From positions 702,501-766,500 of the forward strand of contig BDSI01000049.1 of NCBI GenBank assembly GCA_003117195.1: DNA of 64,000 nucleotides, written 5' to 3'. The position numbers were made by a program, and so were the translations under genes. Below the pieces are notes generated by a model. The model had not been told where the DNA came from. It was given only the letters and a program-made list of their open reading frames with translations, and did no database searches. Positions 1 to 64,000 of this stretch are shown here, piece after piece (the first letter of the stretch is position 1; the number at the start of each line of letters is the position of its first letter). The DNA comes from Eudorina sp. 2006-703-Eu-15. Lineage: Eukaryota > Chlorophyta > Chlorophyceae > Chlamydomonadales > Volvocaceae.

Positions 1-591
1 GTAGAAATGGTCAATGCAAGCCCTCAAACCCTAGGTTTCGCTATTCCTTTGCATGCCACGTAGCCCAAGCGGTCGTTGACCAGAAGACCTTGCCCATGCC
101 CTGCGGTGGTGTTGAGAAAGTATCCACTAGTGCGGTCGGGATGTGGTGATCAGCGCAATGGAGACTTCTCACCGGACTATGGCAGCGGGCGGCCCTCCGC
201 ACAGATCCTGCACAGGCGCACGGGACCACGGCTTTTGTCACCCAGAGAGGGCAAGGGTAGGCAGGTGCTGCCGCGGCTGGCCATCGGTGAAGGAACGACG
301 GCCTATGGGACGGTTGACCTCCTCCCGCTTTGTTTTAGGTCTCGGCTGCTTCCTCAGGGTGATTGAGGTTTCGCTGGCTGAGGCTTGGGAATTTGGCATT
401 GGGGCTGGACTTTGGGGTTGTTTGGAACGAATTGCACGGCGTGGGTGGTCCGTTCCGTGCCTTCCTTTGGGTCAAATGGGCCCACTGGCTCGACCCTCTT
501 CGTTGGGTCTAAGCCTGCTGCGACCATTACTGTCTGGCAGTACATGGATGACAACATCGTTATATCTTCCAACCCGTCGCCATGCTCTGTT
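1..591 (+). other. Intron of the topoisomerase II gene (5' part outside window)
   Basis: No frame in this stretch matches the ATPase or transducer domain of type II topoisomerases. The first recognisable topoisomerase exon begins after an acceptor-like CTGTTCAG at about 584-591. The simplest reading is that the window opens inside a long intron and that the N-terminal exons lie to the left. The open frames seen here on both strands have no recognisable domain. Confidence 0.6.
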
Positions 592-3500
592 CAGGAGAAT
601 GGCGTGCCGCGGTTCTGCGAGCGCATCAATGATCGATGGGAGGTTTGCATTAGCCTCTCGGATGGCTCTTTCCAGCAGGTGAGGGCTGATGTGGACTGCG
701 GGAAACATGTGCCTGGTAGTTGCCTACCTCTTCCCCGTTTCTGCTTGTCGTGCTACAGGTTAGCTTTGTGAACGCAATCTCGACCCAGAAGGGCGGTACC
801 CACGTGGACTACGTCGTGAACCAGATTGTCAAGTGAGTTCTGTTGTACGGCGACCGGCCGTGCGAGCTTGCACCCTTCTCAAGCACCGGTATGCGGACGT
901 GCAGGCACTCGGTCGAGAAATTGAGCAAGAAGACGGCTAAGACAGCGGCTATCAAACCCGCGATGGTCAAGAACCACCTATGGATCTTCCTGAACTGTTA
1001 CGTGGAGAATCCCGCCTTCGATTCGCAGGCAAGTTTGGTTGCAGACGCTGGAAACGTGCGTACTTGTCTACTGACGCGTTCTCGCTCGTGTGCAGACCAA
1101 GGAAACTTTGACACTGCGCGCCACCAGCTTCGGTACGAAGTGCGAACTGCCGGCGCTGCTTATCGATAAAGTTCTCAAGGCGGGGCTCTCGGACAGCATC
1201 GTTAAGTTTGCCGAGTTCAAGAGCCAGAAGGAGCTCAAGAAGGGTGATGGCTCTAAGCGCTCGCGCCTCGTCGGTAAGGACATGGTTGCTTGATATCTTG
1301 CTCAGATGCATCCGGAGGCATCGGTAAGACTTCTGTTTCCACTTCCAACGCCTGCCATTGATTCTATTCGAACGTAGGCATGGCAAAGCTTGATGACGCC
1401 AACGATGCGGGAGGGCCACGGTCAAAGGACTGCACCCTCATTCTCACTGAGGGTGATAGTGCCAAGTCTCTGGCTGTCAGTGGCCTTGGTGTCGTTGGTC
1501 GTAACAAGTACGGCGTTTTTCCACTCAAGGGCAAGCTCCTCAACGTGCGCGAGGCCAGCGCCGCCCAGATCGCATCAAACCAGGAGATTCAGAATATCAA
1601 GCAAATCATGGGCTTGCAACACGGCAAGGTATGCAAATCCGCAATATCTTTTGCGAATCACTGAAGGAGCGCATGTTTCGTAATCCTTATTGTTATGTTG
1701 GCCGGCCGCTGCCCTGTACGGCAGGTGTACGACAACACGTCATCGCTGCGGTATGGACATCTCATGATCATGACCGATCAGGATCACGATGGCTCGCACA
1801 TCAAGGGTCTAATCATGAACTTCCTGCATAGCTTCTTTCCGTCGCTCTTGAGGATTCCCGGGTTCCTCCTTGAGTTCATAACACCCATCGTGAAGGTAAG
1901 CGTAATCGTGCAGCCACCATCACAATGACGGTGAATAATCGTTCAAAACCTCTATCGTGCAGGCCCGCCGTAACGGCCAAACCATGGTCTTCTACACTAT
2001 GCCTGAGTATGAAGCGTGGAAGGAGAGCTTGGACAACAATACGACTGGATGGGAAATCAAGTACTACAAGGGTCTGGGTACCTCGACGAAGGAAGAGGCG
2101 CAGGAGTACTTCTCAAGGTTGGAGCAACACCGCAAGGAGTTCGTGTGGACCGGTGAGATGCCGTTCTCAATGAGTCTGTTGCTGAGCATCGGCTTAACTT
2201 GTAACGGTTACTAACAAGCGCTTTCGCGCGGATCGAACCAGGCGACGAAGACGGGGACGCCATTGAGCTGGCCTTCAGCAAGAAGCGCGTTGACGATCGA
2301 AAGGAGTGGCTAAGCAACTTCGTGCCCGGAACTTACCTGGACCAATCTGCCGACAAGATATCGTACACGGATTTCATCAACAAGGTCAGAAGACAGAGAT
2401 TGCCCCTTTTCCCTGCATTGTTAGGCGGTTGGTTGTGTGTAAGCTCCTTTCATGAATGAATCATGACACACTGGACCCCTTACCCCACCCGGGCGGAACC
2501 TCCCTGTTCTCCATATTCATTCCCTGCAGGAGCTTATCCTCTTCTCACGCGCCGATCTGGACCGCTCAATCCCGTCCATGTTGGACGGTCTGAAGCCGGG
2601 TCAGCGCAAGATTCTCTTTGCTTGCTTCAAGCGCAACCTGAAGAAGGATATCAAGGTGCAAATAAACTCATGGGTGTCTCGCTTGTCTCTCTTGTCTCTT
2701 CATGGGTGTATTGTCGCTGAATGTTTCAACGTGATTGTAACAGGTGGCCCAGCTGTCGGCCTACGTGTCTGAGCATTGTGCTTATCACCATGGCGAGCAG
2801 AGTCTGGCCAGTGCGATTGTTAATATGGCGCAAGACTTCGTTGGCAGCAACAACGTAAACTTGCTGCACCCCAGCGGTCAGTTCGGCACGCGCTTGCAGG
2901 GCGGCAAGGATGCTGCCAGCGCGCGTTACATTTTCACTCGCCTTGAGAAGCTAACGCGCCACCTCTTCAACGAGAACGACGACGCATTGCTGAGCTACTT
3001 GAATGAGGAGGGTCAGCGAATCGAGCCTGAGTGGTAAGGAAAATGCGGGCGTATATAAATGACACTCCTTTTTCTAGTTTGGTCTTTACATGCGTGTGGA
3101 TACATTGCAGGTACATGCCTATCTTACCGTCCGTTCTCGTGAACGGCGCGGAGGGTATTGGTACTGGGTGGAGCACATCCATCCCTAACTACAACCCGCG
3201 CGATATTGTCGCCAACCTGAGGTGAGCTTATGGTTCCAAGCCGAAACGAACCCGACACCATTGGCCTACCACCGTTACTTTATGCCGTGTTCAGGCGCCT
3301 TCTTAATGGCGAAGCGCAGGAGCCCATCCACCCGTGGTAGGTCCGCAGGGGTTGCATCTAGAATGCATTTGGTAGGGGCTCCAACAGGCTACGAAAGTAC
3401 GCCTTCAACTGCCCGGGCCATGAGAGCTGTACCAGCTACCAGATGCGTTATCTTGCCAAACAATTACGGAATGTTGCTGTACAGGTACCGGGGCTTCAAC

Positions 3501-6500
3501 GGAACCATCACCGAAGTGCCCCACAAGTCAGGGTCGCGTTCTTATGTGATCAGCGGCACTGCGACACAGGTGAGTTCCATGAACGAGATTGGAACTAAAT
3601 GTAGCACTTTGAATGCCACCATGGATTCTGCTCTCAGTTAGTTGTCTCACTGACAGACCGGGCAAAACACGATCGAGATCACGGAGCTCCCCGTGCGCAA
3701 ATGGACGCAAGATTACAAGGAATTTTTGGAGGGCTTGCTACGGCCACAAGACAAGGTATGATGAACCGCTGAATCCGTTGTACATTTTAGCTCTGTTGCA
3801 AACCAGCCATATTGATCGCCAATCTGCCTTCCAGGACGAGACTCCACTCATATCCGATTACCTCGAGCACCACTCCGATTCGAACGTCCACTTCGTGGTT
3901 GAGTTGCTGCCGGGCAAGCTGGACGAGCTCATGGCCACTCCGGGCGCGCTCGAGGCCAAGTTCAAGTTGCAAACGAAGATTGCAACAAGTAAGCGCTCTG
4001 TAAAGTTATACATGGACTTGTAGTATACGCAGCACACAGTCCTGCTCCCGGTAAGACTGGTCACTACCACGTCAAATGAGGCCATCATCGCCCCAGTAGT
4101 GACCGATGAAAATGCTGCCAGCGTTCTCCTCATGGCGTAACGGCTGCAAGGTGAACCGTTAGTCCCGACCGGGCGATGTTGCTTCCAGTTGAAGGACACA
4201 CTGTTACCGATGCATCGTGTAGGCAACATGATGCTGTTCGACAAGGACGGCCTGATCAAGCACTACCAGAGCCCGGAGGCTATCATTGCCGAGTTCTTCG
4301 ACTTGCGACTGGAGTATTACGAGAAGCGCCGCATCGCAATGCTCCGTGTAAGTTCACCGATCACCGTCGTGTGATGTTGCAGATGAACCCGTGTACTGCA
4401 CCGTACTATGCAACAAATGCTGAACAGAACTTTTTCCCGACCCTGCCCAGTTCGCACAATTGGATCAGCAGCGCGCCGACAACAGAATCCGGTTCATCCT
4501 GGCGGTTGCTAGCGGCAAGCTGGAGGTTCGCAATCGGAAGCGCGCTGAGCTTGAGCGTGACCTTGAGGCCCAAGGGTTCGACCGCATGAGCAAGACCAAC
4601 GCTGTTGTCAAGGTGAGCCTTACAACCGTCTGGGGGCTGCTGGACTAGAAATTGTTGTTTAAGTACCTCAGCATGAATCCTCACGGCTGCCTTTCTCCAG
4701 GTCTACGACGCACCTGACGCGGAGGATGACGGCGAAACGCCCCAATCGAGGGCGGGTTACGAGTACCTGCTGTCCATGTCAATCCATAGCCTGACCACGG
4801 AGAAGATTGCAGAGCTGAAAAAAGAGAGTGAGAAGGCCGCGGCTCGCGTGGAGTACCTGGCCAGCATCACTGGCCGGCATATGTGGATTGAGGACCTGGA
4901 CGCCTTTGAAGTGGTAAGACAGCTGTACTGTGTACGCACGCGCATACATATGCACGCTCCGCCGCGCACTGTGCCTGCCTCTTAACTTAGCCAGACGTGC
5001 CTATTCAAGGCGATGTGCTGTCACCCTTGCCTCAGGCGTACGACGCTTGGGAATCAGCCGAGAATGCACGTTTGGAGGAGTCCAAGCGGAAGCAGCAGGG
5101 CGCAAAGAAAGGGGCCAAGGCGGTACGACTCGCAGTTCCTTGTTCATGAACTTACATATCCACATTTCTAGGCAAATGATGGTTCAGAGTGAGCTTGGAC
5201 CGGTTGGGTCCTTGCCTCCAGGCTGTGTCAACGGCACCATGGCACAGGTACCAACATGATTTCGGCATTCAATGCGTGCCTTTCTTTTGTGTCCGCAGGG
5301 CGGTGTGAAGGGTCGCACGGTGGCTGCTGGTCGAAAGAAGGCTGGCAAGAAGGTGGACTCAGAAGATGACATGGTGCAGTCTGATTCGGACTCAGACTTT
5401 GAGGTTAAGCGCAAGCCTGCGCCCGTCCAACGAGCAGCGGCCCAGGCCAAAGCCAAGACTGTAGCACCTCCAGTTCCGGCTCCAAAAAGCGAGGCTCCCG
5501 CCACAGCAAAGCCTCCGGCAGCAGAGCAGCCACCTGTCGCATCGAAGCCTGCAAATGTCATGGATCCGGCCGCAGCTGGTGCTGCCACGAGACCTCCAGC
5601 CCGCAGGGCTGCCGCCACCGGTGCAGCACGCCGGAAGCAGATCCTGGACAGCGAGGACGACAGTGACATGGAAAAGAGTGCTTCAGAGGGCTCGGAAGAC
5701 GACGGCAAACTGCAGCCGAGGCGCGCACCCGCTGGCAAGGCGCCGGCAGCGCAGCCTGTGAAGCCAGCACCCGCAGGTCGGGGCCGGAAGCCGAAACCCC
5801 TTCCGTCTAACTCGCAGATCAGCGAGGAGGCGAGCCAGGGCGACAGCCGCAGCCAGCCTGACCCGGAGACTGCAGGGCTTGCGACTCGCCTTGCAGGTAA
5901 GGGGAGTGTGTTGGTTGGCTGGTAGTTCATTCTTACTGTGCGTTGGGCCTTGCATGATAACTGCAATTTGATTTTCGCCATTTGCAGACCGATTGCAAAG
6001 CCAGTTGAACTTGAAGAAGCCCACGGCTGCGGGGACATCAAAGCCCTCGGCGGTGCAATTGGAAGACGAAGATGAAGTGAGCTCGCCGATGCCTGGCGCC
6101 AAAACGGCGGCAAATGCGGTACGTCCCGCCAGTTTGTACGTTGTTGTCGGTCTGCCCACGTTGATGGCCGTGTCTTGTTTGTGCAGGTGGTTGCGCCAAA
6201 GGCTGCTACAGCGAGAGGCCGCGGCAAGACTGCGGCTGCCACGGCGAAGCAGCCAGGTGGGGTCTTGTTATCTGAACTCGCTCAGCATGAGAATTGTTGT
6301 GATGGGTTTTTTGCAATCTTTCGCTATGCAGCGAAACGCAAGGGGGCGGCTGCCAAGAGGCAGGACTCTGAGGAAGAGGATGTGAGTGAGGATGACACCA
6401 GCGACGACGTGGACGAGACGTTCGAGCTCACAGCTCCATCACCCGCAGTCGCCCCGAAGGTATGCACGCTGAATACACACAGACCACCTGGGCTGTACAT

Positions 6501-6916
6501 GGGCTGGGTCGGGCGGGTTCTTTTCCTAAACACAGAAGGTATAATTCGCCACAGTATCATGGTATGGATTGCAGCTTGAACCGTTGAACGTGGATTTGCA
6601 GAAAACCGAGCGAGCCGTTTAGGAAGCAAGTAGCCGTTATCTCTCTGTGCTGTCTCTCTTGCCGACTCGGTATATGATCGCCTTACTGGTGCAGGGCAAG
6701 AAGGGCCGCGTCGGACCATCTCCTCTGGGTATTAAGGCTCTGGCGCGCACTGGCCCGGGCGGAGTTGTCGGTCCTGCGCCCATGGCGTCTGTGCCTGAGG
6801 AACGACCCCAGCGGGCGCGACGGGCGGCAGCCGCTAAGGCAACATACGTCGTGGACAGCTCTGATGAGGACGATGTAGCGGAGAAAGACAGTGACTTTGA
6901 GGTCATTTCTGACTAG
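592..6916 (+). CDS. TOP2: DNA topoisomerase II (5'-partial)
   Basis: Eukaryotic type IIA topoisomerase, which passes duplex DNA through a double-strand break in the nucleus. Exons in order encode the end of the transducer domain (VSFVNAISTQKGGTHVDYV, 759-832), the TOPRIM domain with EGDSA (about 1449) and TDQDHDGSHIKGL (about 1771), the winged-helix and tower regions, and the catalytic tyrosine in SARYIFT (TAC at 2927-2929). A coiled-coil region follows, then a long acidic and lysine-rich tail from about 5299. Clear exons include 592-678, 759-832, 905-1028, 1096-1274, 1378-1628, about 1724-1893, 1964-2151, 2240-2383, 2529-2655, 2744-3033, 3111-3221, 3485-3570, 3657-3755, 3835-3989, 4223-4347, 4450-4612, 4702-4913, 5036-5123, 5299-5895 and 6694-6916. 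The TSNMMLFD join at 3989/4223 matches the family. The intron after 1028 has a GC donor. The tail holds DSDFEV twice, the second next to the stop. Tail exon borders (5.9-6.7 kb) are less certain. The ATPase domain is outside the window. Confidence 0.95.
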
Positions 6917-8592
6917 TTGCTGATAAGTTGTTCATCCTCTGATGAGCTGGCCCAGAAACCATGAAGCATTATGCTGCTGGATCAGTATGATTAAGTGAAT
7001 GTATGTGCGCGTGTGGTCAGTGTGAGCCGCTGGGCGTGCACCGCGTGTTGTGGTTGCCTACCAGCGCATACGCTTTCGAGATGCCCGGCATTTCCCTGGT
7101 ATCCATGTAAGCGCGCGATGTGGCATTCCGTACAGCATTTGTCACTCTTGCAGCGTTGCTGGGTGGCGCATTGGCAAATGGTGGGGGTGCAACAACGGAT
7201 GAAGGTCGCATGTCGATGTAGGAGATTTGGAAAGGAACATGACGGATATCAAAGCAGGAGGCCGCGAACAATTTGGTGTTACAAACATGATCAATGACGT
7301 CCACAATGTCAGCCACGTGTCCTCTGGGGCCCCAAGACTTGTCATCCTCTTAAGGATGGGCCCCCACTCTTGGCCGCCTCTGAACCTGCTCGTTGAACGC
7401 AATCGCATACGGTCCCTTTCCTCCAATGCAACGTGATAAGGTAAGGTCAGTAGCGGTGTTGTTGGTGGCGATGACTGGACTTCTTCTATGCACACGTGAA
7501 CAGATACCCTGAGACCAGACCGTCCTATGACAAAATGCTCGTACAGATTTGTGACGGGCGTCAAGCCGCGTTTGCTGTTTGGTTTGGCGTTCATTTTAGG
7601 CATCACAGGCGCGAAATTGCAAGTAGCCCGGCTCCCTCCCCGCCATGTGATTCGGCGGGTCTGGCGCGGTTTCCCGGAGCGGCAATCCTGGCGCGCCGGT
7701 AACCTGGTGTGTTGGCCGGTATGGCGGCATGAACCCCCCGCGGGTGATGGAGGATGGGTGCGCAATCCTTGGTAGGGGTTGATGAGATGAGGCGCCTACG
7801 AGTTATCTGGGCCCGTTGGAACACCGGGTGTTCCACCTTGTAACGGTTGCTACTAAGTAGCCGGCAGCTCCACGTAAACATGGATGTCCAAAAGGAAAGC
7901 GGACGTCTAGGGGCTTGTCGTAAGGCAAGCCTGAAAGAAGAGGCAGTGCATGCACGGTCGGGGGGCGTCCTTCCCGTGTCTTCATTTGGGACTTTCCTTA
8001 GCGCCGTTTGGCCCGTTGGCTCAACCCTCCTGGAGTTCTGGACCTTGTCGTAACTTCATGCCTGGTCGGGTAGATCCTGGTAGGTGTGTGGTTTGTGTTT
8101 TACCTGTGCGGAGTTCTACTGCGGTACCAATACACTGGCTGTGTTCCACAGGGCGGCATGCCGCAGGCATTTCAGCGAAGCATCGGTCACACGATTTTCG
8201 GGTTTCGGAGCGAGCCTGGCTGTACAGCAAGATGAAAATAAATGGTATGGTACCATTGTGACATGATTGAATTAATTAACATAGTCAGAAAGTCTTCTAG
8301 GGTCCTGTTATCGTTGGTGCAGGAAACCTGAATGAAGACGTTTTGCGGGAAAGAGACCGAGCTACATTGCCACCGCATTCGTACGGAACTTCAGTCACTT
8401 TCCAGCAGTTTTCAATTGTGAAGACGTTAACTGCTGCGATCTCAAGGTGTCTGTTTCTGAGCGTTTAACTTGTAGCGGTCTGGGAGACTGCGCACACGAC
8501 TGCAACTTTGTCTATGGCTGGAACTCCATGATTGCTTGGATTTAGAGCTAGTTCGGGGCGCACTGCCCTGAAGGAAGGAAGAAAGGACGGCC
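6917..8592. other. Intergenic region, topoisomerase II 3' flank and SAC9 upstream
   Basis: About 1.7 kb between two genes on the same strand. A possible TGTAA poly(A) signal lies near 7107, about 190 nt past the topoisomerase stop. Open frames on either strand (for example 7142-7765 minus) show no domain, no exon-like splice structure and no low-complexity signature of coding sequence. The SAC9 promoter should lie in the right-hand part, but I recognise no specific element. Confidence 0.6.
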
Positions 8593-11500
8593 ATGAGCGC
8601 CTCCGCTTCTAGCACACCGGACGCTGGCCGGGCGCTGCTGGTTCACAGCACGGTCAAGCAGCGGTACTATATCGTGGCGAGGGGATATGGAAGGTGAGGC
8701 TACAGAAGGCACAGTGGAGTTCTTGACAAATTTGGTGCCAACTCTTTTCCCTTTGACGGCAGATGCCAGGCGCAAGTGCTGCGAATAGCGCAGCATTCTG
8801 GCAAGCTTCAGTTTACCAAAACGAAGGGGCAAGATATCTTCGACTCAGAGGTATATGGACGTGCAGGCCTTGTTGGACACGGTCGCTTGTTGAAACTGTG
8901 TAGTATGGCACCGCCTGCAGATGGCTGCGCTCGAACACTTAAAGGCAGTGGATGGGCCAATCCAGGTATGCCTATTTCCGGTGTTTCCGGCAATATGTCA
9001 GTCCACACAGCACGTGGGATACCGACAGTCTGCAAGCGGAAACTTTCCTGTGTGCCCCCAGGTTCTCACGTCTGCGCCTTACATCTTGGGGTACGTGGTT
9101 ATTGGGCCCTGGGGCCTGTTGCTCGTGGCCGAGAAGTTTCGGGTGTCAGCCGTCCTACCGGGTAACCACGAAGTGAAGACGGTCACGAAGTCTCACTGGC
9201 TCAAGATCCCGTTGCAAATTAACCTTTCTATGCAGTCTGTTCAGGTACGCAAGAGGAAAGGTGTACGGCAATCAGTAAGCCAACCCTATGTTTAGTCCTG
9301 TACTACATGTCAGCCATCTGACACTGGCCATCAATGCACCTCCCGTTCTCCCGGGCTTCCGAATACGTTTTGTTTGGATGTTACGAAAAAGTTAACTGCA
9401 TCGCAGGCGCCGGAAGCCGGTGCGAAGGACGAGAAGGCCATGAAAGATGAGATTGAGAAGGGGATTGAGCGGCTGCTGGCGTTTCCCATTGACGGTACGG
9501 GCTTGACCAATAGGAACGATTTCGGCGGTTGCAGCTTCACGGTGTTGTTGTAATGCACGCATTTCGACAATCCTGACCCCACCCGTCTTGGCGACACCTT
9601 GGATGACCGCACAGCTTGGCTGCCAATATTCCAGGGGCACACTTTCTATGCGACACCCTGGACATCACGCGGCCATTTCCGTCGTACCGCTCCGTCAAGG
9701 AACCGAGCTGGGACTTCGTGTGGAATCGGTGGATGTCGGCGCCGTTCAGGAACCTCGGACTGGATCACTTGTGCCCGCCGCTACTGCAGGTTGGTTGGGA
9801 CACGTCTACTTGGTTCAATATTGGCGCGCAAGCGTGGCCAGAACTCGCATGGGGTCCGCCGAAGATGAGTATAGCATGACAGTCAAGGAATCCCTATGGG
9901 CATGCATGCCGACAACGCCAACTGTGGGAAACGGTGCATACGTAAAAGCGCATAACGAAAGGTAAAGCGTGAACGTGTCGGCGGGGACATTAAAAGGTTG
10001 GTTGGGGCATGGTACCACGTAGGCACATTTTCGTGTGATGGTTGGCATATACCCTGGAAGGGAGATCGCATCTAATTTTAGGAGGTCGCAATTGATCTTT
10101 CCATCCGTTGTACGGAACCGCTGCGCGTGGGATGCGATGCAGGGGTTGTGCGAGTCGCGCCCATTAGAGGACTTCGATAACGCTAAGTACTGGATCGCCT
10201 GCATCAGCCGCCGTGGCTGCTTGCACCCCGGTCCGCGGTACAAGGCGCGGGGGCTGAACGACTACGCCGAACCAGGCAACGAACTGGAGGTTGAGCAGGT
10301 ACGGCCGACAGAAGATGGGCCCTGCAACTGGAGGCGCTTAGCTGCAATCACAGTGTTGTGACAGCTGAACCTGCATGGAACGCGTCTGGGCAGTCGGGGC
10401 TTCGGGACGTATCAGCACCGTGACGATGTGTTATATGTAGTTCCTGGACCCGCGCAAAGTTGACGACACTTTCCTCAGCGAAAACGGATTTGTTGTTGAT
10501 GTTGCGATGCGCACCCCAAGCACTCGCTGCAATGCCATCCGTCATTGCGCGCGGGATCCTATACACAGGGTGCAACAGCGACTGCATACTTGCGGCCATT
10601 CAGTAGATTATCCGTGTGGCCGCTGCTCTCCGGCCCTCGGACATGAGCCTGGACGGACAAACACGCGTGCATCACCCACTAGTGCACACATACTGGCAGT
10701 AAACTAATGCGGCGCCGCGACAGATATCATCCGCCTTATGTCTTTCCTAGTTTACGGTTTTGTTGTAGTTTATGGTTTGTGGTACTTGTGCTTAAACGCG
10801 AGTGAATCCCGTTGCAGGTGATCTGGCGGCAACAGCAGCGTGATGGGCGTCTCCTGCTGTGGAGCCGGTACACGTGGCGGCGCGGGAGCGCACCGCTGTG
10901 GTGGGGCGTCAGCATAAAGAACAACGGTATTGGCGAGGCGGAAATCAAGATTCGGCCACACAACACCTTCAAAGGTTCCAAACGGTGAGCTGCGAGTTTG
11001 AGATGGCAGGGGCGTGCTTTATGGTTACGGCCACACCCTTGCAGCCGTAATCATAAAGCGGCATTGAAGGCATGAAAGGTGTAATGGCACGATGGGATCA
11101 ATCAGTCTTGCCGATACACACTTATTCTGAGGATTATGCCCCCAGGTACGTGCGGCGTCTGCAAGAACGTTACACACCCAATCCGCAGCTTGACCCCGAC
11201 CCACCGGTGGCCGGCGCGGACGGCGACCTTTCTCGGCATGTACCGGTGACGTTCGTGAGCTTGCTCCGCAAGGGGTTGCCGGATCGCGACCGCTCCGAGG
11301 CGAAGCTGGCGTCGTCGTTTGACTTCGTAAGTGCCACAGCTGGGTACGAATATGGTCGGGAAAGCACATGCTTTTGGCCAATAGCCACGACGCTGATCAC
11401 GACTAAGCATTCATTTACTTGCGATCTCCTGGTGTATTTAGGTTCTTGTACCTAAGCGGGGCGGGGAAGGATTCCTTTTAGCCGTATCAACACTTATGAT

Positions 11501-14500
11501 GGTCTGGCCGGGGATGTTTGTTGGTGTGCTGTCCGCGCATGTGATGGGCGTGACGGAGTGCATGTCGTCAGCATTGCCCACGACACCTGTGCTGCAGGTG
11601 GTGGCGCAGTTGCGCAAGGAACACGGGATGAACCTGACCTACATCGCGCTGGACTGGCACGAAATGGACAAACAGCTGGGGCACGCTGGTATCGTGGAGG
11701 CCTTCTGGAACACGGTGGGGCGTATAAACCGGCCCGGAAACCTTAATATTTCCGGGCTGTTCGGTGCAAAGCATCCACGCAATGCATTTGCAGTTATGAG
11801 CTCACGTTACCTTCGGCGTCCTCTCGCAGGTGAAGGACATTCTACCAGCGCACGGATTCGCTCTGGGGACGCTGGAGAAGGTTGGGCCCGATCACACGGA
11901 GGTCCAACCCGACGCAGGTGTGCGGCAGCGGAGGCGGACCGATTCCACCGGCCGTGTGATCGGAAGCGGGCGAACGTGCTGCATATGGCGAACGCATTCC
12001 TGACGTACCGTGGATCCCTGCGCTATGACAGCAACCATGATGACGTGCTGCAATCGGTAGAACGTCGTTGAGGTACAACGACCGGCCAGCAGGCTGACCC
12101 CCCTGTCTTATCGTCTCGCATCAGGTTCGGACGACGGCGTTGCGAAAGCTGACAGCGGCACGGGTATCGTCGGTTCGCGTGTCTCGGCCGCTGGCGTGGG
12201 TTGGCGGGCGCACTGGATACGGCAGCAACGAGGAGTGACTCGTTATAACTGCGCGGATTCGCTGGATCGGACAAACGTGGGGTCCTTTTTCGGCGCGGTG
12301 CAGGTGCGTGCATATTAAATGCAGTCGTGCGACAGGTTACCGTTGCAGGCTGAATGGACCGGGTCGGCTTGAACTCGCGGTGACTGCGGGTAACACTGTA
12401 TTGTTTTCAATGAGTTGTCCAAATAAGTTACCGCTTGCGGAGTATTACTACAGAGCATTTAAGACGTTGTATGTGACCACCACCTCCTGGTGCAATTTGC
12501 TCTGCAGGTGCTCGTAGAGCAGTGCCGTGAGCTGGACATCGCGATCGCACGCACGCGTCCGACAAGTGACCAGGCAGCGCTCCAGCTCGCGCGGGGTACC
12601 CGTGACCCGCGGACGATGATGCGGCCAGCAACATCGACTGGCAACGCAACCTTCCCGGGCGCGAGCGGAGCTGCTGCAGGCGGCCTCAATGTCCAGGCAG
12701 CAGGACACGCGGGCGGCAGCCCGTACGCTGGGAACACGGGCGGCAGCACATCTGCTGGAACGAGTGGTGCATCTGGTGTCACCAACTTTTTCGGCGCAGG
12801 CCTTGGCACCCGAGGCAACACGGCCGGGGCGATGTTTGAAAAATTTGGCAAACAGGTTGGTGCATGCGGTTGTGCGTATTCGTGGAAATGGGGATGATCG
12901 TCGAACTGGCGGCAACGCCCTACTCGGTTTCAATGTCGGTTTAAGTGCAAGTCATTGGCACAGTCTTTGAACAGGTTGATTGCACCGAATCCGCTTGTCA
13001 AGCGTTGGGCATGTGATTTGATACGCTATCAGCGCGTTGCTTTGTAGGTGGCCACTGGGTTGACGACAATGATGCAGCCGCTGGCTGCGGCTGGTGACGG
13101 AAGGAGCCCCATGCGCGGAGCACCGGTTGGGCCCGCGGCAAGCCCCTCCGCAGCTGCCGTACCAGCGTCCAGCGGAGCGGGCAATGTGTCTCCGTTGCAT
13201 CGGCCAGCAGCTGCCGCAGGGCAACAGTCATCGCCGGGGTCATGCACGTCCGCTGCGTCATCGTGTGATGCCCTGCAGCGAAAACTTACAATTGCGCCGG
13301 ACGGGCTACCCTTACCACCGGTACGATCTGGGCATGCGCATGCAAATGTCAGTAATTGATTATGCGGAGGTTGTTTTAAGAACGCAGGCCGAACTTGTCA
13401 CAAGGACGTGAGAGGTCCTCCTGCTCGTTTGCCGCTGTAGGGCTGGGAGGCCAAAATTGACAAGACGACAAATCGCATCTTTTACGTTGACCATAACACT
13501 CGCTCAACGACGTGGGACCGACCACCAGTGCCATCGTCGGGCCGCCTGTCGTCGGAGTCCCTCAGTACGGTCTTTCAGCCGGGCAGTGGACCAACCTCGC
13601 AAAGTGTGCTGGGCAACGCGGCGGCCATGGGCGCTGGCGCGGGGTTGGGACGAGCGTCTGTCGGCTTGGAGCTGCGCGTAGCCTCTGCAAGCAACCCTGG
13701 AGGGGCCGCGGCGGCGTTAACACCACGCGGTTTGTTCAGTGGGCAAGGCCCAGGTGAGGTCGTTGCCTTGCGATGGGTTCCACTGACGATACTGCGTCAC
13801 ACGGAATGGCGTTGGAACGCGGTTGTGTATGCTCAGCCTCGCACGGTTTGTGTCCATGCAGATGGGCAAAGCGACACGGGAATTCAAGTGCGCTCCGGCC
13901 CTAGCAGTGGCGGTCATCACAGTCGGACCGACTCGGGGGACGCAGGTAAGCTGAAGAACTTGTGCTAATAATTGCTTGTGTTGTTTGGAATGTCGTAAGT
14001 CTTACGTACACTTTGTGGGTCTTGATAGGAAAGGCTGCGTGTAACTTGGGCGGCGTTTCATTCTGCAGGCTCCGGACCGGACGAACGTTTTGAGCCCCTA
14101 ACGCCGTGGTGCATGCTGCGGAAAGGGAAGGTCAATACAATTATCCGGAGAATTCATCCTGAGGCGTTATCTGTGCTGGCGGAGCTTTTCTTAGTGAATG
14201 GCGACATGTGCGCTTGGTTGTACACCGGGTCACAGGTGGGTGTTGCGAACCTGGCACCGTTACTGTGCCTTGTGTGCTGTTGCGCCGTAGCCGTGTTGTC
14301 CCACATGGCATGCTTTGTCTGCGTAATAATGCCGATGCCCTTTCACGTATACTGCTCACTTGCGTCCTGACAGGCCATGCACAGTGAGCGAATTCTCATC
14401 TTCGAGCCTGAGAACTCGAAGCTCCGCAAGGCGGGCGTGGGCGCGTACGGAAATGCGCTGGTTGCAATGAAGCGGCGTTATAACAACGTGCTCGTTGACA

Positions 14501-16014
14501 AAGAAAAGCAGCAAATGATCGATGTAAGTCGCAGTCCTGGATGTGGTGCGCCCTAATAAAGCATCACGGAATGCCCTGATTGCCCAGAGGATTGCATTTG
14601 TAGGCACTGGGTTGCAGGCTGCCCAGCGGTCTCCCTTACCCAATGCGGCCAGTTGTCTACCTGGCGTGTGAATGGCAAGGACCAGTCCTAATTTGTTCTC
14701 CATTGTGCTAATTTCGCATAGGTCTTCCTGGGCTACAAGCAGCTCGAGTACTTCCCGTCATCGTGGTTGGCGTACCGTGTGATGGACAATGAGGTCATCC
14801 CGCTCGAGGGCGACACTGTCAGCGACCTGGACACAGAGCCCGTGGGCCAGATCGATTGGCCACTTCCCGAACGCAACACCGCGCATCACATGCATGCGCT
14901 CTATGGCGCCGGCGCAGGGGCGATGCCCACATCGAACAGCTCCTTGAGCATGTCAGCAGCGGGTGGCGCACCAGGCTTCAGCGCCTTTGGTGGAGACCTC
15001 CTTTCGACAGGTCCCAGCACCATGGGGCATGCATACAGCGCTGGGGACCTGGTGGCGGCCTCGGGTGGAAGTGCTGCAGCCACCAGGCAAGTGTCATGCA
15101 GTGTCGTGCACCCTTGCTTCACGCTGGATCATCGTGCTTAACTTTCGCGCCCGGTCCTCTTGCGTAGTCGTTTCACGCGCCGCGGCAAATCGATGAGCAC
15201 GGAAGAGCTGGCCGAACAGATGAAACAAATTCATATTCACAGTCAGCAAGTCGATGAGCAGGCCCGCGCCATTCGAAAGGTGAGAGGTCCCTCAGTTGCC
15301 GTTCGGACGGCAAATGCTGCCGGTGCTATGTTAAATATCCTCAAACCGTCGGCTGAGGCCTGCGCATCGATTGTGACGCCTGATGCAAATCGTTGCACTC
15401 TGTCGTGAAGGCTGGCAGCGAGGCGGCGTTGATGAGCATGGACTCTGCGAACTCGGTGGACTTGATAAACTTCGGCGGGCCAGATAGCGAGACTTCCTCA
15501 CAGGCCTCGGGGACCATGGCCTATCGACCCGTAGCGGCGCGGAATGAGTCAGGAAGTGCGTCTGCTGGTGACGCGTCGGTGAGTTCAGCGCTTAAGTTGT
15601 TTGCCAACATGGCTTTGTTAATCCAACATGGCTTGGTTACTTGAGAAATCCTGTAGTTGTTACTGTTTCCGTTTGCGCCAACCGCAGGTTCTCATGCACC
15701 GCAGCGTCAGCCATGATTGCATGCTACCGGGTCCAGTACTTGCCACAGGCATGGGTGGCGTCGACAGCGGCGCATTGAGCTCCCTTGGTGCGGTAGGTAC
15801 GGGCCTTTCTCCACTGCAGCCCAGCTCGCCGGCTGTTGGCTTTGGCGAGTGGGCCCAGTTTGATGATAACGTGCCTACATCGGCACCGCAGCCAGGTGGC
15901 CCACCTGCAGGTCTAAAACCAGCCCTCAAAAAGTCTTCTAGCCCACAGCAGGCGAACCCTCAGCGGGTTGCTGTTGACCCACTGGCGTCTTTGGTCAGCT
16001 CGGACTTGATATGA
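8593..16014 (+). CDS. SAC9: SAC9-like phosphoinositide phosphatase with WW domain
   Basis: Plant-type SAC9, a SAC-domain protein acting on PtdIns(4,5)P2 at membranes. About 22 exons. The start ATG at 8593 gives [16 protein letters not shown]. The first junction (8693/8763) reads in phase into [17 protein letters not shown]. Family-matching blocks follow: a [13 protein letters not shown] stretch near 9110, [15 protein letters not shown] (about 9640) and [14 protein letters not shown], then [25 protein letters not shown] sequence (about 10220-10300), [10 protein letters not shown] (about 10880), and the catalytic CX5R loop [10 protein letters not shown] with SFFGAVQ (about 12250-12302). A low-complexity Ala/Gly/Ser linker leads to a WW domain at 13441-13530 with [20 protein letters not shown] and TTWDRPP. 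The C-terminal region ([31 protein letters not shown]) also matches plant SAC9. The stop is 16012-16014. All catalytic residues are present. The region 10304-10815 is read as one long intron. Exon edges in the C-terminal third are approximate. Confidence 0.92.
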
Positions 16015-17402
16015 GCATCATAAGCACACCCGGCGTGCCGGGCTGAAGAGCTTCATCTTGTGCGGTGTCTCCATAACCCTAGGGTTGTTTCCCACTGTGA
16101 ACACGACGGTTGGACGTGGGCTGTGTATGTCGAGCGGCATATACGAGACTTAGACGTGGGCTGTGTCTGTTGACTGTCATGTCAGTGACTTGACTTACAC
16201 CTTCTCACATTGAGGTTGGTCGCATGTTGGTGGATAGTAGGGCCAGCAGAGCGTTTTACTGTTCAGAGAGTAGAGAGCAGATATGCATTTTCTGACTACG
16301 ACATGCGCTGCCATGACATAAATGGGTACTGATATGACGCATAAGAATGATGCAATTGTGGTTCCAGGGGAGGGTAATCTTAGGGTAATGCCGGCAAGCG
16401 TTTGGCAGGAGTGCGGTAGCGAAACGCTGGTGCGCTTAATTGTTGGATCTTCACACTGTTTTTGGTTTTGTTTTGCCACTCAGGCCCCTATGTATGGCCC
16501 TTGGTGCGCACATGCACTGACACCGCGGACCAAGATGACACTGTTTCCCCTGATGGTGGACCGGATACTGTGGTTTACCACTGCGCTGATTTGAGGGGCA
16601 TGACGCAAACTCAACATGTTCTCCTCGCCAAGCTTCGTGCTACGTTATTATGTTCGTTTTGAGGGTTCGCCTTCCGCTTACTTGGATGGACAACAGATCG
16701 CAGTGATCAGATGTTATGCATGTTGCCGTTTCCTAATGAGTTACCGTTTATATTGCATAGAAAAGCGTACGTACGTATGTCTATGACGTGCAGGGGACTC
16801 GTAGGCCAGGACGCGGGATCGCTTCATGTGGTGTGGCGGTCTGTCGGGGTACATTGGTTGACTTCAACTCAACCGGCAAGTGAGCAAAATGTCGCAGCCT
16901 ATTGATATGAAAAGACTGCAGATCCGGACAAACATTTCGCGACAAATTGCTGTTTGATCCGTGATGGTTCACGTCAGCATTGCGCGAGAACTCTATCCCC
17001 AGCACGTCGACTACCTGGCCGAGTTGAGAACCCGTTAACCCACAAAGCACAGACTGTCAAACGATTCCACAACATGTCAACGTTCTCCCGACCCGTGAAG
17101 TCACATGCACGTTTGCGGCAGCCAATGTCAGCAACACCAAACAGTTCTCACTGTCCGTCAAAAGCCCGGCGCATTACGGGCCCTGCCAATCATGCGCTCT
17201 ATCCCATCAACCATACGCTTCGTTGACGATATCCACACGTCATAAAAATGGCAATGACACATTGTCCACCCGCTTTACGTGAAGGACTGTGGCTCGACGA
17301 CTACACCAACACGTCATCCGTTATGTGCAATGGCCCCAAGTACCGGCAAGCACGTTCGCAGCGTGCCCACACGCTGTCCTCCAATGCTGCTGCAGAGCTC
17401 GA
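16015..17402. other. Convergent intergenic region, SAC9 and DHHC 3' ends
   Basis: About 1.4 kb between two convergent genes. It is richer in A/T than the flanking coding sequence. The short open frames on both strands have no recognisable domain. A TTACA (TGTAA on the minus strand) at about 16193 is far from the DHHC stop, so neither poly(A) site is placed with confidence. I see no RNA gene or repeat here. Confidence 0.5.
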
Positions 17403-20038
17403 TCAGCGCTCTACTACTGGCCGCACTTGATCCGGCCGCGCCTGCCCTGGATGGAGCCTTTGCCCTACCTCCTCATCCTCCCCTGCGCCATACTCCGCAT
17501 ACTCGTCGTCCTCCATGTCGTACTGGTCATCGTAATAGCCCTGAGCCTCATCTCCTTGTTGATACTGGCCGACCGCCCCTGCATAGCCACGCTGGCCATG
17601 TCCTCCAGCACCACCGACCGGCCCGTACCCTGCGCCAGCAGCTACATAGCCGCGCGGTGAACCACCAGCCGCTCCCGTCATGCTGGCGGCCGCTGCTGTC
17701 TGGCTGGTGAACGTTGCCGCTGCCTTCACTTGCGGCTCGTTGCCTGACGCCCAGCCCTCGCCTGCGTCGCTGTATGTGACGCTATGCATCTCACCCTGCC
17801 GGCTGCTTTGCCCTCCATCCAGTCGTTGATTATGCATGTACGGCATCCCGTACGGAGTCGCGAGAGCTGCTGGATCGTATGGCACGCCACCAGCGCTGGC
17901 GGCTTGGCCATACCCATAGCCCCCGCTCAGGGCGCCCGCCCCTGCCTGTTGGGGCGGCACCACAACGTTACCAAGCTGATGCGCGGCATTGTCATGCTCG
18001 ATGCCGAACACAGCGCCGCTGCCGTTCCCTGCGCTCTGATCCTGACCATTGCCATCGGGATGTTGTGACCCCGGACTACTCAGATACGGCGAATAGGGCT
18101 GGCCCGTTGGAGGCTTGTACTCGTCGATGAACGCTCGGAACTGCACCTTCGACGGCGGCATCGGCGTGCACCACACTTCGGCGCAATTGCGAAGGCATCC
18201 GCGCGAGTATGGGTTCGGCCGGTTGTCGTGGTTGTACCTGCAGTTCAAGAACGACACGGCGCCAAAATCGCCCAGCTGAGATGCAGCTCCTCTAGCAGAA
18301 TCACCATAGCCACAGCTTAATGAGTGGTATACTTGCTGTAAACATAGACCGCGGACAACAGCCAACGTACCTAAAATTCTCGTAGGTCGTCTGGTTCGTC
18401 GCCACGAGGTAGGCGTGGAACACCGACAGGCCGCCCACAAACCAGAAGAAGAGGAACGTGTATCCCATGATAACCAGAGCAGGAATGCACTAAGGCACAG
18501 GAGGTACGGGCGCGGCGGATGGGAAGCATGGGCATATTAGCTTAGGAACTACCACAAAATTACCGCAAGTGCCTGGATTCATAGGTGCAAACCGCGGCAT
18601 GCACAGCCGAAAACGGTTATTCCTTCCTGGGGACCTGCCCTGGTACATTCCACATCTGTGTCTGTTGTTCAGCAATTGCATTTCGGCTTGACGGTATGGA
18701 CGGAAATAACTGGGTCAACGGTGAAGGTTGACCACACCGCTTGGCCAAACAGCTTAACACACAAAATCCCTCGCCCAATATTTCCATCAACCACCCTCTG
18801 CCTAATACCCCATTTGCAACCCTTGTCACCAGGTGGTGCGTCCTACCCGGCCAAGTGCCCTCCCCCATAGGCCGTTCGTTTCGCGGCCCGCGTCCGTTGC
18901 CTCCTGCACGAGCTGGTTGTGCTTCACGAACAGCATGGCTACGCAGACCCCGAACACGTAGAGGCACAGGACGGTGCTCGTATAGACGAACAGCAGGAAC
19001 GTCCGGTAGTTGCGCTGCGTAGGGATGCCAATAAAACAGAAGGATGGCATTTCAGAGGAGCAACTTCCACGACCATTAGGTTCACCTCCATAGGATGTTA
19101 GGAACCGCAAGAAACAACATTACGTTCTCAGGCATATAGCGATTTATGCATAGAGCCACTAGCAGCACTGAGGCGCTCACCAGGCCAATGGTGGTTCCGA
19201 CCCAGGGGCAGTGGTGATCAAACCGCTCGATGCAGTTGTCGTTCACTGAACAGTGGTGGGCACGTGGTGGTTGGTAGAAGTGGCACGTATCGTTGTACCG
19301 AATGACCACACGCTGGTTGTTGACGAACACCTCCTTTGTCCTGCCAGGGTTCAACGGCGTTGTTCAATATCTGGAACCGTGCTCACGGCCCCCCCCCCTT
19401 CGCTCAAGAGACAAACCACACCTGGGCTTTGTCCCACTGAGGTACTCTTGGTCTGGCTCTTGTCGCGGGATGATGCCCGGGTCACGGCAGGCCGTCAGCA
19501 TGAGGAACATAACCGCCAGCACTGGTAAAATGCAGCTGCGAAACATTGCACGATGTGTGCGCGATTCTTTATATCAATCCTTCATTGACAGAAACTCCAC
19601 TCAAACCCGGGGGTCCTACCTGATCACGAGGATGACGATGTGTACATGAAAGCCCATGTAGGGCGCCACAAAGGCCAAGAATATGCCCGCTGGAGCTGAG
19701 ATTACGACCGCAGTGCCTATGCTCGCTTTCCAGTTTGGACCAGCAACTAGGTGACCCCCGCAAAAGAACCTCTGCAGAGAACGCCGAATTTGAGGACCGT
19801 GAGAGAGCCCTGACTTCGCACAATGAATCCGATAACAAGGTGAAACGGACCATTAAAGTTGCCATAAAGTGCCACGTGGGCGTCGAATTATATGACCTCC
19901 ACAGGCGTCGCCAGTCAACAGTCATTGACCAGCAGCACTCACCTCGTTGCCCTGCCAATGCTGAAACACCCTCTGCCGCTTCTTTTGAGGTCCCCCAGAG
20001 AGAGACCCTCCTGGGTGACCGGGCTCCTGGGGTTCCAT
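17403..20038 (-). CDS. DHHC-type protein S-acyltransferase (palmitoyltransferase)
   Basis: Membrane palmitoyltransferase that transfers an acyl chain from acyl-CoA to protein cysteines. Seven exons join in phase: 20038-19943, 19771-19620, 19535-19422, 19340-19181, 19014-18847, 18489-18371 and 18237-17403, giving 547 residues. The short first exon ends [10 protein letters not shown] and continues as [13 protein letters not shown], the plant DHHC N-terminal signature. TM1-TM2 flank [13 protein letters not shown], followed by [11 protein letters not shown]. The Cys-rich domain carries [18 protein letters not shown] and the catalytic DHHC in [13 protein letters not shown]3 and TM4 follow ([40 protein letters not shown]) and then [20 protein letters not shown]. 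All eight zinc-site residues appear present. The last exon adds a long Gly/Tyr/Gln/acidic tail of about 230 residues after the conserved [10 protein letters not shown]. Its promoter is shared with the divergent argJ gene. Confidence 0.95.
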
Positions 20039-20713
20039 CCGCTGGTAATCACACCCGTTGCGCAGCGGCCGCCCTGCTAATCGTCGTGCAAAGTTTCTGT
20101 TTTACAAAAGCAACCTGTAACGGGCTTAGGCAGACACTGTTGAGTCTGAGGCCTATTAGCAGCACTATTCTGGAGAGCTATTTGGGAATCTTCCTGTAGT
20201 TCCTTTGTTACTCCCAAGGCTAACTGATCTTCTGGCTGCACCACCAGAGCTACTAAATTGCTGTGAGGGCTTGTGCTGCAGCGGCGCTTGCGCAGGAGAA
20301 TGTTTGTCGCTGTGACTTCAAACGCAGCGCCGCGGGTCGTCATCGTCTATTCATGATGGCCATTTGCCAACGTGTTTACTACTAGCAACGAACAACAGGA
20401 TAACGTGTTGATGGTATACAAGTGTACGAAGCGCCGTACATCGCAAGTATGGAACTGTGCTGCTTAGTTTAATACTTTGCGTTGCATAGCGATAATTTCG
20501 GCTTATGAACAGTGAACGATTACAACTCCCCCTGCATTGGTAATCCATCAACGTGTTCCGACAGTGCCGGTACGGCACTGCAGACTTGCCGACTTTTGAG
20601 CGGACTTGCTAACAGTTGTGGTTGGACCCAATTGTTCCATTACGTGTCGCTCAAGGAATCTATTCCAAATGTTGATGCAACAACGTGTTCTGTCGCGCGG
20701 TAAGAACAGCAGC
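20039..20713. promoter_or_regulatory. Divergent upstream region of DHHC (-) and argJ (+)
   Basis: About 0.67 kb separates the two predicted start codons, so both promoters and 5'UTRs must fit here or inside 5' exons. I see no recognisable TATA box or named element that decides either start. Short frames on both strands (for example 20077-20343 minus) look non-coding. The right border depends on the uncertain argJ start. Confidence 0.5.
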
Positions 20714-23700
20714 ATGGCACCGTCCTTGTTTTCGCTCTTCCTGACGATCACAGCATTCGCAATTCAGGGCAGCCCCGTACGATTCAGCATGTGTCACTCA
20801 AAGCTTCTCCACGTCAGGTATGGACGTTCTGTGCTGAAACCGACGACACGTGCCGTTGAGCGATGTAATCAAAGCTTGTTGCCTTGCAGTTGTGTCGCAC
20901 CCATGCTATCCTCTTGGATCAAGAATGTTTCAAGATTAGTTCCGCACCCGACTTAATTCCGGACGGCCCTTGGAGCAAAGTCGAGGGCGGTGTCTGTGCG
21001 GCCAAGGGCTTCAAGGCGACAGGTCAGCTGACGGGCTCAAATGCCTGGGGCTTTCCCGCGGACTTAAAACCCGCTTTTTATGGCGATAACAGATCTTGTT
21101 TCACCCCTGATCTTGATATGAGGAAGAACTCGTCACAAAACCACGCCCTGCTTCTTCCCTGCATCGCAGGCTGCCACGCCGGCCTGCGCGCCAGTGGAAA
21201 GAAAGCAGACCTGGCCCTGGTGGTTGCGGATGCCCCCGCGACCGCTGCTGGCACTTTCACGCAGAATGTGATGTGTGCGGCTCCGGTGTTGTACTGCAAG
21301 GATGTCTTGAGCCGCAGGAGCACAATCCGCGCGGTACGGCGTGCGGACATAGGACCCCGTGTGATCACCGTGTGTGCGCTACTAGACCTCGTCGCGCTCC
21401 ATCCTAAACGGTGCAATTGCTAGCCCAAGCACTGCCTGCCCGTGTGCACCTCGCATCTGTGAGCTGGCCAGTGGATCCAGGATTCCAGGCAGCGGGGTAC
21501 TCAGATTGCCATGCCGGGAGCGGAGCGGTTTGTGGGGCAGCGCTGCACACGACGTTGTTCCTCAGGAGGACATTAAGGAATGTGCAGCAGAGCTCGGTGA
21601 GCAACTCCGGTCACCGCGGGCACATCATCGCGCGCACATGTAGCAATGCTGGGTCTTGCGACCTCTGAAGTCCCTGAAGCCCCGTCCCAACCTTACAGCC
21701 ACTCCCCAACCCCAAAGGCACTTCCTGAACACCGCTCCCCAACGCCACTCTTCAAGCCGCCGCAGGCAGTTGGCTTGTTTCTCATTTCCGTGCCGTACCG
21801 GATGGCCCTTTCCCCCACGCCCCACTCTTTCAGGTGATGACGAATGCGGGCCAGGCGAACGCGGCCACGGGCACGCAGGTAAGGCACAATCATGGATGCA
21901 GCAAACTTAAAGGCATAGGTCTTGGAACCTCTGAGACGGCCCCTCAGCGGCAACTGGTTAGCTCAAAGCGCGGACTGTGCTATGTTTGGGGCTGAAGCTG
22001 CGGCACGGTGCCTAATCGCTGCGCGGGGCGCCCTGTGTCCTGACTGGGAGTTCAGCCATCGGCCGGACTGGGAGTGCGGCAGTATTGATGGCTGCGGGCG
22101 TATGCGCTGCCGTGCCTCCAGGGTTATGAGGACGCGGTCGCAACCGCCAAGGCGCTGGCTGAGGCGCTGGGTACTAGCACCGACGACATCTTGCTGCAGT
22201 CCACCGGTGGGGCCCGGGGGCCCCGGAGAGGGTGCATGGCGGGTTGGGGGTGAGAGGGGGCTGCGCCAGGGCCGTGGGTGCAGGATGGGACACACCGAAT
22301 CCCAGAGCTGGCGGTGTACCGCGCTGCGCTGGCTAGGGGGTCTGCGTACTCTCTGATGGGCTGCAGGGACCGGATGGAGGGGGGAGGGTATAAGAAAAGG
22401 GGAGGGGGAGGGGGGAGGGGGACATCTCGGGGCAGGCGGATGCCGTGGGTCCGCCGGACGCAGACTCAGACCCGGGAGGGCGGAAGGGAGAGATATAGGA
22501 AATTGGTAGACATAGTCCAAGGAGGGAGGGAGGGAGGCATTTGCTCTGGTAGTGCTGTGCGTTGCTGTTGGTGTTGCAGCCCGCTCAAGGATGCAAGGCA
22601 ACGACCCCAGGATCCGGCAACCCTGACGTACCCCGGGCCCCGGTGCTGGGTGCGACCCGAGTGTGCAGGTGTGATCGGGCGGCGGATGAAGATGGAGAAC
22701 TTCCTGCCGGCGATCCCCGAGGTGGTGAACACTCTTGGGTCCTCCGCCGCTGATGCGCACCGCGCAGCTGTGGCCATCACCACCACCGGTGCGTACCTGC
22801 GTGGGCTCACATGAGGGGCGGCCGTGTTTGCGCGGTGGGTTGGCGCGGCGGGCGAATGCGGAAAGGGGTGACCTTGTAGGGTCTTGGAGTTCTGTTGCCG
22901 ACTTGCCTTATGTGTCTTAGGCCCGGGGTGGTGGGGTGCGGATGACCCAGGGGTCAGTCGGGCGGATGGTTTCTAAGCTGTTGGTCCTCCTGGCCGCTGA
23001 GTCCCCGCCACCAGCTCCCAATCGCCAACCTCCTCGGGCCCCCTCGCGTCCGCCTCCCGGACACGTCCTGACGGGGTTGGGGTCGTGCCCCTGCCGCTGC
23101 TGCGGGCCGTGGCCTACCTTTGCAACAAGCCGCTGGCCTTCGGCCGCGTACACCCCAACCACCCATCAACCCACTGCGCGTCACATCCGCGTCGTGGCGG
23201 ACGCGAAGCGAGGGCCGCCGCTGCGCCGCTGCCGGCAGTCCCTCGGCAGCTCAGCTTTCAGATGCCTCCTCGTATCCATCATTCACAGTCCCGCACAAAC
23301 AGACACCTTCTGCCGGCAACACATCCCCATCGCCCTCCGCCGCCCCTCAGACCTGGTGTGCAAGGAGGCCGCCCTGCAAGTGAGCATCGGCGGCAAGACG
23401 GTCCACGTGGGCGGCATGTGCAAGGGCAGCGGCATGATCCACCCGAACATGGCCACCATGCTGGGCGTGGTCACCTGCGATGCGGTGGTGGCGCCAGACG
23501 TTTGGACCGGCATCGTGAAGCGGGCGTCCATCGCTTCGTTCAACTCGGTGAGTCGGGACAGGAGGCGCAAGCAGGCCAGGCGGGGAGGTTTGGAATCGGG
23601 CGATCGTCCGACCGCAATCCGCAGGCCCACCCTGGACTGACCTGGGCGGCGGGTCGGCTTGGGCGGGCCCCGCCATGGCGCTGTGTGTAACTGAAGCGGT

Positions 23701-25959
23701 ACCGTCGCGCTCAACGTTTTCCTTGTTCCCCTAGAGGCCCCGGGAGCTCAGGAAGCAACACTTTGAGCAACCAACGAATCAAGACATCGAATGCTGAGGC
23801 ACATCTACCCAGCGACCCACCCATGCATCTATTTATCCATTCATCCAGCTTGCCGGCCGCAATGCTTCTGTACGTCGCACCGACGCCACAGCCACCTGCC
23901 AGGTGCCGCACCCTTCTTTCCCGCACCGCTGCCGCAGTCAGCGCAGCGCCGTCCGTCCAGCGTCGGCCTACTTGCAATGCCTCTGACCCGCTCTTGCCCC
24001 CGACCCCGACCCCGATCAGATCACGGTGGACGGGGACACCTCCACCAACGACTGCGTCATCGGGCTCGCCAGCGGGGCGGCGGGCAACCCGGTGGTGTCG
24101 GACGTCAACTCCCCCGAGGGCAAGCTGCTGGAGAGCGCCGTGACGGCGCTCATGCAGGTGGGGCAACCGGGAGCGACGTGTGTGGCGCGGGTGGAGCCAA
24201 GCAACTGGGCGGGATACAGCGGTGCCTAGGGTGTTGGTCTGGTCGGGGTTCTGAAAGAGGGAGACGGACCCAGCGCAGACCCTGGGTCTTGAGATGCAAC
24301 GCATTCAGCCCCTTTGGACCCTCCACTGGGCGGAGGCTTGTTGTTTTATGAGGACGGGGCAACAACTCGATCGTTTCTGCATGGCCATCCCCGACCCTTT
24401 CCCACCCCGACTCCGACTTGGGTTGCCGCACGTGTCGCACCCAGGCGGAAGCTGACCAGGGGTGCTGGCGGCAGACGTGTGGCTCCGGAGGGCCACGTGA
24501 CAGGGTGGCCGACGGGGGGCCTGGGACGGGCCGGGGAAGCGGGAGCTGAGCTGTGAGCGGGGGGGAGGACAATCGTCCCCGGGGTCTCTTCCCTCCGCCC
24601 CAGTCCTCTTCCCGCTGAACGTTTGCTGTGGACAGCGGCATGGGTCAGCCCATACGAGGGCATCTGTGGGGGCCCTGGTGGACCCCGGACTCCCAGCTTG
24701 TGTGTGGATGATGCACCCTTCGCTGCCGCCGCCAAGGGCGCCCGCACCTGACACCGCAGCGCGAATCAGCTGTGCGCCACCCGGCCCATTCCGTTCCCCT
24801 TCCTCTTCAGGGCCTGGCCAAGTCTATCGCCTGGGACGGCGAGGGTGCAACGTGCCTGGTGGAGATCGAGGTAAGGGGTTGGACTTCTAGGGTTTGTGAT
24901 GGAGCGGTGGGCCCGTGTGTCACGGTGTTAAGACACACACGCTCATCCGACCCGGGGACACCTGCGTGACGGCCCATCACCGGGAACGTGCCCTATCTAC
25001 GTCCTCCCCCCCCCTCCCCCTTCCTCCCCCCCGCTCCCGTCCACCTCACCCCTACCCCCCCGTCCTCTCCACCCCGACCTCGACTCCTCCCTCGCAGGTG
25101 ACCGGCGCCAAGTCCGACGCCGACGCCCGCGTGATCGCCCGCTCGGTGGCCGGCTCTTCCCTGGCCAAGTCCGCCATCTTCGGACACGACCCCAACTGGG
25201 GCCGCATCGCCGCCGCGGCGGGCTACTCGGGTCAGTGCTGGTGGTGCCGCCGGTCCTTGGGGGAGCTGCGGGTCGTTAGGCAGTGCCAGAGTGTGCAACG
25301 GGGCCCTCCGGGTCGACATGTCGTGAGCCACCGGCAGCGCACCCGAACGCCGCTGCAGTGCCGAGCTTCCAACCTTCGAACTTCCGAAGGCAATCATGGG
25401 GGTGTGCACAGGGCTGCCGCTGTGCTCGTAAGTGCGTCGCTTGTCTTTCGTCCCAAGGCATGGCTCCGTGCATTCAACGGCATCAACGGCATCGGTTGTC
25501 GTGCCGGTAATGACCGAGCGGCACCACGACCCACGGGTCAAGTGTCTGTCCCGCTGTGTGCCGCACCAGGAAGCCCGTTTCCTTGAGGAGTGCGGCCCGG
25601 CCCGTGAGCACGACGCTGGCATTCCCACCAAGCAGCTCCCACTCCCACCCATCACACTGTCTCCCGTACATTGTACGGCGCCCCGAACGTTTCGTACTGA
25701 TGTACGCTGTATGATACCAGGCATCATTTTCGACCAGAGCGACCTCGGCGTGCAGCTGGGCTCTATGAAGCTGATGGAGGCGGGCCAGCCGCTGCCGTTC
25801 GACAAGGCCGCAGCCAACAAGTACCTGAAGGACACGTGTGCCGTACACGGCACCGTACAGATTTTCGTTACGGTTGGCAAGGGCCCGGGCAAGGGCATGG
25901 CCTGGGGCTGTGATCTGTCGTACGACTACGTCAAGATCAACGCTGAGTACACCACCTAA
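20714..25959 (+). CDS. ARGJ: Arginine biosynthesis bifunctional protein ArgJ (glutamate N-acetyltransferase)
   Basis: Transfers acetyl from N-acetylornithine to glutamate in the cyclic arginine pathway, usually in plastids. Exons that join in phase: 20890-21022, 21170-21333, 21834-21878 (45 nt), 22122-22206, 22669-22788, 23351-23547, 24020-24157, 24811-24870, 25098-25230 and 25721-25959. Family motifs in order: [52 protein letters not shown], the self-cleavage block [14 protein letters not shown] with the nucleophilic Thr in [38 protein letters not shown], and the C-terminal [19 protein letters not shown]. The first exon is a guess: ATG 20714 to 20776 joins in phase ([18 protein letters not shown]) and would give 458 residues, but it does not look like a typical plastid transit peptide. 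The introns hold long G-rich and C-rich tracts. Confidence 0.93.
22379..22530 (+). repeat. G-rich purine tract in argJ intron
   Basis: A purine-dense stretch with many runs of three to six G (22379-22430) and again GGGAGGGAGGGAGG near 22520. It includes a TATAAGAAAAGG segment and the antisense copy of the intron element described separately. Such runs satisfy the usual G-quadruplex pattern on the RNA-like strand. Confidence 0.7.
22493..22518 (-). repeat. Intron 3'-end element, copy 1 (antisense in argJ)
   Basis: Contains ATATAGGAAATTGGTAGACAT, the exact reverse complement of the shared core. It is the only copy in antisense orientation relative to its host gene. A sense-like TTTGCTCTGGTAGTGCTGTG occurs about 25 nt downstream, so the two halves of the element may be rearranged here. 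Confidence 0.75.
25005..25097 (+). repeat. C-rich pyrimidine tract before an argJ acceptor
   Basis: About 90 nt made almost entirely of C and T, with repeated runs of five to nine C, ending at the CTCGCAG acceptor for the exon beginning at 25098. It is an extended polypyrimidine tract and would be G-quadruplex-prone on the other strand. Confidence 0.75.
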
Positions 25960-27210
25960 ATTAGGAGGAGAGGTGGAGGGGGAAGGTTAATCGGGCGCGG
26001 CCGAGGTTGTGGTCGAGGTTATGGTCGCGGGTTGTCAAGTGGCCCGTGGGTCTCTGAACTCGGCCTTGGCATTGGTGACTCGTCTGACCCCCACGCGCGG
26101 GGGCGTGCGGGGGCGTGCGCCTTATCTTTCAGGGGAACAGAACACTTGGCGATGCCGCATAGCACCAAACCAAACCAAATTGCGCAACAGTGTGTGCTGG
26201 TGATCTGAGGCACCTCCCGCCTCCCTGCCTGGGAGAGGAGGCTCTCCTTTGTGTGTCGGACTGAACTGGCTGGCAAAGTGTACACCATGATTTCGTTCCT
26301 CGTCGGATTTGCGCACGGGGGGAACACGCGCGCGAGTGCATTCGGTGTTGAGTTCGGGTCGGGACCGTCGTGCCCGGGTGGCCACAGCGTTGTGCGACGG
26401 CCTGTGTGTGGCGTGGGCCCCGACAGCTGCCCGCTAGGAGGGCAAGGTCCGGCTGTGTGGCCGGCGCTGTTACACCCCAAGTTCGCGGGCGCCACGCATC
26501 AAGCACGTGCTTAAGATGCGTAGTTTCCTGAGCTGTAACCAATTGTCGTGCCGCAGCCATTGAGCCCCCTGGAGGAAGGACGTGCCCAGCAGCGGTGCAG
26601 CTCCGCGGAGTCAACACACCAGAGACAGGCCTGAGACAGACAAGCAGCCGTCTTCGTTGCCTTCACGGGCATTTCACGGGTTTTACGTGTCCGTCGTTCA
26701 CTTGAATCGATGCCCGACATGAGGGACGGCAAGGCCGGACATGGGGCGAGCTTTTTGCACCCCAGGGGACCCGGGCGGCGGCCTACACCTCGCCTTACAA
26801 CGACCCCGAGCCGCCAACCGACATGCGACTTATCACGAACCCACGCCTGTCATCGCACCACCCAGTCACCGACTCACGACGGTGCGGTACAACCCGCGTA
26901 ACATGGGAGGGCAATCAGAGACCTGCCGTGCATCCCCAATCGCACCCCATCCTCGCGAGGTGGGCGGACCAATCTGGGTGCCCTTTGGCTCACAGCCCAG
27001 GCGCCGGGAATGTCGAAGATGGGGCGGCAGCGCAGCCGCTTCGGCTTCGCGGTGTGACCAGCACACGACGCATTTCCAACACCCCCCTTCCCCCTTGTGC
27101 TGTCCCAGGCTCACAGCCCAGCCCCACGGCCCCCTCCTTTGCGCCGCTGCCGGTCCCTCGACCCACTGGAAGGACGGCAGCACGCCTTGCGCAGTGACAC
27201 CGCTGCTCCC
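25960..27210. other. Convergent intergenic region, argJ and LAP-A 3' ends
   Basis: About 1.25 kb. A TGTAA at about 26535 could be the argJ poly(A) signal but is nearly 580 nt past the stop. Minus-strand TTACA at about 26796 (TGTAA for LAP-A) is a candidate for the other side. The overlapping open frames here run through into the antisense of the last LAP-A exon and are not supported as genes. Confidence 0.5.
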
Positions 27211-30200
27211 CTACTTCGACGCCGCCTGCGACACCACCCACTCCGCGAGCAGCTCCGCCCCGAAACCGGTCGGCAGCTTCTGTTCCCAGTTCCACACGGG
27301 ACCCGCCACATCCAGGTGCGCCCACTCGACCCCCTCCTTGACGAACTGCTTCAGGAACAGCCCCGCCGTGATGGCGCCCCCGAAGCGGCCTCCAAGGTTC
27401 TTCATGTCCGCCACGGGCGACTTCATCGACTCGAAGTACTCGTCCTCTAGGGGCATGCGCCACACCCGCTCGCCTGCGGAGGCGGGAAGGAAGGGTATAG
27501 GAAATTGGTAGACATTGTCAAACTGCTGCCGCTTCTAGAGCGAAGGTCCGGTGAAGAACCACCTGAACCAGGATCTCCAGGGAAGCGGGGGGGGGGGGAG
27601 GTTGCTGGGGGTGTGCCGGGGCTGATCGGAGGAGTTGAACCCAGGGTTTGGGTGGGGCCGGGGCCGCACGGGGTGTGAATGCCACTTGCGGTCCCCCCTG
27701 GAGTCGTCGACTCAATCGATAGGGCACACTGCAGGTCCAGGACACTACAAGACCGTAACGGTACACCAAGCGGGTCTCATCAGGCAGCGTGGGCTGTGCG
27801 ACGTGACATTGCGCATAGGGGCCTCGCCAGCCCGCCGGCACCAACGGATCCTTCCTCATCTGTGCTCCTTCTGACACACCGGTCTGGCTGCACTGTCAAA
27901 CACCCCCAGCTCAAGCACCCGCTGTGGCACCATCGCCCAGCCAGTCGGAACCACGCGCCTGTCGCCTTGGACGCCGAGGTGAGGGCGGCCGCCATCGAGT
28001 CCGAGGGCGTGAACAGCCCCCCCACGGAGGTGCCCAGGGCAATGATGCAGGCGCCAGTCAGGGTGGCAATGTCCACCACGGCGGTGGCACCGCACTTCTC
28101 CTGCAGGGGGGTGCGGGTCCGGGCGCGGTGTCAGGCGGCGGGAGGGCCGTGGGACGCAGTTGGGTTCCGCGGTCGCGTGTACGGCACTCTTTACCCCTCT
28201 CCGCTGTGCGCCCTCCTGCCGGCCACGGCCCTGTTCCTCCTCTCGCCCCCATGCTTGGGGGGAGGTGTTGGGGAGGGCGGTCTGGTCACCATGCACACCA
28301 ACGCCCAGCACCGCCCCGCACCTCACAACCCGCAACCCGCCATCGGCATCCCCGCAGCGGCTCAGGGGACACTGCACGGCCGTCGAAACGCGAGGAGCTG
28401 GGACGCAGGGGCTCCTGATGGGCACCTGCCCCAACCCACCTGCGCGAACCACATCGCGTCAGCCAGAGTCAGCCGCCCCTCCGCGTCCGTGTTCTCCACC
28501 TCGACGGTCTTACCTGCGGTACCGACAGCAGCCACCGCCGAGCATTCACAGCCAAGTCGTTGAGCTTACCCGTGGACAACGGCAAAACGATGGTGGCCGA
28601 CATCAGCACCTTCCACCAACCGCCACACACAACTACCATCACCACCGGCCCTGCGGACCCCATCCGCAGCAAGGTGACCTGCCCAAGGACTGAACACACA
28701 AGCCCCGCACCGGCCTGTGCTCCCCGCTCTCCGACAACACTCAGCCGCTCGCCAACCCCCACTCACCCGACGCGGCGGTGAGGATGTCCCCGGGCCTGAG
28801 TCCCGCCCCCGCCACCATGTTCTCGCAGGAGGCGATGATGAAATGCACCTCCACGTCAGCGGGCTGCGAGGAGGTGACCCGGCGGGGACAGGCGGAGGGG
28901 GAGTTGGGACCGCAGAGACTGGGTTCCGGGACAACCCCGGGCGCCGACTTGGTGGCAATAGATCGGACGGCGCGTGGCATGGCAGCTGGACGCCACCGCC
29001 ATAACCCCCATACATACGTGAAGTACGTAACTGTGATGCCAGCGGCCGCATTCGGCACGTCCCCACGTTTCCCGAACATGCACGGTGCGCCTCCCTCCCA
29101 TTCTCCGCCCCCGAGACCGCACCTTCAGGTCGGCCAGGACCCGCGCGGCCCCCAGCGTGGCTCCCGCCCCGCCCATATCGAACTTCATCAGCTCGATCAG
29201 GCTGCCAGCGCCGGCCTGTCGGGAGCGAGGCGGCGGCAGCGGAGCGGCGGCAGCGGAGCGGCGGCAGGCAGCGGGCCGAGATCCCACTTACACCCGGGGG
29301 GAACCCATGCATGGCATGCGGGTGTGGCGGGCACTCGAGAGTTCTAAATGTCTGATGGTAGGCTGGTGTGGGCAGGTGCCCCCGGGTAAGGTCAGGGGGT
29401 GCCGATGCCCTCACTCACTCGCTCGAGGGGCCGCTGTCAGCTGGTTCGCAGGGCACGCAGGGTGGCTCGCAAAGGCGGGTCGCAGGGGGGGTGACGGGCA
29501 CGGATAAGGCCGACTTGCAGCAAAGATCAGCCGGAGGCGGACGATCAAAGACAACTTGACGCAAGCGGATGGTTGACAGGGCGTCAAGCCAGCACCAACC
29601 CAAGACGGCCTGGGCGCGCAATGGTACCAGCGGGCTGCCACAAAGGGTAGGGTAGGCTGCGGTGCCCAGCGCGCCGGCCGCTTGCGCTGATGTAGACGTA
29701 TTTATGACGCGGGATCACCAGCCCCGACCCTCCAGGCTCGGCATCTCTGCTGTGTTCTTCGTTGGGCCCTGTTCTTCGTTGGGCCCTGCGTGAGCCCCGC
29801 CCTGGCGCACCTTGAGGTTGTAGCCACCGCTGTCGAAGGTGAGGCCCTTGCCCACGATCGCGATCTTGCGGCTAGGGGCGCCGCCTGCGGAGGGGAGGGG
29901 TCCAGGGAGGATGGAATGGGGTCGGAACGTCGCGCAGTACTTCTACCATCGGCTTGCGGTGCCATGACGCCCTTGAGTCACCCTCTTGGCCCGGGTGGGT
30001 TTCGATGCCAGGGAGCAGGGGTGGGAGCGGAGCTGGCACGCTGAGGACTCTGTCATTGAGAACGAGCAGCTCAACGGCGTTCTTCGGTCGGGGACCGCAT
30101 CGGGGCTGGTGCCGACTGTGGCTCACTGCCGGTTGGTGACCCGCCGTAGGGTGTCCAACTCAGATGCCTAGCTGCCTGCCCTGCCCTGCATCGACCCTCA

Positions 30201-32990
30201 CCGGGGCCACCCCGTCCCACCCTTCGGCGTGTACTGCAGGTGAATGAACTTGGGCGCCTGAGCACTGGCCTCCGCCACGCCCAGGTAGCAGCCCATGCCC
30301 ATGGCCTCGCACTCGGACTTCTCGTACACCTGGGGACCGGGAGGGAGGCAGGTGGCGAAACACATGCACGCGCGGCTGTTTACTCGTAGCTCAGTTCTCC
30401 ATAACACACCATCACACTCCTTGGCCTGAGTGGCTCGTGGGGGTTTATCGCTAAACGCAATATCCATCTGTTATCAAGCAAGCTGCAGGTTAACTGGTAA
30501 TTATCATGTGTCTGAATGGCTCGAGCGGGTCACTTGCTACAACAAATACACATAAGTATATTCCAGGCTGCACGGGGTAAGCATCCTGTTGCCTCGGTGG
30601 TTCGGGCGGGTCCCTCGTTGAACACACACATACACAAAGCACCAATACCCAACCAGGGTCTCTCTTTAACACACAAAGCACCACCTGCTTACAGCTCTCC
30701 CCTACTGGCCCCTAGGCTCCAGTGCCCCTCCGCCGTGCCCCACTTCCGTGCTTCTGGGGTTCTGCTGTTTCCCCCGCGGCCACCCCCCTTCCGACATAGT
30801 GCGAGTTCCCCTGATGTCAATAAATCAGCAAGACCCCGCCCACGTCCCCGCCCACCTTGAGCGTCAACACGTCCGGTGCCCCCGCGGCGATGTGTGCGGC
30901 CGCCTCCGCCAGGTGGGTCGGGGTGCACACATTGGGAGGAGCCTCCACCAGGTACCTGGAGGGAGGGAGGGAGGGAGGGGGCAGCGGGCAAGGCGCAGAG
31001 GGATATAGGAAATTGGTAGACATATTCACACTGCGCTGCTGCCAGAGCAAATTTCCAATTAAGGCTCGACTGTACCCCGGGGGAACTCACCCCGGGGGAA
31101 CTCTAGGGGGTGTTGTTACGCGCGCGTGGGAATGTATGAGGGAAGCAGCGAGCGGGGTCTTGCGGAGCTGCCGCTACGGTGGGTATCTAATGTTAGGGGG
31201 CGGCGAGTGTGCGACGTCGTTGCGCCAGTGCTTCGCTTGGGCTGCGCCGGCCGGCGCCCACCTCGCCAGGAGGTTGCCCCGCGCTGCCGCCACGCCGCGC
31301 GCCACCGCCGCATCCGCGGCCGCGGCATCCAGACCGGTGCTCAGGACCTGCGGGTCGCACACAACCACTCAACCAACTGAGATCAGTGTGCGCCTGGTTG
31401 TGCAGCCAACCTTAAGCCACTGCGCCTTGACTGACACAGCCATGAACTGCCACCACCTCCAAGTTGTGCCTGTCCTAAGTCCAGCTGGGAAGGAGATCCG
31501 TTCGTTGGGCTTGATATGTTGTGGTCTGACCGCGGTGTTGCGGTGGGCAACTGTTACTTTGCATTCACACCGTCCTCGGCCCGATCCGGTCCTGTGTCGA
31601 GCAACCCTTGAGGCCCCCCCTCCACGCTCCCACCCCTTCCATCCCGCCCTTGTCCGCACCCAAGCCTCACGTGCAGGGCCGCCAGCTTGGAGGCGGTGGG
31701 GCTCTTCTTGGACTTGAAGCGGCTGCTCTCGTAGCCGCCCAGCAACGCGCCTGCGGCGGGGAGGGGCCGAGGGCGAGGACAGAAGGTGGTCGGGGTTTGG
31801 CGGGAGTCAAAAGCGGTCAACACCATGGCGAGGGAACCCAAAATAACCTCAGCCGCCGTCTCCACTACCACCTCCAGCCTTGCCCATCCCTACCCTACCC
31901 GTGGTGATCTGGGCCAGGGCAGTCTCCCGCACCGGGGCATCCGGCAGCGCCAGCAGCGCCACCGCCACGGTGGCGGCCTTGTGGGCCTTGGCCAGGGCCG
32001 CCACGGCGCCGCCCAGGGCCTGGGGCCGCAGCCGGGAGGGGGGGGCGGATGCGGGGGAAGCGGGACTCAATTCTTAGCTGCAAGGCGCCCATGAAGTCCG
32101 GTTGATGGACTCAGCGACCGCCTGGCCCTCTTACCTTAAAGGGCGATGCGCCCCACTCCGGCGCCACGCCCAGCTTGGCCGTCTTGCCCAGCCCCACCAG
32201 CGCCACGTGCTTGGCCTTGGCCCCCGCGCCAGAGTAGCGGACAACGCGGCTCTGGCTGCCCTGCGAAAGGCACCGAGCGCACGTGGGCGGCCTCGTTGGA
32301 GCCGGGCATAACCCAGGGCCCCAGAGTGGGCTATCCATGGAAGCTGTCTGGTTTTGTCTTAGTGTAGCGACGCCCTGACAAGGGCTTGGGTATGTGCCGT
32401 ACTTTCTGATGCAGCCATGCCCCCTGGTGCCGCACCTGCTTGCCGTCAAAGCCGCCCCATGCCACGATCTCGCTCAGCAGCCCGCCCAGACTGGCGTCCA
32501 GCTCCTTGAGCTTGTCCGACTTGAGGCTGGTGACGTCGGCTGGGGCAGACAAACAGATTGGAAGGGCGGTAATGGAGTGACAGCATTCGGGTGTTTTAAT
32601 CATCGCCGAGGTTCCCCGTTGACGTGCCACAGTTACGGTAATGTGCGGATTGGCATCACGTCATAGATTTTGGCACCGCAGGACAAGTTCCGAAATGGTT
32701 AGCATGCATCACTGAGCATATCGAACAATGCGGGCCTCATACCGCAAACCCAAATCGCCCACGCCCGCCCCACCCTCCGTCGCGAAGTCCTCCTCCACCA
32801 CCGCCAGCAGCAGCAGGTCGCCCTCCCAGCTGTCCGACCCGGAGCTGCTCACAGCCACAGAGGGAAGCGACTCGGGCTCGAAAGACACCTGCAGGGGATA
32901 CCGGTACGAGCGGGAAGTGCTCACAAGGACGTTTGGACTCGCAGAGGACACCAGCACCAGCCATGTACAACCAGGCCTCACCTGCTTCAT
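27211..32990 (-). CDS. Leucyl aminopeptidase, M17 family (copy LAP-A)
   Basis: Dizinc M17 aminopeptidase that removes N-terminal residues from peptides; the family forms hexamers. About 14 exons. After MKQ (ATG 32990) come [15 protein letters not shown] (32888-32774), [17 protein letters not shown] (about 32540-32437), [47 protein letters not shown] (30955-30859), [12 protein letters not shown] and [10 protein letters not shown]. The metal-site segments [14 protein letters not shown] (about 29885-29811), [13 protein letters not shown] (about 29216-29127) and [18 protein letters not shown] (about 28512-28440) follow. The last two exons hold [16 protein letters not shown] and the terminal EWAHLDVAGPVW block, ending at 27211. 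All expected Lys, Asp and Glu ligands and the Arg of EGRL are present. An in-frame stop lies just upstream of MKQ, so the protein starts there or has an unseen upstream exon. If MKQ is the start, the product has no transit peptide. Confidence 0.92.
27496..27541 (-). repeat. Intron 3'-end element, copy 2 (LAP-A last intron)
   Basis: In gene sense it reads GCTCTAGAAGCGGCAGCAG, then TTTGACAATGTCTACC and AATTTCCTATACCC, followed by a pyrimidine tract and the acceptor of the last exon (27473), about 22 nt away. The same intron of LAP-B (34484-34819) has no such sequence. Confidence 0.85.
31003..31048 (-). repeat. Intron 3'-end element, copy 3 (LAP-A intron)
   Basis: In gene sense GCTCTGGCAGCAGCGCAG is followed by TGTGAATATGTCTACC and AATTTCCTATATCC. 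Next comes a CTCCC-repeat pyrimidine tract running into the acceptor of the [10 protein letters not shown] exon at 30955, about 47 nt from the element. The corresponding LAP-B intron (37037 onward) keeps the pyrimidine tract but lacks the element. Confidence 0.88.
32148..32553 (-). repeat. Near-identical patch shared with LAP-B (38489-38894)
   Basis: Over about 405 bp covering the end of one exon, a whole intron, the next exon and its acceptor, LAP-A and LAP-B differ at four positions by my reading. Immediately outside, the sequences are unrelated on the right, and on the left the last codons of the exon differ at about five of 15 positions. The sharp edges suggest gene conversion. Confidence 0.85.
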
Positions 32991-34213
32991 GGTTGCTGCG
33001 GATGAGGCGACTGCGTGCTCGCAACACGATCAGATGACGTTAAGCCCCGAGCAGCTGTGGAAAATGAGTGGCGTGTGCAAGGTACATAAGGGGCCATGGA
33101 CAATCGCACGTTGAGATGGTAAGGTATCTTATGACACTTATCTGGCGGTCATCAAGCGGCCGTTCCTCACCTGGCACGGCACTGAAAGCAACACCCGTAG
33201 GCCCACCACGACCAGACGAAAGGAGGCAGTTTTGCACAATGAAACGCAGTATCGTTGCTAATAAAAATTGTGCCTCGTCAGCTGTGTATGTGGATAATTG
33301 ATCGTGCATAATGCACCGAAGTTCGTACTGCTTCGACCATTTGATCGCATGATCGGGGCAGCGGAAATTTTGATCGGAGGACAGACCATAAACCGGCAAA
33401 GCAATACATCAAACTTTACATCAAACTTGATTGTCCGTCGCAGTCCATGTCCACTCGTTAAGTCCGTTTCGGAAATTGGTCTTCAGTATGTGGTGTTGAA
33501 CTATTATTCTGAGAATAAGAGTGATTGCGTTTCATTTCGTCTCAAGTATCATAGTCTGTATTGTGATTCATCGTTGCTGAGGGCCCAGCTCTGGACTTGG
33601 TTATACGCACAACTCCAGTCACGATGCAGGCACAAATGTGGATTGCTTATGGTGTGCTTCGCCCTTGAATGATGTATTGGGCATCTTCTTACTCTTATGC
33701 TCGCACGATTAGGGTTTTGACTTTCGGAACCATATAAGCTGGCGCGACTACGTCACTGCTGAAAGGATTATCTTGATCTCTTGAATCCCATCCCGATGAT
33801 GCTCTGCTTGTCTGCTATACCCTGGTTGCGGCGCATGCATTGAACTGACGAGGGGTTACAGTAACTGTCAAAATTGGCGGACAGACACTGGCACCAATGT
33901 GCGAACCCGCTCCGATATGCTAATAACAGCAACATAGACTCTGATTGACACCCCTACTGTGCGATTCACACAGAACATCGGGCAACCCTTAATCACTACA
34001 GTCTTCGTGCGGCGTTGTGCTTACCCGACTGGGAAAAACGGGCAACACGCGATCGCTCATAATACGTTCACACACTCCGCTCGTGTTCATCCTCGCTTCT
34101 CGCACGTGTTCCAGAACTACTGCCGTCAGTACCAAGCGCCCCTGGACGCGCACCGCTCACCGATGCCCGCCCCATAATCCCTGTCGCCCTCCAAACAGCG
34201 GCAGCCTCTCCCT
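32991..34213. other. Intergenic region between LAP-A and LAP-B, A/T-rich
   Basis: About 1.2 kb between the LAP-A start and the LAP-B stop on the minus strand. It is clearly A/T-richer than its surroundings from 33.2 to 34.0 kb. It should contain the LAP-A promoter and the LAP-B 3' end. A minus-strand frame at 33040-33399 has no recognisable similarity and no counterpart upstream of LAP-B, so it is not called as an exon. Confidence 0.55.
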
Positions 34214-37200
34214 TCACTTGGCGGCGGCCGCCTGTGCCATAACCCACTCCGCAAGCAGCTGGGCGCCATATCCGGTTGGCAGGCCCAGCTTCTCGTTCCA
34301 AACCGGGCCCGCGATGTCCAGGTGCGCCCACTCGACCCCCTCCTTGACGAACTGCTTCAGGAACAGCGCCGCCGTGATGGACCCTCCGTAACGCGACCCG
34401 GTGTTCTTCATGTCCGCCACCGGCGACTTGAGCGACTCGAAGTACTCGTCGTCCATGGGCATGCGCCAGATGCGCTCGCCTGCCGCGGGGTTATAAAGAC
34501 AAGCTGTATTCAGGAAGAAGGCTGAGATGGACAGTCGCGGTCATTAAAGGGCCGTCATGAGGGTCAGGTGCGATGCGCGGGGCCGGGCCTGCGCCAGACT
34601 GTCCCCTCCCTGGACTCTCCCGTGTCGGTAGGTAGCCGTAAGAGGGCGACAGGCACGCGACGCGACACCCGCCCCCATCGCTGGCCTGGGCTCCCGTTCG
34701 CCGGTTCATGCCGGCTGCACGTGTTCGCGCGCGCTTGGGCCCTTCGGGCCCCAACAGAACCCGCCCCGCGGATCAACACTTCGACATAAGGCCCGGCATG
34801 GTTCATGCCCCGATCGCCCCCGTGGCCGACGCACCGGATGCTTTGGACGCCTCGTTGAGGGCGGCCGCCATCGAGTCCGAGGGCGTGAAAAGTCCGGCGA
34901 TGGAGGTACCCAGGGCGATCATGCAGGCACCAGTCAGGGTGGCGATGTCCACCACCGCGGTGGCACCGCACTTCTCCTGCAGGGGGTTGCGGGGGGTTGC
35001 GGGCCGACTCGCGTAATACATTTCCCAGTGCTCCAGTGCCCATGCAATTGAAAACGACTGCGCATGCCTAATCTCTTCCAGTTGAGTGACATCTCATCGC
35101 CGCGATCGGATGGCGCCGCTGCCCTACCCTGGGGGCCTGACATTCTACCCAGTCACATGCCGTACCAGCAGCCCAACCCACCTGCGCGAACCACATCGCG
35201 TCCGCCAGAGTCAGCCGCCCCTCCGCGTCCGTGTTGTTCACCTCGACGGTCTTACCTGAAGGCAGGAAGGCAGTACAGGCGGCAGGCGGTATTGTTGAGC
35301 GACCCGTGGGTCAGTTTACAGGGCCTCTCGGTCGCTCGCCAACCCCCACTCACCCGACGCGGCGGTGAGGATGTCCCCGGGCCTGAGTCCCACCCCCGCC
35401 ACCATGTTCTCGCAGGAGGCGATGATGAAATGCACCTCCACGTCAGCGGGCTGCGAGGAGGTGACCCGGCGGGGACAGGCGGAGGGGGAGGGGCGGAGAC
35501 GAGGGGAGAAACTCAAAATGGAGGTTGTTGTTCCCGGGTGTGGTTGCTGCACCAGCAGCCAGAAGTACACAGTCTGCTGCTGACGGCCAATGTCTGCCCT
35601 GACGGCCTCGGAAGCTCAGCTGTGACCCGGGTGCACCGTACGCCGCACAGGATGCAATGCGGCTTATGAGCACGTCGCCAAGCCGGCGCGGACGACGTGT
35701 TGCGGCGAGCTAAGGCGATGCCGGCAATGCACCGGATGGGTGCTGGGCGGCAGGCCAGTACGGGAGCTCTACGCTTCACACGACCTGCACCGCCAAAGGG
35801 TTCTGAGGCTACGTCCCAGCATCCGAACACGGCATCACAAGGCAATGAACCGAACAGACCGTTGTCCGTTCTGCGCCCACCCGCATCGGCTACGTGGACC
35901 CCATCACCGCCCCACCTGGAGGTCCGCCAGGATGCGCGCGGCTCCAAGAGTCGCACCCGCCCCGCCCATGTCAAACTTCATCATCTCGATCATGCTCCCT
36001 GGACCGGCCTGCGCAGGATTGAAGCGGGCGGGCAAGGCAGCTGCCATTGGGAGACCGGTTACACATTCAGGTGCAGCGGGACCCTCGTGCGGTTCCACAC
36101 GCACGTTCAATCGTTTCAACGGCCCATTGTGCGGCCGATCAAGACAGCAGTACGGCCCCCGCCGGTTCCTGTCGGCTCCGGCCCGCCTCCGACCGTTTGC
36201 CCCGCCCGCCCCGCCCTGGCGCACCTTGAGGTTGTAGCCACCGCTGTCGAAGGTGAGGCCCTTGCCCACGATCGCGATCTTGCGGCTAGGGGCGCCGCCT
36301 GCGGAGGGGAGGGGTCCAGCGAGGATGGGAGGGGTCCAGGGAGGACAGGGCAACGCCGCATTGGTTCACGAGACAACCTGCGCCCATGGACAAAAAAAGG
36401 CTGGAAAGGGCACGAGCGGCTTCAGAGCCATTGGAAGCGAAGTGGAAGCATGGGGACAAGGACGGATGAAGCTGGCATGGAAGGGATCATGGCACAGACA
36501 AGAAATACTATACGTACTGAGACGCCGTGATATGGCTCCAACAATTCCACAACAAACATGTTCTAATTCTCTGCTTTCCTTAGGCACGGCCCAGAGCCGC
36601 TTTCCACGGCCGACCCGAGCTGTCTGACATGCGCCTTGCCCTCGCTCCCTGCCCACCCTTCGGCGTGTACTGCAGGTGAATGAACTTGGGCGGCTCGACA
36701 CTGGCCTCCGCCACGCCCAGGTAGCAGCCCATGCCCATGGCCTCGCACTCAGACTTCTCGTACACCTGGGGACCGGGAGGGAGGCACGCGGGCGTATGCA
36801 AGCAGGTGAATCAAGGTTCAACACATATCGCCATTCGGGACACACACGCACACACCCATGCAGGTCATCACTATCTCGCTGCCCGCCCTCCAAGCCCCGC
36901 CTCCTGTTCCCCCGACCCCGCCCACGTCCCCGCCTACCTTGAGCGTCAACACGTCGGGAGCCCACGCGGCGATGTGTGCGGCCGCCTCCGCCAGGTGGGT
37001 CGGGGTGCACACATTGGGAGGAGCCTCCACGAGGTACCTGGAGGGAGGGAGGGGCCAGCGGGCAAGGCGCAGGAGGAGGGCACGCGTCGCACGAACTCAA
37101 AGGCGTCTTCAGCGCCGAGATCAGCCTCGTGGTGACGAGATGTCACGGAACGGAAGAGCGCTTTGGAAGACAGGCGAGGCTGTCAGTAACATGGGGGCAT

Positions 37201-39651
37201 GCTAGCTTGTACTCAGCCCTCCAGGTGTAATCAGGGTCCACCCCACCCACGTCCGCCGGCCCCCACCAGCCCACCTTGTCAGGAGGGTGCCCAGTGCTGC
37301 CGCCATGCCGCGCGCCAACGCCGCATCCGCAGCCGCGGCATCCAGACCGGAGTTCAGGACCTGCACCGCACAGAACACATGGACATTCGCAGAGACCCCC
37401 ATCCACCAACGCTCCATTTTATGGATAATGACTGTTCCGCAATCCACAAGTCCCGAGGTCGAAGGTGGTCCATGGGCAGTCTCCGCTTGTTCGACGCTGC
37501 AGGCATGTGATGCTCAAGAGGCTGGTGCGTCCGGGAGGAAACGGTCCGGCCGGGCGGCCCGGCCCCATCCGTCGACTTCCACCCCGTCCCAACTGACAGC
37601 ACTCCTCATATTGACTGCCCGGCATTAGGCTGCATCGACGACCCTCATGCAGTCGCGCGGTATGTCTCCTTCCCGTCCTCGGTGCCAAGCTCTTTTCCTC
37701 CTGGACTTAGCCAGATGGTCTGACTCAGCCCTCCCCGCCCTTCATCCCCGCGCCTCTCCATAATGGCTCACGTGCAGTTCCGCCAGCTTGGAGGCGGTGG
37801 GGCTCTTCTTGGACTTGAAGCGGTTGCTCTCGTAGCCGCCCAGCAACGCGCCTGGGGCGGGGAGGGGTCGAGGGCGAGGACGGAAGGCGTTTGCGGGGTT
37901 TGGCGGGAGCCAAAAGCGGTCAACAACATGGCGAGGGAACCCAAAATAACCTCAGCCGCGATCTCCACTCCCACCTCACTCTTCTCCCACCATCCCTACC
38001 CTACCCGTGGTGATCTGGGCCAGGGCAGTCTCCCGCATCGCGCCATCCGGACGCGCCAGCAGCGCCACCGCCACGGTGGCGGCCTTGTGGGCCTTGGCCA
38101 GGGCCGCCACGGCGCCACCCAGGGCCTGGGGGCGCAGCCGGGTGGGGGCTTGGATGCGGGGGAACGCTTTCAGAGGCTACAAAGCGCCATAGCCTCCCAA
38201 GAAAACATTTAGCATGCAAATGAACCAAGTCAGATCTGCAACCGATACCTCGTCACTGTCGCCCGAAAAAGGCGGGCTGAGCGCGATGGACGACCTGCGT
38301 ACTTGCCGAACCAAGCACGCACACGAAATACCCCCAAGCACCCGTGTGTCTGGGCTGTTTCTTTGTAACCCCGAAGCACCCGAGCGCACTCACCACAGCA
38401 GAGGGCTCTTCATGCAGGCCCCATCCTGCCTCCCTGGCCCCGGCCTTGGGAATCCCGTGGATTCGGGATTACGCACCTGGAATGGTGATGCGCCCCACTC
38501 CGGCGCCACGCCCAGCTTGGCCGTCTTGCCCAGCCCCACCAGCGCCACGTGCTTGGCCTTGGCCCCCGCGCCAGAGTAGCGGACAACGCGGCTCTGGCTG
38601 CCCTGCGAAAGGCACCGAGCGCACGTGGGCGGCCTCGTTGGAGCCGGGCATAACCCAGGGCCCCAGAGTGGGCTATCCATGGAAGCTGTCTGTTTTTGTC
38701 TTAGTGTAGGGACGCCCTGACAAGGGCTTGGGTATGTGCCGTACTTTCTGATGCAGCCATGCCCCCTGGTGCCGCACCTGCTTGCCGTCAAAGCCGCCCC
38801 ATGCCACGATCTCGCTCAGCAGCCCGCCCAGACTGGCGTCCAGCTCCTTGAGCTTGTCCGACTTGATGCTGGTGACGTCGGCTGGGGCAGACATACAGGC
38901 CCAGGCATGCACACGTACTTTTGCCAGCGCGCAACAGGGCAACGAGCTCCCGTTATCGAATCTACCTCTCAGCACGCAGGTCAAAGCGTTTCCCATATCT
39001 TATGAAACAGATCACCCATCCCATGGGCGACAAGGCGGGCTATGAGTTCAGCTTCCCGTACCCGTCCACATGCCCTGCAATACACGCGATATGAACTGAC
39101 AGAACCAAAATCTGACACGAATCCTGTTGCACCCGACAATCGTCCAAGCCGCCGCCCCCCATCCATCGCCCCACCCTCCGTCGCGAAGTCCTCCTCCACC
39201 ACCGCCAGCAGCAGCAGGTCGCCCTCCCAGCTGTCCAACCCGGCGCTGCTCTCAATCACGGAGGGAAGCGACTCGGGCTCGAAGGACACCTGCAGGGGAT
39301 ACCGATATGAGCGGGCACGGTGCTCATTATGGTCACGTACGCGACACATGGGACGCGTTGCCGCGGGGTTTCCAGAGCGTGGTGAGTGTGCATACAGTGA
39401 CGGAGACATTCTGTGTTACAGCGCATCTATGGCTCGATATGCCCATCAACGAATCCCATACGCCAGGAGATGGTGGTGCAAAGCAGGTGGTGGTGCAAAG
39501 CAGGTGTAAGTGTATGACACGAAAGCTCCCAGCGATGAACAGTTTGCCGTCGCTGGCTTGGCTTAGCTCACCTGCTTGATAGCAGCTGCGGATGCAGCGG
39601 CCGCACGCACGCAGCGGGGAAACGCAGCCGGGGCAAGTGAGGCGCCGTTCC
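34214..39651 (-). CDS. Leucyl aminopeptidase, M17 family (copy LAP-B)
   Basis: Tandem paralogue of LAP-A with the same exon order and intron positions and about 5.4 kb long. Metal-site segments [14 protein letters not shown] (about 36303-36228), [13 protein letters not shown] (about 36000-35919) and [19 protein letters not shown] (about 35255-35180) are intact, as are [17 protein letters not shown] and the terminal [15 protein letters not shown], stop at 34214. The first recognised exon (39651-39572) reads [19 protein letters not shown] then AAIKQ before [10 protein letters not shown]. It is Ala/Arg-rich like a plastid or mitochondrial targeting sequence and has no in-frame ATG, so an upstream exon is required. 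An ATG at 40230 opens MAQRLLVRSAHVTAKLAAS with a good donor after it, but its phase does not fit, so the true start is unresolved. Intact residues indicate an active enzyme. Its targeting probably differs from LAP-A. Confidence 0.9.
38489..38894 (-). repeat. Near-identical patch shared with LAP-A (32148-32553)
   Basis: Counterpart of the LAP-A patch, offset about 6341 bp. It spans exon, intron and exon with four differences in about 405 positions, and neighbouring intron sequence is unalignable by eye. Confidence 0.85.
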
Positions 39652-41118
39652 CTGCGCATCACAGCACGGGCGCGACACGGTACATCAGACCGTACAACGT
39701 GAAGTGGTGGCCCCGAGCGTGTGTTCCAACGATGAGAGTCTGTAATGTTCGAGCTGTTGGGGAGCAGCTATCCCTTACCGTTCACGGGACCGAATGCGGC
39801 GACCCTGGTCACTGGCACAACCGCAGGTGCCCTGGGAAAGGAGGCAAGTCCAGCCAGGTTAACAAGCAGACGCAATCTTAGCAATTGAAGAAGTACATAG
39901 TGGATCCAACGCTGCAGTGAATTTGCCCAGGGCACGATGCAACCTTACGAAATGGCCGAGGCGTACCTGGCGCAGAACACCGCAGTCGACGCGCTAACCA
40001 GCGATCTGTGAAATTCGATGAGCACAGTCACTTTTTCGGCATAGTTGAAACATTGCAATTATGACTGTTGGCATGGGTGCATCTTGGGCCACACAGGATG
40101 GCGTGTGGCGGTTGCCCTGACAACCATCGGCACCGCCATGGAACCAGTCAACTTCTGCCAGTGTATACCTGTTGGATGCCGCAAGCTTAGCCGTCACATG
40201 TGCAGAGCGCACAAGCAGTCTCTGCGCCATCCTGCTGTCGCTCCTACAAAAATATGCTGTTTAAAGTTGAAGATGTCCTAACCTCAACAGTATGAGCAAT
40301 TAACACTCAGCACGACGAACCACGGACTTTCGTGTGACGTTTGACTATGAGCTTGTCCAAGCGCTCGCAACGGTCTCAACCACCCGCAACCACCTTGACC
40401 CGCGCCGGCACGCCGGGCGCCCAGGGGTCCCCGAGCTGCCGCCTGCCAGGCAAGTCAGCTCAGGTTGTCAGACGTAAGGTCTCACGTGTTCACTGCTGAC
40501 GTGACGGCAACCGTGAAGAGTCTGCAACGCAGAGTCGTCAATTTTACAGCTGGCGATCATAACGTGGGTTCTCGTCAGCTCCGCACAAGAGTGCGTCGAC
40601 CTTCACACCCTTCAGGATACTTCATTTTCCTAAACGATAGTATAGCCCCCTGTTCATTTTGCGGTAGGGTTTCGACCCAACGAAGAACTGGGAGAAGTTA
40701 ATTGTGCGAAGATTCACGTGCAACAAAAACAATATATTTCAGCACGCTGCCATTGTGTTTCAACTTTCAAGCATTCCGTCACCCGTACAGGTACCGAATT
40801 AGTCGCCATTGACCTTGACAGTCTCACAAGCAGATTCCAATTATCGTTATTCGTTTGCTGATTGGTGATTGCGGAATTATAAACCACGTGTTATTTATGC
40901 ACTGACACCGAGAGCCCTTGGCTGCCCGGGCGGGGTGGTGTTTGCGCTGGCAAGATTGGCGCAATGCATATCTTCGTATGAGCGTTACGTCTGCTTTGGC
41001 ATTCATGACACAAACACAGAACAGATCTGACTATCTAACGAAGCCCTAGTCGTTGCCAAAACAGAATTATTCCGCCCGGCAGGTGCGGCATTATTAAGGT
41101 TGAGTAACTGTCGTGGGT
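39652..41118. promoter_or_regulatory. Divergent upstream region of LAP-B (-) and FBT (+)
   Basis: About 1.4 kb, partly A/T-rich (40.2-41.1 kb). It must hold the missing 5' exon and promoter of LAP-B and the promoter of the transporter gene. A candidate LAP-B leader starts at ATG 40230 on the minus strand but cannot be joined in phase. No named promoter element is recognisable. Confidence 0.5.
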
Positions 41119-44100
41119 ATGAAAGCTTCTTTCAACACTACTATCTCTGGACAGCAGCCACGTGGCCTTAACGCCGCCTTCTATCAGCGCCGAGCGATGC
41201 GAACGCGAATGCGCGCGGCCAGTCCCGACTCCGATTTGAAACCCAACAGCAGATCCAGCGTGACCAGCGGTGGCGCTGGGTTGCATGCGAACCCTAAAGG
41301 TCATACGCGTCAAACTGTGCCAGGTGGCCACTTGCCGCCCCTTCAAGTCTCGGCGCATGATCGTGAGGCCGCCGTCACAGACAGCAGCTCAGAGTGGCCA
41401 AAGCCGACAATGCTGCAGCGGTTAACCCGGTTGCGGCACCGGGTCAACTTCGGAAGACTGGCGGAGGTTAAGGTCCTGGGCCTGGACCCGTCACCGGAGC
41501 TTGTGGCTATCTCCATGGGTGGGTCGGATCGCCAAGATTCCATTAGAGGCTGGGCTGGGATGGGCCCTGCAGCGCGGAGGGGTAGGTGGCATGCAGGTTC
41601 GCCGGGTTCGATTTCCTTTCGGCGGACCACTTCAGGACATCCCCTCTCTTGTGCGCGTGCATGTGTGTGCGCGCCAGGGGGGGAGAGGAAGGGCGAGGAG
41701 GAGGGAAAAGGCCCAGGCAGGTGTACGCCTTCGTGAGCCACGGCACGCACGTCAGGACGTGCTGCTCGCTGAACCCTGCCCGACGCGCCGCCGCCCCAAT
41801 GCCGCGTCCCGATGCCGCCTCCTGGTCGGCTTGCAGTGTACTTCGTGCAGGGCATCCTGGGCCTGTCCCGGCTGGCCGTGTCGTTCTTCTTCAAGGACGA
41901 GCTGCACATCGAACCAGCCGAGGTGAGCTGAGGGACTACAGCCCCCGCGCCCTGGCCGTGTCCCATCTGGGCGGTTGGATGGGGATGGGGAGGGGGATGT
42001 ACGCTCGGGAGGCAGGTAGGCTTTTAAAGGGGGCAAAGGGGCGGGCGGGCGGGTAAGGATCTGGGTTTCAAGCTGCTCTGAGGACCCACGTCTCACTTCG
42101 GTGCCCATCTGCCTTGAAAGGGGGGTGCCAGTCCAGAAATACATTCGTGAACATCTGGACTGGCGCCACTCCATTGTTACGGACGAGGACATTGGAAGCT
42201 TGGGACGTGACGTGGTGTGCGGTCCGCCGGGCACGGCACCCGTATCTCGGCTGCTGGACTACTTGGTGCCTCGGTCCTTCCTGGCAAGGCGATGACAGCT
42301 GAGCCGCCTCCCCGCCCGGGCGCATGCAGGTGGCCGTGCTGACGGGACTGTCCAGTATTCCCTGGATGATCAAACCGTTGTACGGCTTCATCTCGGACTC
42401 AATACCGCTGTTCGGGTACCGCCGACGCTCGTACCTGGTGCTGTGCGGCCTGATGGGTGGGTCCGTCTGCGCCTGTACGGCAGCGAGCGGCTTCACTTCT
42501 GGTCCCCTTGCTTACCCTAGTGGGTGGGTGGGTGGTGCGGTAGCATGGGTGGGTGGTGCGGTAGCATGGGTGGGTGGTGCGGTAGCATGGGTGGGTGGTG
42601 CGGTAGCATGGGTGGGTGGGTGGGATGAGGTGCAACGGTTGCAACGGTGCCAGGGGTCATTATCCCCCCCCCGCCCCCGCTTCCTGCTCTGGCAGCAGCA
42701 GCGCAGTCTGCACATGTCTACCAGCCTCCTATGCCCCTGCTCCCTGCGGTGTGTCAGTGCGACCGGGTGCCGGGGCCCCGGGGCCCTCCCGCGCCCACTC
42801 GGGGGAGGGGGTGATGAACGCGTACAACAAGCCCAGTCGGGGGCACTTAAAGCAACCCAGCGATCACGTTTTGTACGCGGTTCATCATGCCTTGCAAATC
42901 CATCATTTTACCCGTCCTACAGCTGCCCTACTTCCTGACACCGCCATCACCACATGGCGCCGGCCGCGCCGCCCGTCGCCCGCCTGCCTCCTGCGTGGGC
43001 CCACACAGGCACGGTGGCCTGGACCACCCTGGCGTACGGCGTGCACGACGCGCGCGGTGCCGTGGCTTGCATGCTGTTGGCTTCCTTGGGCACGGCGGCC
43101 AGTGACGTGGTGGTGGACTCGATTGTGGTGGAGCGGGCGAGGGGGCACCCGCAGGTGGGGCGGGCAGGGCCGGGGGGAGGGGGGCAGAGGGGGCTGCGAA
43201 CAGGCCCGGGGGGGGGGCCACAGAGGGCGGAGGGACAATGTTTTTGTTGCCCCTCATACCCCGCAGGCAAACAGCAGGATTGGGGAGTAGGGAAGGGGAA
43301 CGGGGCCGAGGAGCTTGGTGGGCTGGGGCTGGAAAAATGGCCTTGGGGTGGTGCCGTCGTGTCTGCACGTGACTTGTTGATCTAACCCGCTGTTTTGTGT
43401 ATGTACGGCATGTGGGCCTGCTCGTGGTGGGCGCCACGTGGTGAACTCAGCAGCGAGATGTGTGCGGTCGCGCGCCGACGTGGTGCCCTTGCTTGCTCGC
43501 GCCCTCCCCCCTTGCAGTCGGTGGCGGGGTCCCTCCAGTCGCTCTGTTGGGCGTCCGCGGCTGTCGGCGGCATCACCTCGGCGTACTTCAGCGGCTCGTT
43601 CGTGCAGGTACGGCAGGGCAGCGGCAGCGGCAAGGGCCAGGGTGCGACCCCTCCCACGGTGCTCCCCAGGTATCGTCCAGCGCTCCACCTGCTGTGCCAG
43701 CGTGCAGTGCTCCACATGCTAGCGCATGGAGAGGCAATCTGTGCGAGCGCGGTGGTGGTGGGGATGCGGCTGGGATGTGGGTTTGTTGACCCCCTAGCGG
43801 GTCATCAGTGACAGCCGCAGCCGCCTCACCACACGCTGCAAAACGGCGCCGCGCCACCACGGCGCGCAGGGCGTGCACATTTATCCTGATGCAGCGCTGC
43901 GGTGTGCAGCGGATGCCGGCGCTCGGCGGCCATGGCCATGCAGCATCGCGGTGTGCATGAGATGCCTCGCAACTTGTGGGGTGGGTGAGGGGTGCGTGGT
44001 ATGTGGTGTATGGGGTGGCGAGGGTGTTTGTTTTACCAGCTGGCAGTAACTTGCTGTGCGGGTTTGTTTGATGCCCCCCTCCCCGTCTGCAGGACTTCGG

Positions 44101-47100
44101 GACGCGCTTTGTGTTCGGTCTGACGGCGTTCTTCCCGCTGGTGGTGTCCGCGTCTTCCATGCTCATTGACGAGCGACCCGTGGGTCAGTGGTCCGGTCGT
44201 CTGCGCCCCCGGGAGTGTGGGTTTCACGGGGGGGTTCACATCGCAGTGCGCGCGCGGGGCAGGACCATCTAAGCGAGAAGGGGCGAGGTCTGTGGGCGCA
44301 GCTTTGCGGTAAAGCACGCCCGGACCGCGATAGCTGCTCTGGTGCAGGCTGGACGGCCCACCTGCGGCGGTGCTGCAAGGGCGCGAAGGGAGCCACACAG
44401 CCTGGGCAACGGGGCCGGTCAGCTGGTTCTTTTAGGGAGACTCGCCCACGTGTGTGCATGTGTGGCGTTTTCGGTCGAACCCGCGCTCGGGGTTTGCCAC
44501 ACACGCCGGGGTTCACCGCTGGGCTGTGTCCGCGGGGGGGGGGGATTCGGCATTGCGGCCGACTGTCAAACCAGCGGGCCCCTCAGGTATCCTCTTAGGT
44601 ACTGAGGTCGCGGCCGGTATGCCACCTCGTCTGCCACCCCGCAGGCGCTGCGGTCAACAGCACTGCGGCCCTCCCAGTCGACCACGAGGCTCAGCCGCTG
44701 CTGCCCATTCGCACCGGGCCAGGGCAAGGGCCGGCGGGGGCCAGCGGCAACGGCGGTGCCGGGACCGCCGTGCCCGGCACCATCAGCGCGCGATTGTGGG
44801 TCCAGGGCGCGGCGCTGTGGAACGCGGTGCGGCAGAAGGACATATTCCTGCCGGCCATATTCGTCTTCCTCTGGCAGGTGCGGCGCAGCTGGCGTTGCGG
44901 GCGGGCTGCGGCGCATGCGGCCCATGGCTCGATACGAGGCACGTGGGTACAGCCGTTCGGAGGCCTTACGCTGATCCAGCTCCCTCCTGCATTACAAATT
45001 ACCGCATACGCGTGTGCATAAGAGTGTGGGATGCGGTGAAGCTCCCTGCGCGACTTGCGCCGGACCCCTGACCAGGTAGGCCTCGTTTCCTTGCGTTCCG
45101 TGCGCCTTCCCTCAACACTATGAACACTTGCGGACGGTGACGGACCAGGAACGCCAGAAGGCAATCCAGGGTTGAATAGTCGGCCTGCGCGTTCGCCCCT
45201 TGCGCCCTGCGGCGCTGCATTGTGCTTCCTGTCTGCGGGTGCCGCCTCCCCTCCCCTCCCCTCCCCTGCCACTATCGCACACGGGATGCGCCAGTCGCAA
45301 TCTCAAGTCCGCCGCGACCTGCTCTGTGTTCGTGCAGTGTACGCCCACCGCCGACTCCGCCATGTTCTACTACCAGACCAACGTGTTGGGCTTCACACCC
45401 GAGTTCCTAGGCCGGGTGCGACTGGGTGGCTCCGTTGCCTCGCTGGCAGGGGTGGCCATCTTCAACACGTGGCTCAAGGTAGGGCGGGGGCGGCCGCGAG
45501 GAGCGGTGGTGCGTGTGGCGGCATGGCCAAGCCCCTCCTCGGGTTCCTCGCTGAACACACCTTGGCGCACGGCCTTTCAGCTTCCCGCAACTGCTCACCA
45601 TCTTGGCGCGCACCACCTCACGACGGGGGTGCGGGAGGGCCGGGCGCGGCGGCAGCGGCAGCTGCAGCGGCGGTCGGTTGATGATGGTCACGCAGTTCGG
45701 CAACGTTGCTGAGGCGCTTGAGGCCGATCAGAAGTGATCAGAAGTGAACCGACCGGGCATCCACACCTCGGGAGGGGCCGGTTTTCCTGCCTGAACACGC
45801 TCTGCCCCTCCCTCCCCTCCCCTCCCCCCGCACGGCAGCACGTCCCCCTGCGGCGCATGCTGTGGTGGATCATGGTGGTGGGTACCCTGCTGAGCAGCAG
45901 CCAGCTCATCCTCATCTCGGGGCTGCACCGCCAGTGGGGCCTCTCCGACCAAATGTTCGTACTGGGGGACTCCATGGTGCTAACGGTGAGGAGACGAGGG
46001 GCCGGTCGGGAGTGGGTGGTTGGGCAGGGTGGTCATGTGGGTGGTTGGGAAGGCGGTTGGGTGGTTTGGTGTGCGCGAGGATGGAGAAAACGTTTGCGAT
46101 GGAAGATCGGAGGCCGGTCGGCGCCTCTGGCACACCGGCAGGGATGGAAAGGCTGGTACCGTCATGATATCCGGTCGCTGTCAGGTGACCGTCAAACACT
46201 GAAATATGCATAAAGACGCGCACGCCTTGCCCTGGGCGTAGACGGGAGGCTGCCTTTGCGTAGCGCCCCGTGTTCTGCGGCCCCCTCCCGGGACCGCCCT
46301 GCCGATCGGACTGATGACCTCCTGTCGCTCTGGCAGCAGCGCAGTTTGAAATGTCTAGCAATTTCCTATACCCCCCTCCACCTGCTGCCACCGGGCGTTC
46401 ACCTGCTGCCACCGGGCCTTCACCTGCTGCCACCCGGCCTTCACCTCCTGCCGCCCCGCCTCCACCGACTGCCACCCCGCCTCCACCGACTGCCACCCCG
46501 TCTCCACCTCCTCCAGGTCCTGGGCCAGATCTCCTGGATGCCCATCCTTGTCCTGGCGGCCAGGATGTGCCCCCCGGGCGTGGAGGTGAGAATACGGCAA
46601 TGTGGCAAGGGCCCGTAGGGGCCGGGCAGGGTGTAGGGGCCCGGCCGGGCAGCTGTGCGGGCACTTGTAGGGCGGGGTTTGGATAGCTGGATAGTAGCAT
46701 GGGCTGTTACGGGGTGGGGCACGGGGCGCACGCTTACTGGTGTGGAGGGGGGGAGAGCATCCACAGCTCTAGGCACAGCGACAGGGGGGGTCGCATGCGC
46801 GCGGATGCATCAGCACCCCGCAGCACGCGACGTGATTCTCCATGGAGGCGCGCGGCGGTAGTGCACTCCAGCCGCCTTTTGCGCCCACCGTATCTAGCAT
46901 GCATTTTGGGGGCACGGCTACACCGCGCGCGCGCCATTTTGGTCTCCGCGAATGGCAGACGCGCGCCACGCCCTTTCCTGCGTCAGGCCTGACAAGCGTC
47001 TCCTCCCACCCGCCTACCTGACCCGCTCCTCGTGCCAATCCCCTCCCCTCGCTCGCGTCCCGCTCGTGCAACGCCCGCGCAGGCGACGCTGTTCGCGACC

Positions 47101-47436
47101 CTCATGTCGGTGCTCAACTGCGGGTCGATCACAAGCGGAGCCCTGGGGGCCGGCCTCACCAAGCTCTACGGCGTCACGTCGGATGACTACACCAACCTGT
47201 TCAACCTGGCGGCCACCTGCATCGTGCTGACCATGGCGCCCGCGCCCTTCCTGTCGCTGCTGCCCCAAGAGCTGGACACGGAGAGGGAGGAGGAGGAGGG
47301 GGGGCAGGGGCCGGTGGTGATGACGACGCAGGAGCGGCGACCCACGGGTCTGGGGGACGTGGGTCCGGAGGTGATCACGGTGGAGATCGGGCACGAGGGG
47401 TCGGGGGCGCAGGGAGAGAGCTCAAAGCGGATGTGA
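41119..47436 (+). CDS. Folate-biopterin transporter (FBT/BT1 family), probably plastid
   Basis: Polytopic membrane carrier for folates and pterins. Eleven exons join in phase to 627 residues: 41119-41518, 41837-41922, 42330-42456, 43009-43154, 43518-43607, 44093-44183, 44645-44877, 45338-45478, 45839-45985, 46517-46585 and 47083-47436. Exon 1 starts [16 protein letters not shown] and is rich in Arg, Ser and Ala, like a transit peptide, ending [12 protein letters not shown]. Family motifs: [85 protein letters not shown] and [17 protein letters not shown]. There are about 12 hydrophobic segments. The C-terminal tail after [10 protein letters not shown] is acidic and ends ESSKRM. Exon 7 carries a Gly/Ala-rich loop of about 40 residues between the two halves. 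A TGTAA at 47657-47661 lies 220 nt past the stop. Similarity to plant chloroplast members supports plastid location, by inference. Confidence 0.94.
42522..42615 (+). repeat. 21-bp minisatellite in FBT intron 3
   Basis: About four tandem copies of GGTGGGTGGTGCGGTAGCAT preceded by G, nearly perfect, within the intron between exons 3 and 4, followed by further GGGT repeats. Confidence 0.9.
42686..42733 (+). repeat. Intron 3'-end element, copy 4 (FBT intron 3)
   Basis: Reads GCTCTGGCAGCAGCAGCGCA, then GTCTGCACATGTCTACCA and GCCTCCTATGCCCC: the same two blocks with an extra CAG and three substitutions in the core. Sense orientation, but about 275 nt from the acceptor at 43009. It is the most diverged and most distant copy. 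Confidence 0.75.
46327..46370 (+). repeat. Intron 3'-end element, copy 5 (FBT intron 9)
   Basis: GCTCTGGCAGCAGCGCAG is followed by TTTGAAATGTCTAGC and AATTTCCTATACCC, in sense orientation. The 146 nt to the acceptor (46517) are filled by a C-rich minisatellite, so the element originally may have been much closer. Confidence 0.88.
46376..46516 (+). repeat. 21-bp pyrimidine-rich minisatellite before FBT exon 10
   Basis: About six degenerate copies of CCTGCTGCCACCGGGCCTTCA and CCGACTGCCACCCCGCCTCC run into the CTCCAG acceptor. It effectively forms the polypyrimidine tract of this intron. Confidence 0.85.
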
Positions 47437-50400
47437 GGGGACCGGACCGCAAAGCGGGGTGGCGGACCACCGGCGGCGGCGGCGGAGGCGCGTCGCTGCG
47501 TGGAGGGACGCGCTGTGTGGCGCCCGAGCGGGGCCCCCCAAGGTGTACCATTACAGTGGAGGAGGGGAGTGCCCGCGTTCAAACGGGTCGGTGGGGGAGG
47601 AGGAGCAACTGGGGCGTCATGGCAGGCTCGCGGGCGCAGGCCCTTGCGGCCCTGCTTGTAACATTACAGAGCATCCGGTCATTCATACGATCATACCGTA
47701 CGGCAAAAAGAAGTCCGCTTTCGGTGTGCGCGTGTACGGTATGTGTGGTGTGCGGTGCATTGTGCGGCTCCTCTGGGCCTGGGTCGGGCCCCTGGATGTG
47801 GCCCCCTCTTCGTTTCGTTCGTCGTGGTAGTGCTTAGGACCTTAGGTGCTGTGTCGCGGCTGATGTACAGGGGCCGGGGCAGACTTACCCGCGCCGCGGT
47901 CGGATGGCCGGGTGAGGGTGGTGGCGGCCCGAGGGCGGGCGGGAACCCGACCCGATGGGGTGCGGTCTTGAGAGGGCGGCGTCGGCGGGGGACGCTAAAC
48001 CTGCTGCATGCAATCGTTGCTTTTTGGAAGTTTCCTGAAGTCACGACGATGTTGTCGTGACTCACTGTACGGTTGTTGTCGCTCACGCACTGTTACGCAG
48101 CGGTAGAGTCCCTATGTGTACGAATACGGTATCTACCACACACGCGCGCGCGGGAGCGCGAAGCAGGAGCAGATCCGCGGACCGACTGGGGAGCTGGGAG
48201 GCGCACTCGGGGGCCCCGGGCTGCATCCTCGGGTGCGGTCTGAGACCCATCGGACCCAACCAATGGAGCTGCCGCAGCCCCGCGGCGTATGTGATGTAAC
48301 CTGTGCTGTGGTGTTCAGAGCGTTTGTTCTGGTCTTCTCTGTTTTTTGTTTTTGTTTTCGCGAAGAGCCCCGCCCGAAACAACCGGAAAGCGCGTGTGTG
48401 TGTGTAAGAGAAATCTGTGCGCGTGTGTAAAAGAGAGGGAGAGAGGTCTGTTCGTGTTGAGAGGTCCGTTATGAGGGGGTGCGGCTGCGTGTGCGGTTCG
48501 GAAGCGGGACGGAGACGTGGCGCCACCAAGACCTTGGGGCCCTATCGGGCGCTGTTCAATCGTGACCGAACACGAGGGGGCATTGCCGATTACACGCACT
48601 CAGCAGCGAATCGCCGCCGCGCGCAGCGGCTGAAGCTATGTTGACGCGACGGGGCGGGGGCTGACGCGATGTGCCGTACATCCTGCATGGGGTCCGGCGG
48701 TGCGGTGGTGGTGCCGCGACATTTGCGGCCATTCGCCGCCCCGTGGGTTGGAACACTTGCATGCGCCGGCCCTGCCACACCGTTCAGCGCGGCGGGGCGT
48801 GGTTTCGAGTGCTGTGTTTCGCTCCACAACGCTTGTGAACGAGGCGTCGGGCGCGTTTCACCTCACACAATCGGACCCATGTCCCCAACTATGCATGATG
48901 GTTCGGCAGAAGGGCGCGAGGGCGCTCTCCCTTGATCCCGGCCCTCCTGACTCGATGCACACTTACCTGCAGTCGCTTGGTGCTGGCCGTGGGCCGAGCT
49001 GTGTGCCTTCGCGCGCCGAGTGCCACAGAGGTGACGTCTCTCGCGTCTTGTGGAGTCCTCCAGCGCCGTGCCGTGTGTTGGGTCGCGGCTTGGTGGTTCA
49101 CGTACCTACCTCGCGGCGTTTGGCGGCGGTTTGCAGTCAGGCTTCCGTACTTGCGGTCGGGTTTCTGTACTTTTGTGTACGGTGTTGCTTGGTTCGATGG
49201 TTTCTTTGAGCTGTGCTTTCTCAGCCCTCTGTTGCGGTCGCTCCTGGCCGTGCCTGGAGTTTTGGTCGCTGTGGTGAGGGCGCTAGCGGTCCCTCTCTCC
49301 CGGGTGCATGTCGTCAACCCGTCCTCTCGCCCGTCCGCCAACCCGCCCGTCCGCCAACCCGCCCGTCCGCCAACCCGTCCTCTCGCCAGCGAAAGGAATC
49401 AGGGACCGAGGTGCGGGATCACGGGCGCCGGATCCCACTGCTGAAGTCCGTCGCGTCCGTCAGGGCTTAGCGTAGCGGCCGCTGTGTGCGCTTCTTGGCT
49501 TGTGGCGTAGTACGGCGTAGTACGGCGATGGGCGCATGTGGGACGGGCCTCGCGCGTACCCTTGGGACCTCAGCCTCGGGACTTGGCGACGTGACCATGC
49601 GCCGGCCGAGTGCAATTGCGCACACACGCCAAGTGGCCCCGCCACTGGCCGGGAGTCCAAGTGCACAACATGGCCACGGGCGCATGTTTGGAAACAGGCG
49701 CGCGACGACAGCGGCGTCCAGAGATGTGGTTTCTGTGGTTGCCCGGCGGCCGGAAAGGTCAACAGGGGGGTCACTTGGTATGTTTGTGTAGCCAGGAGCC
49801 TCCTGGTGACACGGCCTGTGCGAGGTATGCTGTCCGTGTACCTAACGGATGCTGCATTCCCCGGGTCTCTGGCTTCTGTTGCGTCGATTCGGTTCATTAA
49901 CTCGAAAACCCTGACCATTGCAACCTACGCTACATGGAGCAGCTGCTGCAGCGCCACGGCTTGGAAGCCCTGGCCATACGGTAATTGAGAGCACAGTCGT
50001 GGGCACACGTAAATCGTGCAAGTTTGCGCAGCCTGCCCTGTTGGCCGACAATCAATCAACGCCAGTTGACAGCACGGCCTGTCCCGGAGCTCGGGGCGGT
50101 CCCAGAGCTCCGATATCCCATCCCCCCCAACACAAACCACCGTCCCGGCCCGACAGACCCGACCGGGGACGAACGAACCAACCCGACTAACCTAACGGTC
50201 CACGCTGACCCGACGGGTTTCACAAACAATAAGCATGCGACAAGCACCATGCATAAGTCGTAAGGGGCCTGCAGGCGGCACAATCAGCGCGCGTCCGGCA
50301 TCATTTTCACTCCCCCGCAGGAGCAACTTATGACCACGTATTGAACTGTTGTGTGTATGGCCCGGGTAGGCATCCCGGACAGACCTGTCTATGCGTCAAC

Positions 50401-50741
50401 CTCACCACGTCGTCGACATTCTGGAAGGCCCGCGGCCGCAGCTTATTTCACATCGACAGTTGGCTGTCACCGATGACCCGCAGGTTCCAGCGTGACATCA
50501 TTAATATCAATCGACACTCGGCACCGAGCCAACGGCCCTTGCGCTGCTCGACAAGACTTGAAAGTAAATGCCACGCTGCACCCTACACTGGCAAGACGGA
50601 CTTAGAATGAATGCCACTCGGCACCTACCCTCACCTACACTGGCAAGACGAAGCAAGACGCGGCACCCCATGAGTTCATAGCGCCAGCCGTGACAGGCAG
50701 AAATCCCCTTCCGCGGCCTGAATCTATAGAAAACGGCGCAC
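47437..50741. other. Long convergent intergenic region, FBT and PUS7 3' ends
   Basis: About 3.3 kb, the longest gene-free stretch. It holds the FBT poly(A) signal (47657-47661), a GT/GA-rich stretch at about 48390-48470, a short CCGTCCGCCAACCCG tandem repeat at about 49320-49386, and a pair of direct repeats sharing CTACACTGGCAAGACG (about 50580-50650). Open frames on both strands lack domains and cross the simple repeats. I see no gene in it. Confidence 0.55.
49318..49386 (+). repeat. Short tandem repeat (about 17 bp unit)
   Basis: Three to four copies of CCCGTCCGCCAACCCGC flanked by CCCGTCCTCTCGCC on both sides, in the FBT/PUS7 intergenic region. Confidence 0.8.
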
Positions 50742-53700
50742 TCATGCGGGCCCGGAGACATTGTCCTGCATGGCCGCCTCCACCGTCCCCGCCTCCATCC
50801 CTCCACACTGTGCGGCGGCTGGCAGGGCCCCCGCCGCCGCCGGTGTTGCCTCCGGCGCGCCGTCGTCCGCCTCCATCGCCGTCGGCCCAGCACCTGCCGC
50901 CGCCTCGCTCTCACTCCCGCCGACAGCGGCCTCCGTGTCCGGTACGGCGGCGGCCGCCGCCGCCGCCGCCGCCGGCTGCGCACCGCTGGCGGATCCCGGC
51001 GGACACGACGCGGATGCGACCGCGGGCGCTGAGGCCGCAGACAAGCCCGCATGGAAGGACTTGGATGTGGAGGCCTGCGGGAGCAACACCCCCGCATCGA
51101 CTACCCATCAACGTAACAAGCTTGACGAAATCGTAGGATGGCGTGCCTGGGAACAGCGGCTTGTGGGATGCTGCAATGGACGGGACGTCGAGTGCTGGGC
51201 CCGTGCATGGCCTTGAGATAGGAGCACGCTGGCCTGTCGGTACAGGCGAGCCCAAAATGTGGAAGCCAAGACCTTCATGCCCGCCCTCATGCTCCCAATT
51301 TGCCGGTTCCCAGTAGTCCCAAGCGCTGGCCGTCGCCTCCCAACCGGGCTGCGGTGACGGCGCCCCCCGTCGCGTGCTGATCCCGGGAGGGGCGCATGAC
51401 TGTACCAGAGTCCAGGGTTGAGGTGCGACAGGTCTTCCCCCTGGATGGGATGTCGTTGCCGTCATCCCGCCAGGCGACCCCACAGCGGAGCTCCCCTACC
51501 GCGCAGCCCCCTGCCGCGCAGCCCCCTTACTGCGGCAACAGGCCCGGCCGCAGGCACGGGGGCGGGCGCGCCCCGTTCCGCTTCGGCCCTAGGCCCACGC
51601 TGCCGGGCAGCGGCACCCGTACTCGCCTTTGTCAGATCGCGCAACAGCATGGTGGCGTAGCAGGAGGAGGGCAGCTGAAAGCGCAGCTCCAGGGCCAGAA
51701 GGGGACCGCTGCCGACCACTTCACCCGCCCCGTCCTTTGCCTGCAGCTCGGGCTGCGGCTGCGGCTGCGGTTGCGGTTGTGGCGGCTCACCTCCGTCGCG
51801 GATGGGCTCTCCGCCGGCGGCGGGTTGCCCTTGGGACTGTTGCTGGGGCAGGGGCGGCGGCGGCGGCAGCTGCTCGGCCTTCCGCTGCAGGAGCTCCAAG
51901 TCGGAGAGCAGGAGGGTGTCGTCGTTGGGATCCGTGTACCTGCGGCGGCGCAGTTGCGGGGCCACGACCAAAGCGCAGAAGCCCGGTCTCCACACGTCGA
52001 CCGCATGTAACGGCCCCCCCCCGCTTGGTGCGGACCGCGTCGCGACCGTAGGAAGGGAGTCTTCAGACTGAGCGAGCGCTGCCCGCCCCCGCCCCGATTC
52101 CGCCCCCGATTCCGAGTCGCGCTGCCCCGTCCCCCGGCCCCCTCGTCCACCGGGTGCGCACCGCTTGAAGGTGAAGTGGAAGTCCTTGGGCTTGTGCAGC
52201 ACGTAGCGGTAGTCCCCGGTGAGCGAGGCGAAGGACAGCTCGCGGTTGGCGGCGGAGGCGGAGACGGGCTTGGACAGGTCCACGCCCGCCTCGGCTGCGA
52301 CCTGGCGGAGCCCGGCACGGTGGCAGGCACATTGAGGTATGCGGGCGGCTAAGGGCGGGAAGGCTGAGTGCGGAGGTGGTAGGGAGGGAGGGTCAGGGCA
52401 CAGCGCGAGGGACGGAGCACATCCGCTGGCCCGTGCTCCTGCCGCCCCGCGCCAGCAGTGTGTCGGCGGCGTTGCTCGCGTCGACCATGGGTGGTGTGTC
52501 GGTTGGGCGCCCGTGCCTGTGGTGCTGCAGGAACCGGTGCTGCGCCACCAAACACTCCCGACCAGTCACAAGAGACTTCGGCCAGGACAGGAAGCCAGCA
52601 CCCACCTGCGCGCGCCCAGTTACCCCAAGAGCCGGAGCCGTGCAGTCGGGTTGACAGTTTGTTATCTTCGGTTCTGGTTTGTTTTCCACATTTCCACGGC
52701 GTTGCCTCGCGGCGGTGATGGCGGGCCTTGCCTCGCTTCCCGCTGCTCGCTCTTCGCCGCCTGGAAGTCTCCATCGACAACCCGCAAGTCGCCTTTGCAG
52801 CCGGGTCGTTTGTCTCGGCGTTGTCACTTCTGGAACGTTCAGAGCCTTCTGTTCGTCCCCCCCCTCTCAATCACCCACCCACTTCACCCGCCCGGCCCCC
52901 CTACCGGGTTTCGTTGCTATACCCACCCAACCCCCGGGGTACTGGGTACTGGGTACTCCCGGCCCCCGAACCGGGACCCACCTTTCCGATCCAGTCGCCC
53001 GTCTCATGCTCTGGGTACTGCACATTCGTACCAGGCAGCGGCAGTACGACATCAAAGATGCTGAACCGCCCCGCCGCCACGTCCGCCGCCGTCACCACCC
53101 TGACCAGCTCCAGCCGCCGAGCGGCCGTGCTGGCGGCCGCGGACCCCTCGACACCCTCCGTCGCCGCTGCTGTGCGAGGGGGGAGGATATAGGAAATAGG
53201 TGGTGGGGGGGGTGTCCCCGGGCGGCGCGAGGGGGTTTTGGGAAGCAAAGGGGCCAGCGCGCAAGGGGCCGGGGGGACGGCACCACCTCTCATCGGTCCG
53301 CCCGTCCCCGCGGATACTGCAAATACTTCGGGGGCACTTCCTCTGACCCATCACTGGAATCAACTCCCAACTTTCGATACCTCGGCAGCGTAGATAACTC
53401 ACCGAAAACGCCGTTATCCTACATCCTGCCCTATCATGTTCTGCGCCTCATGGGTAAGTCAGAATCTCGTCGGTCGCACGCACCCGCGTCAGCGCCATCC
53501 TCGGCCATCTCGCCGCCCTCCGCCACCACCTGCTCGTCCACCGCCTCGCCGGCCCCGTCCGCGTCCAGGAGCAGCAGGGCCTCGTCGCCCGCCCCACCCG
53601 CCGCCGCCGCCGTGCCCCCGGCCGCTGCGGCTGTCCGCGGCAGCACCAAATCGCCCGCCACAACACGGTCATTGCCGTACGTCCGTAACCTGCGGGCGGG

Positions 53701-56700
53701 TTGCCCCAACAGCATCTTAATCAGGCAACATGAGATGAGCATGCAGCACACATGCAGTGTTGCAACAAGCCGGCAGAGGCGAGCTCACATCCAGATGCAC
53801 AAACACCTCAAAAAATACTCTCCACATTTGAAGTACTTCTGGGTGTGCCCGGGTTCGTTTCTGTGGTTTGGTTTATCTTTTTTTCTTAGACCACATGGAG
53901 TGCCTGTTCAAGCTCCCCTCCGGCATTCTCCCATGAGTCAATCGAGACAGCGAAACCATTTAAAATGCATCTGCACTTAGTGGGTAGCAGTCAGTTGTCC
54001 TACAGCTCCTCCTCCTCCTCCTTCCTCCCGCCCCCGCCCCCCGCCCCCCGTCCCGCGGCACCCGTCACCCGCCTGTGGCTGGCCGCCGAGTTCCACACGT
54101 AGCTCTGCCAGGCGTGCAGGTACATCATGCGGAGGGTCCGCGGCACCGCGAGCATGGCGGCGGACCAGGCGGAGGCGCCGTGGCGCGCCAGTGCGCCCAG
54201 GACAGCCCGCTCGCCCAGCATGAAGGGAGGGATGCCGCGCAGGGCGCCCTGGCAGCACCACAAGCAGCGGCAGCAGCAGCAGCAGCAGCAGCAGCAGAGG
54301 TGCAGCGGTGCAGGTGTGAATATCCAGGCGCGGGCGTGAGCGGGGGGCGGTGTGTTCGAGGGCCAAGCAACCGGTTCCGGCAGCCGCAATGCAGCGGGTG
54401 CGTCATCATCACCGTAGATGCGTCATCAGCACAGTAGGTACGTCATCATCACCGTAGATGCGTCATCAGCACACCGTACACATGTTTGCAAGCAAACGAG
54501 CGGGTGTGGACTGCAGTCCGCCGCCTAGTAATACACACGCGTGTGTTATGGGTGGGCTTCTTGTTGAACGCACGCGAGTGATAGGGGGGTTGCATTGCGT
54601 CGTGTGGGTCCGGGATAGGGGTTGGGCCGTTAGGATGGACACATGGCTACGACGGCACTGGCAGGCAAGAGACAACCCTGTCAATGGCCGCCCGCATACG
54701 GGGTGGTCGCCGTGCCACGGGCTGTGGAGGGTGATGGTGGTGGCGCGTGACGGCGCCCCTCGAGGGAGGGCGGGTGAGCTGCTGCACACCTTCACGTCGC
54801 CCTTGTCGAAGTACAGCCGTCTGGCCGCCGAGATGTCCGGCCGCTCGTCCGGCCGCCCCGTCAGCACCAGACGAACCGCCTTGTCGTACTCGCCACGCAG
54901 CAACGCCCGCCCCACCTGCGGGGATAAAGGAGGGTCGCGCCGGGGGCGGTGGGGGGGGCGGAGGGAAGGGGGCAGATACCATACGCGGCGGTTATCGTTT
55001 TGGTGCTCTTCCGCGGGCCTGCTGTCTAGAGTGGACGTTAGGGGGCAGATACTGAGTCGCCTTCGGAGAGCCCGCACGTCAGGCCCGCCGCCGGTTCTTG
55101 GGCTGGTCCTGTGCCGGTCTGTCCGCGCTGGCGGTGCTTGTGGGCCGGGTGTTGTTTGTGCACGTCTCGGGCCGCAAACCCCGTTCGGCTGCGACACCAA
55201 TTCAGATCAGGAGAGGACAAGACCTCTGCCGGTGGTCCAAGAGGGGGCGCGCAGGGCAGAAGCACGGTCGGTCCAGCGGGCGGCGCTTGGACGACTGGCG
55301 TGTACGGCAGCGTGTCTTCCAGGCGTAGCCAGGAGCTTCGCTTGTCGCATGGGCGATGAACAACGCGGCTGTCCTACAGTTTGTTTCCGGAAGACACACA
55401 CATAACACATTCACATACACCTCGTGGGCTCCGCGGCTTCCTTGCACCGTTGCTGTCTTGTTGCGGTTCTCCTTTGCAGGTTACCACACGAACGATTATT
55501 GGCAACTGATTTGGGTCGGACGTGGGTCTCCTCAATTAACAGTAAACACACCTCGTGGGTCGGGGCGCCGCCCGTGCCGAACCGCTGCAGGCCAAAGTAG
55601 TTGATGAAGCCGTTACGTGCAACCGCCTCACACGCAGCCGCCATCTGCGCCACCGCGGCCGCGGCCGCGTCCCCGCCCTCCGGCCCCCCTTCTGGCCCCT
55701 CCAGCCGGACGTCCCTCATCACCAGGTGGAACTCGTTGCCCGCCAGGCAACCCAGCTTGAGGCCCTCATCCCCGAAGCTGAAGTCACCCAGCCGAATGCC
55801 ACGTAGGCGGTGGTTGAGGGCGGCCAGGCGGGCGGGGGCTACCTGCGCCGCATAGACCAGGGGATAGATCACGCAGGGGTATGTGCGCTCGCGTTTGTGA
55901 ATTAGCAAACTAACCCGTGTGCGTGCAAGCACATGTGTAGAGAGTTGTGTGTGTGTGCGTGTGCTTAGAAAAGGACCCCGCCCGATCGAGAGAATTGTGT
56001 GCGTGTGTGCGTGTGTGTAGTGAGAAACCAGCCCGAATCGACCCGTGTGTGCTTTCATCAGCGGCTTCGGCATCCGCCGGTGGGCCCAGCACGGACAAGA
56101 TTCCTAGGCAAACTACCAATTTCAGACCGGACAGATTCAAACAACTGATCAACCAACCAACTAACCAGGACAACCGACTAGCGGCGCATGGAGGGTGAGA
56201 GCCTCGACACTCGGCAACCGGCCCATGGGCTGTCAATGGGCTGCAGGCGCACGCCACCACCCACCCACCCACCCACCCTGTAGGCGGTGGCGAACTGGCA
56301 CGTAATGCCCCGCTTGTCCTTGGTGCCTGCGAGGGGCATTGTCGGAATCCGGAAGTCGCCATCCCTAGGTCACGAGACCGTTGGTACAGGCACCACCATA
56401 CACACACACGCTCCCCAGCCAAGCCAACGGCCACCTGCAGATCCTCCCCAACTGACCAACGGGAGTTGTACGGCAACCAGAACGGGCAACAGAGGTCGCA
56501 GGCACATCCTCCGCAAGTCGCAGTCAAAGGTTGACACCGGCGCGGCCCGACGGCAGCCGGGCGCGGCGCAGCTGTGCGGGCCGCCGTGCCGGGGCCCCAC
56601 GCCCGCGACCCGTGCCGATCCGAGTGTGACCCATGGGTCGTTCGTTTCATGACCCACCGGCAAATCCGAAGCATTTCCCGCCCATGACGCCCAACATGCG

Positions 56701-59700
56701 GGCCACGACGTTGAGCGCCACCTGGGGCCGGGGCGGGGCCGGGGCGGGGGGCGGGGCGAGCCGCAAGGGGTCGACCGGAAGGGGCCGGCGCGGTGCGGTG
56801 CCAAGGCCTTCCGGATGACATCATATCATAAGACGCATGCGGGAGGGCTGCAGAGCTGCGGGCGCGGGGCATGCGGCGACCGTGCTCAGGTCCCAAGAGC
56901 CGCAGGACGGGGTGGGGTAGTGGGAATGAAACCAACCAAAAACAAACTCCCTCCCTCCTAATGTCCAAAAACCTAGGTATGGAGACAACGGTGGAAGCAA
57001 CCGCCACGTGGGCACCGTGTGGTGATGGATGTGTAAGAAGAAACTGAGTCGCGAGAATCGAAGTCCCCAACGTGATGGATATGCAGTAGGTGATCGTCGC
57101 GGGGGCAACGGCCGACCGCGGCAGCTAGCTGCGCATCCGAGAACACGTCGAGGCGGGATGCGGCGATTATGATGACTTTTACACACCGAGAGCGCGCATG
57201 TGATAAGCCCCCCGGGCGTGCGCATCTGCAATCACGGCACCTCAACTCCCAACCGCCAACCGCCAACCCCTAAAACGGCTCCTTTATGAACCCGTACCTG
57301 CGTATCCATGTTCTCCTTGTACAGCACGAAGCGGACAAAGTTGTTGGAGCCACCCTCCCACTCGCCGCCGCCGCGGCGCCCGCGCCGATCGCGCCCGCCG
57401 CCGCCGCCGCCGCCGGGGTGGTCCCGCCCACGACCGCCGCCGCGGCCGCCCCCGCCAGGCCCGTCCCTGCCGCCGCGGCCGCTTTCTTTCAGGTACTGGG
57501 GGTCGAAAATGACCTCGATGACCGGCACAGTTTGCGGCTGTTGTTCCTGTTGTTGTGGCTGCTGCTGCTGCTGCGGCGGCGGCCGGTAACCAGTATGTTA
57601 GTTGACAGTTGGGAACTATACGGCAGGTGGGCATTATACGGCACGTAGTAATCCTACGGCAACCGGGGCGGGCAACAACCGTTCGGGCTCGGCCTGTCGA
57701 CGGACATGCCCTATCGGAAATACCAAATCCTAGCCAGATGTACGCGATTACATTAAACCTCAGGCTTCGTTTCGCCACTCAGCCTGCAATGACTACCGTA
57801 CGTTGTGTCGTTCAGATAGATAGCACCGTACATCCGTACGTCCGTACATCCGTACCTGGGTCGGGTTTCCGCCGCCCCGGCCGCCACCGCCGCCCCGGCC
57901 GCCCCGACCGTCGCGCCCCCGACCCCAGCCGCTGCGTCCGCCACCATCACCGCCGCGCGCTGCCCTGCCGCCGCCGCGTCCGCCGCCCCGCTGCCACTTC
58001 GCCGGCCGCTCCTCATCAACGCTCTCTGTCGCTTCCCGCTTCACACCACCTCGCGGTGCGGCGCCCTCCGCCTCCGTCTCCGCCTGTTGCGGCTGCGGTC
58101 GCGACTGAGGCTGCCCGTCCTCTCGCGCCAGCGGCACCATGGCGGTCTCCGTCTTCACGGGCGGCAACCCCGGTGTGCTCCGAAAGAACTCATGGACCGC
58201 CTGCAGACCCGCGAGGCAGGACAACCGGACGAGGCGAGCCGACACACCCAATGGCACCGTACTCGGCGACCCATGATACAGACAGACGGACGGACAGACA
58301 GGCAGGGCAAACACTTCCGGCAAGCGCCGCGCCCCGGCCGGACTGCCCGACAACGCTGTCCGTTGTCACCGCCACCCGCCAGGTGCCCCTCGTGTGCTAC
58401 GAGAAAGCCCACCCATAATCACCCACGTCCCGGATGTGGGCCACGTGTCGTCGCGGGGTTTCATTCAACCCGGCCCGGTCGCAGCGGTGCGGGGGTTGGC
58501 GGCGCAGTAGTTGGCAGTGGAGCTGGGTTGGCCGGGCGGCTGTTGGGAGGCGCAAACCCGCACCCCTCCGCCGTCAAGTAACCCTCGCGGTCCATTCCTC
58601 GGAGCCAACCTCCCCGCACCTTGCGAACGTCCTTGCTGGCAATGGGCTTTAGCAATACGGCAATCCGTACAGGTACGGCATCGACAGTGGCGGGCCCCGG
58701 CGAGCTCTTCGCGTCGGCGGCGGCAGCCGTAGCGCCACCCTCGCCTCTCGATCCAGTCGCGGCTGTGCCCATGTCCCCTTCCACCGCTGCAGCGGTGCCA
58801 CCCGTCGCGGCCTCCGACCCGGTCCCCGTCGGTGCCCTATCCGCCGCCTGCCCGCCGACCGCCCCGCCCGCCGCCTCGCCTCCGCCGCCCGCCGCTGCTG
58901 TGACGCCCGCATCCGGATCCGCGCCCGGCTCCTGTTTCATGTCGCCGCCCTGGGCCGTGGCCACCTCCGCGACATCGCTCTCGACCGCATCGGCTGTCAC
59001 CGACCCTTCCTGTGACGCGAGATGGAGGAGGAGGCGGAGCCACAAACCAGCTGGGCGCGCCGCGCGAAGCAATAGGGTTAGGAACCCCACTTCCGCGCAC
59101 GCATGCATGCACGGGGCTGCCTGACCGGGTTCGCGGTCTCTTGCGGCGAGACGCTGTGACGCAGCCGGGCAACCCCCGTGCGTGTGCCGCCCGCGTCGCC
59201 TGGCGCGGTCGTCTCCTCAAGAAGGACGCCAACACGAGGCCGTACATCCGTACGACATTTGACTTTGCGCCTCCCTTAAGTGGCGCCAGCGTGCATTACG
59301 GAGGCCCCCTGCGGGGACCACCTGCCGACCTGCGTGTCGGTGGCGCCATACCCGCCTGTGGCCCCCACCTGGACGCCGTACATCTGCGCCACGCGGCGGA
59401 GGAAGTCGTCCAGGATGGCCCCGTTTTCAGCGCCTGCCAGGGCCGCGAAGGACGCCACCAGCTGCGAGCGAGTCGCCGGCAGCCGCGCCGGGTCGAACGG
59501 AGCATCGTCCCGCTCCGCCGCCGGTGGCGCTGCGGGGCTGCCGGAGCTGGGGGCCTACGAGGCCGCGACGAGCGCCGCGGGCAAGGGCAACAGACCATGA
59601 AGACACTTAGGTGCCTGTAGGAGCTAGCGTTATGAAGATGATGAGGAACGGCACAAAGGATGCGGCTCCCTGTTGTTCGGGACTGTCACGGGTTCCGCAC

Positions 59701-60203
59701 CCACCTATTGGCGCCTGTGCGAAAGTCTCGTGGACGGAAACGCTACAGGGTAACCTCAGGTACTTTTTGTTTAGGGGTTTCCATTTTAAGGGTTTCGCTT
59801 TTCAGGGTTTCTCGAACATCACCGCGACCGCTTGCTGGGTGTCCCGTGAATGCGGCCACCGAATACGCACCTGTGGGTACGGGTCCAGCGAAGTCAAACG
59901 AGCCACCTGGCCCCTCAAGTCGACCTCCTTCACTTGGAAGTCCCGAAATCTACGCCGGCAATACAATCAGGAGGCATTCTGCGTATCATTGTTTGTCGAT
60001 GGATTTCGTTTTGTGCGAAGTAACGAAAGCTACCCGTCGGCCCGGCGGCGGCCGCGCGCTGTGCACTCATGTGCAGCGGTGCAAGCAATAAGAGGCACAG
60101 CACAACTTTCTATATCTCACCGGTGTTTTAGGATACCGGTGAAACCTGGCAATGTCGACATAAATTCAGTAATTCCGACATCTGTCTCGAGCGGGGACGA
60201 CAT
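50742..60203 (-). CDS. PUS7: tRNA/mRNA pseudouridine synthase, PUS7/TruD family
   Basis: Isomerises uridine to pseudouridine in RNA. Sixteen exons join in phase to about 1080 residues: 60203-60121, 59949-59871, 59554-59369, 59009-58620, 58200-57856, 57570-57298, 56721-56658, 56326-56277, 55842-55552, 54915-54790, 54248-54073, 53689-53484, 53169-52982, 52301-52162, 51939-51627 and 51074-50742. It starts MSSPLETDVGITEFMS, then GFTGILKHRFRDFQVKEVDL, the TruD N-terminus. The catalytic Asp lies in GTKDKRGITCQ. FINYFGLQRFG, LRMMYLHAWQSYVWN, VVAGDLVLP, FSIFDVVLPLPG, YRYVLHKPKDFHFTFKR and FQLPSSCYATMLLRDL follow. Exons 4-6 add Ala-rich, RGG-rich and poly-Q sequence inside the fold, making it far longer than usual. 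Introns after exons 11 and 15 need GC donors. Without the second, translation would run on to a stop at 51462 and the Ala/acidic last exon would be lost. The start of exon 6 is approximate because of CAG repeats. Confidence 0.93.
53187..53202 (-). repeat. Intron 3'-end element, copy 6 (PUS7, core only)
   Basis: In gene sense CACCTATTTCCTATATCC is followed by CTCCCCCC and the CGCACAG acceptor of exon 13 (53169), 17 nt away. Only the right-hand core is recognisable, and the GCTCTGGCAGCAGC block is not seen. Confidence 0.65.
54265..54300 (+). repeat. (CAG)n microsatellite in a PUS7 intron
   Basis: About eight to nine uninterrupted CAG units, CTG in gene sense, just upstream of the acceptor for the exon beginning at 54248. 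Confidence 0.9.
54398..54478 (+). repeat. Tandem repeat with GTCATCATCACCGTAGATGC units
   Basis: Two copies of a ~37-bp unit, each made of two related ~18-bp halves (GCGTCATCATCACCGTA and GATGCGTCATCAGCACA), within a PUS7 intron. Confidence 0.85.
55915..56055 (+). repeat. GT-rich imperfect tandem repeat in PUS7 intron
   Basis: Two diverged units, each with a (GT)n/(GC)n stretch then a purine segment and a CCCGCCCGA or CAGCCCGAA box. A similar GT stretch with a CCCGCCCGAA box lies at about 48370-48430 in the intergenic region. Confidence 0.7.
57617..57662 (+). repeat. Three TACGGCA direct repeats in a PUS7 intron
   Basis: TACGGCAGGT, TACGGCACGT and TACGGCAACC occur within about 45 nt. A TCCGTACA/TCCGTACG array at 57826-57857 sits at the donor of exon 5 in the same gene. 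Confidence 0.8.
59768..59812 (+). repeat. Degenerate telomere-like repeat in PUS7 intron 2
   Basis: Three units spaced 14-17 nt contain TTTAGGGGTTT, TTAAGGGTTT and TCAGGGTTT. They resemble plant or algal telomere repeats (TTTAGGG, TTTTAGGG) only loosely. Confidence 0.5.
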
Positions 60204-60808
60204 GATGGATGTACATAAAGTGCTCCACTATAAGGAAATGCTTGGACATGTATTATTTTATACTATAACAGTCATGGCTTGTCTGAAAACGTTAGTTGCG
60301 CGACGGTTGTCGATGTCGTAAACCGGTTCGGGGCATATTGTCAACATGTCATGACTTCGGAGAATCAATTCCGATAATACTCAGTACATCGATTGTTGCA
60401 GAGCGGTGTTAAGCACAATGTATGTCATGCGTGGGCTCGTATCCGGGCGCCAGCCACCTCAAGGGCGAGCCCACATTAAAACGTAGCAATAATCATATCA
60501 ATTTTATATCTACATTCAGCATTAACTCCTTGAGCCAATGTTATCGTTCGCAGAGACTGTCACTGATTTAATGTACCCGTACACGCAAAAGATACAGTGT
60601 ACTTTTTCGGCACAACGCAGTCAATTAATATAGAGCATGTGTAATCTTGGCACATCATGCATTGCAAGCCGGCGCAAATGCATGATTAGTGCGTATGCGG
60701 TGCGTGCGGCGATCTGTCGTGCTGGAAGTCTCACATGTTGCTCCTCCACCTCCCCCGGAATTTGATTGAGTTTCTACAATATTGACGCTGCAGCAGAACA
60801 CCGTCACG
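60204..60808. promoter_or_regulatory. Divergent upstream region of PUS7 (-) and CHI-like gene (+)
   Basis: About 0.6 kb between two start codons, strongly A/T-rich from 60.3 to 60.7 kb. Both promoters should lie here. I see A/T-rich hexamers but no element I would name. Confidence 0.6.
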
Positions 60809-63800
60809 ATGGTTCAGTTCAAAGCTTGCGATGGTGGTTATGTGCCAGAGGGCACAAGCAACTCGAGCGGTTGGTCCAGCACAAATGGCCTGATGCCAGA
60901 AAATTTCCGTTTCTGGTCTGCGCGGGCTTCACCTTTTACGGGCACCCCGGTCGCATCCCTGTCTTCGTCCATCCTATCGGGTCTGGGAAAGCCGGGCTCC
61001 AAAGGAGGTCGCGAGGAGCCCCACACAGGCTATGAATTTCCGCCTGAGTATTGCTACTTGAGGACCAAACAGTGCCCGAGCCTGGCCGGCCTTGGGTGAG
61101 TGCTGCTTGCACAGTGCGTCGCCCGGATCCGCAATGCGCATTAACATGTTATACTATCTTCCCCAAAATTCCCAAAAAGTCTGCTTCTCTTGCTGACGAG
61201 TTAGCTTCTCAACGTGTGTAAGCGTTATAACGCCCTCATGTGTCGTTCGGATGCAATCTCTCGCTCACAGACGGCTTCTGAAACACTTGACATATGACAT
61301 AAATTGTCTATCCACTTTGCTCGACTGGTCGCGCTCTTGCGCGAGCGACACATCACCGCCCGTTCCCCGTCAGCGCCACGTCACAGCCCCCCTTACTTGT
61401 GTGCACACATTCCGATTCGACACGGCCTCATCCTGCAGGGTACGGAGCAAGCGCATCATCGTGAAGGACATCAACGGTGAGACGGTTGGAGGGACGGTTT
61501 CGCCACCACCGTTCCTTGGCGGTGCCGACCCGCAGCAGGTTGCCGTCCAACCCCTTGCGCCCCTTCACCTCCCGGCATGCCGATCGCATGTCTCCACAAT
61601 CAACCCATGCAACTGTCCGTCCACACCTCCACCAAAAGTCAAATTCCTCTAGACACGCAACCCGTGGCGGCCGCTACACTCTGCTTACCCTTGACTGGCC
61701 GTAATCCCGTCGACACTCATGCCTCTCGCGCTCTCGGGCACTTACCGTTGCCGGCTTGCCGCCATTCGTAGGTTCCGCCAATCAGGTTCAGTTATCTCTG
61801 GCTGCTCCACAGCTCCACAACTCGACTGCCCCATGCCCGCAGTGTACGCCCTGGGGATCTACGTGGACGTCCACGCCGCCAAGTCCGCCCTCGCCGCCTT
61901 CAAGAAGAAGTCCGCTGAGGAGCTGGAGAAAGACCAAGCCTTCTACGACGGTACGACAGTACGACGCATTGGCGCCGATGTGGTACACGCAACACTGCGC
62001 TATCCGGCCCGGTGCTGCTTTACGGTCGTGCCCGCGGGTCTTCCCGCTGCATGCATGCTAACCCACGGGACGGGGGTTAAATTAAAAAAGAGAAATAAAC
62101 CCGAAGAACGAACCCGGCCACACCCAGCACAACTCAACGTGGTGCGGTACCTGCATAGCAATGGAAATATAGAGACCGCGCGCGGGCGCGTGGCGGCGCG
62201 GCCGCGCTGCCGCCGGTGCAGTAGCAAGCAAAATGCGGACCCGACCCAACCCGAAAAGGACAGATACTGTACCGACCTGTGGTTGTAGAAGGGGTTGCCG
62301 CGCCGCGAGGGACGGGGGTAAAGCCCACGCTGTGGCCCCTGAGGAACCCTGGTGGCACCAAGTAGGCACTCGGAGCTCGACCGCTAACCTTGACCCATGT
62401 ATCGCAGGTGTGGTGTCCGCCGGCAACGTGGAGAAGACTTTGCGGCTGGTGATCAGTTCGCGCCTGGTGGACCGGAAGTGAGTGACGCTGTGGCGGTGGT
62501 GGTGGTGGTGGTGGTGGTGGTGGTGGTGGTGGAGGTGGTGGTGGTGGCACCCGAGCGACCTGGCGGTCCGGTCAGGGGCAGGGCGCCGGCCGAATCCGCC
62601 AGGGCCCACACACGCACAGTGCAGACTGGCGGACGTGGCTCTTCCCCGCTGCCTCCCGGGGCTTCTGTTCTGTTGTCCCTCGCCACCCTTGTCCCTCCGT
62701 AGTTGGACTTCCGCAGTTGATGCACACATTATTGATCCCCCGGCCCATCCCCACCAGGAAGTTCCTTGACGCACTGGAGGAGCGGCTGGCCCCCCGGCTC
62801 AAGCAGGTGCGGGCAGGGGTGTGGGTAGTGCGGTGTTGGGGGCCGTGCATCAAGCACCTAGGCCCCGTGAAGAGCGGCTTGGCGGCAAGCTCGACTGGCA
62901 GCATCTGAGAAGATGGCTAGTTCTGGGGCCCGAGGCGGCGGTAATGCCACGGGCTGGGGCGGCTTAGAGGGGGTCCGCTCCCGTGGTCGAGCAGCCTCTG
63001 GTGCATGAAAGACGCGACACGTTGACTTTCGGACAACTGTGGCAAAGCCGTGACGACGCCTCACGGGGGGGATGGCGGGCACTGCCTTATGTTGGTTGCC
63101 AGCGCGCCTCCATCCACGCCTTGTCATGGCGGGCCCATGTCTTGACCCTCACCACACGGCCGGTGCACTGTCGGCGAGCAAGCCAGGCGGCCAGGAAGCG
63201 CGCTGCCCGCAGCAGTGCTTCGGCGTGCCTGGGAGTTGCGCCTGGCTCCCGCCGCCGAACACGAACACCGCCATGCTCTGCTGCCCTGCCTGCACCCTTC
63301 CCCACCCTCCCCCCATCCCGTCCCCCAATTTGTCCACCAATTTCCTATACCCTCCCCTCCCCCGCCCTACCGCGTGTCCCAACCCGTCGTACCATGACAC
63401 GTCCACGTGGGCCCAGGCGGGTGACCCGGCGGCGCTGGAAGAGTTCAAGCGCCAATTTGATGGCGTGCACTTTGAGCGGGTGCGTGGTTGTGTGGCTCAG
63501 TGGCTGGCTGGCTGCCTGGCTGCTCCAGTTCGGACGATCGTCGAGCCTGCATCTCGAGCTGACGCCGAAATCCATTCAGTTAGTTCTGTCCCGTGGATGT
63601 CTTAGATGGACTTATATGGATGCGGATGTGGAGGGTGGTCGCTGCAACCAGTTCGACACCAGCCGCTGGCGGCTACTGCGGTGCCGCCTACTGCCGCTTT
63701 TGTGGCTGGACCGGTGCAGCTGGAAGGAGCGTCAGCTGCCCTCGAGCGCGGGCCCGGCCAAGTCGCTTCTCCGCAGCCCACCAGAGGACCTGACCGCGCG

Positions 63801-63983
63801 GATCCGCGGCCAAGGTCGCCGACGTTTCGTCTCCCCGTCAACCGCAGGTCCCAAGGCCACGGTTTGACTGCCGCCCTCCACCCTCCCTACCTGCTCCTCC
63901 CGCCCGCGCGGCTGCAGGGCCTTGAGATCGCCTTCACCTGCCCAGACAACAAGAAGCTTGTCACCAACATCGGGGGACAGCAG
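60809..63983 (+). CDS. Chalcone-isomerase-like protein (3'-partial)
   Basis: Member of the chalcone isomerase fold family; in algae such proteins are more likely fatty-acid-binding or non-catalytic than flavonoid enzymes (inference). Exons join in phase: 60809-61095, 61439-61476 (38 nt), 61843-61950, 62408-62477, 62758-62806, 63417-63479 and 63920-63983, and the gene continues past the window. ATG 60809 begins MVQFKACDGGYVPEGTS. About 90 residues with no recognised domain precede the CHI core: SLAGLGVRSKRIIVKDIN, VYALGIYVDVHAAKSAL, the LRLVISSRLVDRKKFLDAL helix pair, LEEFKRQFDGVHFERG and LEIAFTCPDNKKLVTNIGG. The C-terminal part, where some active-site residues would lie, is outside the window, so catalysis cannot be judged. 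The whole first exon up to TKQCPSLAG is open without interruption. The intron with the (GTG)n repeat follows exon 4. Confidence 0.88.
62487..62550 (+). repeat. (GTG)n microsatellite in CHI-like intron
   Basis: About 18 GTG units with one GAG interruption, starting ten nt after the exon 4 donor (62477/62478). It produces long artificial Trp, His or Val open frames that are not genes. Confidence 0.92.
63331..63350 (+). repeat. Intron 3'-end element, copy 7 (CHI-like)
   Basis: TTGTCCACCAATTTCCTATA followed by a CCCTCCCCTCCC tract, in sense orientation, 66 nt before the acceptor at 63417. A degenerate GCTCTGCTGCCCTGCC lies 55 nt upstream, where the left block is expected. Confidence 0.78.
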
Positions 63984-64000
63984 GTGCGGTCGCGGAGGGG

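Follow-up and report, generated by a model that had tools for sequence, protein, structure and literature searches.

A motif recurring in Eudorina introns is most probably the truncated 3′ tail of a retroelement inserting into C-rich tracts

A short motif found in introns of unrelated Eudorina genes resembles a splicing element but need not be one, and is most probably the truncated tail of a retroelement. The reading as a retroelement 3′ end, inserted by target-primed reverse transcription, has in our judgement a probability of roughly 0.85. Its copies have a fixed 3′ end and variable 5′ ends, carry an excess of flanking direct repeats and insert at C-rich DNA, and two of the introns that hold them are element-free in a paralogue. 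Taken together, a fixed 3′ end, variable 5′ ends and flanking repeats are the hallmark of 5′-truncated, target-primed retrotransposition.

Results

The window, i.e., the whole 64-kb stretch of DNA that was analysed, had been described as holding a two-block unit at seven places. The repeat is real, but blocks A (GCTCTGGCAGCAGCGCAG) and B (TGTCTACCAATTTCCTATA) occur together at only three of the seven. Block B is exact at 22494-22512, 27496-27514 and 31004-31022 (all minus strand), has one mismatch at 46352-46370 and 63331-63349 and four at 42715-42733 (all plus strand), and so recurs at six places; the seventh, 53188-53206 (minus), differs at five positions and retains only the last 11-14 nt. 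With up to three mismatches allowed, the window gave five block B matches vs none in 100 shuffles. Block A is exact only at 31031-31048 (minus) and 46327-46344 (plus), carries a 3-nt insertion at 42686 (plus) and, at up to three mismatches, is absent from the remaining four places. Two more weak block A matches, at 5512 and 59530, both stand without block B.

Host genes were delimited with our own unsupervised gene models, which were trained with the elements masked and partly checked against Pfam:

20869-25959, plus strand: ArgJ gene region, predicted gene pieces, Pfam matches on the exons flanking the element intron
27211-32990, minus strand: M17 leucyl aminopeptidase copy 1, two predicted gene pieces, host of two element copies
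41410-47998, plus strand: BT1-family transporter gene region (gene model, Pfam)
50742-59598, minus strand: TruD/PUS7 pseudouridine synthase gene region (gene model, Pfam, structure matches)

The element copies are:

22494-22514, minus strand: 21 nt, block B exact; antisense in an ArgJ intron (predicted 22207-22668)
27496-27585, minus strand: about 90 nt; sense in an M17 aminopeptidase intron, acceptor 22 nt away
31004-31076, minus strand: about 73 nt, blocks A and B; sense in a different intron of the same M17 gene, acceptor 48 nt away
42695-42733, plus strand: decayed copy, sense, the block A with the insertion starting at 42686
46324-46370, plus strand: 47 nt, blocks A and B; sense in the BT1 gene
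53188-53201, minus strand: very short copy of 14 nt; sense in a TruD/PUS7 intron, acceptor 18 nt away
63326-63349, plus strand: 24 nt, without an identified host gene

The hosts lie on both strands, as originally stated, with Pfam matches to ArgJ and BT1 on the plus strand and to Peptidase_M17 and TruD/PUS7 on the minus strand; the TruD domain runs across the joined exons, and the 3′ exons match PUS7 structures. Four of the five claimed hosts could be identified, the fifth (at 63331) could not, and there the two strands differ in log-likelihood by 0.6. The claim of six sense copies in seven stands if the copy at 63331 is accepted, otherwise it becomes five of the six that can be assigned. The three copies reported within 50 nt of an acceptor are indeed that close in our gene models (22, 48 and 18 nt). 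The decayed copy precedes the earliest BT1 exon with Pfam support (43009), in a stretch that the gene model wrongly labels as coding. At 46324-46370 a strand test favours the plus strand by 17 log units, the full gene model having initially pointed the other way. The 14-nt likeness in the TruD/PUS7 gene could be due to chance or decay.

Outside the window the motif is abundant. A genome search with block B, run on the 181-Mb assembly, returned 6,067 matches at up to three mismatches against eight for the reversed control; 1,032 copies are exact, and YCCC directly follows 602 of them. The copies share the 3′ end TTTCCTATA, after which C-rich DNA begins, and differ in their 5′ ends. Among 28 copies unselected for context, lengths ranged from 20 to 372 nt with a median of 45 nt, and 21 were no longer than 60 nt; each copy was measured without its own reference, and an earlier measurement allowing self-reference gave the same median. 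The longest copies reach about 1.2 kb at most. The three longest have a common 5′ boundary at about 1.13 kb, beyond which one extends some 55 nt further, and in one long copy (L077), the only one to show this, an internal stretch recurs at its own 5′ end. A short full-length element with a defined 5′ end was considered and rejected, the shared start positions being truncation points of two query copies (L026 and L016). Copies are dispersed across contigs, and those examined lie largely in genes. Being pieces of a longer transposon had been named in advance as an outcome that would refute the original prediction; the truncation series indicates that the copies are such pieces, but the transposon itself cannot be named.

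Exact flanking repeats of at least 10 nt were found in 15 of 92 copies, where 1.1 were expected, and of at least 12 nt in 10 copies, where 0.3 were expected, the expectation being taken from control pairs of flanks from different copies. Counts allowing self-reference were slightly higher (18 and 11, respectively). The repeats found range from 10 to 18 nt, as variable-length target-site duplications do. Repeats of at least 10 nt are missing in 77 of the 92 copies, and none of at least 8 nt was found among the seven window copies.

A tandem M17 paralogue allowed the age of two introns to be judged, since both element-bearing introns of copy 1 have counterparts in it that occupy matching positions and lack the element:

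34480-34840 (approximate ends), minus strand: M17 copy 2 intron region matching the intron of the copy at 27496, element-free
37038-37266 (approximate ends), minus strand: M17 copy 2 intron matching the intron of the copy at 31004, element-free

These two introns are therefore older than the element, i.e., insertion did not create them. For one of the two, both gene copies have similar sequence on the acceptor side.

The C content at the first 12 positions past the element was 63-90% (97 copies). Tabulating distance, orientation and duplication, as had been suggested, gave the flanking repeats above and an excess of sense copies in introns (54 sense, 25 antisense; n = 79), but the distance from element to acceptor is variable (14-441 nt among the 54 sense copies). 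Sense copies lay nearer the acceptor in 45 of 50 cases and antisense copies nearer the donor in 21 of 25. C-rich tracts in 245 element-free introns have the same arrangement (88/104 and 74/90). The ratio of sites outside genes to sites in introns was 5:80 for elements and 15:363 for C-rich tracts (p = 0.39); as the gene models learned intron composition, the labelling of introns is in part tied to tract density. The supply of C-rich tracts accounts for the intronic location and for most of the sense bias. The sense share was 68% for elements (54:25) vs 56% for tracts (202:161; p = 0.044), and a second orientation count (21:7) compared with the same tracts gave p = 0.049. It had been argued that a strand-blind repeat would not produce this pattern; that premise fails because the C-rich tracts in which copies land are, within introns, unevenly divided between the strands.

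None of nine sense open reading frames in the long copy L076 held a reverse transcriptase domain. An RVT_1 search of the genome gave 1,052 first-look candidates, 150 of which were scored and listed; among the matches listed, none of the nine RVT_1 places on contigs C1-C5 had an exact block B copy within 5 kb downstream. A SINE would have a short full-length RNA with a defined 5′ end and a head of tRNA, 5S or 7SL type; nine element loci held no tRNA, and at the Rfam gathering score nothing was found in the window or in six loci, the latter giving two chance-level hits. Four folds of the tail gave no folding signal (z-scores -0.92 to 0.36), viral contigs held no exact block B match, and no published description of the family was recognised in the literature searched.

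Discussion

The placement of the motif can be explained without splicing. A non-LTR (LINE)-type enzyme would nick a C-rich tract on its G-rich strand, the target end thus released would pair with the tail of the element RNA, and reverse transcription would mostly halt after a few tens of nucleotides, so that the inserted element would point into the C-rich tract. As introns in this genome are G-rich past the donor and C-rich ahead of the acceptor, sense copies would come to lie near acceptors and antisense copies near donors. Observations that count against this explanation are the window copies without exact repeats of at least 8 nt, the 77 of 92 copies without one of at least 10 nt, the lack of a reverse transcriptase tied to the tail and the missing folding signal; the orientation also slightly exceeds the tract supply.

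It is possible, though we regard it as doubtful, that the retroelement has evolved a safe haven, homing on C-rich tracts beside splice sites and copying a tail of about 45 nt that splicing tolerates or uses, which would let thousands of copies reside in genes at little cost; if so, the small sense excess over tract supply would be a trace of that fit. We think it unlikely that the sense bias of the same retroelement arises mainly through selection against antisense copies rather than target choice: the residual bias beyond tracts is what such selection would leave, but tracts alone are already 56% sense and have the same position pattern.

The enzyme could also be of the Penelope-like rather than the LINE type, which seems similarly improbable. 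Penelope-like elements show internal repeats of the kind seen in L077, and their reverse transcriptase is of the Penelope type, frequently accompanied by a GIY-YIG domain. The 5′ truncation and the repeat in L077 would suit them, but the repeat is found in one copy only, and the many RVT_1 matches in the genome do not discriminate between the types.

As to the two readings offered originally, a mobile unit or a retained splicing signal, the mobile part is borne out by thousands of copies, whereas neither a unit supplying its own intron or 3′ splice region nor a splicing signal is. A splicing signal or intronic enhancer under selection is very unlikely: the great likeness of block B between copies (1,032 exact) and the slight sense excess (p = 0.044) speak for it, but flanking duplications and the truncation series point to recent copying, the paralogue has both M17 introns without the element, and a signal would be tied to a single orientation and a fixed position, at odds with the antisense copies (25 of 79), which mostly adjoin donors. 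Less probable still is an introner, i.e., an element that makes its host introns and carries a 3′ splice region with it. The sense bias, the proximity to acceptors and the presence of copies in introns of several unrelated genes all suggest one, but the paralogue's element-free introns, the 25 antisense copies, element ends lying away from splice sites and the continuous variation in copy length argue against it. Fragments of a DNA transposon or MITE, for which high copy number speaks, are highly improbable as judged on the 5′ ends: such elements would have two fixed ends with terminal inverted repeats, but here only the 3′ end is fixed, and flanking repeats are anywhere between 10 and 18 nt long.

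Several known systems are comparable. In Chlamydomonas reinhardtii, SINEX-1 to SINEX-6_CR share 3′ tails with the non-LTR retrotransposons RandI/Dualen and L1-1_CR (PMC3747384); these families resemble the Eudorina element in their fixed 3′ end, 5′ truncation, subfamilies with a common 3′ tail and green algal host. However, their tails are (ATT)n, (CTTT)n or (A)n, whereas in the Eudorina element TATA is terminal and C-rich target DNA comes next, and truncated LINE members there are 100-1,000 bp long compared with the median of 45 nt here (PMC3747384). Zepp and Zepp-like L1 elements are likewise green-algal LINEs present mostly as 5′-truncated 3′ ends (PMC8226300), but Zepp forms nested-insertion clusters at centromeres and the Eudorina copies are dispersed. 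Target-specific non-LTR elements of simple repeats or multicopy genes are also guided by target sequence, though they use one defined repeat or gene rather than a loose C-rich composition (PMC4640811). Introners are dispersed mobile sequences in introns of many genes (PMC9860276); they insert into exons and thereby make introns, whereas the two testable Eudorina introns precede the element.

The element is ordinary in kind, and what is noteworthy is its target choice and its very short inserts. A retroelement targeted by base composition can imitate an introner or a splicing signal, because strand-asymmetric C-rich tracts in introns make sense bias, acceptor proximity and recurrence in unrelated genes all possible. 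Grouping introns by shared sequence requires a control for C-rich tracts. Should the partner enzyme be found, the family would offer a natural case for why reverse transcription halts after tens of nucleotides and for how insertions near splice sites are tolerated.

Distribution of the motif

The original prediction described a two-block motif at seven intronic places in the window. For block B, the conserved piece near the 3′ end of the element, this held at six of the seven with 0–4 mismatches, whereas at 53188 only the final ~11–14 nt are alike. Block A, the other piece, proved exact at two places and carried a 3-nt insertion at a third, and could not be upheld at the other four. At ≤3 mismatches block B had five matches in the window against none in 100 shuffles. 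In the whole genome assembly (G000; 181.2 Mb, 3,033 contigs, containing the window) the same threshold gave 3,044 + 3,023 matches, where the reversed control gave 7 + 1; for block A the figures were 2,461 + 2,376 and, reversed, 248 + 154. Exact block B matches numbered 517 + 515, tandem-array units among them. The short tandem arrays and repeats observed were:

Contig C1:1285443-1285533, array, block B-bearing unit about 36 nt
Locus L078, about 4107-4197, array, block B-bearing unit about 36 nt
Contig C3:1723236-1723505, array, block B-bearing unit about 42 nt, 7 units
Contig C9:1146519-1147075, array, block B-bearing unit about 267 nt, at least 3 units
Window 46370-46480, ~20-nt short tandem repeat (CACCTGCTGCCACC...) directly after the 46352 copy, seen by eye

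Block B at ≤3 mismatches was not found in window positions 1-22000. This stretch has a G+C content of about 53-59%, compared with 53-68% in the remainder, and a WW domain lies at 13441-13968(+), with the start of ArgJ near 20869.

Anatomy and mode of copying

The motif most probably represents the 5′-truncated tails of a retroelement that prefers C-rich tracts. Anatomy was studied in 30 loci of exact block B copies, together with longer copies reached by upstream walking. Similarity between these copies ended 3′ at TTTCCTATA, followed by C-rich DNA, while the 5′ end differed from copy to copy. Two related subfamilies have the last ~45 nt in common and different upstream parts. Among 28 context-unselected copies, which remained after two units of a single tandem array were dropped from the 30 and which lie on contigs C1 and C2, length ranged from 20 to 372 nt with a median of 45, and 21 were ≤60 nt. 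The longest three copies found (~1.13-1.2 kb) have one common 5′ boundary, but one of them holds about 55 extra nt, related to an internal stretch, which makes this boundary no more than a candidate 5′ end of the full-length element.

Flanking direct repeats were assessed in 92 of 102 copies, the other 10 being array units or too near a locus end. The expectation was obtained by pairing one copy's 5′ flank with another's 3′ flank, such that C-richness was retained. Exact repeats of ≥10 nt flanked 15 copies against 1.1 expected, and those of ≥12 nt flanked 10 against 0.3; with self-referenced lengths the counts were 18 and 11. None of the seven window copies had an exact repeat of ≥8 nt.

Clear flanking repeats, by locus
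L010, 15 nt
L014, 14 nt
L026, 14 nt, around the 372-nt copy
C8:1842850 in L077, 12 nt

In the 12 nt directly 3′ of the element, the C share was 63-90% at every position (97 copies), and YCCC came directly after 602 of 1,032 exact copies. Target-primed reverse transcription, as used by non-LTR elements, is marked by the combination of a fixed 3′ end, truncated 5′ ends and duplications that vary in length. Because all three occur together here, we infer that the element copies in this way: one strand of the C-rich target would be nicked, and the freed end would pair with the RNA tail.

No reverse-transcriptase domain was found in nine sense ORFs of L076, one of which matches IMS_C of Y-family polymerases and belongs to a host gene. 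No tRNA was found in 9 element loci, and Rfam gave no match in the window at gathering score and only two chance-level matches in six loci at a looser threshold. The assembly is rich in long, open frames for reverse transcriptase, with 1,052 RVT_1 candidates at first look and 150 of them scored, and the mobilising enzyme may come from one of these.

According to the review PMC3747384, green-algal SINEs have 3′ ends in common with RandI and L1-type LINEs, with (ATT)n, (CTTT)n or (A)n as their tails. For truncated LINE members it reports 100-1,000 bp. The present element would work in the same way; however, its end is TATA plus target, and its copies are mostly far shorter. We did not recognise a published description of this family in the literature searched, though it may already be listed in a transposon database.

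Host genes and pre-existing introns

Genes were predicted on both strands with a model of coding phases and GT-AG introns, trained on fetched DNA in which each element had been masked along with the following 30 nt, and predictions were tested with Pfam. Hosts of window copies were ArgJ, Peptidase_M17, BT1 and TruD. At other loci a family was found for seven of ten typed predictions (PFK, DUF1499, Topoisom_bac, Ostalpha, Ras, ABC_membrane_2, ABC_tran) and for two of eight further ones (ankyrin, KDM8-like). Family-supported genes spanned or abutted the element in 15 sense and 4 antisense cases, a tally that includes L009 and 42715, though supported exons enclose neither, and one array unit (L021, antisense), and excludes L036, where the strand test was undecided. 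Four exact block B copies lie in one ABC-transporter gene region (L030-L033, C2:794072-801024); three are sense, and the antisense one lies shortly after a predicted donor.

An M17 leucyl aminopeptidase gene of the window is tandemly duplicated:

27211-32990, minus strand, copy 1
34214-38894, minus strand, copy 2

The window M17 gene has its best protein relative in Edaphochlamys debaryana, with 69% identity across 91% of the query, which makes a chlamydomonadalean green alga the most likely host. Exons of the two copies are 81-98% identical. Two introns of copy 1 contain elements (27496, 31004); in copy 2 an intron is present at each of these positions but is free of the element. At 31004 the sequence from element to acceptor is alike between copies; at 27496 likeness is confined to the exon edge. 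Unless both elements were lost from copy 2, the pair is one of filled and empty sites in introns that were there before the element. Introners, as PMC9860276 describes them, insert into exons and so create introns; unlike these, the present element did not show intron creation at the two M17 introns.

Orientation and the supply of C-rich tracts

Placement was scored for copies that were not array repeats, lay ≥300 nt from a locus end and had a strand log-likelihood difference of ≥10. These filters retained 88 of 102 distinct copies: 79 in predicted introns, six in predicted exons and three outside genes. The strand bias noted originally is real, with 54 intronic copies sense and 25 antisense; the context-unselected set plus the window gave 21 and 7. 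Where both intron ends were known, 45 of 50 sense copies were nearer the acceptor and 21 of 25 antisense copies nearer the donor (p 3e-10).

The earlier suggestion of a splicing signal is unnecessary for this bias. In the window and fetched loci, GC skew flips within predicted introns, which begin G-rich behind the donor and turn C-rich ahead of the acceptor. In 245 predicted introns free of the element, the G share was 0.52 immediately behind the donor and fell to 0.38 by positions 50-59. The C share was 0.37 at -60, reached 0.46 near -15 and ended at 0.42. These introns contained 104 sense C-rich tracts of ≥12 nt, 88 of them nearer the acceptor, and 90 antisense ones, 16 of them nearer the acceptor. 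All unmasked sequence held 202 sense and 161 antisense intronic tracts, 37 exonic ones and 15 that lay outside genes. Introns had 3.07 tracts per kb and the DNA outside genes 0.21, values partly linked to the intron labels since the gene model learned intron composition. The ratio outside genes to introns was 5:80 for elements (of 92, without the strand filter) and 15:363 for tracts (p 0.39). On these counts, tract supply accounts for the intronic location, the arrangement and most of the sense bias. Orientation of the elements differed mildly from that of the tracts (54:25 against 202:161, p 0.044; 21:7 for the context-unselected and window copies, p 0.049), and this residue may reflect selection, finer target detail or gene-model error. 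Any element that targets C-rich DNA can be oriented by the G/C asymmetry of introns.
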